Shown here: piece after piece, positions 1-64,000 of the stretch
Layout: each line of letters opens with the position of its first letter
How positions within the stretch are numbered: the first letter of the stretch is position 1
Assembly (NCBI RefSeq): GCF_032854445.1
Contig: NC_088303.1
Span: 15,631,501-15,695,500 of the forward strand
Length of the DNA stretch: 64,000 nucleotides
Reading direction: 5' to 3'
Origin: Liolophura sinensis
Taxonomy: Eukaryota > Mollusca > Polyplacophora > Chitonida > Chitonidae
The notes under the pieces: model-generated
The model's input: only the letters and a program-made list of their open reading frames with translations
Told to the model about the DNA's origin: nothing
Databases searched by the model: none
Translations under genes and position numbers: made by a program

Positions 1-817
1 ATTATTGTACAATCGTAATACATCGCGTATTCGTAGCATCACAAATGCTTTAGGTGTCTAGCAATTTGCTCAGTAACGCCTTAAATGTTGCGAAGGAGGT
101 AAAATTACAAACAGCTGACATGGACTTAAATGAGAGCATGGAGTTTGATTTTTAAAACGAAATGGAACTAACTAAACATATTGGATGTATTTGCTTTTTT
201 GATATTTTGCTAATACGGATTCATTTATTGCGATAGCGGGACTTGAACTAGCGTGAATCGTATAAATGAAACAAGCTTATACGACGCACTGGCTACTTGG
301 TGCACATGCATACTAGATAGCGCCCCCCCCCCCCCCCCCCCGCCATTGTTGTATGTTGGTATACATGGTTGATGACGGTTGTGTTGTCTCCTGCAGTAAG
401 AATCAGAAGAAAACCATGGCCGAGGTGAAAGCGGAATATCATGTAAATTTTGCTGGACCACAGACACCAGAGAAAAACTCGATAAAGAAATGCATTCATT
501 TGCTTTAGACTTTTGTGTCTTTTATGTCTTCACGAGAAATGTGTCACCAGATACTAGTTATATCACCGTCGTCTCTACTTCGGTAAAACTCACTTTGCAG
601 TAGGCCTACATACATCTTATCTGTATCATCGACCTTGTCTTAACACATCCTGCTCGATCATACTTCGTCACAGGATCACTGCGTATGTACGTCCAAATGA
701 GATTAAACCTTCGGCGTGTCCTCTTAATTATAATCTCTCGACCTTACGGTCAACACTTTTTAACCTTGAACGAAAGCTACATATTATTTTTTCATAGAAC
801 AGTAGCCAGCATTTTAT
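1..817. other. Non-coding flank of the array
   Basis: No exon, RNA gene or recognisable repeat unit is visible. A pure cytosine run lies at 323-341. The short ORFs across it are artefacts of that run. The segment shows no resemblance to the macrosatellite unit that begins after the gap. Confidence 0.5.
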
Positions 818-1017
818 NNNNNNNNNNNNNNNNNNNNNNNNNNNNNNNNNNNNNNNNNNNNNNNNNNNNNNNNNNNNNNNNNNNNNNNNNNNNNNNNNNN
901 NNNNNNNNNNNNNNNNNNNNNNNNNNNNNNNNNNNNNNNNNNNNNNNNNNNNNNNNNNNNNNNNNNNNNNNNNNNNNNNNNNNNNNNNNNNNNNNNNNNN
1001 NNNNNNNNNNNNNNNNN
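818..1017. other. Assembly gap of 200 N
   Basis: Exactly 200 Ns, a conventional placeholder size. The first base after the gap is already inside a 2.7-kb repeat unit, so the gap probably hides more array copies and its real length is unknown. Confidence 0.98.
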
Positions 1018-3749
1018 TTGATAATCGAGGATTGCAGAGATAACGAACGCTATATTTAGCCGTGAGATTTTCATAGTAATATCGTGTTTAATAAACAAAG
1101 AGAAATATATAATCCACCCCATTTAACTCTGACTATTGCAACATTATTCAAGCACCCCTCCACCCTCCCCCCCAACCCAACCTCCAACCCACACCAACAT
1201 CACTAAAGTTTTAAGATTGAGTTCCTTGGTGTTTGGAAAGCACCTATTTGATTTTAAAACCTCGTCGACAGTTTGGGCAGCCCTTCTATGACCAGAACTA
1301 ACCAAATGAACGAGGAGATATTTCCAGTACAGTCTGTGTTAATACTTCTCAAATACACGATTGCATATCCATGTGGATCCAGAAGAAATACACTTACTAG
1401 TATAGTGTGTCCTGATAATCGCGTAAACGCGCCAGTACAGTGCATCCGTTTTGCATTCAGGCAAGCACTTGATCGGTTAGTGTACAATGTAAATTTACAT
1501 TAAAACGTGTCATTATTATACTTACACCATACACTTGACTGTTTTTTTGCTTATTTATGGGATTCTACTCAAGAATATTTCACTTACACAACTGAATGGA
1601 GGGAAACCGCTGGCACAAACCGGGGAAACCTACTATTATCCGCAGGATTCTGAAACCTTTCCATGTATGTACGACAGGATAGGACTTGACTGTTTAAATC
1701 CATGACTAATCTGGTCCACACGAATCATTTCTTTGATCAAATGTCCAAGTTTATATAAACTGCTTATCTTATCGAAATTATAAATATTAATGCGCGTGCC
1801 TTATGTGTACATACAGTGTCCCTTTTTTAAAAATAAATATACGGTAAGACTGTAACAAGGCGAACACCATCGTTATGTATGCTTGCTTTTCGACTCGTAT
1901 ACTTAACAATTTTTCACTCAAAAATGTGTGTGCATTAATTTATTTCATAGGTGTTTTACGCCGCCCTCAATATTGTTTCACCTTATAAGTCAGTAATATG
2001 ATGAGAGGAAATAAGGCGTGTAAGAAATAGAACTAATTTTTAACACACTTTACCTAATGTGAACATATCGTTTGGTTAAACAGTGCTTAACCTGATAAAA
2101 CATCTCCTTCATGTATACACAACCAATGATTACCGATGTTTACCGAACGTCGCCGTCGTGACGTTGCTAAGCATGCGATGGACACATTACAATCCTAGAA
2201 ACAAACCTTACGCTCACACAGTCGGTATCATGTAGAGTTTGGCTCTGAAAAGACGTCTATGGAGACAATTTTCCGGTGTATTTTTTACAATCTCAAGTAA
2301 ACTTCCAAGTAAGAGAAACTTCTTGCGGAGGTACATAAACATACTTCAATTCTGGAGTGGGAATGTGTTTTGTGCCGAGCAATAATACACAACATGACGC
2401 GGCGTGATTGTGACGTCACAAACACAGCCTCACTACTTGTGCAGGTCATTCTAGCGTGAACTGACGTACTACACACTGAGGCGACTGATCACATGCGACA
2501 GGCGAGGTGTGTGATCTGGTTTTGTCAATGGTGGCCAGAATCTCACCACCTAATGACGTTTTCACTAAAGTTGTTATGATGTCATAGAGCACGTTGATGA
2601 CCAATAAGGACAAGCAGCCATGCAAGATAACTTTTCAGCAAAATAATGTAAGAAATATGAATTATCTATATGTGTTGTTTTGTACATGTACTAAATATAG
2701 AAAGAGAAAAATATTGGAAAATATGTAATGACGTTTTCACTGAAGTGTTATGATGTCATAGAGCACGTTGATGACCAATAAGGACAAGCAGCCATGCAAG
2801 ATAACTTTTCAGCAAAATAATGTAAGAAATATGAATTATCTATATGTGTTGTTTTGTACATGTACTGTATATAGAAAGAGAAAAATATTGGAAAATATGT
2901 TATCGTTTCGTGCCATTAATTTATTTAGTTATTCTTACCCACATTATTTTTTTTTTGTCTATATAGGTGTGTTTTATCTACATACTTATGCTATCCACTA
3001 ATGTATTCCTCTCGTACGCTATAAGATGAGACTGAGAACTAGACACTTCTAGTCCGGCTATCATTATGTAGGCCAAAACACATAAACTTAAGGAGGTAAT
3101 GCACCTCAGATTTTTGGCAAAACTATCCATATTCGCCAATCAAACAAAACCTTCTGTATTTACCATGCAAGGATACCTAAAATGATTGCCCAATAATAAA
3201 TATCAGACTCGTTAACAGACTAATGACCTCAGAATACAAAAGAAAACAAAAATATTCGAAACCTTTACTGTGATATAAGCTAAGAAGAACTGATTTAAAC
3301 CACGTTCGGCTGAGTCACTTCCGCTGAAAGGAACGCACAACACCAGTTCGTCTTGTTTCTTTGTCGGATTTTGGTCACACGTCTCTTTCAACAGAATATC
3401 ACTTATATCACAACAGTATCATCCCGTAATAGGAGACATTAGGCACGACACGTACTTTACCAAGTATGACTGTACTGAGAGATGACCGTCAAGGACATGG
3501 CGTATCCTTTTATTGTGAGAATGTATCAGGGACCCATCAACATTCTACGCCAACGGTAAAGTCTGTACAGTCACATCACATTGACGTAGAATCTCCATTT
3601 CAAGGAGTTTTATGCACAGTCTGTTTAAAACTCGTTATATGTGTTTCTTTCAATAAACCTTTATTGAAACACAGAACGTATTATGACAAACATGCAGTGC
3701 CTTAGGAGAAAAATGCTGTACAGTATAATATAATTTTCTGCTCGATAAT
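1018..3749. repeat. Array unit 1
   Basis: First unit after the gap. It differs from units 2-4 mostly by single-base insertions and deletions (for example around 1160, 1275, 1545, 1600 and 1700). This pattern is typical of low-coverage sequence beside a gap rather than evolutionary divergence. Confidence 0.9.
2551..2900. repeat. 175-bp direct duplication inside the unit (unit 1 example)
   Basis: Two tandem copies start at 2551 and 2726 with 'taatgacgttttcact' and end in 'ggaaaatatg'. They differ by a few bases. The duplication recurs at the same place in units 2-4, while units 5 and 6 have one copy. It therefore arose before amplification of the homogeneous part. Confidence 0.9.
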
Positions 3750-4277
3750 TTGATAATCGAGGATTGCAGAGATAACGAACGCTATATTTAGCCGTGAGAT
3801 TTTCATAGTAATATCGTGTTTAATAAACAAAGAGAAATATATAATCCACCCCATTTAACTCTGACTATTGCAACATTATTCAAGCACCCCTCACCCTCCC
3901 CCCCAACCCAACCTCCAACCCACACCAACATCACTAAAGTTTTAAGATTGAGTTCCTTGGTGTTTGGAAAGCACCTATTTGATTTTAAAACCTCGTCGAC
4001 AGTTTGGCAGCCCTTCTATGACCAGAACTAACCAAATGAACGAGGAGATATTTCCAGTACAGTCTGTGTTAATACTTCTCAAATACACGATTGCATATCC
4101 ATGTGGATCCAGAAGAAATACACTTACTAGTATAGTGTGTCCTGATAATCGCGTAAACGCGCCAGTACAGTGCATCCGTTTTGCATTCAGGCAAGCACTT
4201 GATCGGTTAGTGTACAATGTAAATTTACATTAAAACGTGTCATTATTATACTTACACCATACACTTGACTGTTTTTT

Positions 4278-4412
4278 GCTTATTTATGGGATTCTACTCA
4301 AGAATATTTCACTTACACAACTGAATGGAGGAAACCGCTGGCACAAACCGGGGGAAACCTACTATTATCCGCAGGATTCTGAAACCTTTCCATGTATGTA
4401 CGACCGGATAGG
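4278..4412 (-). repeat. Decayed SINE inside the array unit (unit 2 example)
   Basis: The stretch containing 'actcaagaatatttcactta', then 'gggggaaacctactattatc' and 'tgtacgaccgga', lines up along its length with the antisense strand of the common SINE elsewhere in the window (for example 51838-52020). It is present at the equivalent place in the other units, so the SINE predates amplification. Confidence 0.7.
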
Positions 4413-4662
4413 ACTTGACTGTTTAATCCATGACTAAATCTGGTCCACACGAATCATTTCTTTTATCAAATGTCCAAGTTTTATAAACTGCTTATCTTAT
4501 CGAAATTATTAAATATTAATGCGCGTGCCTTATGTGTACATACAGTGTCCCTTTTTTAAAAATAAATATACGGTAAGACTGTAACAAGGCAACACCATCG
4601 TTATGTATGCTTGGCTTTTCGACTCGTATACTTAACAATTTTTCACTCAAAAATGTGTGTGC

Positions 4663-4740
4663 ATTTATTTATTTCATAGGTGTTTTACGCCGCCCTCAAT
4701 AATGTTTCACTTATAAGTCAGTAATATGATGAGAGGAAAT
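4663..4740 (-). repeat. Second SINE fragment inside the array unit
   Basis: 'tttatttatttcataggtg', then 'ttttacgccgccctcaata' and 'tttcacttataagtcag', match the tail end of the same SINE in antisense orientation. The piece is short and repeated in every unit. Confidence 0.65.
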
Positions 4741-6477
4741 AAGGCGTGTAAGAAATAGAACTAATTTTTAACACACTTTACCTAATGTGAACATATCGTT
4801 TGGTTAAACAGTGCTTAACCTGATAAAACATCTCCTTCATGTATACACAACCAATGATTACCGATGTTTACCGAACGTCGCCGTCGTGACGTTGCTAAGC
4901 ATGCGATGGACACATTACAATCCTAGAAACAAACCTTACGCTCACACAGTCGGTATCATGTAGAGTTTGGCTCTGAAAAGACGTCTATGGAGACAATTTT
5001 CCGGTGTATTTTTTACAATCTCAAGTAAACTTCCAAGTAAGAGAAACTTCTTGCGGAGGTACATAAACATACTTCAATTCTGGAGTGGGAATGTGTTTTG
5101 TGCCGAGCAGTAATACACAACATGACGCGGCGTGATTGTGACGTCACAAACACAGCCTCACTACTTGTGCAGGTCATTCTAGCGTGAACTGACGTACTAC
5201 ACACTGAGGCGACTGATCACATGCGACAGGCGAGGTGTGTGATCTGGTTTTGTCAATGGTGGCCAGAATCTCACCACCTAATGACGTTTTCACTAAAGTT
5301 GTTATGATGTCATAGAGCACGTTGATGACCAATAAGGACAAGCAGCCATGCAAGATAACTTTTCAGCAAAATAATGTAAGAAATATGAATTATCTATATG
5401 TGTTGTTTTGTACATGTACTAAATATAGAAAGAGAAAAATATTGGAAAATATGTAATGACGTTTTCACTGAAGTGTTATGATGTCATAGAGCACGTTGAT
5501 GACCAATAAGGACAAGCAGCCATGCAAGATAACTTTTCAGCAAAATAATGTAAGAAATATGAATTATCTATATGTGTTGTTTTGTACATGTACTGTATAT
5601 AGAAAGAGAAAAATATTGGAAAATATGTTATCGTTTCGTGCCATTAATTTATTTAGTTATTCTTACCCACATTATTTTTTTTTTGTCTATATAGGTGTGT
5701 TTTATCTACATACTTATGCTATCCACTAATGTATTCCTCTCGTACGCTATAAGATGAGACTGAGAACTAGACACTTCTAGTCCGGCTATCATTATGTAGG
5801 CCAAAACACATAAACTTAAGGAGGTAATGCACCTCAGATTTTTGGCAAAACTATCCATATTCGCCAATCAAACAAAACCTTCTGTATTTACCATGCAAGG
5901 ATACCTAAAATGATTGCCCAATAATAAATATCAGACTCGTTAACAGACTAATGACCTCAGAATACAAAAGAAAACAAAAATATTCGAAACCTTTACTGTG
6001 ATATAAGCTAAGAAGAACTGATTTAAACCACGTTCGGCTGAGTCACTTCCGCTGAAAGGAACGCACAACACCAGTTCGTCTTGTTTCTTTGTCGGATTTT
6101 GGTCACACGTCTCTTTCAACAGAATATCACTTATATCACAACAGTATCATCCCGTAATAGGAGACATTAGGCACGACACGTACTTTACCAAGTATGACTG
6201 TACTGAGAGATGACCGTCAAGGACATGGCGTATCCTTTTATTGTGAGAATGTATCAGGGACCCATCAACATTCTACGCCAACGGTAAAGTCTGTACAGTC
6301 ACATCACATTGACGTAGAATCTCCATTTCAAGGAGTTTTATGCACAGTCTGTTTAAAACTCGTTATATGTGTTTCTTTCAATAAACCTTTATTGAAACAC
6401 AGAACGTATTATGACAAACATGCAGTGCCTTAGGAGAAAAATGCTGTACAGTATAATATAATTTTCTGCTCGATAAT

Positions 6478-9205
6478 TTGATAATCGAGGATTGCAGAGA
6501 TAACGAACGCTATATTTAGCCGTGAGATTTTCATAGTAATATCGTGTTTAATAAACAAAGAGAAATATATAATCCACCCCATTTAACTCTGACTATTGCA
6601 ACATTATTCAAGCACCCCTCACCCTCCCCCCCAACCCAACCTCCAACCCACACCAACATCACTAAAGTTTTAAGATTGAGTTCCTTGGTGTTTGGAAAGC
6701 ACCTATTTGATTTTAAAACCTCGTCGACAGTTTGGCAGCCCTTCTATGACCAGAACTAACCAAATGAACGAGGAGATATTTCCAGTACAGTCTGTGTTAA
6801 TACTTCTCAAATACACGATTGCATATCCATGTGGATCCAGAAGAAATACACTTACTAGTATAGTGTGTCCTGATAATCGCGTAAACGCGCCAGTACAGTG
6901 CATCCGTTTTGCATTCAGGCAAGCACTTGATCGGTTAGTGTACAATGTAAATTTACATTAAAACGTGTCATTATTATACTTACACCATACACTTGACTGT
7001 TTTTTGCTTATTTATGGGATTCTACTCAAGAATATTTCACTTACACAACTGAATGGAGGAAACCGCTGGCACAAACCGGGGGAAACCTACTATTATCCGC
7101 AGGATTCTGAAACCTTTCCATGTATGTACGACCGGATAGGACTTGACTGTTTAATCCATGACTAAATCTGGTCCACACGAATCATTTCTTTTATCAAATG
7201 TCCAAGTTTTATAAACTGCTTATCTTATCGAAATTATTAAATATTAATGCGCGTGCCTTATGTGTACATACAGTGTCCCTTTTTTAAAAATAAATATACG
7301 GTAAGACTGTAACAAGGCAACACCATCGTTATGTATGCTTGGCTTTTCGACTCGTATACTTAACAATTTTTCACTCAAAAATGTGTGTGCATTTATTTAT
7401 TTCATAGGTGTTTTACGCCGCCCTCAATAATGTTTCACTTATAAGTCAGTAATATGATGAGAGGAAATAAGGCGTGTAAGAAATAGAACTAATTTTTAAC
7501 ACACTTTACCTAATGTGAACATATCGTTTGGTTAAACAGTGCTTAACCTGATAAAACATCTCCTTCATGTATACACAACCAATGATTACCGATGTTTACC
7601 GAACGTCGCCGTCGTGACGTTGCTAAGCATGCGATGGACACATTACAATCCTAGAAACAAACCTTACGCTCACACAGTCGGTATCATGTAGAGTTTGGCT
7701 CTGAAAAGACGTCTATGGAGACAATTTTCCGGTGTATTTTTTACAATCTCAAGTAAACTTCCAAGTAAGAGAAACTTCTTGCGGAGGTACATAAACATAC
7801 TTCAATTCTGGAGTGGGAATGTGTTTTGTGCCGAGCAATAATACACAACATGACGCGGCGTGATTGTGACGTCACAAACACAGCCTCACTACTTGTGCAG
7901 GTCATTCTAGCGTGAACTGACGTACTACACACTGAGGCGACTGATCACATGCGACAGGCGAGGTGTGTGATCTGGTTTTGTCAATGGTGGCCAGAATCTC
8001 ACCACCTAATGACGTTTTCACTAAAGTTGTTATGATGTCATAGAGCACGTTGATGACCAATAAGGACAAGCAGCCATGCAAGATAACTTTTCAGCAAAAT
8101 AATGTAAGAAATATGAATTATCTATATGTGTTGTTTTGTACATGTACTAAATATAGAAAGAGAAAAATATTGGAAAATATGTAATGACGTTTTCACTGAA
8201 GTGTTATGATGTCATAGAGCACGTTGATGACCAATAAGGACAAGCAGCCATGCAAGATAACTTTTCAGCAAAATAATGTAAGAAATATGAATTATCTATA
8301 TGTGTTGTTTTGTACATGTACTGTATATAGAAAGAGAAAAATATTGGAAAATATGTTATCGTTTCGTGCCATTAATTTATTTAGTTATTCTTACCCACAT
8401 TATTTTTTTTTTGTCTATATAGGTGTGTTTTATCTACATACTTATGCTATCCACTAATGTATTCCTCTCGTACGCTATAAGATGAGACTGAGAACTAGAC
8501 ACTTCTAGTCCGGCTATCATTATGTAGGCCAAAACACATAAACTTAAGGAGGTAATGCACCTCAGATTTTTGGCAAAACTATCCATATTCGCCAATCAAA
8601 CAAAACCTTCTGTATTTACCATGCAAGGATACCTAAAATGATTGCCCAATAATAAATATCAGACTCGTTAACAGACTAATGACCTCAGAATACAAAAGAA
8701 AACAAAAATATTCGAAACCTTTACTGTGATATAAGCTAAGAAGAACTGATTTAAACCACGTTCGGCTGAGTCACTTCCGCTGAAAGGAACGCACAACACC
8801 AGTTCGTCTTGTTTCTTTGTCGGATTTTGGTCACACGTCTCTTTCAACAGAATATCACTTATATCACAACAGTATCATCCCGTAATAGGAGACATTAGGC
8901 ACGACACGTACTTTACCAAGTATGACTGTACTGAGAGATGACCGTCAAGGACATGGCGTATCCTTTTATTGTGAGAATGTATCAGGGACCCATCAACATT
9001 CTACGCCAACGGTAAAGTCTGTACAGTCACATCACATTGACGTAGAATCTCCATTTCAAGGAGTTTTATGCACAGTCTGTTTAAAACTCGTTATATGTGT
9101 TTCTTTCAATAAACCTTTATTGAAACACAGAACGTATTATGACAAACATGCAGTGCCTTAGGAGAAAAATGCTGTACAGTATAATATAATTTTCTGCTCG
9201 ATAAT
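6478..9205. repeat. Array unit 3
   Basis: Complete 2,728-bp unit. It matches unit 2 except for isolated differences, including A at 7838 where units 2 and 4 have G. Confidence 0.93.
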
Positions 9206-11933
9206 TTGATAATCGAGGATTGCAGAGATAACGAACGCTATATTTAGCCGTGAGATTTTCATAGTAATATCGTGTTTAATAAACAAAGAGAAATATATAA
9301 TCCACCCCATTTAACTCTGACTATTGCAACATTATTCAAGCACCCCTCACCCTCCCCCCCAACCCAACCTCCAACCCACACCAACATCACTAAAGTTTTA
9401 AGATTGAGTTCCTTGGTGTTTGGAAAGCACCTATTTGATTTTAAAACCTCGTCGACAGTTTGGCAGCCCTTCTATGACCAGAACTAACCAAATGAACGAG
9501 GAGATATTTCCAGTACAGTCTGTGTTAATACTTCTCAAATACACGATTGCATATCCATGTGGATCCAGAAGAAATACACTTACTAGTATAGTGTGTCCTG
9601 ATAATCGCGTAAACGCGCCAGTACAGTGCATCCGTTTTGCATTCAGGCAAGCACTTGATCGGTTAGTGTACAATGTAAATTTACATTAAAACGTGTCATT
9701 ATTATACTTACACCATACACTTGACTGTTTTTTGCTTATTTATGGGATTCTACTCAAGAATATTTCACTTACACAACTGAATGGAGGAAACCGCTGGCAC
9801 AAACCGGGGGAAACCTACTATTATCCGCAGGATTCTGAAACCTTTCCATGTATGTACGACCGGATAGGACTTGACTGTTTAATCCATGACTAAATCTGGT
9901 CCACACGAATCATTTCTTTTATCAAATGTCCAAGTTTTATAAACTGCTTATCTTATCGAAATTATTAAATATTAATGCGCGTGCCTTATGTGTACATACA
10001 GTGTCCCTTTTTTAAAAATAAATATACGGTAAGACTGTAACAAGGCAACACCATCGTTATGTATGCTTGGCTTTTCGACTCGTATACTTAACAATTTTTC
10101 ACTCAAAAATGTGTGTGCATTTATTTATTTCATAGGTGTTTTACGCCGCCCTCAATAATGTTTCACTTATAAGTCAGTAATATGATGAGAGGAAATAAGG
10201 CGTGTAAGAAATAGAACTAATTTTTAACACACTTTACCTAATGTGAACATATCGTTTGGTTAAACAGTGCTTAACCTGATAAAACATCTCCTTCATGTAT
10301 ACACAACCAATGATTACCGATGTTTACCGAACGTCGCCGTCGTGACGTTGCTAAGCATGCGATGGACACATTACAATCCTAGAAACAAACCTTACGCTCA
10401 CACAGTCGGTATCATGTAGAGTTTGGCTCTGAAAAGACGTCTATGGAGACAATTTTCCGGTGTATTTTTTACAATCTCAAGTAAACTTCCAAGTAAGAGA
10501 AACTTCTTGCGGAGGTACATAAACATACTTCAATTCTGGAGTGGGAATGTGTTTTGTGCCGAGCAGTAATACACAACATGACGCGGCGTGATTGTGACGT
10601 CACAAACACAGCCTCACTACTTGTGCAGGTCATTCTAGCGTGAACTGACGTACTACACACTGAGGCGACTGATCACATGCGACAGGCGAGGTGTGTGATC
10701 TGGTTTTGTCAATGGTGGCCAGAATCTCACCACCTAATGACGTTTTCACTAAAGTTGTTATGATGTCATAGAGCACGTTGATGACCAATAAGGACAAGCA
10801 GCCATGCAAGATAACTTTTCAGCAAAATAATGTAAGAAATATGAATTATCTATATGTGTTGTTTTGTACATGTACTAAATATAGAAAGAGAAAAATATTG
10901 GAAAATATGTAATGACGTTTTCACTGAAGTGTTATGATGTCATAGAGCACGTTGATGACCAATAAGGACAAGCAGCCATGCAAGATAACTTTTCAGCAAA
11001 ATAATGTAAGAAATATGAATTATCTATATGTGTTGTTTTGTACATGTACTGTATATAGAAAGAGAAAAATATTGGAAAATATGTTATCGTTTCGTGCCAT
11101 TAATTTATTTAGTTATTCTTACCCACATTATTTTTTTTTGTCTATATAGGTGTGTTTTATCTACATACTTATGCTATCCACTAATGTATTCCTCTCGTAC
11201 GCTATAAGATGAGACTGAGAACTAGACACTTCTAGTCCGGCTATCATTATGTAGGCCAAAACACATAAACTTAAGGAGGTAATGCACCTCAGATTTTTGG
11301 CAAAACTATCCATATTCGCCAATCAAACAAAACCTTCTGTATTTACCATGCAAGGATACCTAAAATGATTGCCCAATAATAAATATCAGACTCGTTAACA
11401 GACTAATGACCTCAGAATACAAAAGAAAACAAAAATATTCGAAACCTTTACTGTGATATAAGCTAAGAAGAACTGATATAAACCACGTTCGGCTGAGTCA
11501 CTTCCGCTGAAAGGAACGCACAACACCAGTTCGTCTTGTTTCTTTGTCGGATTTTGGTCACACGTCTCTTTCAACAGAATATCACTTATATCACAACAGT
11601 ATCATCCCGTAATAGGAGACATTAGGCACGACACGTACTTTACCAAGTATGACTGTACTGAGAGATGACCGTCAAGGACATGGCGTATCCTTTTATTGTG
11701 AGAATGTATCAGGGACCCATCAACATTCTACGCCAACGGTAAAGTCTGTACAGTCACATCACATTGACGTAGAATCTCCATTTCAAGGAGTTTTATGCAT
11801 AGTCTGTTTTAAACTTGTTATATGTGTTTCATTCAATATACCTTTATTGAAACACAGAACGTATTATGACAAACAGGCAGTGCCTTAGGAGAAAAATGCT
11901 GTACAGTATAATATAATTTTCTGCTCGATGATT
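9206..11933. repeat. Array unit 4, hybrid of young and old types
   Basis: The first 2.2 kb are of the young homogeneous type. From about 11478 onward the sequence takes variants shared with the diverged copies downstream (for example 'catagtctgttttaaac' near 11799 and 'cattcaatatacc' near 11830). The unit therefore spans the boundary between homogenised and old array DNA. Confidence 0.85.
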
Positions 11934-13953
11934 TGATAATCGAGGATTCCAGAGATAACGAACGCTATATTTAGCCGTGAGATTTTCATCGTGAAATTAA
12001 TATTGTGTTTAATAAACAAAGAGAAATATACAATCCACCCCATTAAACTCTGACTATTGCAACATTATTCAAACAACCCTCACACTCACCCTCAACCCAA
12101 CCTCCAACCACCAACCAAACCACTAAAGTTTTAAGATTGAGTTCCTTGGTGTTTGGAAAGCACCTATTAGATTTTAAAACCTCCATGTATGTATACAGCT
12201 TACAGACGAGTGAAACCATTATTTTCTATATGGTTGTCCATACTCTTGGATGTTTTGGGATGACATTAAACAGTTTCTGTGATTTACACCAATTGTATAC
12301 TTGCCACTTGTAGCTTTTAATCTTCCTCACTTTGGTGTATCATTCTATCATATTTAATTCGAATTTCTTCAAAACTCCGATAATCCTTAATTTTAATGGC
12401 CTGACGTGAGTATAATCACTGACCTACATGTATGATTAAAAGAATCAATGAATATTATGACTTATAACCCCACGTCGACAGTTTGGTAGACCTACTATGA
12501 CCAGAACTAACCAAATGAACGAGGAGATATTTCCAGTACAGTCTGTGTTGATATTTCTCAAATACACGATTGCATATCCATGTGGATCAAGAAGAAATAC
12601 ACTTACTAGTATAGTGTGTCTTCATAATCGCGTAAACGCGCCAGTACAGCGCATTCGTTTTGCATTCATGCAAGCACTTAATGGGTTAGTGTACAATGTA
12701 AATTTACATTTAAACGTGTCATTATGAAACTTACACCATACACTTGACTGTTTGTTTTCTTATTTATGGGATTCTACTCAAGAATATTTCACTTACACAA
12801 CTAGATGGAGGAAACCGCTGGCACAAACCGGGGGAAACCCACTACTATCCGCAGGATCCTGAAACCTTCCCATGTATGTTCGACCGGATAGGACTTGACT
12901 GTTTAATCCATGACTAAATGTGGTCCACACGAATCATTTCTTTTATCAAATGTCCAAGTTTTATAAACTGCTCATCTTATCGAAGATATTAAATATTAAT
13001 GCGCGTGCCTTATGTGTACATACAGTGTCCCTTTTTTTAAATGAATATATGGTAAGACTGTAACAAGGCAAGACCATCGTTATGTATGCTTGGCTTTTCG
13101 ACTCGTATACTTAACAATTTTTCACTCAAAAATGTGTGTGCATTTATTTGTTTCATTGGTGCTTTACGCCGCGCTCAATAATGTTTCACTTATACGTCAG
13201 CAATATGATCAGAGGAAATAAGGCGTTTATGAAAAAGAACTAACTTTTAACACACTTTACCTAATGTGAACATATCGTTTGGTTAAACAGTGCTTAACCT
13301 GATAACACATCTCCTTCATGTATACACAACCAATGATTACCGACGTTTACCGAACGTTGCCGCCGTGACGTTGCTAAGCATGCGATGCACACATTACAAT
13401 CCTAGAAACAAACCTTACGCGCACACAGTCGGTATCATGTAGAGTTTGGCTCTGAAAAGACGTCTATGGAGACAATTTTCCGGTGTATTTATTACAATCT
13501 CAAGTAAACCTGCAAGTAAGAGAAACTTCTAGCGGAGGTACATAAACATACCTTAATTCTGGAGTGGGAATGTGTTTTGTGCCGAGCAATAATACATGAC
13601 ATGACGCGGCGTGATTGTGACGTCACAAACACAGCATCACTACTTGTGCAGGTCATTCTAGCGTAAACTGACGTACTACACACTGAGGCGACTGATCACA
13701 TGCGACAGGCGAGGTGTGTGATCTGGTTTTGTCAATGGTGAACAGAATCTCACCAATTAATGACGTTTTCTCTGAAGTTGCTATGATGGCATAGAGCACG
13801 TTGATGACCAATAAGGACAAGCAGCCATGCAAGATAACATTTCAGCAAAATAATGTAAGAAATACGAATTATCTATATGTGTTGTATTGTACATGTACTG
13901 TATATAGAAAGATAAAAATATTGGAAAATATGTTATCGTTTCGTGCCACTAAT
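11934..13953. repeat. Array unit 5, diverged and 3'-truncated
   Basis: Diverged copy. It contains a segment of roughly 290 bp (about 12183-12476) that units 1-4 lack, and only one copy of the 175-bp block that is doubled in units 1-4. Near 13953 it breaks off inside the 'tatcgtttcgtgcca' region and joins directly to an internal position of the next unit. About 1 kb of its end and about 0.2 kb of the next unit's beginning are deleted. Confidence 0.85.
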
Positions 13954-16900
13954 ATTTTAAGATTGAGTTCCTTGGTGTTTGGAAAGCACCTATTAGATTT
14001 TAAAACCTGCATGTATGTGTACAGATTACAGACGAGTGAAACCATTATTTTCTATATGGTTGTCCATACTCTTGGATGTTTTGGGATGACATTAAACAGT
14101 TTCTGTGATTTACACCAGTTGTACACTTGCTACTTGTAGCTTTTAATCTATCTAACTTTGGTGTATCATTCTATCATATTTAATTCGAATTTCTTCAAAA
14201 CTCCGATAATCTTTAATTTTTAATGGCCTGACGTCAGTATAATTATACACCTACATGTATGATTAAAAGAATCAATGAATATTATGACTTATAACCCCAC
14301 GTCGACAGTTTGGCAGCCCTACTATGACCAGAACTAATCAAATGAACGAGGAGATATTTCCAGTACAGTCTGTGTTAATACTTCTCAAATACACGATTGC
14401 ATATCCATGTGGATCAAGAAGAAATACACTTACTAGTACAGTGTGTCTTCATAATCGCGTAAACGCGCCAGTACAGCGCATGCGTTTTGCATTCATGCAA
14501 GCACTTGATCGGTTAGTGTACAATGTAAATTTACATTAAAATGTGTCATTATTATACTTACACCATACACTTGACTGTTTGTTTGCTTATTTATGGGATT
14601 CTACTGAAAAATATTTCACTTACACAACTAGATGGAGGAAACCGCTGGCACAAACCGGGGGAAACCTACTACTATCCGCAGGATGCTGAAACCTTCCCAT
14701 GTATGTACGACCGGATAGGACTTGACTGTTTAATTCATGACTAAATCTGGTCCACACGAATCATTTCTTTTATCAAATGTCCAAGTTTTATAAACTGCTT
14801 ATCGTATCGAAGATATTAAATATTAATGCGCGTGCCTTATGTGTACATACAGTGTCCCTTTTTTTAAATGAATATATGGTAAGACTGTAACAAGGCAACA
14901 CCATCGTTATGTATGCTTGGCTTTTCGACTCGTATACTTAACAATTTTTCACTCAAAAAGATGTGTGCATTTATTTGTTTCATAGGTGTTTTACGCCGCG
15001 CTCAATAATGTTTAACTTATACGTCAGCAATATGATCAGAGGAAATAAGGCGTTTATGCAATAGAACTAACTTTTAACACACTTTACCTAATGAGAACAT
15101 ATCGTTTGGTTAAACAGTGCTTAACCTGATAAAACATCTGCTTCATATAGCCGATGATTACCGATGTTTACCGAACGTCGCCGACGTGACGTTGCTAAGC
15201 ATGCGATGCACACATTACAATCCTAGAAACAAACCTTACGCGCACACAGTCGGTATCATGTAGAGTTTGGCTCTGAAAAGACGTCTATGGAGACAATTTT
15301 CCGGTGTATTTATTACAATCTCAAGTAAACTTGTAAGTGAGAGAAACTTCTAGCGGAGGTACATAAACATACTTCAATTCTGGAGTGGGAATGTGTTTTG
15401 TGCCGAGCAATAATACATGACATGACGCGGCGTGATTGTGACGTCACAAACACAGCGTCACTACTTGTGCAGGTCATTCTAGCGTAAACTGACGTACTAC
15501 ACACTGAGGCGACTGATCACATGCGACAGGCGAGGTGTGTGATCTGGTTTTGTCAATGGTGGCCAGAATCTCACCACCTAATGACGTTTTCACTAATGTT
15601 GTTATGATGGTATGGAGCACGTTGATGACCAATAAGGACAAGCAGCCATGCAAGATAACTTTTCAGCAAAATAATGTAAGAAATATGAATTATCTATATG
15701 TGTTGTTTTGTACATGTACTGTATATAGAAAGAGAAAAATATTGGAAAATATTTTATTGTTTCGTGCCATTAATTTATTTAGTTATTCTTACCCACATTA
15801 TTTTTTTGTCTATATAAGTGTGTTTTATCTACATACTTATGCTATCCACTAATGTATTCCTCTCGTACGCTATAAGATGAGACTGAGAACTAGACACCTC
15901 TAGTCCGGCTATCATTATGTAGGCCAAATCACATAAACTTAAGGAGGTTATGCACCACAGATTTTTGGCAAAACAATCCATATTCGCCAATCAAACAAAA
16001 CCTTCTGTATTTACCACGCAAGGATACCTAAAATGATTGCCCATTAATAAATATCAGACTCGTTAACCTGTACTATTTATAGCGTTAAAATGATTTTAAA
16101 GTTTGAAAAACTTGTATGGGATCCACTTTAAAAATTTAAGAACTTGATTACCAGTTTTCAACGGTAACATGTGCACAGGCTGACGTTTTGTCACAGGTAA
16201 TTATTTGAGTCTAAAATAATAGTAAAAATTAGAATGCATTTGATCTGATGTCTTGGGTAGCTAGCCTCTTTCCCTGATAATGTATACCAATCATGACGCA
16301 AAGGCAAGTTGTTATTTCCTGAGAAAGTATTCCAGGGGATCAACAAGTGTCTGATAAGTGCTCTATCGATGAATATCCATGAAAAACCGAGAGCCTGACA
16401 AACGAAAAAAGGATTGATACACATTACGGCCAGATAAGAGTTTTGGCACTGATAAGGCGTCTTTGCAACTGCCCTATCAATGAATATCAAAAAAAAAAAA
16501 ATGATGACCTCAGAATACGAAAGAAAACAAAAATGTTCAAAACCTTTACTGTGACATAAGCTCAGAAGAACTGATTTAAACCACGTTCGGCTGAGTCACT
16601 TCCGCTGAAAGGAACGCACAACATCAGTTCGTCTTGTTTCAACAGAATTTCATTTATATCACAACGGTATCATCCCGTAATAGGAGACACTAGGCACGAC
16701 ACGTACTTTACCAAGTATGACTGTACTGAGAGATGACCGTCAAGGACATGGCGTATCCTTTTATTGTCAGAATGTATCAGGAATCCATCAACATTCTACG
16801 CCAACGGTAAAGTCTTTACAGTCACATCACATTGACGTAGAAACTCCATTTCAATGAGTTTTATGCATAGTCTGTTTTAAACTTGTTATATGTGTTTCTT

Positions 16901-17000
16901 TCAATACACCTTTATTGAAACACAGAACGTATTATGACAAACATGCAGTGCCTTAGGAGAAAAATGCTGTACAGTATAATATAATTTTCTGCTCGATGAT
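13954..17000. repeat. Array unit 6, diverged, with insertion
   Basis: Diverged copy starting at an internal unit position. It keeps the roughly 290-bp segment missing from units 1-4 and a single 175-bp block. It is interrupted at 16068-16503 by foreign DNA ending in poly-A. Confidence 0.85.
16068..16503 (+). mobile_element. Poly-A-ended insertion in array unit 6
   Basis: Compared with other units, 'cgttaac' and 'atgacctcag' are separated here by about 430 bp ending in a run of about a dozen A. This is the outline of a retroposed insert. Within it 'gatattcat-gatag' occurs twice, at about 16364-16380 and 16464-16480 on the minus strand, so it contains an internal repeat. The family is not recognised and no clear target-site duplication is seen. 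Confidence 0.55.
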
Positions 17001-17573
17001 TTGATAATCGAGGATTGCAGAGATAACGAACGCTATATTTAGCCGTGAGATTTTCATAGTAAAATTAATATTGTGTTTAATAAACAAAGAGAAGTATACA
17101 ATCCACCCTATTAAACTTTGACTATTGCAACATTATTCAAACAACCCTCACCCTCACCCCCAACCCAACCTCCAACCACCACCCACACCACTAAAGTTTT
17201 AAGATTGAGTTCCTTGGTGTTTGGAAAGCACCTATTAGATTTTAAAACCTCCATGTATGTATACAGCTTACAGACGAGTGAAACCATTATTTTCTATATG
17301 GTTGTCCACACTCTTGGGATGACATTAAACAGTTTCTGTGATTTACACCAACTATATAGTTGCTACTTGTAGCTTTCAATCTTCCTAACTTTGGTGTAGG
17401 CCTATCATTCTATCATATTAAATTCGAATTTCTTCAAAACTCCGATAATCCTTAATTTTTAATGGCCTGACTTATTATTATGACTTATAACCCCACGTCG
17501 ACAGTTTGGCAGCCCTACTATGACCAGAACTAATCAAATGAACGAGGATATATTTCCAGCACAGTCTGTGTTG
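17001..17573. repeat. Array unit 7, terminal fragment
   Basis: The last copy covers only the first part of the unit, with part of the extra segment. It stops abruptly after 'cacagtctgtgttgattt', where unrelated sequence starts. This is the right edge of the array. Confidence 0.85.
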
Positions 17574-17693
17574 ATTTAACTGCCAACCACATGTATTTCC
17601 AGTGAAAGTTCATAAATATTTAAGATCACCAGGATAACACATGCTTTGGAATTTAAGATCATACACAATGAATGTTCTTAGATAGTTAAGTAT

Positions 17694-18250
17694 TTATTGT
17701 CAGTTCTTAAAAAAGCAGGAAAGGTGGTAGTCTTCATCACTATACTTTAAAAATCCGAGTGGCTTTTAAATCAACCATTTAACTGTAACCATACTTGATC
17801 TCTCAAGTACGTTCAGAGAAAAATGTCAAAATATTAACATCCCTAGATAAGCATGACTTTAAATTGTATTTACATTAATGTTGTCAGTCCTGGGGGAAAA
17901 AAGCTGAAGAATGAAGCCTGTACAAAAATCCCGAAAATGTCATTACTACACTTTAAAAACCAATGGCTTTAAAATTAACTATCTCATTTAAATGACCATG
18001 ATACTTCACATCCGAACAATGTAAGAGAAAGTTTTCAAGATATTAAACAAGACTTGGACATGTTTCTTGGAAATTCATATGATACGCATTAGTGTTGTCA
18101 ACTCTCAAAAATGCAGGAGAGTCAAAATAAAACATTGCAAAACTTCCCCCACAACATGCTACAATGGCTTTAAAATCAGCTACCGCATTACAACCATACT
18201 CTAACTCGAAACAATGAAGGTTTTACAATTATTGTATGTCACCAGAATAA
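17694..18250 (+). repeat. Degenerate tandem repeat, about 180-215 bp period
   Basis: Three diverged copies start near 17694, 17877 and 18091 with variants of 'ttgtcagtcct'. Each continues with '-tactttaaaaa-', 'ggctttaaaa-caac/act' and a late 'gagaaa-tttcaa-atatt'-like segment. No coding potential is seen. The flanks 17574-17693 and 18251-18520 hold nothing recognisable. Confidence 0.55.
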
Positions 18251-18520
18251 AACATTCAGAAATTTTTACCAAACATTCAACATCATGGAATAATGAACCA
18301 GACAGATCTGCCTTGGATATCAAGATGTCTTCATTCTATTTAAACTTGGTCAGTGAGTGCAGCTGACATGTCTGAAAGTCATTTGTGTGGTATTTTGCAT
18401 GCTTGGAAAGTTTAGTAATAAAGGTAATGACTTTTCTCGGCATTGGAGTTTCATCCTTTAATCCAACAATAATCTCAAACAAAAGTTAAACTATTATAAA
18501 CAGTTGGTGGGTATGCCAAA

Positions 18521-19290
18521 AGTTATGTGCACGACTGCCGTCAGTTTCTAAATTTAGCTTGCCACTGTTTACATACGCTGAGTTCGGCGCCTGCAGTCTG
18601 CCTCTGCCTTAGAATATTCCAGAATGCGCTCAGTTCGGTGCCTGTTTACATCAAGTGTTCAGGAATTTTCTTATTCTAGACAATTCCACCAGGCTATATA
18701 AGACCTATGAAAGCAGGTCAAAAGGGAAGAACGGAGAGAACGAGAGAACGGAGAATTATTGAGAGTTTTGGATGCTTTCGCTGTGTATTACCTTAGTAGG
18801 CCTTTTGTGCTGAATTTTGGTGTCTTTATAGTCTCTGGCTTTGTTATATCCCATCTCCACGGAGCACTTGTTCAGTCTGAACTTGTATGTTTAATTTGTG
18901 CTCTTGTATACACAGTGCTTATTAGTACACGGACCCTGTCTGTGGAATTTTGTGTATATTTCGTCACACACTCAGCTATACTGTGGATTTTCCCTCTTGT
19001 AAATTTGCCTCTGAGCATTTATGCCTGTGTGGTATATATTGTGGAATATATGCGTCCGTTTGGACTTTTGACACCGTAAGTACTTTAGCATTTGTATAGA
19101 TACTGCTATCCTTTCTTGTTAAACTTAAGTACTTTAGTATTTGTATAAGTCTTATTATCTGTTTTTGTTAAACCTAATAAATTGTTGTAAAATAAAATCT
19201 GCTGGTTTTGGTTACTTTTTTGTGCGGCTAAACTGTCATGTATTTCGAACAAGCCATCTCTTTATAATACAGACAGTTTGGGTCGTAACA
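18521..19290 (+). mobile_element. Probable solo LTR of an LTR retrotransposon
   Basis: The stretch has LTR architecture. An upstream part holds two imperfect copies of 'gcgctcagttcggtgcctg'. A TATA box follows at 18694-18702, then a purine-rich leader, and AATAAA signals at 19176-19181 and 19191-19196 before an end reading 'gggtcgtaaca'. No gag, pol or second LTR is seen nearby, so it looks solo. Boundaries are estimated and I found no convincing target-site duplication. The 106-codon reading frame across it has no ATG and is not called. Confidence 0.55.
18694..18702 (+). promoter_or_regulatory. TATA box in the LTR
   Basis: 'ctatataag' lies just upstream of the purine-rich 'aagggaagaacggagagaa' stretch, the expected promoter position within an LTR. 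Confidence 0.45.
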
Positions 19291-19317
19291 CAAATTAAAA
19301 ATATAATAAACTGCCAA

Positions 19318-20092
19318 CTAGCACACAAGTCCTGGGATCAGATCAAAGGGATGAGCAATTGCTTCATTGTCTGCAAATAGGATATACTCTGCTGCACCAT
19401 CATTTCTGAGGTTGTCACTACTGTACACCAGCAATGGTGAACTCACATGCTCTGGTTTCTGAAACATATAACAGACACAGCGTCTAATCAATGCAGCTAA
19501 CAAGGTATTGTGACAAAGACTACAAGGCTAAGAATAATAGAAAAGTAGTTCACAATGAAGAATCAATAGATGAATATATATCCCTTCCTATGGAGAAAAT
19601 ATGTTAAATTTAGAGTGAAATCTTAAATATGGATTATTGCTCAATTGGGTGTATTGGGCTCCTTAAACACAAGTCATTTAGAATTCATTACACCATTTAA
19701 CTTGATACAGTTAAAGGATATACGAGAACCTCGATTTTATTTCTTAATACATGTAGCCTGCTGTGGTAACGTCAAATGTAAAACAATGAATAACACATCA
19801 AGAAAGGAAGCTAATATTCGACCACAAACACATGGTCTATTTCGTTAAATGCACTGACACTGAGTACTTGGGTGAACTACATTCGGAAATTTCTCCACCT
19901 TTTTTCATGCCTCTATAATAGGTTTCAGGCGATTCTCACCTACAGACTCACAAAAATAGTTGTAAAATGTAAACTTACGGATCTTTCCTCACAAAGGTTT
20001 TCTGGCAGGCATTCCTTCAAGACAGTTGGTGAGACAGGCAGTGAGCAGTAAAAACCAGAAAGCAGAAAATGAAAAATGGTGAAGTCAAGATA
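19318..20092 (-). CDS. Two 3'-terminal exons of an unidentified minus-strand gene
   Basis: Exons: 20092-19979 and 19458-19318 (minus strand). The first follows an acceptor 'tctgttttgtacatag' and ends at a GTAAGT donor. The second follows 'gttatatgtttcag' and ends in TAG. Lengths are 114 and 141 nt, both phase 0, and they join without a stop into 84 codons. The upstream exon encodes a segment with hydrophobic residues ('FTIFHFLLSGF') followed by a cysteine-containing stretch ('LKECLPENLCEERS'). The terminal exon encodes 'PLLVYSSDNLRNDGAAEY' and ends 'DLIPGLVC'. I do not recognise the family. Earlier exons should lie above 20.1 kb but could not be assigned. The stop codon is only about 30 bp from the end of the solo LTR, so the 3' UTR probably runs antisense through it. 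Splice sites and continuous frame are seen; gene status is inference. Confidence 0.5.
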
Positions 20093-20848
20093 CTATGTAC
20101 AAAACAGATACATGTATGTAGTCATTGAAAATAAACTCAGCCAACTGAAGTATAGTCTCCACTGACTTTGTCTTGAAAGATTTTTTATCTGTTCATTGAC
20201 AAAAATATATCACCAATGATTGAACATTAATTTGTTATGTCTGACCAACAGATTTTTACATTAGACCTTGAAACATATTAAAGTACTGATTTCTTGATTA
20301 TTTATGATTGATTCATTGATTGGTGTTTAATGCCCTGCTTGAGGAGTTTATGAAAACAAGCGTAAACCTTTTCCAGGGACCTGACAATAAAAGTTTTATT
20401 GTGCTTTTGGTAGAGTTTCTTATTTTTCTCTTAATGTCAAATTCTTTAAAATCCCTCTCTTTTTTATTAGCCAGAATAAGGAAAAAGAGATTTTCATACC
20501 CGACTTACCCCACTTTTTTGACAGAGCTGGGTTATGTCCAACAAAGCATTTTTTTAAAGATGACTTCATGTAAATATTTTCATGTAGTCACTTCTTTACT
20601 ATGATGAGTGGGCCAGCACCGACAGGAGACATGTTTGAGCCAGTGATCTTGTTGCTGACAAGCAAAAGAAATTTTCCTACATGCACAACAGGTCTCTCAT
20701 ACAATATATAACTACTGTGTGTCTTTCACTGGCATTAAAAAATTTTTATCGGCTTCAGTTTTAGATGTTTCCATAGCATTTAGGATCTTCTCTTTCTCAG
20801 AATTTGTTGACTGGGTCACATCCAGTATCCTTTTGCTGTAAGTATTCA

Positions 20849-21140
20849 ATCAGGCCGTCCACTTCGGGAGCGGTAGATCCAGGATCAACTTAAGACTTTA
20901 AAAGAGGAAGTTGTAATTTCCTCGCTTAGCGTTTAGTATGAAAGGGGTAGTGCTACGACTGGTTGACCCGTATCAGTATAATGGCTCGGGCTTACTTGCC
21001 CTCGGTAAGTCGTCTCAGTGAAGCCGCCCTAGTTAAAAGAGCCGGGGAAATCCGTCCTGCAACAAGGACGGCACATTACATACACCCTAAGGATTCCTTC
21101 GTCGTCATATGACTGAAAAATTGTTGAGTACGACGGTAAA
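20849..21140 (+). repeat. SINE, 'gttgagtacgac' tail family
   Basis: Contains 'cagtataatggctcgggctt', 'gagccggggaaatccgtcct' and a 3' part 'cgtcgtcatatgactgaaaa' followed by 'attgttgagtacgacggtaa'. I associate this ending with a widespread molluscan SINE. Its relative at 36290-36545 shares the cagtataatg block and the tail. Confidence 0.65.
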
Positions 21141-21589
21141 TAATGTGTGTAGCTGAAACATTTGTCATCATGTCTTCACCAAATTAGAAATTTTATCCAG
21201 GTTTGGATCTGTAATACACATAATGGTTCTCTTACTGACAAATGCTTATGGGTGTGTAGCTCACATAAACCTTGACTTGTAGACAAACCTTGTTATCTTC
21301 ACCGCTGTCTGAGGGAAAATGCTATTATTTATAGCGTGAATAAAGAAGATGACCCAAAGAAATGTGCCCGCATATTCATTTAAACATCGCTCAGAAGTAC
21401 ACATAAAATTATTCTCTTTCAGAAAAAAATGTTCTTTTCTGTAGCGAATAAAAAAAGACAAACGTGGCACACCACAAAGAGTAACATCTTCTGGGGACAT
21501 GCGCACCTACAAAAAGTATTATTTTTATCCATAAGAAGGTTTCATACATAGATATAAATACCAGCATCTAACAAAAAGAGATTATAATT

Positions 21590-22360
21590 ATGCCCGCCAC
21601 AGTTATATTGTTGTTTACAAGGAAGTTTTGTCCTCTCGCGCAAAGAGTTGATCCCTGTCAAAGTATTATTTGGGACAGAACATTGCCCTCTTCTAGCAGT
21701 GTATTTCACGGCTTGGGGACAATTAAAATTGCCTGGGAGTCAATGGTAGCACTAATTACATAGAGTACCATTTGCCCAAACAACAATTCTTACAGGCCCC
21801 ATCAAAAGCAATATTTGTTCGTGGGGAAAAGGTTTTGTACACTATAAAACAATATGATTTGTCTGGAAAACAATAATTAGAGACAAGAGAGAGAGAAGCA
21901 TTTATTTCGATATGACAGTATGATAATGTACTCAACAGACAACCACGTGTGTCGGCCGGTCGGGATTATAATTATGCTTATGTGGCATTACATAGAATAA
22001 CATTTCTCTGGAAGAGAAGCTTATACAAGCAGTATAGCAATTTTGTGGAAGACAAAGATTACATGTACATTATTTACGGCATCAGCTAAAATGTTATTTG
22101 AGCTACAAACAGTAATATTTGTCAAGAAGATAATATAATCATTAGTGCTACACACATTCTGTAGGCTAAAGGCAGTATAGTATGGGGGATGAGGAATAGA
22201 CGGGCCACGGACTAACAACTACTCTGGAAGACAAAAATCTGCGATATTATTAGAATTACGGATACTCACATTTCAGGGAGACAATAATTATTTGTTGTAT
22301 GTAGTTTGATCTAACGTCAAACCACCCACAGTGGTCCGAACATTTCTAACCTAGTAATAC
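21590..22360. repeat. Dispersed repeat, copy A
   Basis: Matches 24060-24625 in the same orientation over several blocks: 'tttgtacactataaaa' (21833 and 24315), 'tctggaaaac', a 'gatatgac-gtat-ataa' block, 'gacaa-cacgtg' and 'acc-cc-cagtgg'. Divergence is high. Nothing coding is seen, and the element type is not recognised. Confidence 0.55.
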
Positions 22361-24059
22361 ACTTATCCCAGCAGGACTGCATCCTTCAGGTGTGGCTACC
22401 TTTACAGCATCATGGAGTGGTGATATAGTAACGGTCAGTTGGTGTAGTATTAGCTATGGAAACCGAGATGTCCACAACGGCGCTATTTCGCTGCCTGGAC
22501 AATATCACAATTCCAGGCCCTCGCGAGTTTTTATTATACGCGTTCGGATCAAAACGGACACAACCACGCGCGAAGGGGCGAAAGAGCAAGACTTGGTTTC
22601 AGTTGTTTCTAGATCCTCTTTCATAAACATGAAACTTTAACATGCTTAAATCAGTTTTAATATAAGCGATTAGACAATGCAACAACAACAATGTAATGCT
22701 GTGTCAGGATATAGGCATACACTGTGTGGCGATGAGCCAGAGGTGTGCTGTAGCTATTGGCGAAATATATGTGTATTAATCATATCAGAGGCATAATTAA
22801 TCGCAACACTTACGTACATGTGGTGTATATATGCAGCTGATTACTGTTTATAAATCTGCTCATATCTTGCTCACGTCAGACGCCGTATAGGCCTACACAC
22901 GTAGACGAGGCCTATAGCCTAACCTATATGCATGTATGCCTTCAGTTTAGTGTTATGACAACTAATAGTTTTGCTGCCGACAACTGAAAGCACGAATGTT
23001 TTTGCGTAATTAAACTTTAAATGTAGGAAGTCACCTGTATATATTATTAGCAATTTTAATATACGTTATTTCTTTGGAATATTGCAAACTTATACAAATC
23101 ATGTACACGGTCGTCAGTTAAATCCCACCCAACACGTGCAGCGTGTATTCAACGATGGTCACGTCATCTGAAGTACAGGCCTAATGATTTAAATCAGCTA
23201 CACCATGATACAACTTTTTATCAATGAAGGCATTTACGAACAATATGTTGTTCGAGATATTTCACCCAGATGGCTTACCGTTCCTACGGCTTGGTTTTGG
23301 GTGAAGGAAATGGGGATTAAGCCCATGGACTCACGAATACATAATATATGCATGGATATAAAAAATAATGAAATAATCTTCTCGTTCTGCTGGTACATTT
23401 ATTTACTGTTCTTATCAATTTCCCATTTGGTTGATTTTACTTGAGCATTGTGCATTTTTATCTGCTGGCATTATATATGGGGTACATTATATTTTACCTA
23501 TCCTACACCATAAAATAATATTTCGTCGCTGTTACTCCATAACATTTACAAATCCATAAAAGTACGAAATACAAATTCATAAAAGACGGCTTAGAACGGA
23601 CTCGGAATCTACGTTTATACTTAAATAGCCATATATAGGTAAATGTTTATATGATGTATATGATGTAATTTTTACATATCCGCCTCAAGCAACGCCAAGG
23701 CTCAGGTCTTTTTCATTCGAAATTGAAAGAATGCAGTGCATGTTAAAATTTCAGAGACTCTTAAAAATGAGTTTGTCACCTCAATTAATAAGATGATCAA
23801 CGAATACAGGTCCGAAAATTTCGCACACGCGCCTATGAGTCTGGCGAGATGGCGATAGAAAGCTATAGGCTTTCATAATTTGTCGTATACATACGTGATA
23901 TATAGACCTATATGTAGGCGGGAAACTTTTTTCCGATTTCAACCGTGAACATGGACCGTAAAGCTGTCAACTTGACCACTTAAAATGAGCTGGTCCAGTC
24001 CGTTACATCTGGCTAAGTGAGTTAAGCTAAGGCACATTTGGTTGAGACACATTCATTAT
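22361..24059. other. No gene recognised
   Basis: 22400-22620 is more GC-rich than its surroundings, with several CpG, and might be a small regulatory patch. The remainder is AT-rich. No exon with paired splice sites and a plausible protein was seen. Confidence 0.3.
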
Positions 24060-24625
24060 CTAGACTATATAGTAGTATCTGCCATAAAGTCATTGGTTAT
24101 CTGCACAGCGGCATGCAGCCAGCTTTGTCTAGAAGACAGCCATTAAGTCAGTAAGGTTTGTCTACAAGGCAAGGGTTAAGTGAACTACACGCACAAGAAT
24201 TTGTAAGCTCTACAATAATTATGTGGAAGACAAGGGTAATGCGAATTACACATTTGCCAAAAGAACAATATTTACACCTCCCACAGGCAGTAATATGTTT
24301 TTTTAGGGACAAGGGTTTGTACACTATAAAAACAAGATGTCTTATCTGGAAAACGACGATCTTGTGAACTACAGGAGTCAGTAGCATTTGTCTAGATATG
24401 ACCATATAATAACGTGCTGAGCAGACAATCACGTGGGCCTGGGTTATTATTATGCTGATGTGCATTATACTGACAGTTACGTTTAACCAGAAGGCACATG
24501 TAGTTTTGTCTCGACTATAACACACATAACATCCGCCGTATATAGGCGAATAGCTCGACTGTTGTGGATCACTTCACTTGGCGTGAAACCACCCCCAGTG
24601 GTGTGAACAGTTCTAACCTATGGCT
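24060..24625. repeat. Dispersed repeat, copy B
   Basis: Diverged partner of 21590-22360, about 2.4 kb downstream in direct orientation. The 125-codon minus-strand ORF across it (24148-24525) is composed of this repeat and has no counterpart in copy A, so it is not called as a gene. Confidence 0.55.
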
Positions 24626-27600
24626 ATAAACCTACCCAAATAACTCACACTGACAACTAAATCCCAGGAACGCTCGAGTTTTTATTTTGAACTCGTATGG
24701 ACCAATATCTTTTGGTCAGTTTTTATTTTCATCATTACTTCAGTGTTTTATATTGAATGGTTAAATGTCGCATGCTTTTACACACTTTCCTTACAAACTG
24801 ATGTGAATGTAGACAAGCAGAAAAAGCTAAGCACCTCCTTCTTTATACACGTTTAGACAATGACATATTTAAAAAGTAGAAGCAGGTTAATCACGTTTTC
24901 TTTTGGTTTGTGTATAGGTATCAAACATGTTTAGCATACCATGTGTTTGAGGAAACATGTTTAGGATTTCCCGACCATATTTTGGGCCCTCCACGTGGTT
25001 AATGCCTCAACATTTCATCCTAAACACCTTTTCTCATCGCATGTTTAGCGAAGCATGTGCTTAAAAAGGGAAAGCAAGATTGTGTGGAGCTTTGTGTTTT
25101 AGGTCCTAAACACATATTTTAGAGTGTATGCGTGGGTTAATACTGAAACATGTGGGTATTAACCCAAAAAGTTGCTTCATTCATTATTTAACTGACCATG
25201 TATACTGACTCTCAGAACAAATGAGAAAGAGAAGACCATGAGACTACCCCATTACACAATGTGTAAGCTCACTTTAATACAGGCATGCATAGCCGTTTCC
25301 GACTTACAGCTCTGAATATATATAATAAATGGTTCGCAGGGATATGGGAAAGAAGACAGAGGAAAAGATAAACGTACAGAGAGATTGTGAAATATGAGAA
25401 AAAGTAGACTATTTCAGAGCAGAATGTCAACATACATGAAGTAGTAAAACAAGTTTCACATACAGAGATCGGAGTGGACTGGGCCGAAGGATGGACGAAC
25501 GTTGGACAAACGGGGCAACAGGGGAATAGCAAAGGTCTATTTTAAACATGGTCCAATGTTCAAAAGAATAAATGTTCGATGCTCAGTACCACGCATTTTG
25601 GAAACAATTGGAGGTGTAAAACACCGATGTATCCTGTTGTATTTCCATTTTTCAATACATAAGCTACGAAATTCAAACAACACACATAACTTTGTGATCA
25701 ACATTTTATTTTCAACCATTTTTATGCAGATTTAAATAAGTAAAATTTAAAAACAATTATTAATAAGCAGAATCACGAATATCATGAGTAGCAAGGCTTG
25801 ACTCATCGTAATGATGTATGACCATGTAATAACAGTTTGAATGAAACTTTTTCTTTAAAATACACACAAGCCTAATACATCTTCTTCAATCAGCACAAGA
25901 TATGTAAAGCAATTTATTTTGTTGTACTGCATGAGCAAATTATAAAAAGAAATTTATAAAACTGCATGGTAGCATATCTATAATGCGCACTCCCATGCAC
26001 AGTCACGTTTATGGTAAAGTTCAATGTTTTGCGGGGGTTGGGGGGGGGGCGGGCGTTAATGTTTTCTTCTCGATTGTTTTTTATTATTATTTGTTTTCTC
26101 AGTTTGATTACCATATTTGTTTTTGTAGAGGTAAAGGTTACAATATCCCATGGTATACATTTCGATACATTTGTTGTTTATTTTCTTCTCTGAAAATTCT
26201 CATATTTTTTCCGTCGTTTTCTCCTTAATGTCCTATTTTAAGCCGTTTTGGAAAAGGTGTGTTAACCTCTATCCTCCCCTCACCCATACAAAATAATAAA
26301 TAAGAAAAAAAATAAGAAAAAAATTAACAAACATTTCAATTTTGGAACCGTGTATTTTTAAGCTTGATGTTACACAAATACATATGAAGTAAAAGAGATA
26401 ACATACCTATATTTCAGTAGCTTTTTATTTATAACCACAACTTTCTACCAGACTGAACCACATTTCAAAAATATGATCAAATGAGGATCTTTCTGATACT
26501 TGATGGTTACCTCTGTGAGTTTTTTTCTTTATTTCCATGTATTCCCGCTGTTTGCATTTTCCGATATGTGCCAGTGAGGGAGCAAAAATTCAGTGCTTTT
26601 TTTTCTGTATGACAACACATTCTCTGAAAGGGTAATAAAACACAGAGATGTTGGCGACAAGCATTGCATCTTCGCCAAAAATTTTGATAAATTTAAATAA
26701 GTTAAATTGAAACAAAAACATCCAAGATTTAATATTTGCAAACTGATAACATACTACAATAGAAGAATATATAAAACAGTTTGTTTTCCCATATTCTTTG
26801 TGTAAATGGTTACACATGCAATGCTCATCTTGTTCTTCAATCCATTAACAGATGCAGGACTTGTTTCATTTTTAGCATGGAGTTACAGATATAGGAGATG
26901 TATAAACAAGACAAGAAATGAATTTTAATATGGTAATACCCTATATTCTACAATAAGTATCTCTTAATAACAACCAAGGCCAGATTTCAGAACAATTTTA
27001 TTGATTACAAAACACTACCAACCACCACCACCACCCCCACCCACTCTTTTTTTTTCTTTTTGGACAAATTTAATACGTATAACTCAAACGAAGACATTCA
27101 TTGGAACTTATTCACTCAACAAAAGATGTGTAACATGGTTTGCCATGTTGCACTGTACTAATTTTAACTTGTCGATAAAACACATTTCCAGGAGATGCTG
27201 TCATTTTTTCCTTCCTTCATATATTTTTGATGATTTGTTCTCCAAGTTTCTCTTCCTCTTTATTTACAAGGTTAAATATACAATTGTCCGTACACAAACG
27301 TATTATTTTAGTACAACTTTCATAAATCTGTTTGGTAAACATCAACAAAAATAGGACCAAAAAACAAGATCACACGAACTGGTTTGTGTTATATAAGGGT
27401 TTTATTTTGAATCCTACAAAGCTGAACTTAAAATATAATACCGATACAGTTTTGCTGATAACAATTAACATTAAACAATTAAACTGGCCATTTCATACAG
27501 CTGGGAGGTCAGTTATCAAAGGCATAGGCCTATAGTTCTTTAGTATAACTGAAACAACTGACTTCTGAAGGTCTATATGTACTGTCAGAAGTACATTACG

Positions 27601-27640
27601 CTACTTAATACTCTCTTAAAGTACTTCTGGGATGGTGTAA
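24626..27640. other. No gene recognised; simple-sequence tracts
   Basis: AT-rich DNA. A G-rich run lies near 26034-26051 and CCACC-type repeats lie near 27010-27045. Short ORFs here show no domain or splice context. A minus-strand AATAAA at about 26998-27003 could be a polyadenylation signal, but no matching gene was found. Confidence 0.3.
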
Positions 27641-27728
27641 TGATAACTTGTCTGTCCGTCTTATCTCATCCTCAGCCTGCTTCTTCTTTCAGCGTCTTTG
27701 TCGTCAAAGCGTTGCACCATGGATACTA

Positions 27729-27757
27729 GTTACTAGGCGACGGGTTCTTGACGTCAT
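27729..27757. promoter_or_regulatory. X-box next to a CRE palindrome
   Basis: 27729-27741 reads on the minus strand 'gtcgcctagtaac', which fits the RFX X-box pattern GTNRCC-N(0-3)-RGYAAC with a 1-nt spacer. Eight bases further, 27749-27756 is a perfect CRE, TGACGTCA. The neighbourhood (27650-27850) is richer in CpG than its flanks. Together they look like a promoter. A minus-strand ATG at 27720-27718 opens only a short frame, so the driven transcript is unidentified. Confidence 0.4.
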
Positions 27758-28140
27758 TGACCGTGTTCGTCATTCCTTTTTTCAAAAAATGTAGCAATTT
27801 GGATGACGCCATTGACGAGGAGATGATTGAACTAGCGCCACTTTAAAGTCATGACGTTCCAATATGTAGATCAAGACTATCCATTTGTGCAGTTTATTAG
27901 CAGTTTGTATACGGTAAAGAAATTGTATAAACATATAGGCCTATACAAAAAAAAATCAAAAAAAAAAGGTAACGCAATTATCAATTACATTGATCCCGAC
28001 TAACATATGCAACAATCGCTGGCCCACCCTGATACACAAGCGTACCGAATAGCCGGTATCAGCAGCCCATTGATTTAACAATAACATAACACAGGAATAT
28101 CAATAGCTTTTTCCAGCTGTATGTCCGTTTTTGAATATGT

Positions 28141-28290
28141 TTATTTATTTATTTATTTATTTATTTGATTGATTGGTGTTTTACGCCGTATTCAAGAACA
28201 TTTCACTCATACGACAGCCCACATTATGGTGGGAGGATAGCGGGCAGAGCCCGGGGGAAACCCACGACATTCTCCCCCCCCCCCCCCCCC
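28141..28290 (-). repeat. SINE (antisense), followed by a C run
   Basis: Starts with the tail 'tttatttatttgattgattg' then 'gtgttttacgccgtattcaa' and 'gggcagagcccgggggaaac'. In sense orientation this is the tail of the common tRNA-derived SINE. It is cut off by a 17-C run at 28274-28290. Confidence 0.75.
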
Positions 28291-28439
28291 GACTAACTTT
28301 TCACAATATTTAAGGCGTTACTCAACCAAATAACGTTACGAAAGCTCTGCAGAAATACCCAGACTATTTGGAAAGCTGAAAATTTTACAAATTCATGCAT
28401 CGGATACAAGATCGATGACAGCGAATCGAAAATAGGCAT

Positions 28440-28730
28440 TTTCTTATGCAATAACGTTGAGACGACCGTTTTCTTCACCCACGCCGTTTGTTACTGAGAA
28501 TTCATTCAGAATTTCGCACTCGAAATAAGTGGAAATATGCACTCCGCACTCCGTTAATTTCACTGATCCGTTATAGTAAGTACAACTTTCCCAAGCTTCC
28601 TGGTTCCCGGGCCTCACATCACGCGGGGTCCCTTATCCAGGCCCGGGAATCAGGGTGGCACGAAGGATGGCTCGGCAGTATCGTTCACACACCAGCTGAC
28701 AAATTGGCTTTGATATGGTAAGTGGCATTA
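28440..28730 (+). promoter_or_regulatory. GC-rich stretch with two donor-like sites; possible 5' exon
   Basis: Locally GC/CpG-rich, with the palindromic pair 'ttcccgggcc' and 'ggcccgggaa', and GTAAGT at 28574-28579 and 28720-28725. It might be a promoter and untranslated first exon for the plus-strand receptor gene. Nothing in sequence links it to the 35.9-kb exon, so this is a weak call. Confidence 0.2.
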
Positions 28731-29077
28731 ACTGGAATGATTGCATTTATGCAGATCTTGATACTTGTGTAATAAATTAAAATACATGTGCATACATCTT
28801 GTACATGTGCATAGATCTTGTACACTGAACTGTGGAAGGCTTTGATAGAAATGCGTGGGTACCGTAACGGCCATCACTGACATTGCAACAACAACAACAT
28901 GTCACTGTCGGTGTCGACATGTTCCCTCGGTTCCCGTTGCAGTCAGACGTGAAAACGAACTAGTGTTGTTAAAGACATAGCTGATGTCATTTTGTATACA
29001 CACATGAAGCATGAATGTGTAAATGAGAAAGACAAAAATGAAAGGTGAAATTAAATGCCTGCCTTCAACCGTCTGTA

Positions 29078-29305
29078 ATGACCCAGGAGTCTCTCACCAA
29101 TGCGGTCGCTGTGAGTTCAAGTCCAGCTCATGCTGGCTTCCTCTCCGGCCTTTTGTGAGAAGGTCTGGCAGCAACCTGCGGATGGTCGTGGGTTTCCCCC
29201 GGGCTCAGCCCGGTTACCGCCCACCATAATGCTGGCCAGCGTCGTATAAGTGAAGTATTCTTGAGTACGGCGTAAAACACCAATCAAAAAAAAAAAAAAA
29301 AAAAA
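29078..29305 (+). mobile_element. SINE insertion with target-site duplication
   Basis: Contains the B-box-like 'gagttcaagtcc', 'tgctggcttcctctccggcc', 'gagtacggcgtaaaacacca' and a terminal A tract. It is flanked by the perfect 13-bp direct repeat 'tcaaccgtctgta' at 29065-29077 and 29306-29318. The left end lacks an A-box, so this copy is 5'-truncated. Confidence 0.9.
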
Positions 29306-29379
29306 TCAACCGTCTGTACGTTTGTAACACAGGACGACATTCCAAAAGGTACTGTAGTTGGCTGTGGGCATCAGTACTT

Positions 29380-29670
29380 GGCTGTAGCCCTAGCCTTAAG
29401 CTGAGTTAGACATTCCTACCGTAACGCCCAGCTGTGGTCATATACCCTGCCACGCGGACATTTTCACTGAAAAAATCAGCTCAAACCCAACGTTGTTTTT
29501 GCTATGCACCGATTTCCTAAAGCTCCCAAAATGTAATATGTCAAAGTCAGCCTTGGTAAACCATCGTTCAACCCACAGCCTTTAAACTTTCAAGCCTGAC
29601 AACTCATATCAACTGATTTTTGTCTGCCATGTTTGGAACTTTTTTTTCAACTTCGGGCAAGGTGATGGGC
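29380..29670. repeat. Inverted repeat, left arm
   Basis: Its reverse complement is found at 32391-32665. Shared blocks include 'aaatgtaatatgtcaaag', 'ttggtaaaccatc-ttcaac', 'gtaacgcccagct' and 'ggtgatgggc'. The arms are diverged and enclose about 2.7 kb containing the recombinase relic. Confidence 0.7.
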
Positions 29671-29749
29671 CTTATAAATTTTATCCTACCGCAAATTCTC
29701 TTTAATTAAACGCTTGTCGTGATTGTTGTAATTTCTTAGTGAGGAAAGT

Positions 29750-29785
29750 ATGGCAGCTGTGTATTCCTGTATTTGTTTGAGACTT
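29750..29785 (+). CDS. Possible first coding exon of the receptor gene
   Basis: An ATG with G at +4, preceded by an in-frame TAA, is followed by 11 codons (AAVYSCICLRL) and a GTAAGA donor in phase 0. That is the phase required by the acceptor at 35933. The joined N-terminus would be a short, moderately hydrophobic leader, but arginines make it a poor signal peptide. It would need an intron of 6.1 kb holding the recombinase relic. Another, unseen signal-peptide exon is equally possible. Confidence 0.2.
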
Positions 29786-30253
29786 GTAAGACGAACAAGA
29801 CAGTGTCCCATATTTAACCTGGGTAGGCAGATCACTGTTTTGATCCAACTAGCAAAACTGATGTTGTCACTGGATGCTTGGGTCTTGCTAAGCAATCATA
29901 GCATCTTAGGGGAATCTCACATTGTGGCTTTGCAAAACCATGGGCAAATGAGAACACAGGACCTCTATTGATGCATAACAATTCATGTGGCTCGAAATAT
30001 CAATATAATCACTTCGAAAGTTCATCCAGTTGCGCAGTATACTCTGCATATTACTTACATTTCTGATTACTGTGACAATTAAATAACAGTTATGACATTG
30101 TTTTGCAATAAGCAGATCTTATGTCTATCTGAATGCATATAAAGTCTTGTGATCCATAGTCATGTAAGGTTTCCAAAGCAAGTGACTTGCATAAGGCGAG
30201 TAGTATGCATTGATATTCACAACTGCTTTTGGTGGAGGAGAGAGTACCTCTTT

Positions 30254-31545
30254 TCAAGGCCGTTTTGGGTCGGATTTTTCATAGCCAGAAATTATACGGT
30301 TTCCACATTGTTTCTGCCCTTGTTTGTGTGCTTGTATACGCGCACGCAATGCCACGATGGCCTGTGAGTGGTCACAAATGAGTTGCTCATCCACATCCTG
30401 GTAGACCCTCGTAGCAGCGGTTGTTGTCAGAGTATGATTTGTACGGAAAGCAGATATTCCGCAGCTGCGACATATTCTAGCAACAGTGCCGCACAAAGTA
30501 TGCAGTCCAGTGGGTTGTGTGGAAAACTGAATATCTGATGTGGGTTTTTCTAACAGCCATAGGCAGAGCACAGTTGTAGTTGATAAAATACAAGATATAA
30601 ACATGTTAAAACTAGTGGCTCCATTTTGTATTGAGGACTGTAGCTTATTGTGCACTATGTGGACTATCAGGGAAAGATTATAATAGTGTGTTTTGATGCG
30701 TTTTTATTCCACTGTACAAATGACGTATCCTTTACAAAGGAGAATGAATTGGATATCAAAGGTGGTTGAAAATGCATAGGTGTTCCTTTTTTGATTGTTG
30801 CCTCATTGGGAATACTGTTTCAGTGTTAAATATAAACTTACCAATGCTGTCTGTAGGCTTCGAAGACCCTTAGAATACATTTTTCAGTATTGGTCCAATT
30901 TTTGTAGACATACACAGTTTTACGAGTTTGTCATCTGTGAATCAGTCCTGTGTTAGTTTTAGAGGAATCTTCAACATAGTGTAGATACTTTCCCCCAGTG
31001 TCGTTTGTTATTAGTTTGATTTGACAGGGGTTCCAACAAAATTGGCGATGTTCCTGATTAGCTCTTAAAGCAAAGTGAAGACCATTTAAAAATAACATTG
31101 TGTCTACTAATTTCCTTGGAGTGTCTGTTCCAAAAACACGGCTACTCCACAACACCTTGCCCGCCAACATCTGCAGTTCAGCTTTCCTTCTTTGATCAGT
31201 TACGCTCTCCTGGACTCGTTCTTTCATAACATGGTCTAGTATGTTCTTCAGTTGAAGGAATGACACATCCTGGAGTAATTTATTAGGTTTTCCTTCCATC
31301 TCTAAGACAAGGTGGAGGCTGACAACAATTGTATATAACGTGTTTGGCGGGTATTCATTACCATTGGCTTTTTTCATCTCGCAAATGAAGCGTGAGACAG
31401 TGTAGCAAATTTCATCTCTTGTCATTTCGCTCAATGTGAGGTGGATAATGCTGATGGTTTTGTCCATTCTGGTGATAAGATTACGCTGAACTCGCCATTT
31501 CTCAAGGATGCCCACTTGCACTTGGATTTTGTGGAAGAAACTAAA
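30254..31545 (-). pseudogene. Crypton/DUF3504-type tyrosine recombinase relic
   Basis: The main exon runs from acceptor 'ttctcttcttcag' (first base 31545) to donor GTAAGT after 30842. Its protein shows motifs I know from the DUF3504 family (KIAA1958-, QRICH1- and ZMYM-like proteins, derived from Crypton recombinases): 'NEYPPNTLYTIV', 'DTMLFLNGLHFALR', 'EHRQFCWNPCQI', 'YLHYVEDSSKTN'. A TGA at 30933-30931 interrupts the frame, but homology continues beyond it ('YKNWTNTEKCILRVFEAY'). The catalytic half follows at about 30560-30290 with 'TLCGTVARICRSCGI' and 'TNHTLTTTAATRVYQ-VDEQL'. In active relatives this region reads NHSLRATAATR and then a TGHRS-like box. Here the arginine of the HSLR-like box and the H-x-x-R box are lost. 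The sequence is a degraded, catalytically dead copy, either of a transposon or of a domesticated gene. The intron-like break could be genuine. Confidence 0.75.
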
Positions 31546-32390
31546 CTGAAGAAGAGAAAAAACAGATTATGTCTTGCACAAAACTATTCGTGCATTAATA
31601 GCCAAGTGTTATAAGGAATGCCAGTTGATTGTGTAAGTTGTGTCACTGATGTAGATTGTAATACCATCATTTTGTGGGACTTGGTTCATGTCCATGGGAA
31701 GTGAAAAAAAACAGCAGTGGTATATGATATGCTTCTGTGTTTTATGCTTCTAAAGTGAAAGTAATGTAACTGAAGCGTCACAAAACCATAAATGAAACAG
31801 GTTATCCACCCTTACACAATTATCATAACAATTGTTGCCCAGTACTTTCAGCACTCCCTACACCAGTACGGATAGAACAGACTTCCATAAGGTATCCCAG
31901 CCAAGGTTATACTTGCAGATTTAAAGTTGCACACAGATTTTCATAGCTCAGTATCGTAGAGAGGCAACTTGGTTTCGAAAAATCGAAAGGTTATAAAGAT
32001 ACTATTACTCTCTGAATCAGACTTGATACAAGCTTTGACAGACACATGAGCAACTAAGTCTCTTGTATAGGATTAGGAGTCAAGGAAAAGATTTAACCAC
32101 CTGCGTCTGAATTGTCGATTCCAGGATATATTGGCCATGTCACCATACATAAAGAATCAAAGCTAAAACGCATCCCCTGTGCTATTTGCACATTTTGTAT
32201 CCCCATTCCCTCCAACTGCTAAGCACAGAATTAGTGCATCATGTAATACTAATGCAACCGTTTAAGTGGAAGACTCAAACCTTGTGCCTCGTGCTTCACG
32301 CCTTGTACTTTCTTATTCAGGAAGGTACAGTTCCTCGACCTTTCTCCACACCGAATTAAACAAAATGTTGACTGGGATAAAGTTTTAACT

Positions 32391-32665
32391 GCCCATCACC
32401 CAGCTCGAAGATCAAAAAAAAATTTCCAAACAAGACAGACGTTGATTTGAGTTTAAACAGCAGGATTACTGTTGAAGGATGGTTTACCAATGCTGGCTTT
32501 GACATATTACATTTCAGAGGTTTTAGGGTAACCCTAACGTAGGGTTCGAGTCTTTTTTTTTTTTTTTTTTCTTTTCAGTGAAATTGTCCTAATGGAAGTG
32601 CATATGGGCGAAGCTGGGCGTTACTGTAGTAACATGCAGCTTAGCTATGGGCCACCGTAGCCCTG
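32391..32665. repeat. Inverted repeat, right arm
   Basis: Begins 'gcccatcacccagctcgaag', the inverse of the end of the left arm, and runs through 'gctttgacatattacatttc' to 'agctgggcgttac'. An internal T run lies at about 32553-32570. Confidence 0.7.
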
Positions 32666-32704
32666 GATAACTACACTCATCTCGAGTTTGCGTAGTCATG
32701 GATT

Positions 32705-32880
32705 GCTCCCTTTTAACCATGAAGGAAGCATCATAAAATTTTGAAAACAGTCTATTACTAACCTCTCCAGCCGGTCCAGTTACCAAGCTTAGCACCCTAG
32801 GGCACCTGACTGTTAATATCCCTAGCTGTCGATCACCCAAAGGTAAATATCCATCCATATTTCAGCAAGCTTAACCCGTC
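32705..32880. repeat. Second inverted pair, left arm
   Basis: Its reverse complement resembles 33005-33165: 'atatggatgg-tatttacctt', 'aggtgcc-t-gggtgctaag', 'aactgga-cggc' and 'aattttatgat'. About 125 bp separate the arms, so a long imperfect hairpin can form. Confidence 0.7.
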
Positions 32881-33004
32881 TGCTAATATCCAAGTTCCCT
32901 AAATGGCCGCTGTTTCTAGTGCCTTGCGTTTGCAAACGATGATATGTGTGTACTTGGAACCCAAATGGTTTATGTGCTTTGTGGCCATCTTTGAGAAGTT
33001 AAAC

Positions 33005-33165
33005 TCTCTCAGATATGGATGGCTATTTACCTTTGGAGTGATCCACGACTCAGGATTTTGACAAGTAGGTGCCGTGGGGTGCTAAGCATTGTTAAGGAGT
33101 AACTGGACAGGCCAACGAGGCTAGTAATGTGCTGTTTCCTGAAATTTTATGATTCTTCTGTTACA
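33005..33165. repeat. Second inverted pair, right arm
   Basis: Partner of 32705-32880. It starts 'ctcagatatggatggctatt' and ends 'gaaattttatgattcttctg'. No ORF explains the symmetry. Confidence 0.7.
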
Positions 33166-33254
33166 GATGAATGGGAGCAATCCACAGCTGTGAACACCAG
33201 CAAAGTCACCCAGAGCTACTTGGACCTTGGGACAGCATTTTTTGCAGCATAATG

Positions 33255-33399
33255 ATGCAGGTCGAACTCATGCTGACTTCCTTTTGGACTCATACCTGTG
33301 GATGGTTGTGGGTTTCCCCCGGGCTCTGCCTGGCTTTCATCCACCATATAATGCTGGCCCCTATTTTAAAGCAAAATATTGTTGAGTGCAGATTAAATA
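33255..33399 (+). repeat. SINE, sense copy of a tail-to-tail pair
   Basis: Contains 'gtcgaactcatgctgacttc', 'gtgggtttcccccgggctct', 'ccaccatataatgctggccc' and a decayed 'gttgagtgcagattaaataa' tail. It abuts an antisense copy starting at 33401. Confidence 0.7.
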
Positions 33400-33400
33400 A

Positions 33401-33590
33401 TTTATTTATTTATTTGATTGGTGTTTTACGCCGTACTCAAGAATATTTCAGTTATACAATGGCAGCCAGCATTATGGTGGGAGGAACCCGAGTTGAGCCC
33501 AGGGGAAACCCATGACCATCCGCAGGCTGCTAGCTGACCTTCCCACTTACAGCCAGAGAGGAAGCCAGCATGAGCTGGACTTGAACTCAC
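33401..33590 (-). repeat. SINE, antisense copy of a tail-to-tail pair
   Basis: Starts with a tttatttattt tail and 'gtgttttacgccgtactcaa', and ends at the inverted B-box 'ggacttgaactcac'. With 33255-33399 it forms an inverted pair. Confidence 0.8.
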
Positions 33591-34253
33591 AATCAAATGA
33601 ATAAATATACCGGCTCTTCATTACTGTCCAGCTATTAACTAACCAATGTAATCATGTGTATAATCGAATATAGTACTTGCTTTGTTGACTGCGCTTTCAG
33701 TTAGGGGGTTTGTAAAGTACCTGTACATGTCAAATGGCTGTGGTTTTCCTCCACCTATGAACCAAAATACCTTTGCATTTAGTGAAATATTCATGAGCGT
33801 TAGACCAGTGAAATAAATAACATACTGGGTACTTCGACATAAGGGTTGCAGACTACAGAATAGTATTCAATGAATACTTATTTAATAGATCTAACATATT
33901 AGATTAAATATACCCAATTTGGTGACAAATGTTATTTATTAGTAACATGACAGTCATGTAATGGTATTGTAAAGCTTTCTTTGCACTTGTCTTTTCACAC
34001 TTTTTGATTCTCTTTATCACCAGATTATCTACAGCCCTGCCCTTTCAGCAGTGACACTGAAGTTATGACAGCACCTACAATGCATAGACGTGCCTTTGAT
34101 TAACAGTTGGCAATGTTTCCAGGAAGATGCCTGTTACAAGTTATCACTATCTTTTATATAATCATATTACCTGAGGTGGGTGTCATATGGTTTCGTAATT
34201 CAGTTCACCTGTATGTGTACTTGGTGCATATTTTGTGTTATTTTTGAAAGCAT

Positions 34254-34318
34254 GTGAAGGTGATAATGCAAGCTTTTGAAGGTGATAATGCAAGCTTTTG
34301 AAGGTGATAATTCAAGCA
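34254..34318 (+). repeat. 22-bp tandem repeat, about three copies
   Basis: The unit 'gaaggtgataatgcaagctt' plus tt is repeated about three times, the last copy with a substitution. Confidence 0.85.
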
Positions 34319-35932
34319 TGTTATGGTAGACATAAAATCGATCAAATGTAGTTTTATCTGCATAATCAAGTTAAAAAATCTGAGATTGCAATTTGCCTCA
34401 GAATTGCTGCTTTTTATAATAAGTTATAAAGAAAAAATGGTTGAGAAATTGTTGTGACTATATTTGCATCTGGAGCATAGGAACTCTACTCTGTAATCAC
34501 CATCCAACAATGTATCAATATGTAAAAGTTTATTGTGTACTCAATGTAGGATTCATTGTGATAGGATGTTACCAATCATCACAGATGATAGACATAATAG
34601 TGATGGAATGATCACATGATATAGGCAGGTTCTTTGAGGGGCAGAGCCCGATTGTAATCTGTAATCATCGCTTAATCATGCTGTGACTTGTTCATCACTC
34701 CACCTATTGTTTACGTTCACTTTTTATTTGTGAGAACATGTTTCCTGCAGAGCAGACATATACTCCTGTAGACCTTTCCGAACTGTCAATCTTTCTACGA
34801 CATCATGTTATCACAATGCTTTTCACCTGGAATAGAATGAAACACTATGAGAGGAAGGGTTCATCAGAGATCTGATAAGCAAAATCCATCAAGCAAGAAA
34901 CAGTACATGTTTCAGGATAATAACCGAAACCAAAAGCCTGGGAATTACATTGGGCACTAACTTTATTTCCTATGTCAGTATAGGTAACAACCCCCATCCA
35001 TGACTGGTGGAATGTAGTCAAATAGAAAATACTGGTCACTGTGCTTCAGTCATGTGATAAATAATCATGCCTGCAGTTCACAAATCGGGACAGTTGCACT
35101 CTGATTTATTGAAATTTTTAGCAATCAAGTACAAGTATAAAGCTTTGTCATGCTTAAAGTAAAATGTACACTAAACTCTTTCAAGAGAATACATTCATTA
35201 GATTTAGGAGGGGTTTTTTTTTTTTCATTTTTTTACAATTGCCTGCAAGGCTACACATAAAGTATTTTTCAAATATAATTTGCTCTACACAAAGACACAA
35301 ACATCCTTTTAAAAGATTGCTGTAGTTTCAATCAGACATCAGTGAAAATCTCTGTAAATGTTACAGTTTCAGTTTGTTTCACCCAGAACTACGAGCTCTT
35401 ATCACTCTCTTGTCTTTGTATAGCGATCAGCATAGTTAACATAGGTATTATGACATTTTATGCAAAAAAATACAAAACCAAATTTTTAGCAAATTGTTTG
35501 GAATGCAATCTGGTCTTTTGCAGTGGTCTTTCATATAATAGTTCTTATGGATTTTTTTGGTTTATAAATGCTCAATAAGTAATTTTATGCAAAGGTGGAT
35601 ATTTATTTCAATAATACACTGTGAGTGACTGCATAATGACAATGATAGACTGGAAATAGTCCCACAAGGCCTTCCTCTGCTGGCTTCCGCTGAAATTTTG
35701 TTGTTGTTGTTGTTGTTGCTGATTGATATTTTATGCCTCTCAAGAATATTTCATTTTATGTGTTTCAGTATGTACATTACTACATACAAAACAGAAGGCA
35801 AAATACAGTCATCTTGGCAACTTGCCAAAGTGCATTTTGATGCATGGACATAGTTCTACATGTGAATAGGAAAGCTCATTTCAGCTTTTTGTACCAATAA
35901 CCATTAACCTTGTCTGTATTTAAACATTGTAG

Positions 35933-38900
35933 GTGGCCATGAGAGCAGTCCGCTGTCCAGCAAGTCAGATTGGTCACAAACTGGACATGGGTCAAACTCG
36001 GTGCTGTAAACCATGGATTTACACTTGCCCTCCAGGTAAAAATCTGGTGAAGATGTGAGTTTGTGTAAAGTACATTGAAAAGAGAAGTCCAGAACTGTAT
36101 CTGTCCATATCAAGAGAGATAGAAACAGTAGAAATGACAGAACTGGGTATAATTGCCCTAGCCAGATATCTTGCCTCATTAATTTATAAACATTATGAAT
36201 GACTATTGTGACATGTGTACAGTATTAGCATTATGGTGGTTGGATTGAACAAAGAGGGTTTAATCTCAGTTGTACCTGGGTCAGGTCATACCAAATGGTA
36301 CTTGCTGCTTTGCTTGGTGCTCAGCACAAAGAGGACAGAGTAAGGAAGCCTGACTGGTTGGCGCGGTGTCAGTATAATGTGACTGGGCAGGGTGTCATGT
36401 TTGGTGTCTTCGGCATGATACTTCAGTGGCAGCACTTTGTCGCCATGGACTCACCCTACCACAAGAAGACAGCTCACATACCTAATGACACGTCGTCATC
36501 ATATGTCTGAAAAATTGTGAAGTATGACATAAAACCCCAAATGTTAATACATACACACCCTCAGCCATGACCCGTTCCACTAATATATTTAAATTATGAA
36601 TTGATAAATATGACATCAGAACGTCATACTTAAAAATAAATCTAATTTGACAGGAGAATCTGTGTAAAGTGTTGAAAATTTGTTTTACCATTACAAAAGA
36701 TATTTGACAAAACTTGTGTTTTGATTTTTCAGGGTATCCATACACGATCTGTGATGAAGAGGGTGGATGGGATCGATGTGAGAAATGTCGAAACAATCTC
36801 ATTCAACCAAACCCATCAAACTCCAGCAATACTAGGCTTGTCTGTTTCATGCAGAAAGACGGAGGTTGTCGATCGGAAGGTATATATACCGACAAAGACT
36901 GAGCTTTCGGGGATTACAGCACTGTTTGTACAAAGTGTATAACGGTTGGAAAGCTGCTTGCGTTAGACATTAGACTACATCACTCTAGCATATGTAATCA
37001 TACCACGGCATATGAAATTTCACAAAAGCATCACAAATTAAGGCATCATTTAGGTCATGCACCATTTACTGAAGTGGCCAATATTAGCTTCACACCATCA
37101 GCTGATAATGGCTAGTGAATGAATGAGTGATTATGTCTTAAAGCTACATTGGTAATATTTCAGCCATATCATGTCGAAAGGCTAGTGAAGTGCCGTAAGA
37201 CTGCTACACTGGTACACTAATAGTGACATGGCTTTTACGCTACCCTGAGTTGTTTTGTTTTACATCCAGTCACAATTGCTGGATCATTTTTTTGTTTTAT
37301 AGTGTGTCAGTGTGATTTCTTTCTTTGTAGACATGGTTCCACTGAGTGTGTCCCCTGAAGGCCGTTCGGAATGTGTGTGTGACAGATCCAAAGATTATGT
37401 TTCACACTTCGTTGCATGTGATCTGTCTGCTAAACCCTGTGGTATCGGCAAAGAGCGGCAGTTGAATGGTTAGATTTTCTTTAGCTGTGTTTAATATTTG
37501 TTATGTAGAAGGGTTGCAGGAGCTTATTTGTATTTTTGTTTGGTGTGAAAGGAGCATAATCTTTTGACCTTAAGACAGATGTCGTAACAGGTGTGTACAG
37601 GTGAAAAATTTCTTTGAACCTGTCAGACATGGAACAACAGGTGAAATAATTTTAATATTTCATCCCCTTTCTATAGTAGTATTTAACTTTGGTGAAAAAA
37701 TTTTCGGTGGGAAAGGTCCTTAAAATGTTTCGAATTTGTGGTAAGTTAAAATGGAAATAAACAGTTCCTTGACGTTTACTGCTATATTTTAGTAAGCGTT
37801 ATATTTATATTGTTCGTAGAAAGCTGTTCCACCTGTGCGAATGGAACTTTCAAAGACTGGGAAGGCCCTGGACTGTGCATTCCTATAACAAAGTGAGTTC
37901 TGGAAAGGTATAAACCTCCATACAGTCATCCACTCTTGTTTGATGATAGATTCATTACTTTTGTTTATTTATTTGGTTGGCGCTTTACGCCGTACTCAAG
38001 AATGTGGGGAAACCCACAACCATCTGCAGGTTGCTGCCAGACCTTCCTACGTACGGACGGAGAGGAAGCCAGCATAAGATTCATCAGTTGGATGGAGGAG
38101 CATGCCAAGATTGAGTAGTTGCAGGTTAAAACCCGAGCATGGACATGATGGACAGAAAATTTGTATATTCCCTCTACAAAACAGCTTGTAGGGCCTTCAT
38201 CACAATAAGCTTTCAGCACTCATGTGACCGTTGGCGCTGTCTGATGTTTATTGAAGATCACTCGTCTTCCACGACTACAGATTTTTTGTGTAGGTCACAT
38301 GTGTGAAAGTTTGTGAGTAACTTGCCAGAGATCACACCCTGAGCACTCTGGTTTCCTCTGCCCGTGAGCGTGAGTAACAAAGTCTTGAGTATGGCATTAA
38401 GCAACAGTTGAATAAATTATTAAATAGATGAATTGGATTGATTTTTGTGCTCCCCCTCCATTAGGTGGCTTGTATTATGCTATAGCGATTTTATCTGTCT
38501 GTCCATATTTGTGTCTGGGCTATATCTCAACTTGTTTTCCACAGAGAGTTTTACTTTTTGCTGGATGCATAGATACACAGATGACAATAGCCATTTTCCT
38601 TATGTATACTATATCAGTAATGTTGATAGGTTTTCATTAAAGTGAGCCTCCATGACCCGTAAATGGCTAAATGAGTGGGTTCCAATGGAAATGAGTGGGT
38701 CCCAAATAAAGCTTTTTTCCTTGGAGTTAAATTTCTGTTTGATTTAATAATTTTAGTAATTATTTGGTTTTTGGATGACCGAAACTATGGACACGAGATC
38801 TCTTCTGCGCCTGATAGATGCCCAACAAGGGCAATATCTAGAAAAAAATTATGCTTATTTTCCCAAACTGTGAAGAATTATTTAGTGACTGAATGTATGT

Positions 38901-41900
38901 TTACATTTATTTATTTCGAAATATTTCGAAAAAGCAGTCTTGTATTTATAAGATAAATGTTTATAAACAATATACAACAAGTAAATCGTATAGGTCTAGT
39001 TTGTATGTGAGTTATCACATTGAGCAGTGTTCAACCACAAGATTTTATGTGCATGGATTTGTTAAGGTTTACAAAGAAATTACACACAGGTTGTTGTCTT
39101 AATATTTTCTGATGTACTATAGTTTGTCTCTGAGCATTTGTTGTGTATTTTGGGCTTCAAAACTACGTGGTAAATATCCACGATCTGAAAAAAAAAAAAA
39201 TGGCATCGTTTCTTTTAGAGCGACTCTTGATGGAGAAAAACTTGCATCATTTGAAAGACAACAACTTTAAATAATAGTGACACAAAAAAATACATCTGTG
39301 CACCTACATAGGACCCTGTCTGTCAGTAGATTATACATATTTATACATTAAGGTTCAGTTTGTTTATTCTGTGATTTTAATTTGGGTTTGGTGCTCACAG
39401 TATGTAGCCTTACCATACTTACCGCTCATGCTGGCTTCCTCTCTGGTCGTAAGTGGGAAGGTCTGCCAGCAACCTGCAGATGGTCATGGGTTTCCCCAAG
39501 GCTGTGCCCGGTTTCCTCCCACCATAATGCTGGCTGCCGTCATATAAATGAAAAATTTTTGAGTACGGCGTAAAACACTAATCAAATAAGTAAATAAATA
39601 AATACCATACCTACCACATGGGGGAAGAGTGGTGTGTCCTCAGGATGCATTGGTAGTGAAACTATTGTGTCCTTTCCAGTTTGTTTACATCATAGACGCA
39701 GGACGCGTATCTATCAACATCATGGCTATATAAGGACATGTAGATATGATTTCGTGTCTGGGTTATAACTCCAACTGTTTGCTGCGTAGAGCTTTAATTT
39801 TTGGTGGATACATACATGCATACAGCGATGACGATGTATTGCAACTCACATTTGTTTATTTCCACAGTTGTCATGGTTACCAGTTTGCCCGTTTCCTTAT
39901 ATATACTATATAAATAGATATGATTTCATGCCCGGGCTATACCTCCATCTGTTTTCATTTTTGGTGGATACATACATAAACAGATGATGATGTTTCACAT
40001 TTGTCCTTGTGTGCTCTTGTCATGCTTACCAGATTGCCATTTTCTCTATGTGTACAATATGAATAGATATAATTTCATGTCTCGGCTACAACACTGTTTT
40101 TTATGTACAGTTTTAATTTTTGCTGGATACATAGATACACAGATGACTATGTGTTGGAATTCACATTTGTCCATTTTAGTGGTGGTCATGGTAACCAGAT
40201 AGCCATTTTCCTTGTATATACTACATAAATAGAAATGATTTCTTTTTCCAGGCTACAACTCCAATTCTTTTCCGCAGAAAGTTTTCATTTTTGTCAGACA
40301 CATTTGTCCACATGCGTGGTTGTCATGGTAACCACATACCTATCATTAACACCTATGAAGATTCCCCTCAGGGGTTATACTCACCACAGTGCTGCTGGTA
40401 TTCTTTTATACATTTCAAACAAATGCATTTGTTGGGGCATATGTTGTGTTCACTTGAACTCTTGTTACTTGAGTATTTTTCATTTCATACACAAAAACAG
40501 TTAGATTTATGGCTGGAGGATAAATTTTCCCTCATATGTCCTATGTACAGGATACAACCGCAAGGCAGATGACCCTCAGTGCACTCCATATAAGATTATC
40601 TAAACCAGTCATTGCCTTAAAGGCCTCAGCAAGGTGCTGAGTAATAGGTAACCAGTTTTCCCACAAAATGTCATCAGAACTGTAGGATTGAACAATAGAC
40701 TACATAGCTTAGGCTGAATCATTTTCAACATGGTGCCTTATTCATGGACGGGCCCTAGTTGATGTTCTGTGAATGCCTACTCTACATGTAAATGCATATA
40801 GTATGATGTGTTTATAGTTTGAAAAGCAGATGTGCATTCTGTAGTGAACCCAGGCATTGAGATTTTAGTTACATTTTCTGCCAGCATTACATGTATCTTT
40901 GTACCTTGGCAGTTGTGCGGTACGTGGACAGAAGGTTGTCAGTGTGAGCACTCCTGAGAAGGATAATGTGTGTGGAGAAACTGACCAGACTACAGCACCA
41001 AGGTCAACAGTTACCACAGAGCCCCAAACATCTCCCCTTCCAGAACCTGGACCTGTTACAAGTTTGTATTTATTTGTTTGCCCGGTTTCCTGCCTCCGTA
41101 ATGCTCGCCGCCTAGATATATAAAGTGAAACATTCTTGAGTGCAGCATAAAACCCAAGTCAAATAAATACATAAATCTCTTGTTTTGTTTTTTTTGTTCC
41201 TTCATACATGTACGTTTGTTCGTTTGTTCACATTTTCCCAGTAATAATAGATTTTTTATTTTTGTTACCTAGACAGCACTGGTTGTACCAGTGACCAGAC
41301 TTATCTTTGTGTACAATTTCTCTATTAAGTTCAATATCTCAGTATCCAAGATGGCTGCAACAAACACCAACGAATCATTCCTGTCTGTCTGGATAGCTCA
41401 GTTGGTAGAGCAGTGGTGCTAAACTCCCAAAGTCTCACTCTAGCCTGTATTCTCGCTGGTCTTGATTTATCAGTGTACGAAATTATGTCTACTCAGTGTA
41501 TTCGCTGACCATTGCAGTCCTATGTTTTGATTTCAAACTAACATAGGACGAACATGAAGATTGTATGCATTCCGAGTGTGCTTCACCTAAAAGCTGTATC
41601 AAGTAGCTCTTCTGCACTCTGAGGGAGAAATGGTAACAATCACAAAAGCTCCTAAAGTCATTTCGGCTTCATACAAGGCCATCATAAGCGCGTAAAGCTG
41701 ATGGCAATAGTGCTAGCAACCAAGTGACTGCAATAGCCAAGGTTAATCAGCCAAGAAGTACTCATGGAAAATTATCCAAGGTGTTCATATCTTTGGCAAT
41801 CTTGTTAGAAGAAATGAGTTTGCTGCCAGGAGTAACACTCAGCTGGTAGGCCAGTATGTTGCAGTGCAAGGCTAGAAGGTTTAAAAAATCTAAAACGAAA

Positions 41901-44900
41901 AAATCTCTTTTTTATATAGTCATTGTTCACACAGCTGTGGCCTTTGAGACACTTTTAACAGTTGTTGCCTTCTCTTTTGACAGGAAGAGTGGTTATCTCC
42001 TTAATCAGGAAATTTTATTTTAGGTAGTAATGGCTATTTGTGTGTTGTAGTTCAGTTTGATTGATTTTTATCACTGTTCAAATGTGGATGTTATGTTGAC
42101 ATTTCAGAGCCCACCAAAAAAAATTTGTATACAGTAAACCTGAAGTGGTAAGTTCTTAGTTTTACATGTTGACCAGGATATATGTAAGGCCAACTCTTGT
42201 CATAAGCTGCAAGAACTACATGGAAACAAACCTTAACTTAAAATTAACTTCTACATGCTAACCCATGTCACATGTGATGTACCCTCTAATATTACATAGG
42301 AGCTAGCTGAGTGTGCTTGTCTTTCAGTCGTTAGGACTCTTGAGCTGTGGGCTCAATCCCGGTCTTGGTCAAGGAATTTGTGGATTCTCCCCATTCTCAT
42401 TGTTATTGGGGCCTCAGTTGTCTAACATTACTTGAAGACCAATTGTCTTAATCCATATACCAAAACTCGTCAGTAACTTGCCAAAGGTCAGTGGTTTAAT
42501 CCAAGGGCTCTGATTTCTTCCATCCTTAATGCTGAATATCATCATACATAAAGTGAAAAAGTACGGTGTTAGTCAACGTAAGTAAAATTATTACTATTAT
42601 CATTGCTATAGGGATTTCAGAGTGACATAAATTGATTTTGGTAAATGTCAGACCTTTTTGAAAGTGATGGAAGACAGTGTAACGAAGTGTGTGTACTTTT
42701 GTTGTGCACTGTAGGCTGTACAGCCTCTTCTTGGGGCTTGTGGTTGCTGTAGTTATAATGGTGATCGTGTGTATAAAGAAGAGATGGATCACTTGTAACA
42801 TCTGCCAACTCTCTCAGCTCAAATGTACAGGTATGTATTCCTAAAATAACTGGATAAAAACAAACAACGTAACTACTATCCAAGGTGTACATATATTTTT
42901 GCATAGAGAATTTTGAATTTGAATTTTACTGTAAATGCAGGAGTCTTGTTCGCACGTACTGAGGTGCAGTACTTAACAAAAAGTTTAAAGTTATGTTTTA
43001 ATGTGTTTTACGTTGCTTAATATGATATCATTGTGATTATGTGGGAAATTATCAGTTTTGGTGTCTGGTTAGGAATTTCTGTCAGATACCAACTTCTGAA
43101 TACCATTGTCAGAGAAGCAAAAGATACGATACAGACACATAATATTATGTCTGAACCAACGGTTAGCCATTTAATCATAACAGCATGTTAAAGGCAAATG
43201 TGAAGTATTAATCTAATGTTCTAATTAATCTAATAATAATTAGCTTTTGTGATATGATATAACAACACAAACAAACATGATTGTGATTGTGATGTTAATC
43301 GATTGTGATACTGTGAAGTACTTAATTTTCCCGTGGAACCAATTTTCGCAGTCAATAATTTACCGCAAAAAAATAATTCTGGCGAAAATAATTCCAATGC
43401 TAGTATTGAATCGTATACTATAGGTGCCTGTAGTAGTATTAATGAAGTGAAATCTTTGTTATCACAACTTATCACAACTGTCATCCCAGCGATCCAACTA
43501 AATTTTAACAACAGGAAGGGAAAATTAGGCTTCCTACAAAACACTTGTGATGGGGCTTGGTGGGTATAAAACAAAGTGGGAGTTCTTCCTTGGTTTGATC
43601 AGCATTCATTATGCAGGTAAAGTGAAAGAAAAGTAGTTACCAACACATGCTGGCTTCCAGTGAATGTCACTTTGATACATGCTATCCCATTGGGTGTGTC
43701 TCTTTTGTGGACTACTGAGTGAGCTTCTAACAAATTTTGACTATGTACAACAATGGCCGTTTGACAGCTACTTCAGTGTTAGCAGTTTCGGCTACAGAGG
43801 ATGAATGAAACCTAAAGCAATCCAAAACTAATCGTGTTGATTGATAAAGAATGAATAACTGGCGTTGATAATAATGAATTCATTTGTTTGCGTTGAACTG
43901 TTTGAACTGTGACAGGTGACTGATGACTTTGCCAAAGTAATCTTACATAGTTGATAATCCATCCCCAATTGTTTTAATCTCTGATCCAGATTAGGAGGAT
44001 TAGAGACACCGTAGGAAACAAAGGAGGATTAAAGCCACCCTTGATAATACCTGTTTGACATGCTTGAGTAATTTCGGCCATTCTATAAAAGCTGAGGGAA
44101 AATTAAACCATTTTAAGACTTTTTCAGCATTCACTTAATAAAATATACGCAAATTAAGTCCCGCAAACATATTTTTGGAGTAAATCCATGAAAATAAATT
44201 CCACTGAATAATAAGTACTTTACAGTATGGAGATTGAAGGCAGTGTATACTGTAATAGAGTAGACAAATATTTTAATGTTTCAGTTTTATTGTAATTTGT
44301 TGTGTTCAGTGTTGTTGAATTGAAACTAACTTGGTACATGGCTTCAGCGTGACAAGTTACACATCTGTTCTGAGCTTTGGGCTGTTTCATCCATTTTCAA
44401 CAGAATTGTGGCCGTTTTTGTCCTGTTTTTTGTACTCTTGACAGTTTTGTGGACTTTAATCAAATTAGTTTATCACATTGAATGGAAATTTCGAACATCA
44501 CTTCAACATGACAATCTACAAATCAGGCTAATACTAGCTTTCATATCTTTGACAGTAGCCATTGTTGCTTATGTAGGCCTGTGAAACACTTGAGCCATAG
44601 AAAAGCCATAACTTTATTTAAATATGTATGTGACAGTGTTTCCTGAATATGTTGTCCCACACCTGTAAATTTGTAGGACAAATGTAAGTTCTTGTACATG
44701 TAAATAGTTGGATCAATTCCTTTTTCAGACATTTGTACCAGATGTTTTCGCTGGCAGAGCGATCAGAGCAATCAGAGCAGGGAGGATATTGAGATGCAAC
44801 CATTCACATCCAGTAGACCAGATTTGAATCCAGAACCTGTCTATGATGAAATCCTGCTGCCTTGGCAACAACCCCAAGGTGAAGGTCACCAATCTCTGGA

Positions 44901-47077
44901 AACACCTGGCAATCGGTCTGTCTCCCAAGATCAGCATTCAACTGAAAGTATGCCAGAAGGCCAACAGTCTTCTCATAGATCTGCTGAAGGTGGTTTGGAG
45001 GCTCGAAACCATCCTGAAAGTCAAAGGTCACAGGAAGATCACAGTACACAGAACTTTGAAAATAGAATGCCCTGGTCCTCTGAAGCTGAAGGCACGTTGG
45101 GGAATGCCAGGGATGAGATTGATCCAGCACAGATGACCATGCAGCAAAATCAACCAAGTAGACCTGTTGCAGCTGTAAAACGTAAGTTTGTTTCATGCTT
45201 AGCTGGGTGTGAGACTGTATTTGAACAGATATGTACATGTAGTGGTGTCACTATCAGTAGAAGGTTTTAGCTACTTGTAGCTATTATAATCTGAACTAAG
45301 GCAAGGATTTGAGGAGAGAGTGAAAATTGGTATGATTTTATTTCCAGTCTACAACTCCAGTTAGTTTAATATTTGGTTGATACATAGATACAGATCGAGG
45401 TGACGATGTTTTGAGCCCTTCTGCAGTTGTCCTGATGACCAGTATCTACCATAGATATTAGGATATGTACTAATCCTATACTATGTTAATAGGATTATAT
45501 TTGTTTGGGCGTATATTGGGCTCACCTCAACTGTTGTTTATTTTGGTCACACAGGCAATGGTGAAGCTTTTGTGTTTATAGGTAAGTTATAAATAATAGC
45601 AGATCTCTGATTGATTCAAGCTGATAGCCACAGGACTACTTGGTAGTTCCAGTAAGATAAATCAGGCCTTCATTTTTGAGCAGATGTGTGAGTATCACAC
45701 CCCTTACAAAAGACCAGAAATGTGATTTTCACACATGAAGTCATTTCCCCAAGACTTTTAATTTTGCTAGGTGTGTCTTGCTAGCTCACCTAGAAGTGTG
45801 TGTTAGTTGGGAATGTGATTGGCACATCTCAGATTCGATGGCCTGGGTAATGACTGTGAGCTATTGAAACAATTTGCATTCACTGTGAAAGAGCATTGCA
45901 ATTCTCCTATTTTCAGCTATGACAGCTGCACCAGACGGACCCATTCCTGTGTTACGTCCTCTGGTTGATAATGAGGAATACTCACGCATGGGTGAAGACT
46001 CTCATCCAGCTGGTAAGTTTGGCTTTTTGTTTAGGGTGGCAGTGATGGAAACATATTGGGTATAAATTTGGGCTTCTGTGTAGGGTACCAATGAAACCAA
46101 AGTCTGATTAATTTGGGATTTTGTTTAAGTTATCAGTGAAGCCAAAGTCTGTGGTGAGTTTGAGGTTTTATCTAGGGTACCAATAAAGCTAACATCTCTG
46201 GTCAGTTAGAGATTTTATCTGCGGTATCTGTGAAACCAAAGTCCGTGAGTTTGGGGTTTTATTGAGGTTATCATTGAAACCAAAGTCTCTGATGAGTATG
46301 AGATTTTATCTAGATTATCAATGAAGCCAATTTCTCTGGTGAATTATGGATCTTATCTGGGGTATCCATGAAACCAAAGTCTCTGAGTATGAGATTTTTA
46401 TCTAGATTATCAATGAAGCCAATTTCTCTGGTGAATTTGGGATCTTATCTGGAGTATCCATGAAACCAAAGTCTCTGATGAGTATGAGATTTTATCTAGA
46501 TTATCAATGAAGCCAATTTCTCTGGTGAATTTGGGATCTTATCTGGGGTATCCATGAAACCAAAGTATCTGATGAGTATGAGATTTTATCTAGATTATCA
46601 ATGAAGCCAATTTCTCTGGTGAATTTGGGATCTTATCTGGGGTATCCATGAAACCAAAGTATCTGATGAGTATGAGATTCTGTCTAGATTATCAATGAAG
46701 CCAATGTCTCTGGTGAATTTAGGATTCTATCTAGGGTATCCATGAAGACAAAGTGTCTGGTGAGTTTTGGATTTTATGTAGGTTACTAATGATGAGGATC
46801 AAATTAAGAGATAAAGGAATAGAAAGAAATAAAGTTTAGAAACACTTGGTATTTATGTATAAAATGTCTTACTTTACTGATCATGCTGGATGTTTCCTGT
46901 TTTCTGTTTTCAGACCATCACATGCTCTACCAAAGGCCTAGTCCAGGAATGGAGGACTCGCTGGATGACCAGCTTTTACCTAGTGATATACATAACCTGC
47001 CCCCCATGCCCTTTGAGGACCTGGCTCCAGACATGCTGGCTGCTGTCAGACATGATCCCAACACTAACACTTCATAA
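35933..47077 (+). CDS. TNF receptor superfamily protein (type I membrane receptor), 5' end missing
   Basis: Ten exons: 35933-36035, 36733-36879, 37331-37468, 37820-37892, 40913-41061, 42108-42147, 42715-42830, 44729-45181, 45917-46012, 46914-47077. All have GT-AG borders and matching phases, giving 492 residues and TAA. Residues about 8-181 hold 18 cysteines in TNFR cysteine-rich-domain spacing, including 'RCCKPW', 'CVCDRSKDY', 'CSTCANGTFKDW' and 'EKDNVCGE'. The last domain resembles CD40- and NGFR-type repeats. A Thr/Pro-rich stalk is followed by the helix 'LYSLFLGLVVAVVIMVIVCI' and a KKRW stop-transfer. The cytoplasmic tail (about 255 residues) is acidic and rich in Gln/Ser/Pro, with tyrosines in 'PVYDEI' and 'EEYSRMG'. 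I see no death domain. TRAF signalling is therefore possible but unproven. The signal-peptide exon is missing. The family call is firm; no orthologue is claimed. Confidence 0.9.
36290..36545 (+). repeat. SINE of the 'gactgaaaaattg' family
   Basis: Contains 'ggcgcggtgtcagtataatg', 'gcatgatacttcagtggcag' and the tail 'catatgtctgaaaaattgtg' followed by 'aagtatgacataaaacccc'. It lies in the first intron of the visible receptor gene. The 71-codon ORF here belongs to the SINE. Confidence 0.7.
37967..38072 (-). repeat. SINE (antisense), internally deleted
   Basis: 'tatttatttggttggcgctt', 'tacgccgtactcaagaatgt', then directly 'ggggaaacccacaaccatct' and 'gacggagaggaagccagcat'. The middle of the element is missing. 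Intronic. Confidence 0.75.
38440..38640 (+). repeat. Outlying copy of the intron repeat at 39.7-40.3 kb
   Basis: 'gtctgggctatatctcaact', 'ttttactttttgctggatgc', 'atagatacacagatgacaat' and 'ccattttccttatgtatact' match the 39.74-40.33 kb repeats. Confidence 0.6.
39424..39602 (+). mobile_element. SINE insertion with target-site duplication
   Basis: Sense copy starting 'gctcatgctggcttcctctc' and ending 'gagtacggcgtaaaacacta' plus an (aaat)n tail. It is flanked by 13-bp repeats 'taccatacttacc' (39411-39423) and 'taccatacctacc' (39603-39615), with one mismatch. It sits in the intron between receptor exons 4 and 5. Confidence 0.85.
39740..40330 (+). repeat. Intronic tandem array of roughly 150-180 bp units
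   Basis: Four diverged copies start near 39747, 39919, 40066 and 40224 with 'gatttcatg-c-gggcta' variants. Each continues with 'ttttaatttttgctggata', 'cacagatga-gatgt', 'cacatttgtcc' and 'ggtcatggtaaccag'. Single related copies lie at 38440-38640 and 45345-45480. This could be the tandem core of a non-autonomous Helitron-like element, but no Helitron ends were identified. Confidence 0.65.
41083..41175 (+). repeat. SINE 3' fragment beside receptor exon 5
   Basis: 'cccggtttcctgcctccgta', 'gaaacattcttgagtgcagc' and an aaataaataca tail. It begins about 20 bp after the donor at 41062. Confidence 0.75.
41391..41436 (+). repeat. tRNA-like head (A-box) of a SINE or tRNA relic
   Basis: 'ggatagctcagttggtagag' followed by 'cagtggtgctaaactcccaaag' resembles the D-arm and anticodon region of a tRNA. 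No B-box (GTTCRANNC) follows, so a complete tRNA gene is excluded. Confidence 0.5.
42301..42596 (+). repeat. tRNA-derived SINE in receptor intron
   Basis: A B-box-like 'gctcaatcccggtc' near 42350 is followed by a body and the tail 'gaaaaagtacggtgttagtc' plus aacgtaagtaaa. The tail resembles that of the common SINE, but the body differs. Confidence 0.55.
42715..42830 (+). CDS. Transmembrane exon of the receptor
   Basis: A 116-nt exon, entering in phase 2 and leaving in phase 1. It encodes a 20-residue helix of Leu, Val, Ile and Ala followed by KKRW and two cysteines (TCNIC) just inside the membrane, which are possible palmitoylation sites. It fixes the topology as type I. Confidence 0.88.
43309..44227. 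mobile_element. 919-bp non-autonomous TIR element (MITE-like)
   Basis: The left end 'tactgtgaagtacttaattt' and the reverse complement of the right end 'tactgtaaagtacttattat' form imperfect terminal inverted repeats of about 40 bp, further sharing 'gtggaa' and 'attttc'. Both ends carry TA, compatible with a TA-target transposon. No transposase ORF lies inside; the 114- and 78-codon ORFs show no domain. It lies in the intron between the transmembrane and tail exons. Confidence 0.6.
44729..45181 (+). CDS. Large cytoplasmic-tail exon of the receptor
   Basis: A 453-nt exon, phase 1 to phase 1, starting at acceptor 'cctttttcag' and ending at GTAAGT. It encodes 151 residues of low-complexity, Gln/Ser/Glu/Pro-rich sequence with no folded domain visible. 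A symmetric phase-1 exon can be skipped without breaking the frame. The antisense ORF over the same bases is a shadow. Confidence 0.88.
45345..45480 (+). repeat. Second outlying copy of the 39.7-40.3 kb intron repeat
   Basis: 'gtctacaactccagttagtt', 'ggttgatacatagatacaga' and 'ctgatgaccagta' match the same consensus as the intron array 5 kb upstream. Confidence 0.5.
45555..45581 (+). CDS. Candidate 27-nt microexon of the receptor tail
   Basis: Bounded by 'ttttggtcacacag' and the strong donor GTAAGT. It is 27 nt long and phase 1 to phase 1, so it fits exactly between 44729-45181 and 45917-46012 and would insert nine residues (NGEAFVFI plus a junction change). Without it the flanking exons also join in frame. 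It would be an alternatively used exon. Transcript support is unknown. Confidence 0.45.
   Translation, partial: AMVKLLCL
46120..46775 (+). repeat. Minisatellite in the last receptor intron
   Basis: A tandem unit of about 46 bp forms a roughly 93-bp dimer: 'gagattttatctagattatc', 'aatgaagccaatttctctgg', 'tgaatttgggatcttatctg', 'gggtatccatgaaaccaaag'. At least six dimer equivalents are present, and the edges are more degenerate than the centre. Confidence 0.9.
46914..47077 (+). CDS. Terminal exon of the receptor
   Basis: Follows acceptor 'gttttctgttttcag' and encodes 54 residues rich in Pro, Asp and Leu, including 'LPPMPFEDLAPDMLAAV', then TAA at 47075-47077. The conserved-looking acidic/hydrophobic end may be a protein-binding motif. 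No known motif is claimed. Confidence 0.88.
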
Positions 47078-47932
47078 TGCACACCAAAGCCGTTGTTTTG
47101 TCAGCATGTTTAACAGGCAGCTCTCTTTACAGTACTAAATACGTGTCATTTGGTCAAATTATCAGGCTAGAAAACTTATCTGTTATACTGAAATTACCAT
47201 GGATCAGTGTTTTAGTTTTAAATTACTTCTTTTAGAATGTTTCTTTTTATAATGCAATAATTTTGAAGACAGTTATGTTGTTGTTTTTTATACACTGTAG
47301 GACAAGTTGTCTTTCTTTTATAAAGGACGGCTATTCAGATTCTCTCTATGAAAAGCTGAACCTTTTTTTTTTAGGGGAGAATATGTCTCAATTTCTTCTT
47401 GTCATCCATGTTAAGAGAGCAGCTCAAAAATATGATTTAGATGCTTTTGTAGGTTTAGCATATGTTGGACTTTCAACCCTTTGGTTAACTTTGACTAAAC
47501 GGTATTGATCATACATGTAGTCCATCTCTAATCTGAAGTGTTCTTCAACACCATCTCTTCAAGCAGCTTCGTTGTGCACGGAATAAGCCTATAACTGAAA
47601 TAGTACATGTATTACTGATAACACAAGAATCCATTTCTGAAATATTAATCTTGAAAGGATGGATCCAGGATTAACTTGCAATGGTCTTTTTCAGAAACAC
47701 ACAAACTATTTTTGAACTTAAATTTCCATTTTATCCCAGATTATTCTTAAACTGAGTTTTGTCATTTTAACTTTGCTTTTGAACTTGAATATCCATGAAT
47801 ACATCTCTTTCTCAGACGTAATTGTTTTGATAGTAGGCTGATCTCAGGTGCATGGTTGCTGTGGAACTGGTTGTTCAGAATGTCAGTATCAATGTTAAGA
47901 TCAGAATGGATCCAAGTGCAAGATCATTTTAG
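47078..47932 (+). other. Probable receptor 3' UTR start
   Basis: AT-rich sequence after the TAA at 47077, without further exon signals. No AATAAA close to the stop could be assigned, so the transcript end is unknown. The 81-codon ORF at 47263-47508 has no recognisable feature. Confidence 0.35.
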
Positions 47933-47947
47933 TCAAATGAACATTTG

Positions 47948-48147
47948 TGCAGTCGCTGTGAGTTCAAGTCCAGCTCATGCTGGCTTCCTCTCCGGCCGTA
48001 AGTGGGAAGGTCTGCCAGCAACCTGCGGATGGTCGTGGGTTTCCCCCGTGCTGTGCCCGGTTTCCACCCACCGTAATGCTGCCCGCCGTCGTATAAGTGA
48101 AATATTCTTGAGTACGGCGTAAAGTGCCAATCAAATAAATAAATAAA
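47948..48147 (+). mobile_element. SINE insertion with perfect 15-bp target-site duplication
   Basis: Starts 'tgcagtcgctgtgagttcaa' (B-box region) and ends 'gagtacggcgtaaagtgcca' plus an (aaat)n tail. It is flanked by 'tcaaatgaacatttg' at 47933-47947 and 48148-48162. This is the clearest and probably youngest insertion in the window. Confidence 0.93.
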
Positions 48148-48572
48148 TCAAATGAACATTTGCCCAAGTTGAGCGTAGCAGTTTTGTCATAAAAATTGTG
48201 CGAACTCAAAACTTATAAAGTTGCAAACCTATGAAATTGAGAGAACAAAATTAAATTAGTTGTGGGTTTTAAAATTTGAATCCATTTCTAAACATCAAGA
48301 CCTTGCAATGTAACTTAGTTTTCTATTTTTTTTTTTTATATAAGTACATTAATATGATAAATTATGTCAAGAAATCAAATCACACATGTACAGGAAATGT
48401 TGTAATGGCATCTTGGTGGAAATAACAAAGTACTTGATCTGAACAAGAGAGGTTTTCACATAAAACAAGAGTACAGTGTATGTAGTACCAGACTTGTATG
48501 TAAACATTCTTTTCTGGGAATTGGTACAGTTTGTGACAACAATGTGGTGTTTAAACATGTAGGATCTGTATT

Positions 48573-48665
48573 GTTTATTTATATATTTATGTAGTTGATT
48601 GGTATTTTATGCTGTACTCAAGAGCATTTCACTTATATGATGGCGGACAGAGTTATGGTGACCCA
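48573..48665 (-). repeat. SINE tail fragment (antisense)
   Basis: 'gattggtattttatgctgta', 'ctcaagagcatttcacttat' and 'gatggcggacagagttatgg', truncated after 48660. Confidence 0.7.
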
Positions 48666-50560
48666 GAGGCCTCAGATCTGTATTGGAATCTCATTGGAAA
48701 CCTGTTGAAGATGCTGTGGTCTGACACTTTTTGAATTGGGCCTGGGGTTGGGGAAGGTGGGGAGGGGGCATCAGGGTGAATGCAACGGGGCTTGAATGCA
48801 GCACCATGCAGGTGGATCACCTTACTAGGTAAGTCAGGAGGATTGCCCGGTAAACTGCCTAAGCATGAATACTACCGGCCATAAACCTGATCTACCATTA
48901 TGTACATTTCATTCTCTGTTCATGATAAACTGTTTGTATGCAAGATAGGGCAGTAAGCTGCAGTGGCACATAAAGGGTGCCCATACTGTGTTATATATTT
49001 GACGAGTTAATGTCCACATTCATGGCATCGTAACTTGTACGCCAAAGCAAGTGTCCTGACTGACGGACGGCGCACAAGGTAGAATATTCAGGGAAATTTT
49101 CTCCACAAATGATATTCTTGATGTACTGCAAACTGAACTCTTGTTGGCGCCTTGTGAAAAGGTGCTTGTGAAGAAAGTATTTAATATTTAGTTTTGTGAA
49201 AATATCCTAGAATATTGTTCAAGAGCCAGTGATACACTTCACTGGCCACCGTTGTATTGTGGCTTTTTTTAGCTAGTGTAATTAGAATATCCTTTTGTAG
49301 CATTGAACCAAATGGTGCTGTATTCACTAACTGTTCTTTGTATTGCTTGTATATTAGGCTTTGCTTTTAATGTCCACATTTAATCTTTTTTGTCTGATGT
49401 TAGTTTTTGAAACTGTCCCTTGGTGTTAAAATTGTGTCAAACATCAGTAGAGTATTGTAAATTTTTTGAAAGTAGCTGGATACCTTGATCTTGGTAAAGT
49501 TTATTTTTGTCCTGTTTTTAGTCTTTTGATCAGTTCCTAGTCCTGAATTTTTTTTTTTTTTTCAACAGTTTTTATTCTTGTTTTTTCCTTTTGTTGTTGG
49601 TTTTATTCGTATATTAAGTTTGTACAAAACCTCACATTTTGATGCTTATAGTGCTTTGTGCCATAACTATCTTTAACAATTTTATGCTTGTGATAAGTGC
49701 CTTGAGCAGAATTATTTTTGGATACTTTGATGCTTAATATAAAGAAAGAAATAGCTTACTGCTGTTGAAAATGGAGTCTACATGACATGGTCCTAACCCT
49801 GTCTTTTTAAATAACTGCCATGCATAATATATATATATTTATATATACTGTCCATTATATATTATGTGTATGAGAGCTGGATGCAGAAGATCATGTCTCA
49901 TTCGATTCCTATTTTTCACCAAATATTTGTCTCAAGTTGTATAGCTCAATCCATCTATTCTGAGTCTGTGACCCATTTTTATTTCTGCAGAGGAGCAGTA
50001 AAACTCCAGCCCATGGATGATAGCCCACAATTTATAATTTAACCTAATGTATACCATTATTTTCGGTAATTATATTGGGATCCCAAGGCTCTGTTTATGG
50101 ACAAAGAGGTAAAAATTTGTACTCATTTGTTGTATTACTTTAAAGACATATATTGTATAATCATAAGAGGCACTCATAATACAAGTTGTGTGAAGGAAGG
50201 TCTACATACTGCTAAACGTTCGCAAAGTAATAACCAAAGTTTAGGGCTCTAATTCAGGAGTTTTACAACTTCAACGTTACTTGTTTGTGGAAACTGAATG
50301 CATATTTTGGATACATTGTTCTGTTCAGCATTACCCTTAAACTTAATTAAAGCAAAATGGAATGAGTCAAATAATGGTTTTATTCACTCTAGGTGAAAAT
50401 GCATGTGTGATGCCTTAAGCCTCATGCCCCAGTAGCAATACTGATATGTTGGCACACAAATGAATGTAGTTAAAATTTGTGTCTAAATCTGGCAGAATAG
50501 GCACAATGTTCAAGGTGGCAAAGCAATATTTCTTGATCTAAAATGAGGTTCTATTTGTTG
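48666..50560. other. No gene recognised
   Basis: AT-rich, with T runs near 49550 and an (at)n patch near 49828-49865. It could be the distal 3' UTR of the receptor or intergenic DNA. No exon was seen. Confidence 0.3.
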
Positions 50561-50565
50561 TAAGT

Positions 50566-50757
50566 GCTAAGATCCTGTTTTATGTAGATTGTGCTAAGGT
50601 TCTGTTTTATGCAGATTGTGCTAAAGTCCTGTCTTATGCAGATTGTGCTAAGGTTCTGTTTTATGCAGGTTGTGCTTAGGTTCTGTTTTATGCAGGTTGT
50701 GCTTAGATCCTGTTTTATGCAGATTGTGCTAAGGTCCTGTTTTATGCAGGTTGTGTG
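50566..50757 (+). repeat. 27-bp minisatellite
   Basis: About seven copies of 'gtgctaaggttctgttttat' plus gcagatt, with minor variants. The minus-strand ORF across it (repeats such as 'CIKQDLSTT') is only a translation of the repeat. Confidence 0.92.
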
Positions 50758-51837
50758 ATGTAAAACCATTGAGAATGCCATCAATATTGAATGATATTTA
50801 ATATCACTTATGATGAAGAAACACTTATATGGAATGTGTAAGTAAAAACCTGGCACTATTCACGCCATATCGTTACAAATAAATATAGTGACATGTTTAT
50901 AGTTGTTATTTTATGATGCAAATACAAGCCATTAGTGATAACTGGTGGAGTATTGGTGGAAATATTGTAATTTTTTTATTGTTTCATTAAGTACTTTTGG
51001 TTTGGTATAACTGTTAATGAATTTCGTAGTTATAGAGAGGACAAAGATGTAATTATAGGATATGAAGTAGCAATTCAGCATGAAACAGAAAATATTCCAC
51101 TTGGTGTTTGTATGACATGTATTCACAGTAACCCGAGACGATACGAAATAGAAATCCGTCTGAATAATGAATACAGCAAGAATTGTGATAAATAGGATAA
51201 TTAATGTTGTCTGTTCTGTCATTACCCTGCACATTTACCTCGTTGGTCTAAAGCAATCATGGCTTTAAAGAATGAAGCCGTCGTCTAGAGTTTATCATGT
51301 AAATTTCAAAAGAACTCGCGCACTGCGTGTTTCTTTAGTTACGGTGCAAAATGCTGCTGCTGCTGCTGCTGCTACATAGTTTAATCATGTTAAATAAATT
51401 TTTATTGCACAATTTAAGTTTAACTCCCGTGTTACATTGTTGTTGCTTTTGTTTCGCGTAAAGCCTGGTTTACATGCGCCCGGCGGATGACCGCCAATGG
51501 CTGGCGGTTGAGTGCGATGGGACCGGCTGCGTGCATGTTTTCATGGCGTTGATTAGCCGGCGCTGACTGGGAAAGTTGAACACGTTTGAACTTCACCGGT
51601 GCCAAATAGCGGTGGACCACTGGCGTGCGGGGACAGCCTGTTCTGTGAGAACCAATGGGAGGTTGTTACTCTGTATTGAGGCAAACAGGCATTTATTCTG
51701 ACCAGTCCGTGTGGTGATAGTGGGCAGTTCTCAAAACTGTTGTTTGTAAGTACCATGGTGACGCATGTTAAACATTTCAATCGCTAGCACACACGACGTG
51801 TGCGATTAAACACGGTTTTGGTGATGGAATTTGTTAT

Positions 51838-52025
51838 CTATTTGATTCGTGTTTCGCAGCATAATCAAGGATATTTCACTAATACGACGGTGGCCAGCAT
51901 TATGGTGGGAGGAAACCAGTTAGAGCTCGGGGAAACCCACGACAATGCGCATGTTGCTGCAGACCTTCCCATGTACGACCGGATAGGGAGCTGGCATGAG
52001 CCGGACGGGGAATTGGTAGATTCCC
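51838..52025 (-). repeat. SINE (antisense), nearly full length
   Basis: 'ctatttgattcgtgtttcgc', 'aatacgacggtggccagcat', 'tatggtgggaggaaaccagt', 'cggggaaacccacgacaatg' and 'gacctt-ccatgtacgaccgg' follow the SINE consensus throughout. Confidence 0.8.
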
Positions 52026-52129
52026 CCGCTCTCGGTGCTTGACGACAATAAGTGGTCTTGGTGTGCCTGTCTGTGAGTAGGACGTAAAACCCTAACTATA
52101 CATACATACAAACAAACATACATATCTGT

Positions 52130-52270
52130 ACTTCACGTGTGGGGAAAGTTCGCCAGTAACTTAGCACAGATAGGTAGTTTACCTCAGGCACACCGGCTTC
52201 CAACATCGATGAAAATGATGGCCAGTATAAGAGAAATCCTTATGTATGGTGTTAAACCGACGTTCACTTT
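52130..52270 (+). repeat. SINE (sense), degenerate
   Basis: 'gttcgccagtaacttagcac', 'ggcacaccggcttccaacat' and 'tatgtatggtgttaaaccga' resemble the body and tail of the 'gtacgacgttaaaccc' SINE family. Confidence 0.45.
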
Positions 52271-53166
52271 GCGGCCGATCAGGTCTAACACCTTAACATT
52301 TTTAATCCTAGTGCTCACAGGAAGAGGGCAGGAAATGGGAGAGAAACGTTCTTGACGGAACAGCAATCAAATAAAGAAATAAGTGAATTCATAAGAGAAA
52401 GCGTCCCAGACTAACGGACAGATATTTGCGGTCAAATCAATTACATGAGCTAGAAAGAGCCCAGAATAGATGCATGCATGTGTGTTAAACATGATCTAAT
52501 GTGGCGCAAATAAGTAACCCACAACCCCAAACACTTACACGCATGCGTAAATATTATAAGCTGAAAGTACCTTGGGATTGAGTTAAGTCATTATTTATTG
52601 TTGATCAAACAAAGTGTATAGGTTACAAGTTGCTGGCCATGTTGACAGCGACAATGTCGTCTAACCTATAAATATAATAAAAGTAAGCCTTTACTCTTAA
52701 ACTTGGTCCAAGTGAGGCTTGAAATGAAGTGAAGCCAGAATTGAACAGAAGAGGCTACCTGATTGAAGGACATGCATTCGGGTGCGACTTGGAGTGTGAT
52801 ACACAAAATAAAGAAAAAAAAACAGATACTGAAGATATTTTGGCACACAATTTACAACGTAATTCAGCTGGATTGCATTGTCGTCAACGAAGTTTTCCAC
52901 TACTTCCTGTTTTGAGATGTCTACCATAGATAATTTTTTCATCCAAAAATAATAATATTGTAAGGCCAGTTACTTTGTAGACATTCTCCGTCAGATTTTC
53001 AGCCTTTCGGCATTTGCTGAAACGTGTTTTTATTTCGTTATTTTTATAGCAGATTCATTCGATGCCGATATGAGATTTAGTGGCCAAGTCTTCGCTGAGA
53101 ATATGATGCTGGAGTGGGACACAGACTTCTGGCTGAGTTATGTTTGGTACTCTGGCTTTCTTCTGA

Positions 53167-53400
53167 CCTACAGATTACAGAATGAAAATCAGCAATACAA
53201 TCTTTCTTCTCAGGTACGGGTTGCAGAAAGAAATTGGCAATATAGCCTTTGTACTGAGGTACAAGATACAGGAAGAAAATTAGTGATATAGAGTCTTTCT
53301 CCTGTTTAGACTGATTGTTACGGAAGGAAAGAGAGCAATATAATCTTTCTACGGACCTGACTCGATTACAGAAGGAAACCTAAAAATATGGAGTTTCAGT
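53167..53400 (+). repeat. Degenerate minisatellite of about 46 bp
   Basis: Copies of 'tacagattacagaatgaaaa' followed by 'tcagcaatacaatctttct' recur with substitutions near 53168, 53214, 53259 and, more weakly, to about 53400. It accounts for the end of the 73-codon ORF starting at 53070, whose beginning looks exon-like but is not supported further. Confidence 0.65.
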
Positions 53401-54144
53401 GTGACAAACGATCACAGCCTTACGCATCATGGCAGTCAATGTTGTAGGTGTGATTTTCGTCAGGGTGGTTACGTGCAAATAAACAGTAGGTAGTTACGAT
53501 ATATGAAACGGAGACTGGACGTTACAGAGTTGAAAATGAAAAAAGTGTTCATCAGTGAAGTAAAAACCAGAGGTTAAACTTGAATAAATTACATGTATAT
53601 TCGCGCATATATTTTATATCTTATATTGACTTGTTATTCAGAGAGCTTTAACGAGTTGGGGTTCTGTTGGGGTTGCTAAATCCAGGAACAATTTTGTTGA
53701 CCAGATGCAAAAAGAGTTTGCATTAAAATGACATGCATTCACTTGCGAATCTGTTCCATGTTTCTGAAAGCGTATCTGGGCAGAACCGAGTGGCCGAGTG
53801 GCCGAGTGACTGTAACTTACAAGAATTTATGTTCTTAGCCGCCAGTTTGACAATGAAAAGTACCAGAACAGTCAACCCAAGGAAAACCATCGCAAAAGAA
53901 GTGTAAGAATCCTGAGGGACGAAAGTATGACAGTAATCAGTACAATGTGAGTATCTTATTTTTTCAGCGGACTATTTTGTTGGTTAATAATTTACAGTGT
54001 CTGGAAAAAAAGACGTTAAATTTGAATGTAGACAGAGATAAATATCTTGGAATATAAATAATCCAGCGGGTGATAGAACGGGGTTAATGAGTACATTTGC
54101 TCAAATGGTTGATTTACGCCAAAGATAAAAAAAAAAAAAAATCG

Positions 54145-54240
54145 GTCATATGACAAAAACTAGCGGGGGATGGATTCGAACACGCGACGTCATAGATCTA
54201 GGGTAGTAGTCTTAATGTGGTCAGCAAGGGACTCTTGATG
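54145..54240 (-). repeat. tRNA-derived repeat (antisense), B-box with poly-T
   Basis: On the minus strand 'gtgttcgaatccatccccc' is an intact tRNA B-box, preceded by 'ctactaccctagatctatga' and followed within about 30 bp by a T run, a possible Pol III terminator. The acceptor-stem halves do not pair convincingly, so it is a tRNA-derived SINE head or tRNA relic rather than a gene. Confidence 0.5.
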
Positions 54241-54774
54241 GAGTTACTAAGTATTCTTGTCTGAAAACCTAATACCATATTTATTTACGATGGAAGTCAG
54301 TTGTATGGGTGGTGAAAAGCCGAGTGCTCTGCGTAAACCGACCTTCAGCCAGTTACTGACGGACTCCCACATGCGCAAAGGGCTACAGGTGTCACCAAGG
54401 CTTCACAAGCGAGTAAATAAATTTGACGCCCCGTTCCACACAATACACAATACTACGAAGTGCCTCATATTTCAGATTATTTTATCCACGTTCCGATATG
54501 TACCCTAGGAACTGGTATAAATATATATAGGTCAACCTATTTTCTTCCGCATTCTCTGACTGGCCATGTATGGATGAACCAGCCACATTTTCCTTGTCAC
54601 ATTTCGAGACAAACTTGACACAAAGTGAAGAGTTCAAGGACGGTGTATGTGAGTATGCCGTGTACTTGTTACTTTGTACTATGCATGGACTTACAAACCC
54701 GGAAGAAGTATTTATTCAGTTATTTAGCCTATTCATTTGATTAGTAGTTGCAACCCAGTACTTCGGATTTCTCC

Positions 54775-54965
54775 ACTTTTAAAAACGGCCGTCAGGTATA
54801 TACGTGGAGAAAAAACAGAGCCCGGAATGCACCAAAACCCTTCGACAGGTATTCCTGACAAACTTCCTGGCTTATAAATGCAGTGGACTCGTCGAGAGCT
54901 GGATTCAAACTCGCAAAAATAACACTGCGACGATTATTAAAACCAGTTTCGACCCCAAAAGCGTC
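54775..54965 (-). repeat. Degenerate tRNA-derived SINE (antisense)
   Basis: Ends with the inverted B-box 'gagctggattcaaactcg'. Earlier pieces such as 'agagcccggaatgcaccaaa' and 'cttcctgg' are decayed SINE body. Confidence 0.4.
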
Positions 54966-54994
54966 TGATTTATTTGCTCAGTAACATGTGCACT

Positions 54995-55155
54995 CAAAAA
55001 ATTAAACTGTTAATTTTAACAGAAAGTCTGTTGTCTGAGTGGTGCAAAAATGTATTTTGTTATTATAACACAATATTCTGTCAAATTCAACATAATAGTC
55101 TACATTCCAGCATCACTCAGACAACAGAGTTTAGTTAAATTTAACACTCTTTTTT
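54995..55155. mobile_element. Short foldback / MITE-like element
   Basis: The ends form an inverted repeat of about 45 bp. 'gtctgttgtctgagtggtg' on the left matches 'ctctgttgtctgagtgatg' read from the right on the other strand, and 'aaaaa-ttaa-tttaac' continues outward. The total is about 160 bp, with about 65 bp between arms. No ORF. Confidence 0.7.
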
Positions 55156-58100
55156 TGAATTCCAACATTAGGCCTACTATGCAAGTTTTGAAATTGATGA
55201 GAATTTGAAGTAGTCAAAAATCTGAGCCACATGCAGTCCAGCTAAGGTTTGACTCATAAATAAATTCACATGTATAAGAATGCTTTGCAAGCTATATATC
55301 ACTTTATATGTAATAATCACCTCACACCTGTCACCACCCCACATTTCACTTCACATTCACCTATCACGGCTCATACAGCCCGACACAATCCTCACCATCG
55401 CACCCATGCCACCTCTTTTCTTACCGGCTGCAAAGACATCCATACCAACTAAAGTAAGTAAATTTGATCTAAAAATCTATAGCTTTCCCCACTCACTTAG
55501 TTACAACAAGGTGTACTCTACATTTGATGAGGAAGAAACTACAGCACGCAAAACAGTTCAAATACTGGTCGATTTTTTGTCAATTCTGTTTGTGACTGCC
55601 GGTCGTTTCCTGTTTACAAAGCTTAGCTTTACATTGAATTCCATTTGCCTTTTATATATCCTCGTCAAGACAACGTAAACATGTATGTATATCACCATCG
55701 CTGTCGCTAAAGGCGTGTAGCTGTGACAAGCCTACTTCACACTCTGAACCAATTAGTTACACTTCCCTGGGTACATGTACCTAAGTGACATACGTTATGC
55801 GGCAGAATACCAGGAAGTGAAAAGGAATAGTTAAGTTTTGGTAGACTGTAAACACACATTTTACACAGGAATAACGGAAGGTTCATGTATTTCACCTGGT
55901 TCGATTAACAGATAAGCTTCTGATAAGATCCTGGGCATGGTTCTGACGGGTTTAAAGTGGCAAACTTTTGTCTTTGCAAATTTCCATTACAAGATGTAGG
56001 TAATGAGAACAAAGCTTTATGAATATAAATGCTTGTCGTTGTTTTTAATAAAACAAGTGTTCTGAAAACCTTCGGAGAAAGACGCGAATAACAGATATTT
56101 TCGTATCACGCAATTAAGGACGTGACCCTAACCAAATCCCCGAATTGTACAAACCTGTGAATAAATTCTATGACGTTTGGAATGAACGAATGATCATGCA
56201 TGCCTTAAGGCCACATTGGCAATAGTGGTGAGACTATTTCGAATTCATTGTTACGTTTTAACCTAAACGAATTTCTAAAAGATATACTAGCTTAATATAT
56301 TAGATTAACAAATTGTATTTAAGTGAAAACCACATATAATTTAGTTTTCCACGGAGGTTTTGGTTCCAACCATGTTTAGACAGCACTTTTATCTTATATT
56401 AATCGGACCTTATGCCAAGGCGCCTACAGTGCAGCAACAGGCAAAGTAGATTCAACATGAAAAACTAAAGCGTAGGATCTAATATCGAAGGTCGTAGAAT
56501 GAAAATAAAATCCTTATAAACTTTGAGAACAGGCCATTTTTTTTTTGTAAATAGCTTTGGCTTATAAATTACTACATGCGTATCCACAGATCTATTCTGT
56601 AATGCTTGGACTAAAATATTAACACAACATTCAACACCATTCCACACAGAACTGATAACACAGTAAACGAAAGTTGCGAAATAAACCCTTATCATGCAAA
56701 AGTGAGCCAATCATAAGCGCCCCATGACATTTAAGTGACAATCGATAAATATTTGTGGCGTCAGATTTGTTTCAGTTTCTAAGGTGTACATAAACCATGA
56801 TAATACCTGTAGACGTATCTCAACGGGCAATATGTATCAAACGCCGTTAAGGTGCACTTTATCTCTTACGTACATGTATATATACGCCATGCTTAACTTA
56901 AAAAATGTGATGCATACGCGGTACCACTGTCAAGGCAGCTTCTACAGTGGAATTTCACTGAACGATGAACAGGTTGCCAATCTGCCCTGTATTTGTCAAC
57001 AAGAGTGTTATGCTACAGATTGTAAATTTCAGCAATCGTTTAGGGTATAAAGCATGCTACAACCTAAATGTATACATCATCATCATGTACAATGTTAAAT
57101 TCTAAACAATGCCTACATCTATATTGTCGTAAAAAAAGGCGTGGTTAATGGACATTATTAGTTTATTGGGTTTTTTTTACTAACATGAGCGTATGACGTA
57201 CTAACTAGATGATCAGTTCTTACCATCCTTCAAATCGTCGAAGTTAATTGTCTATATTCCTTTCACCACTGAATATAGGTTACTCACTTTTTTTACTTAT
57301 TACTAATTACTTTTTTAAATTGTACCAGATTACAACAGCATAAATTTATTTCCTAACATGTTTGTGTTCATATGCAACTAGCTAATGCGACTAACTATTT
57401 TTGTCTACAAGCCGTACAAAATTCTATAATTTGTGTAATATGTTTACCATGACACGTGTACACAATGTGTGTATGACTGTTACGGATAACGAGGCAGTCG
57501 TTTTTAAAGATTTGGTTTTCTAAAAGAGTAGGTATATCCGTTTTATTGACTTTCACTTAATTTTGAGGAGCCCATTGTGCACACAAAAACAGCAGACGGG
57601 CGTTATTACCGCTTGCAAGACATCCTATTATTGTCACCTTTATTTTTGTGCCGTGATGTAAGCAAGGCTAAGCAAGGCACGAATATGTTCATATTTAAAG
57701 GAGAAGAAAACTTAAAACAATGATGCTATAGGCTGAAAAGAGCACATTTTTTTTCTACATGGTGGTGCCTGCTGCATAATCTTGCGATTTTTCCTCGCCA
57801 TACACGTGAAGTCTAAAAACAGCAAGGCTGTCATAAATCGCTGAGCTCAAAGCGTCCTCCATCTTTAACACCCTGTAATTTATGCTGGAGTGTGTTGCCT
57901 CTCAGCCGATGAAATTCGTTAAAACTGCCGGCTTGTGCGTGTAAACTCTGAACTTACGTCCAACATTCCGATCTTCGCTACATTCTGGGAAGAAGAGTTC
58001 TACCGGAAATGTACGAACTGCACCTCGGCGGTTTCCGACGGCAATTCTCCTCCTAACACAGAAGACTTTAGGACTAGTTTTCAGGCAAAATGGAGTCACC

Positions 58101-59040
58101 CACAGCAGATTTTGGCGCCGACATTATTTATAATTTATCAACTTGTGGTACATATGAGAAATTTTTATGGCATGCACCTGTGAGAAAATGCATGCTCTTT
58201 TCAATGGTATTTGTTTGATACTTCAATTTTCTTCTCCTTTAAATGAAATAATGAAAACTTGGTTTTAGCCGGATCAGTGAATAGTTAAGAAAGTGTGCGT
58301 TGAAGTGCATAGAAGTCAAACATGCACGTGAAGAAACCATCTGCACTCACGTGATATGTACGAACCCGAATTCTCCCGGAAGTTGAAATTTATCAGCATG
58401 CATGAGCGGTGTTGACCCTAAGCATAATAATGTAAAGTATTATTAGCTCAGATCACCCAGAACTTTCAGTAATATACTCGTATTCTACTTACATTTACAT
58501 GACCTGGTATAGAGGTGACCATCAGTCTATTATTTCATTTGTTCTGTTATTACCCTAATTGCTAAAAAACTTGATCTTTATTTAATCATCTCACTGTTAA
58601 ATACCGTAAAAATCATACACATATTTTTTGTGATGCTAATGTTTTTTTATGAAATTGGTCCCGGTTGACCGCCTGATCTGTGATTTGGACACTTCGATTA
58701 TCACTGGTTTCAAAATATCAATGTTTCACACTCGGTAACCAAATCTGGCTAATGTATGGGCTGTGACTATCATAGTTTTGTGATATCAACCTTTCAGCTA
58801 ATACTAAAACTGATCTTTGCATGATATCACCCCATTAGTCTTCAACCCTTTAGTACTGGTTACAGCTAGGCCTGTGTGTGTAAGCTCCGAACTGGATAAA
58901 TTGTGTATCAGCTCATTAGATGAGATCATGTACTTGGTGAGACACGCATCGTTCCTTCAACACTTGCGTCGTCATTGTAAGTATCGGATTGGTTTTTGTG
59001 CTATCAGTCTTTTAGGTGACACAGGATTACCTTAAGGCAC
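55156..59040. other. No gene recognised
   Basis: AT-rich DNA that should contain the missing downstream exons of the minus-strand receptor if that gene is intact. A 132-codon plus-strand ORF (55280-55678) has no recognised domain. A GC-richer patch at 57900-58120 has a minus-strand GTAAGT donor at about 57957-57952 and might be an exon, but no coherent receptor frame was found. Confidence 0.3.
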
Positions 59041-59102
59041 GCTACATGTACCCGCTACATGTACCCGCTACATGTACCCGCTACATGTACCCGCTACATG
59101 TA
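59041..59102 (+). repeat. 13-bp tandem repeat, about 4.8 copies
   Basis: 'gctacatgtaccc' is repeated without a mismatch. Confidence 0.95.
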
Positions 59103-60261
59103 TATACCTTAGTTCAGAACTTGTTTTTTTAAGTAAGCACCTAGAAATTGGCTGTAGCCAAAGTAAAGTCTCCACCAGTGACCACTAAATTACAAGTAAC
59201 ATCACAGCATAATTTACACCTAATTCTCCTTAACCCATTCTGCCAGGGGGACGTACACGTTACTACTTTTTAAGCATATTCATGAACAGTAGGAATAAAT
59301 CCGTGAATGAGTTAAAATGGGCAATCGTAAAACTCCTTCCAGCCTGTATCAAGGCGGTCCAAAGATCTGAATTCATTTGTCCTTTCCTTTATTACGTCAC
59401 AATTGTCGGTGCACGTTTGCTCATAAAACATATATGAAGTACATACATATTGCAAAGTCACAGAAGAAAACGATGTGTTCTACTAACATTTGGACCGGCT
59501 GTGTAGCTTGTCCTCGAGTTTCCCATTGACAAGAAGCAGGATTTCACCGGTATAATACACCGGTCCATTTGCCAACTAGCATTGCTCTGATTTTACTCTA
59601 TGCTGTGATCTCTTGTTTTTGTTCTACATGTATGGGCTGTTGACATGCCCCTTGTGGTTACAGCAATTGATACCTTGGTTGAAATTAAGTTGGATAACTA
59701 TTTGTTTCGTGATATTTCTGCATATGCTTACACATCATGAAGTTATGTAACATCCATCCTAGTCAGCTCTGCATTAGTCAGAAATGTTTATTAATCAGTT
59801 ACAGTATGACTTTCATCCTGAGTTCATTTCCCTACAGCCAGCCACCTGCTGTCCTGGAGAATTTGGTTGTCCAACAAGCCCGGCCACTGTCATGCATACA
59901 TAGCCAACATAGCTTCAATGGTCTAGTCATAAGCAAAATTACTTGCTTAGTCTTCCCTCGAGTCAATATACCCAGACAGAATAAATGAATTATTATGGTT
60001 TAGCTAAATTTCATCTTTGTAATATGACAAAGATTATTCAGTAGGCCTATACGTTTCTGACTGGTTTATCTCAAAGTGAAGGGTGGGGTTACACGCTAAC
60101 TGGTGGTTCTGTACTGGTATACCCTCCATAGTGTCATTTTGGTAACATCTTTGAGAAACAGAACCAGTTTAACACACGCACGATTAAGGCGTCAGTATCC
60201 CAAGAATGACTGAGAAAAATCGTTCCAATTTCGAAGCTATAAATGTTCCAGAATTAGAATG

Positions 60262-60420
60262 TTCTTTATTTGTTATTAATTTTATTTGTTAGTTTAGCGG
60301 GAGATTAATGCTTATATGCTAGAACATATCACTTATAAGACGGTACGTCAAGTAAATGGGTTGAGGAAACTGGGGATAGCCCGAAGAAACCACCGCCCTT
60401 CGCCAGGTGTACAGGGAGCA
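60262..60420 (-). repeat. Strongly decayed SINE (antisense)
   Basis: 'gggagattaatgcttatatg', 'tatcacttataagacggtac' and 'gaggaaactggggatagccc' are recognisable as the SINE body, with many changes. It lies just 3' of the paralogue's exon at 60578-60702, i.e. in its intron. Confidence 0.5.
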
Positions 60421-60577
60421 GTCTTCCTAAAGCCACCATAACCGCAGCTGACAAACGTATGTCATTGTATGTGTTTTTATTATCTTTTAGTTCCGTCTAA
60501 ACACATTGACAAACGTCTCCATATTTATCAGAAGCTGGTATTCAGGTGTCGTACTACATCCTTCATAGCTCACTCAC

Positions 60578-62785
60578 CTAATGTCCTGTTCATTGGCATT
60601 ACAGACGTTACATGCTTGGAGATCACTTTGCTCTGCTTCTCACATTTGGCGTCTGTGGATGTTGTACCATTTAGCTTCAAGGAAAGACGTTTACTTTCAC
60701 AACTGAAAGAGAACAATGAGCATTTGCGTAAGGGGTCATTTCCTGAACAGATATGCCTTCCAACACTGATAAAGTGGAGACAATTTTTGCGGGTTTCCTT
60801 CGATTTAATTCAGCGATCAAAACCATATCTATATTCAGTGTATTTCTGAAAGATAATTTGCAAAGACATTGTATCTTTCCATGTGTTTCTAATGTCGAAA
60901 TGACGTGTGTTTCAACAACATTTATTGCAAAACTCGTGTGAAGAGCTTCAGAAAGTGTACCATTTAATACTAGTAAAATGTTGGTCCAGTGTATTTTTTC
61001 AAAACTTGGTCTGGTGTTAATTATCTTGAGTCACTCAATTAAAACTATGCTGCCTTCATTCTGGTAATTCTATGTAACATTTGTATTTTCACGTCACAAA
61101 AAGTTTGCATGCGTTCAGGATGTTTCTAGTCAACCGGTCGGAGGTGCAAAATATAGTGCCTTCGTTTGATTCTTGGCAGTCTCATATCTAAAGTCACGAA
61201 GCAAAGGAATCGCTCGTTTTAGGGGAACAGGTTGCGTTAATAGAGTTCATTTAAAATACCGTGATTATAAAACGGGATTTCATACTTGGTCCAAGGCTTA
61301 CACAAGCCGAAGCCACCCCAATCTTTGTAAGTTCCCAAAAGACATTCTCCACAAGTTCCTAAAATAATAAAAGTGTAGACAACAATAGCTTATAAATCAT
61401 AGTTTACCTTGTTGATTGATCTGACTGTAATGACAATGATGAATATTTACGATGATTATCTAGCGAAACGAGGAAACATGTCTCAGTTTGAAGAAAATAA
61501 ACATCAGGTCCTTACACCGGTAAGTTCTCGGTAATGTGGCGCCGACTATAACTGTAGATGTTTGTCAGGTACTTGGCAAAGGAAATGCACCTGACTCACT
61601 TGTTTCACCCATCCATATAAACCAGACCTCCGCCAAGCGGCGCTAAAATACTAGTCTAATAAATGAAGAAAACACAGCAGAAACAAGAAAGGTTGTCGTG
61701 GGTTTAGTGCAACAATGAATTGTCTAAGGTAGGCGCAATGTGGCTGAAGGAAACGACAGGGTGATACGATCGAAGTGGGAAACAGGGTGTTTGTGAAAAG
61801 AAAGTGCAGACAAAAGGAGAAAAAGGTGTGATTAAACAAAAAAATGTAATGAAGAAAGTTTGTACCAGTATAAAAGGTTTAGGATGGCAAACAATTCCAA
61901 GATTAGCAGACAACTAACTCCGGGATAACGAAGAGATTTAATTTAGATTAAATTTTAGACTAAAATTCTTGAGCAAACAACAACTTGGCGTTAAACAACA
62001 TTCAAATCAACAAATAAATAAATTTACCAATTTTACACCTCGCATGTTCATCAGCATTATCTCTAAGGAGACAAAAAGATTTGTTCGATGTCCAATCCTT
62101 ACCATTCACCTGTAGTTCCTTTCCTTTTGGACAACCCCGCGGTTTGAAGTCACATCCAATGCCACCCATTATAGGGAAGTAATTGTTTGCTCTGTCACAG
62201 ATGCAGGATGGTCTCACACCCCTGAGCATTTCCACCCGGTTCAGTGGAACTTTGTCTGGAACAGAGTTTGAAGATACTAAGATGTCAGCCCACAACCTAC
62301 TCCAAGACATCCAAATCGCAATAAATTTTTGAGAAATGGACGGTAAATTTATTTCTTATAAAATCTTTCTATACAGAAAGTAACATCAATAGGCTTTCTT
62401 TACATCTGTTCGATGTTTGAAAATATTAGCGCTAGAATGGTTTGAAACATTTCAACAATTGTACAAAATAAGTTGTCCCTGTTTCTAAAAAACTCCAGAA
62501 CGGTTCTCGGTTACAAGTAATCTATATGCAAAGTATGTATGAGAAAGCTCAGGAATAGGATGTGTGTCATTCCATGTAATATCCTTAACCGCTTTTCTAA
62601 CCTTACTTTCTTTAAACCGATTAATCGATTAATGTATTGATGTATACCTTCACTACATATCGGCCTGTTTTTGAAACAACTTTTCGGATGGGTTGAGTTG
62701 GAAAGATTCGGTTGAATGGAGCCTGAAGGACATTTCCTGCAGACATCCGGGCCGCCATCTTTGTCACAAATCGTGTAAGGGTAAT
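60578..62785 (-). CDS. Second TNF receptor superfamily gene, four ectodomain exons
   Basis: Minus-strand exons in order: 62785-62648, 62255-62103, 61358-61286, 60702-60578. All have GT-AG sites and continuous phases (1,1,1,2,1). They align exon by exon with the plus-strand receptor: 'YPYTICDKDGG' with 'YPYTICDEEGG', 'SCICDRANNY' with 'ECVCDRSKDY', 'TYKDWGGFGLC' with 'TFKDWEGPGLC', and 'TNCESKRL' with 'TNCAVRGQ'. The third exon is 73 nt in both genes, and cysteine order is kept. Sequons NLS, NST and NGT suggest glycosylation. The first CRD exon should lie beyond 64000. Stalk, transmembrane and tail exons should be below 60.5 kb but were not identified, so a membrane receptor, a soluble form and a broken copy all remain possible. 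ORFs on the opposite strand over these exons are shadows. Confidence 0.85.
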
Positions 62786-62989
62786 CTGTGCAGAGAGCAA
62801 ACCCAAAAAACGTTTAAAAACTTTTTTTGACTGGTTACCTTATATCTGAACTGTTGGTGTGAATGTCGGTTTTGAGGTCACGGGCTTTTCATAGATGGCC
62901 ACAATGAATTGTTTTTTGGGGGGTTTTGGGGTTTTTTTTTTTGTTTTGTTTTGTTTTGTTTTTTATTCAGATAGAATTACAAATTAGGA

Positions 62990-63125
62990 CGTCTCAGACT
63001 TGTGGCGACGGTAACCGAGTGAACATTAGGGAAACAATCCGCATGACAACCTTTCTAATCGAAAACCGAAGCCGACCGAACATTACCAGGATTTGAACTC
63101 GTGATCTCCTTTGAGAGTGTTAAAT
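62990..63125 (-). repeat. tRNA-derived SINE fragment (antisense)
   Basis: 'ccaggatttgaactcgtgat' is an inverted B-box region. Upstream is a (ttttg)n tract at about 62926-62962, which would be the tail in sense orientation. It lies upstream of the paralogue's visible first exon. Confidence 0.5.
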
Positions 63126-63787
63126 ACTAAACAGCATACCCGTGAGTATGGCATTCTCACACGATATTTTTTCTTCTCGGGTGTCATCAGTCTTTACGTT
63201 TACTTTTGCCTCATGCATTTGTCTGCGGTTGAGCTGTACTGAGGAATACAGCTCAAGTTCAAGGGTGGACAAACTGGGTGGAATTCAGTAAAAGCACACG
63301 CTCTTCGCCAGGTATAGCCTATACGTAACAAACAAGTAAGTAACAGAGCCGAAACAGACGGCCCTAGATTCAAACAGGGGTCACTTTCATTGGTCACGAT
63401 TCCTAATATGATAATTATAGAAGTACAGCATATAGAGAGTAAATCCAGAACAGTGACGACAGTGTGATATCTGACAAATGGTCACATGTAACCGGAAATT
63501 AGAGCCTTTTGTCAGTTAGAGTTTTATTTCATGTAAATGCTTAAATAGTAGCAAATTATATGCCCCCTAGCACCGTGGCTTAAGCAGAATTAGTTAAAAA
63601 AAAATTGCAGTGATGCTAATTGCAATTTATTAGATGTCACTGGTATAGAAATACTCAAAATGCTGTTTTGTCATCACATTTAACATACAATACATACATG
63701 CATTTTTTTACCTAATTGTGCATAAGTCATGGTGATATTGGATGTGTAAGTTGATGGTATTTATATGAACAGCTAGAATAAAACTCT

Positions 63788-63958
63788 TATTTATTTATTT
63801 ATTTTTTTTTATTTATTTTTTTTTTAATTATTTGATTGGTGTTTTACCCCGTACTCAAGAATATTTCACTTATACGACGGCGGCCAGAGTTATGGTTGGA
63901 GGAAACCGGGAAGAGCCCGAGGGAAACCCAAGACCATCCGCAGGTTGCTGCAGACTTA
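63788..63958 (-). repeat. SINE (antisense), well preserved
   Basis: Tail (tttatttattt) followed by 'tgattggtgttttaccccgt', 'atttcacttatacgacggcg', 'gaggaaaccgggaagagccc' and 'gaccatccgcaggttgctgc'. It is one of the best copies of the family here. Confidence 0.85.
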
Positions 63959-64000
63959 AATCCTAATTTAGGTAAAATTACAAAAGGTGTTTCACCGGTT

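Follow-up and report, generated by a model that had tools for sequence, protein, structure and literature searches.

A probable pair of convergent TNF-receptor-superfamily genes in the chiton Liolophura sinensis

Two convergent genes of the TNF receptor (TNFR) superfamily probably lie within a 64,000-nucleotide stretch of the Liolophura sinensis genome (contig NC_088303.1; hereafter the window). The explanation that we favour, with good though not full confidence, is that they are paralogues that go back to an old duplication, the plus-strand copy encoding a membrane receptor without a death domain and the minus-strand copy a homologous ectodomain. Judged from sequence, they are probably a death-domain-less pair, fresh members of an already known receptor type; as TNF-type receptors are known from many animals, the find looks ordinary.

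We rebuilt the exons, splice sites and phases of the plus-strand gene and found that ten predicted exons (35933-47077) can be joined in frame to give 492 residues, with 1479 nt free of internal stop codons. The product consists of a cysteine-rich ectodomain, a stalk, a single transmembrane exon and a long cytoplasmic tail of 255 residues; the start phases of E2-E10 are 1,1,1,2,1,2,1,1,1. E1 (35933-36035) carries the first cysteines and has the C-terminal end CCKPWIYTCPP, its start being uncertain (acceptor score 0.5). E2 (36733-36879; YPYTICDEEGG) and E3 (37331-37468; CVCDRSKDY) are cysteine-rich, E4 (37820-37892; 73 nt) encodes the opening part of the last cysteine-rich domain (CRD), and E5 (40913-41061) encodes the remainder of that domain and the beginning of a Ser/Thr/Pro stalk. 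The E5 donor is weak (score -2.0) and adjoins a dispersed repeat. E6 (42108-42147), 40 nt of stalk, was placed solely because it bridges E5 and E7 in frame, from phase 1 to phase 2. E7 (42715-42830) encodes the transmembrane segment LYSLFLGLVVAVVIMVIVC (Kyte-Doolittle 2.98) and basic juxtamembrane residues, and is the sole transmembrane-like exon in a scan of 37893-44729. The tail is encoded by E8 (44729-45181), rich in P, S, Q and E, by E9 (45917-46012), which has NEEYSRM (YxxM), and by E10 (46914-47077), which supplies the last part and the stop codon. The GC content of the gene is 0.479 in exons versus 0.367 in introns, and E8 sits in an ORF of 188 aa; the longest ORFs of 60 first-order Markov windows averaged 148 aa and reached at most 187. 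Intron 9 contains a minisatellite. A signal peptide was not found in E1, so the gene should begin farther upstream. A weak candidate for a signal-peptide exon lies at 34113-34175 on the plus strand; it ends in phase 0, as required by E1, and is the sole ATG-to-donor hydrophobic candidate above thresholds in 31600-35932, with no further support.

On the minus strand, four exons (62785-60578) encode an ectodomain related to that of the plus gene, and the two genes converge, pointing inward in the tail-to-tail orientation described in the first-pass annotation. M2 (62648-62785), M3 (62103-62255), M4 (61286-61358; 73 nt) and M5 (60578-60702; strong donor) are the counterparts of E2, E3, E4 and E5, respectively. 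Their start phases are 1,1,1,2, that of M2 being taken from its open frame, with no exon in view upstream of it. The end phase of M5 is 1, like that of E5. M5 was assigned to E5 by phase, by cysteine order and spacing and by the PDB match of the minus ectodomain; tblastn gave no significant match between these two exons.

In BLASTP, 67/167 residues of the plus and minus products (40%) are identical (E 6e-34), which supports, at the level of sequence, the paralogy of the two ectodomains. Identity is 54% over 41 residues for E2/M2, 38% over 37 for E3/M3 and 57% over 23 for E4/M4. Exon order and phases (1,1,1,2,1) are common to both copies, as is the length of E4 and M4, and from E2/M2 onward each copy has 14 cysteines in identical order: 12 of the 14 fall in common columns of a MAFFT alignment, and the remaining two pair by order and spacing only. 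When 2195 ORFs of 20 aa or more were searched with a profile built from E2-E5/M2-M5, just these eight exons came up, the next matches (E 1.4 and 2.7) being sub-threshold. The earlier claims of two related but diverged genes, alike in exon order, phases and one exon length, and of paralogous ectodomains are thus upheld. The NG86 estimates for the ectodomain pair are dN 0.60, dS 3.1 and dN/dS about 0.19, with dS so near saturation that it is unusable as a date; the base is kept at 10/22 fourfold sites, above what full saturation leaves. Outside the exons, the loci have only dispersed repeats and short weak matches in common. Given this dS and the scarcity of common DNA, the separation of the two copies looks old, which agrees with the old split and later divergence proposed at first pass.

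The minus gene is partial at both ends, its first exon and tail being absent from the model. We detected no E1 counterpart on the minus strand in the 1.2 kb remaining up to the window edge, no E8-E10 counterparts by tblastn and, in an exon-chain search of low power downstream of M5, no credible chain for the tail. All three results would be expected if the minus locus were a decaying or partial copy with ectodomain exons only and no working receptor gene, a reading that we consider unlikely. Such a relic sits poorly with four open exons that have usable splice sites and matching phases, with the partnering in order of 14/14 cysteines, and with the low dN/dS, although a recent loss would leave no trace in that ratio. 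In addition, the chain search was weak: a control started from E5 and trained on ectodomain codons returned E9, part of E8 (in a second chain) and a false end. Training on the answer itself brought back E8-E10, yet E6 and the true E7 were again overlooked.

The same lack of a minus tail would suit a soluble decoy receptor without transmembrane segment and tail, as would the phase of an E7-like transmembrane candidate, yet we think this quite unlikely, since an exon running from phase 1 to phase 0 could escape detection and the absence rests on the weak search. The candidate (53821-53911, minus strand; tblastn versus E7, E 0.076) was the best among three transmembrane-like candidates, in two places, on the minus strand of 60577-47078; the plus strand of 47078-60577 had none. 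It is not established as an exon of the minus gene: its start phase is 0 and the end phase of M5 is 1, which calls for an additional exon between them. We prefer to regard the minus locus as a receptor gene seen in part.

The assignment to the TNFR superfamily comes from searches of PDB sequences. The plus ectodomain matched TNFRSF9 (4-1BB/CD137) with E 2e-9, the minus ectodomain matched TNFRSF9 with E 1.3e-6 and, with lower scores, TNFRSF5 (CD40) and TNFRSF11A (RANK), and a two-row profile of plus and minus again found TNFRSF9 (E 2e-9). The last CRD of plus, searched alone, matched TNFRSF9 at 1.9e-10 and, scoring lower, TNFRSF21 (DR6; 0.0012), RANK (0.054) and TNFRSF4 (OX40; 0.13). Two of two cysteine-preserving shuffles, made for the plus ectodomain only, found nothing in the PDB with E of 1 or less. 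The TNF-receptor type named in the first-pass annotation is borne out by these matches.

This identity is carried by the last CRD. In plus it reads C..C..GTF.D...G.C.PxTNC...VCG, as in 4-1BB (5wi8_A, 8gye_A), and is preceded by a similar stretch, C.C...C......C..G.E; searched alone, the N-terminal half (129 residues) gave no TNFR match among PDB sequences (E up to 10), and some whole-ectodomain alignments to 4-1BB reach into earlier units. 4-1BB is not known to have a death domain, and none was detected in the plus gene either. The plus product differs from 4-1BB in having two fewer cysteines in the penultimate unit of the PDB alignment, in its unmatched N-terminal half and in lacking, in its tail, the three TRAF motifs searched for. 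The match across all CRDs that a 4-1BB orthologue should give did not appear, which leaves orthology unsupported. With respect to a type I layout, plus has the transmembrane segment and the tail, with the signal-peptide exon a candidate only, and minus has a transmembrane candidate of unfitting phase.

A match to the Pfam TNFR_c6 profile (PF00020), set as a test beforehand, failed to appear for plus at E up to 10 and was sub-threshold for minus (E 0.041, 14.7 bits, cut-off 29.4), where it was outscored by Ephrin_rec_like, also sub-threshold (E 0.0021, 18.3 bits, cut-off 23.1). These values are what could be said for chance cysteine-rich frames or for another cysteine-rich family unrelated to TNFR; that reading is hardly credible, being largely refuted already by the TNFRSF9 matches with their empty shuffled controls and by the BLASTP paralogy.

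The last CRDs of plus and minus are identical at 18/46 positions. Against 4-1BB chain 5wi8 the counts are 23/46 for plus and 20/46 for minus, and against chain 8gye they are 20/45 and 18/45. Each copy's last domain is, oddly, no farther from 4-1BB than from the other copy. The pair could thus be two members of an old TNFR set, each retained on its own and later brought side by side, with no local inverted duplication, as would also fit the little flanking DNA in common beyond dispersed repeats and tails without demonstrated kinship. We regard this as somewhat improbable, because the identity differences in the last CRD amount to just 0 to 5 residues, because E2 and M2 are alike and the plus N-terminal half matches no PDB TNFR, and because neighbouring loci with a common exon plan are most simply taken as a local duplication. 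We infer an inverted local duplication as the origin of the pair. Of the old inverted local duplication put forward at first pass, the old split of paralogues stands; the local inversion is indirect, the flanks offering only repeats or weak matches and the minus tail not having been found.

The plus tail would distinguish this gene from death receptors. Of the 2195 ORFs (20 aa or longer), 142 were chosen by region, strand and size, and 131 were scanned with Pfam, the 11 excluded all lying within the intron-9 minisatellite; no death domain was among the matches of these 131 or of the joined plus protein, which speaks against the plus gene being a death receptor. For the E8 tail, neither Pfam (E up to 0.1) nor the PDB (E up to 10) returned a match. 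Every junction between E7 and E10 is in phase 1, and skipping a symmetrical exon there would leave the frame intact. It is nevertheless very unlikely that a death-domain exon was overlooked, as Pfam (E up to 0.1) matched none in the 28 ORFs of 30 aa or more scanned on the plus strand of 42800-47100 (39 before the 11 in the minisatellite were set aside); a death domain divided among shorter exons might have gone unnoticed. The canonical TRAF motifs are [PSAT]x[QE]E, PxQxxD and PxExx[FYWDE]. None of them occurs in the 255 tail residues, and since shuffling led us to expect only 1.09, 0.19 and 0.47, respectively, this absence is not significant. The tail does contain the tyrosine motifs PVYDEI and EEYSRM.

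The plus gene can thus encode an ectodomain whose last CRD is 4-1BB-like, followed by a stalk, a single transmembrane helix and a tail that, judged by composition, is probably disordered. Each receptor would use its CRDs to bind a trimeric ligand of the TNF type; ligand binding would cluster the plus receptor and draw adaptors to its tail, and the outcome may be JNK-type (or NF-kB-type) signalling in stress or immunity, not apoptosis driven directly by a death domain. As the three TRAF motifs are absent, adaptor contact may be divergent or run through the tyrosine motifs. Both copies would come from one old duplication, their ectodomains having since been, on average, under purifying selection.

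Death-domain-less TNFRs have been described in other invertebrates, and our comparison with them is by description only. According to sections of one study, the oyster has an expanded TNFR set that includes such members, some of them Vibrio-responsive (PMC4346834), and Drosophila Wengen is given as a protostome TNFR without a death domain in parts of another (PMC2772990). Literature searches gave no usable account of TNFR intron phases among the papers listed; a term look-up in PMC5413580 returned no mention of exons.

It is disputed whether a death domain was present in the first TNFR, as sections of PMC2772990 set out, and death-domain-less pairs with fixed exon phases would provide intron-position characters for that question. 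It is conceivable, though we think it doubtful, that a death-domain-less lineage with a 4-1BB-type last CRD predates the protostome/deuterostome split and that two of its members were kept adjacent here. If so, the co-stimulatory type known from vertebrate TNFRs would predate adaptive immunity, and the phase 2 intron within the PxTN/C motif might be ancestral. Apart from this, the pair is a normal instance of receptor-family growth. Recognising some TNF receptors is difficult with the standard Pfam profile: here it misses plus and stays sub-threshold for minus, yet both match 4-1BB, suggesting that profile-based TNFR counts may run low.

Rebuilt from the DNA, the plus-strand gene (exons E1-E10, 35933-47077) joins ten AG/GT-bordered segments into a stop-free frame of 1479 nt and 492 residues ending at 47077; the four segments of the convergent minus-strand gene (exons M2-M5, 62785-60578) give 163 residues, the first of which depends on an assumed base. 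The paired ectodomain exons E2/M2, E3/M3, E4/M4 and E5/M5 stand in identical order with equal phases at all borders (1,1,1,2,1), and E4 and M4 are both 73 nt, confirming the pair with common exon order, intron phases and one exon length described in the first-pass annotation, whose interpretation is supported in part. Introns fall at matching sites (after CRSE and ICSE, after QLN and QVN, and within PIT/N and PWT/N). The joined proteins are 40% identical (E 6e-34), and from E2/M2 onward each carries 14 cysteines in a common order, with spacings differing by at most 2. A MAFFT alignment placed 12 of the 14 in a common column; one was shifted by 1 residue, and the last, left unaligned, lies 19 from the preceding cysteine in both copies. 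By tblastn, identity was 54% over 41 residues for E2/M2, 38% over 37 for E3/M3 and 57% over 23 for E4/M4, and E5 found no significant match in M5. When 2195 ORFs (20 aa or longer) were searched with a two-copy profile, only the 8 paired exons passed the threshold, so the window appears to hold two receptor units and not more.

GC content in the plus gene is 0.479 in exons versus 0.367 in introns, and the ORF containing E8 (188 aa) is narrowly longer than any in 60 first-order Markov windows, whose longest ORFs averaged 148 aa and reached at most 187. Over 158 aligned residues, some in a poorly alignable stalk, NG86 gave dN 0.60 and a dS of 3.1 that is not usable as a date; at common amino acids, the base at fourfold sites is kept in 10 of 22 cases, above the one quarter expected at full saturation if the bases were equally frequent. 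Amino-acid change has been held back relative to synonymous change, and the two rates fit an old pair under purifying selection, in agreement with the old split claimed earlier. No DNA match between the loci covers the paired exons; almost all are dispersed repeats found at both loci (33400-33591, 37951-38078, 39424-39603, 63814-63955 and others, several with a GAGTACGGCGTAAAACACCAATCAAATAAATA-like end), which we take to be SINE-like, and the rest are short and weak.

The claimed TNF-receptor identity stood for the last cysteine-rich domain (CRD; E4+E5 in the plus gene), which matches TNFRSF9 (4-1BB), and not for the Pfam profile TNFR_c6, which stayed below cut-off for the minus copy (E 0.041) and was absent from the plus copy at E up to 10. 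For the minus copy Ephrin_rec_like scored better (E 0.0021), likewise below cut-off. In a search of solved-structure sequences, the plus ectodomain matched TNFRSF9 at 2e-9, the list at E up to 1 comprising 13 distinct sequences, all TNFRSF9; two cysteine-fixed shuffles of this ectodomain (plus only) had no match at E up to 1. The minus ectodomain reached TNFRSF9 at 1.3e-6 (22 listed: 13 TNFRSF9, 5 CD40, 3 RANK and 1 ELR1), and a two-row profile of both copies at 2e-9 (14 listed: 13 TNFRSF9, 1 ELR1). E4+E5 alone matched TNFRSF9 at 1.9e-10, followed by DR6 (0.0012), RANK (0.054), OPG (0.082) and OX40 (0.13); the weak matches (34 listed in all, E up to 10) also included DR5 and antibody chains, among others. 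The 4-1BB signal is located in the last CRD, whose TNFR type is well supported; the N-terminal 129 residues of the plus copy alone found no TNFR, and one chance-level match. Some whole-ectodomain alignments of both copies reach across earlier units too, and the TNFR type of the remaining ectodomain is based on cysteine spacing and exon plan.

In this last CRD, the plus and minus copies are identical at 18 of 46 residues. Compared with 4-1BB chain 5wi8, the counts are 23/46 (plus) and 20/46 (minus), and with chain 8gye 20/45 and 18/45. The four alignment scores with 4-1BB (96 to 134) all exceed that of plus against minus (89), and each score is above the best of 500 cysteine-fixed shuffles. By these counts and scores, the two copies are no nearer to each other here than to a vertebrate-type receptor, which argues against a recent, lineage-specific duplication. 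Over the 46 residues compared, this pattern may mean that an old type of CRD has changed slowly, that a short module framed by cysteines has converged, or that the two copies split deep in the past. Titles and abstract openings from a small share of the relevant literature mentioned no invertebrate receptor whose last CRD resembles that of 4-1BB, a weak negative.

The plus gene's transmembrane exon E7, in which basic residues follow a strongly hydrophobic stretch, was the sole such exon detected in 37893-44729. The cytoplasmic tail (E8-E10), 255 residues with a high content of P, S, Q and E, had no PDB match at E up to 10. It contains none of three TRAF motifs, an absence of little weight as shuffles expect 1.09, 0.19 and 0.47, and one YxxM (shuffle P 0.117). 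The Pfam matches of the joined plus protein and of 131 ORFs selected by region, strand and size within 13-60 kb included no death domain. These ORFs gave 19 Pfam families at E up to 0.1, convincing only for QRICH1 (E 2.6e-10) and DUF3504 (E 1.5e-9) in a minus-strand ORF at 30931-31566 (next E 0.0031); a minus-strand ORF at 30254-30703, with no Pfam match, is its apparent continuation. E1 has no signal peptide, and a candidate upstream exon (34113-34175, plus strand) fits it in phase. The E5 donor is weak, with a dispersed repeat beginning 17 bases further on; reading through it (41062-41177) adds 20 residues and then a stop ahead of the transmembrane exon, so that leaving it unspliced could possibly yield a secreted form. 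Intron 9 holds a minisatellite of 47/94-bp units (46083-46792, 7.6 copies of 94 bp).

On the minus strand, no counterpart of E1 was found in the 1.2 kb between M2 and the window end. The best transmembrane candidate (53911-53821) opens in phase 0 and M5 closes in phase 1, and an exon-chain search downstream of M5, whose own control was poor, returned nothing credible. The minus gene may accordingly encode a membrane receptor or a soluble decoy, or be a relic. A 27-bp minisatellite (50564-50755, 7.1 copies), whose minus-strand frame is open with repeats like CIKQDLST, is probably non-coding. Elsewhere in the window, a tandem array of a 2728-bp unit runs from 1018 to 17575, with diverged pieces as far as 17575; copies beginning at 2551, 5279 and 8007 are 99.96-100% identical, and partial edge copies 98.9% and 97.8%. 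A 200-N gap (818-1017) directly adjoins the array's start, so its copy number may be a matter of assembly.

Published work describes mollusc TNF/TNFR systems responding to bacteria (PMC4979521), oyster TNFRs with and without a death domain, some of them Vibrio-responsive (PMC4346834), and many TNF-related contigs in Mytilus edulis (PMC3308963). In two further papers, amphioxus and a coral are credited with 36 and 40 TNFRs (PMC12843592), and Wengen is without a death domain, the ancestral TNFR state being discussed as open (PMC2772990). As in the superfamily generally, a trimeric TNF-type ligand would gather the receptors through their CRDs, and the tail would then recruit adaptors; speculatively, the contact might run through divergent TRAF binding or through phosphotyrosine. 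Lacking a death domain, the receptor would be expected to give JNK- or NF-kB-like signalling instead of recruiting caspases directly. Fly Wengen and Grindelwald are reported to signal via JNK and not NF-kB, and a shrimp TNF receptor did not activate NF-kB in fly cells (PMC7674686), which would make JNK the likelier output of the chiton receptor.
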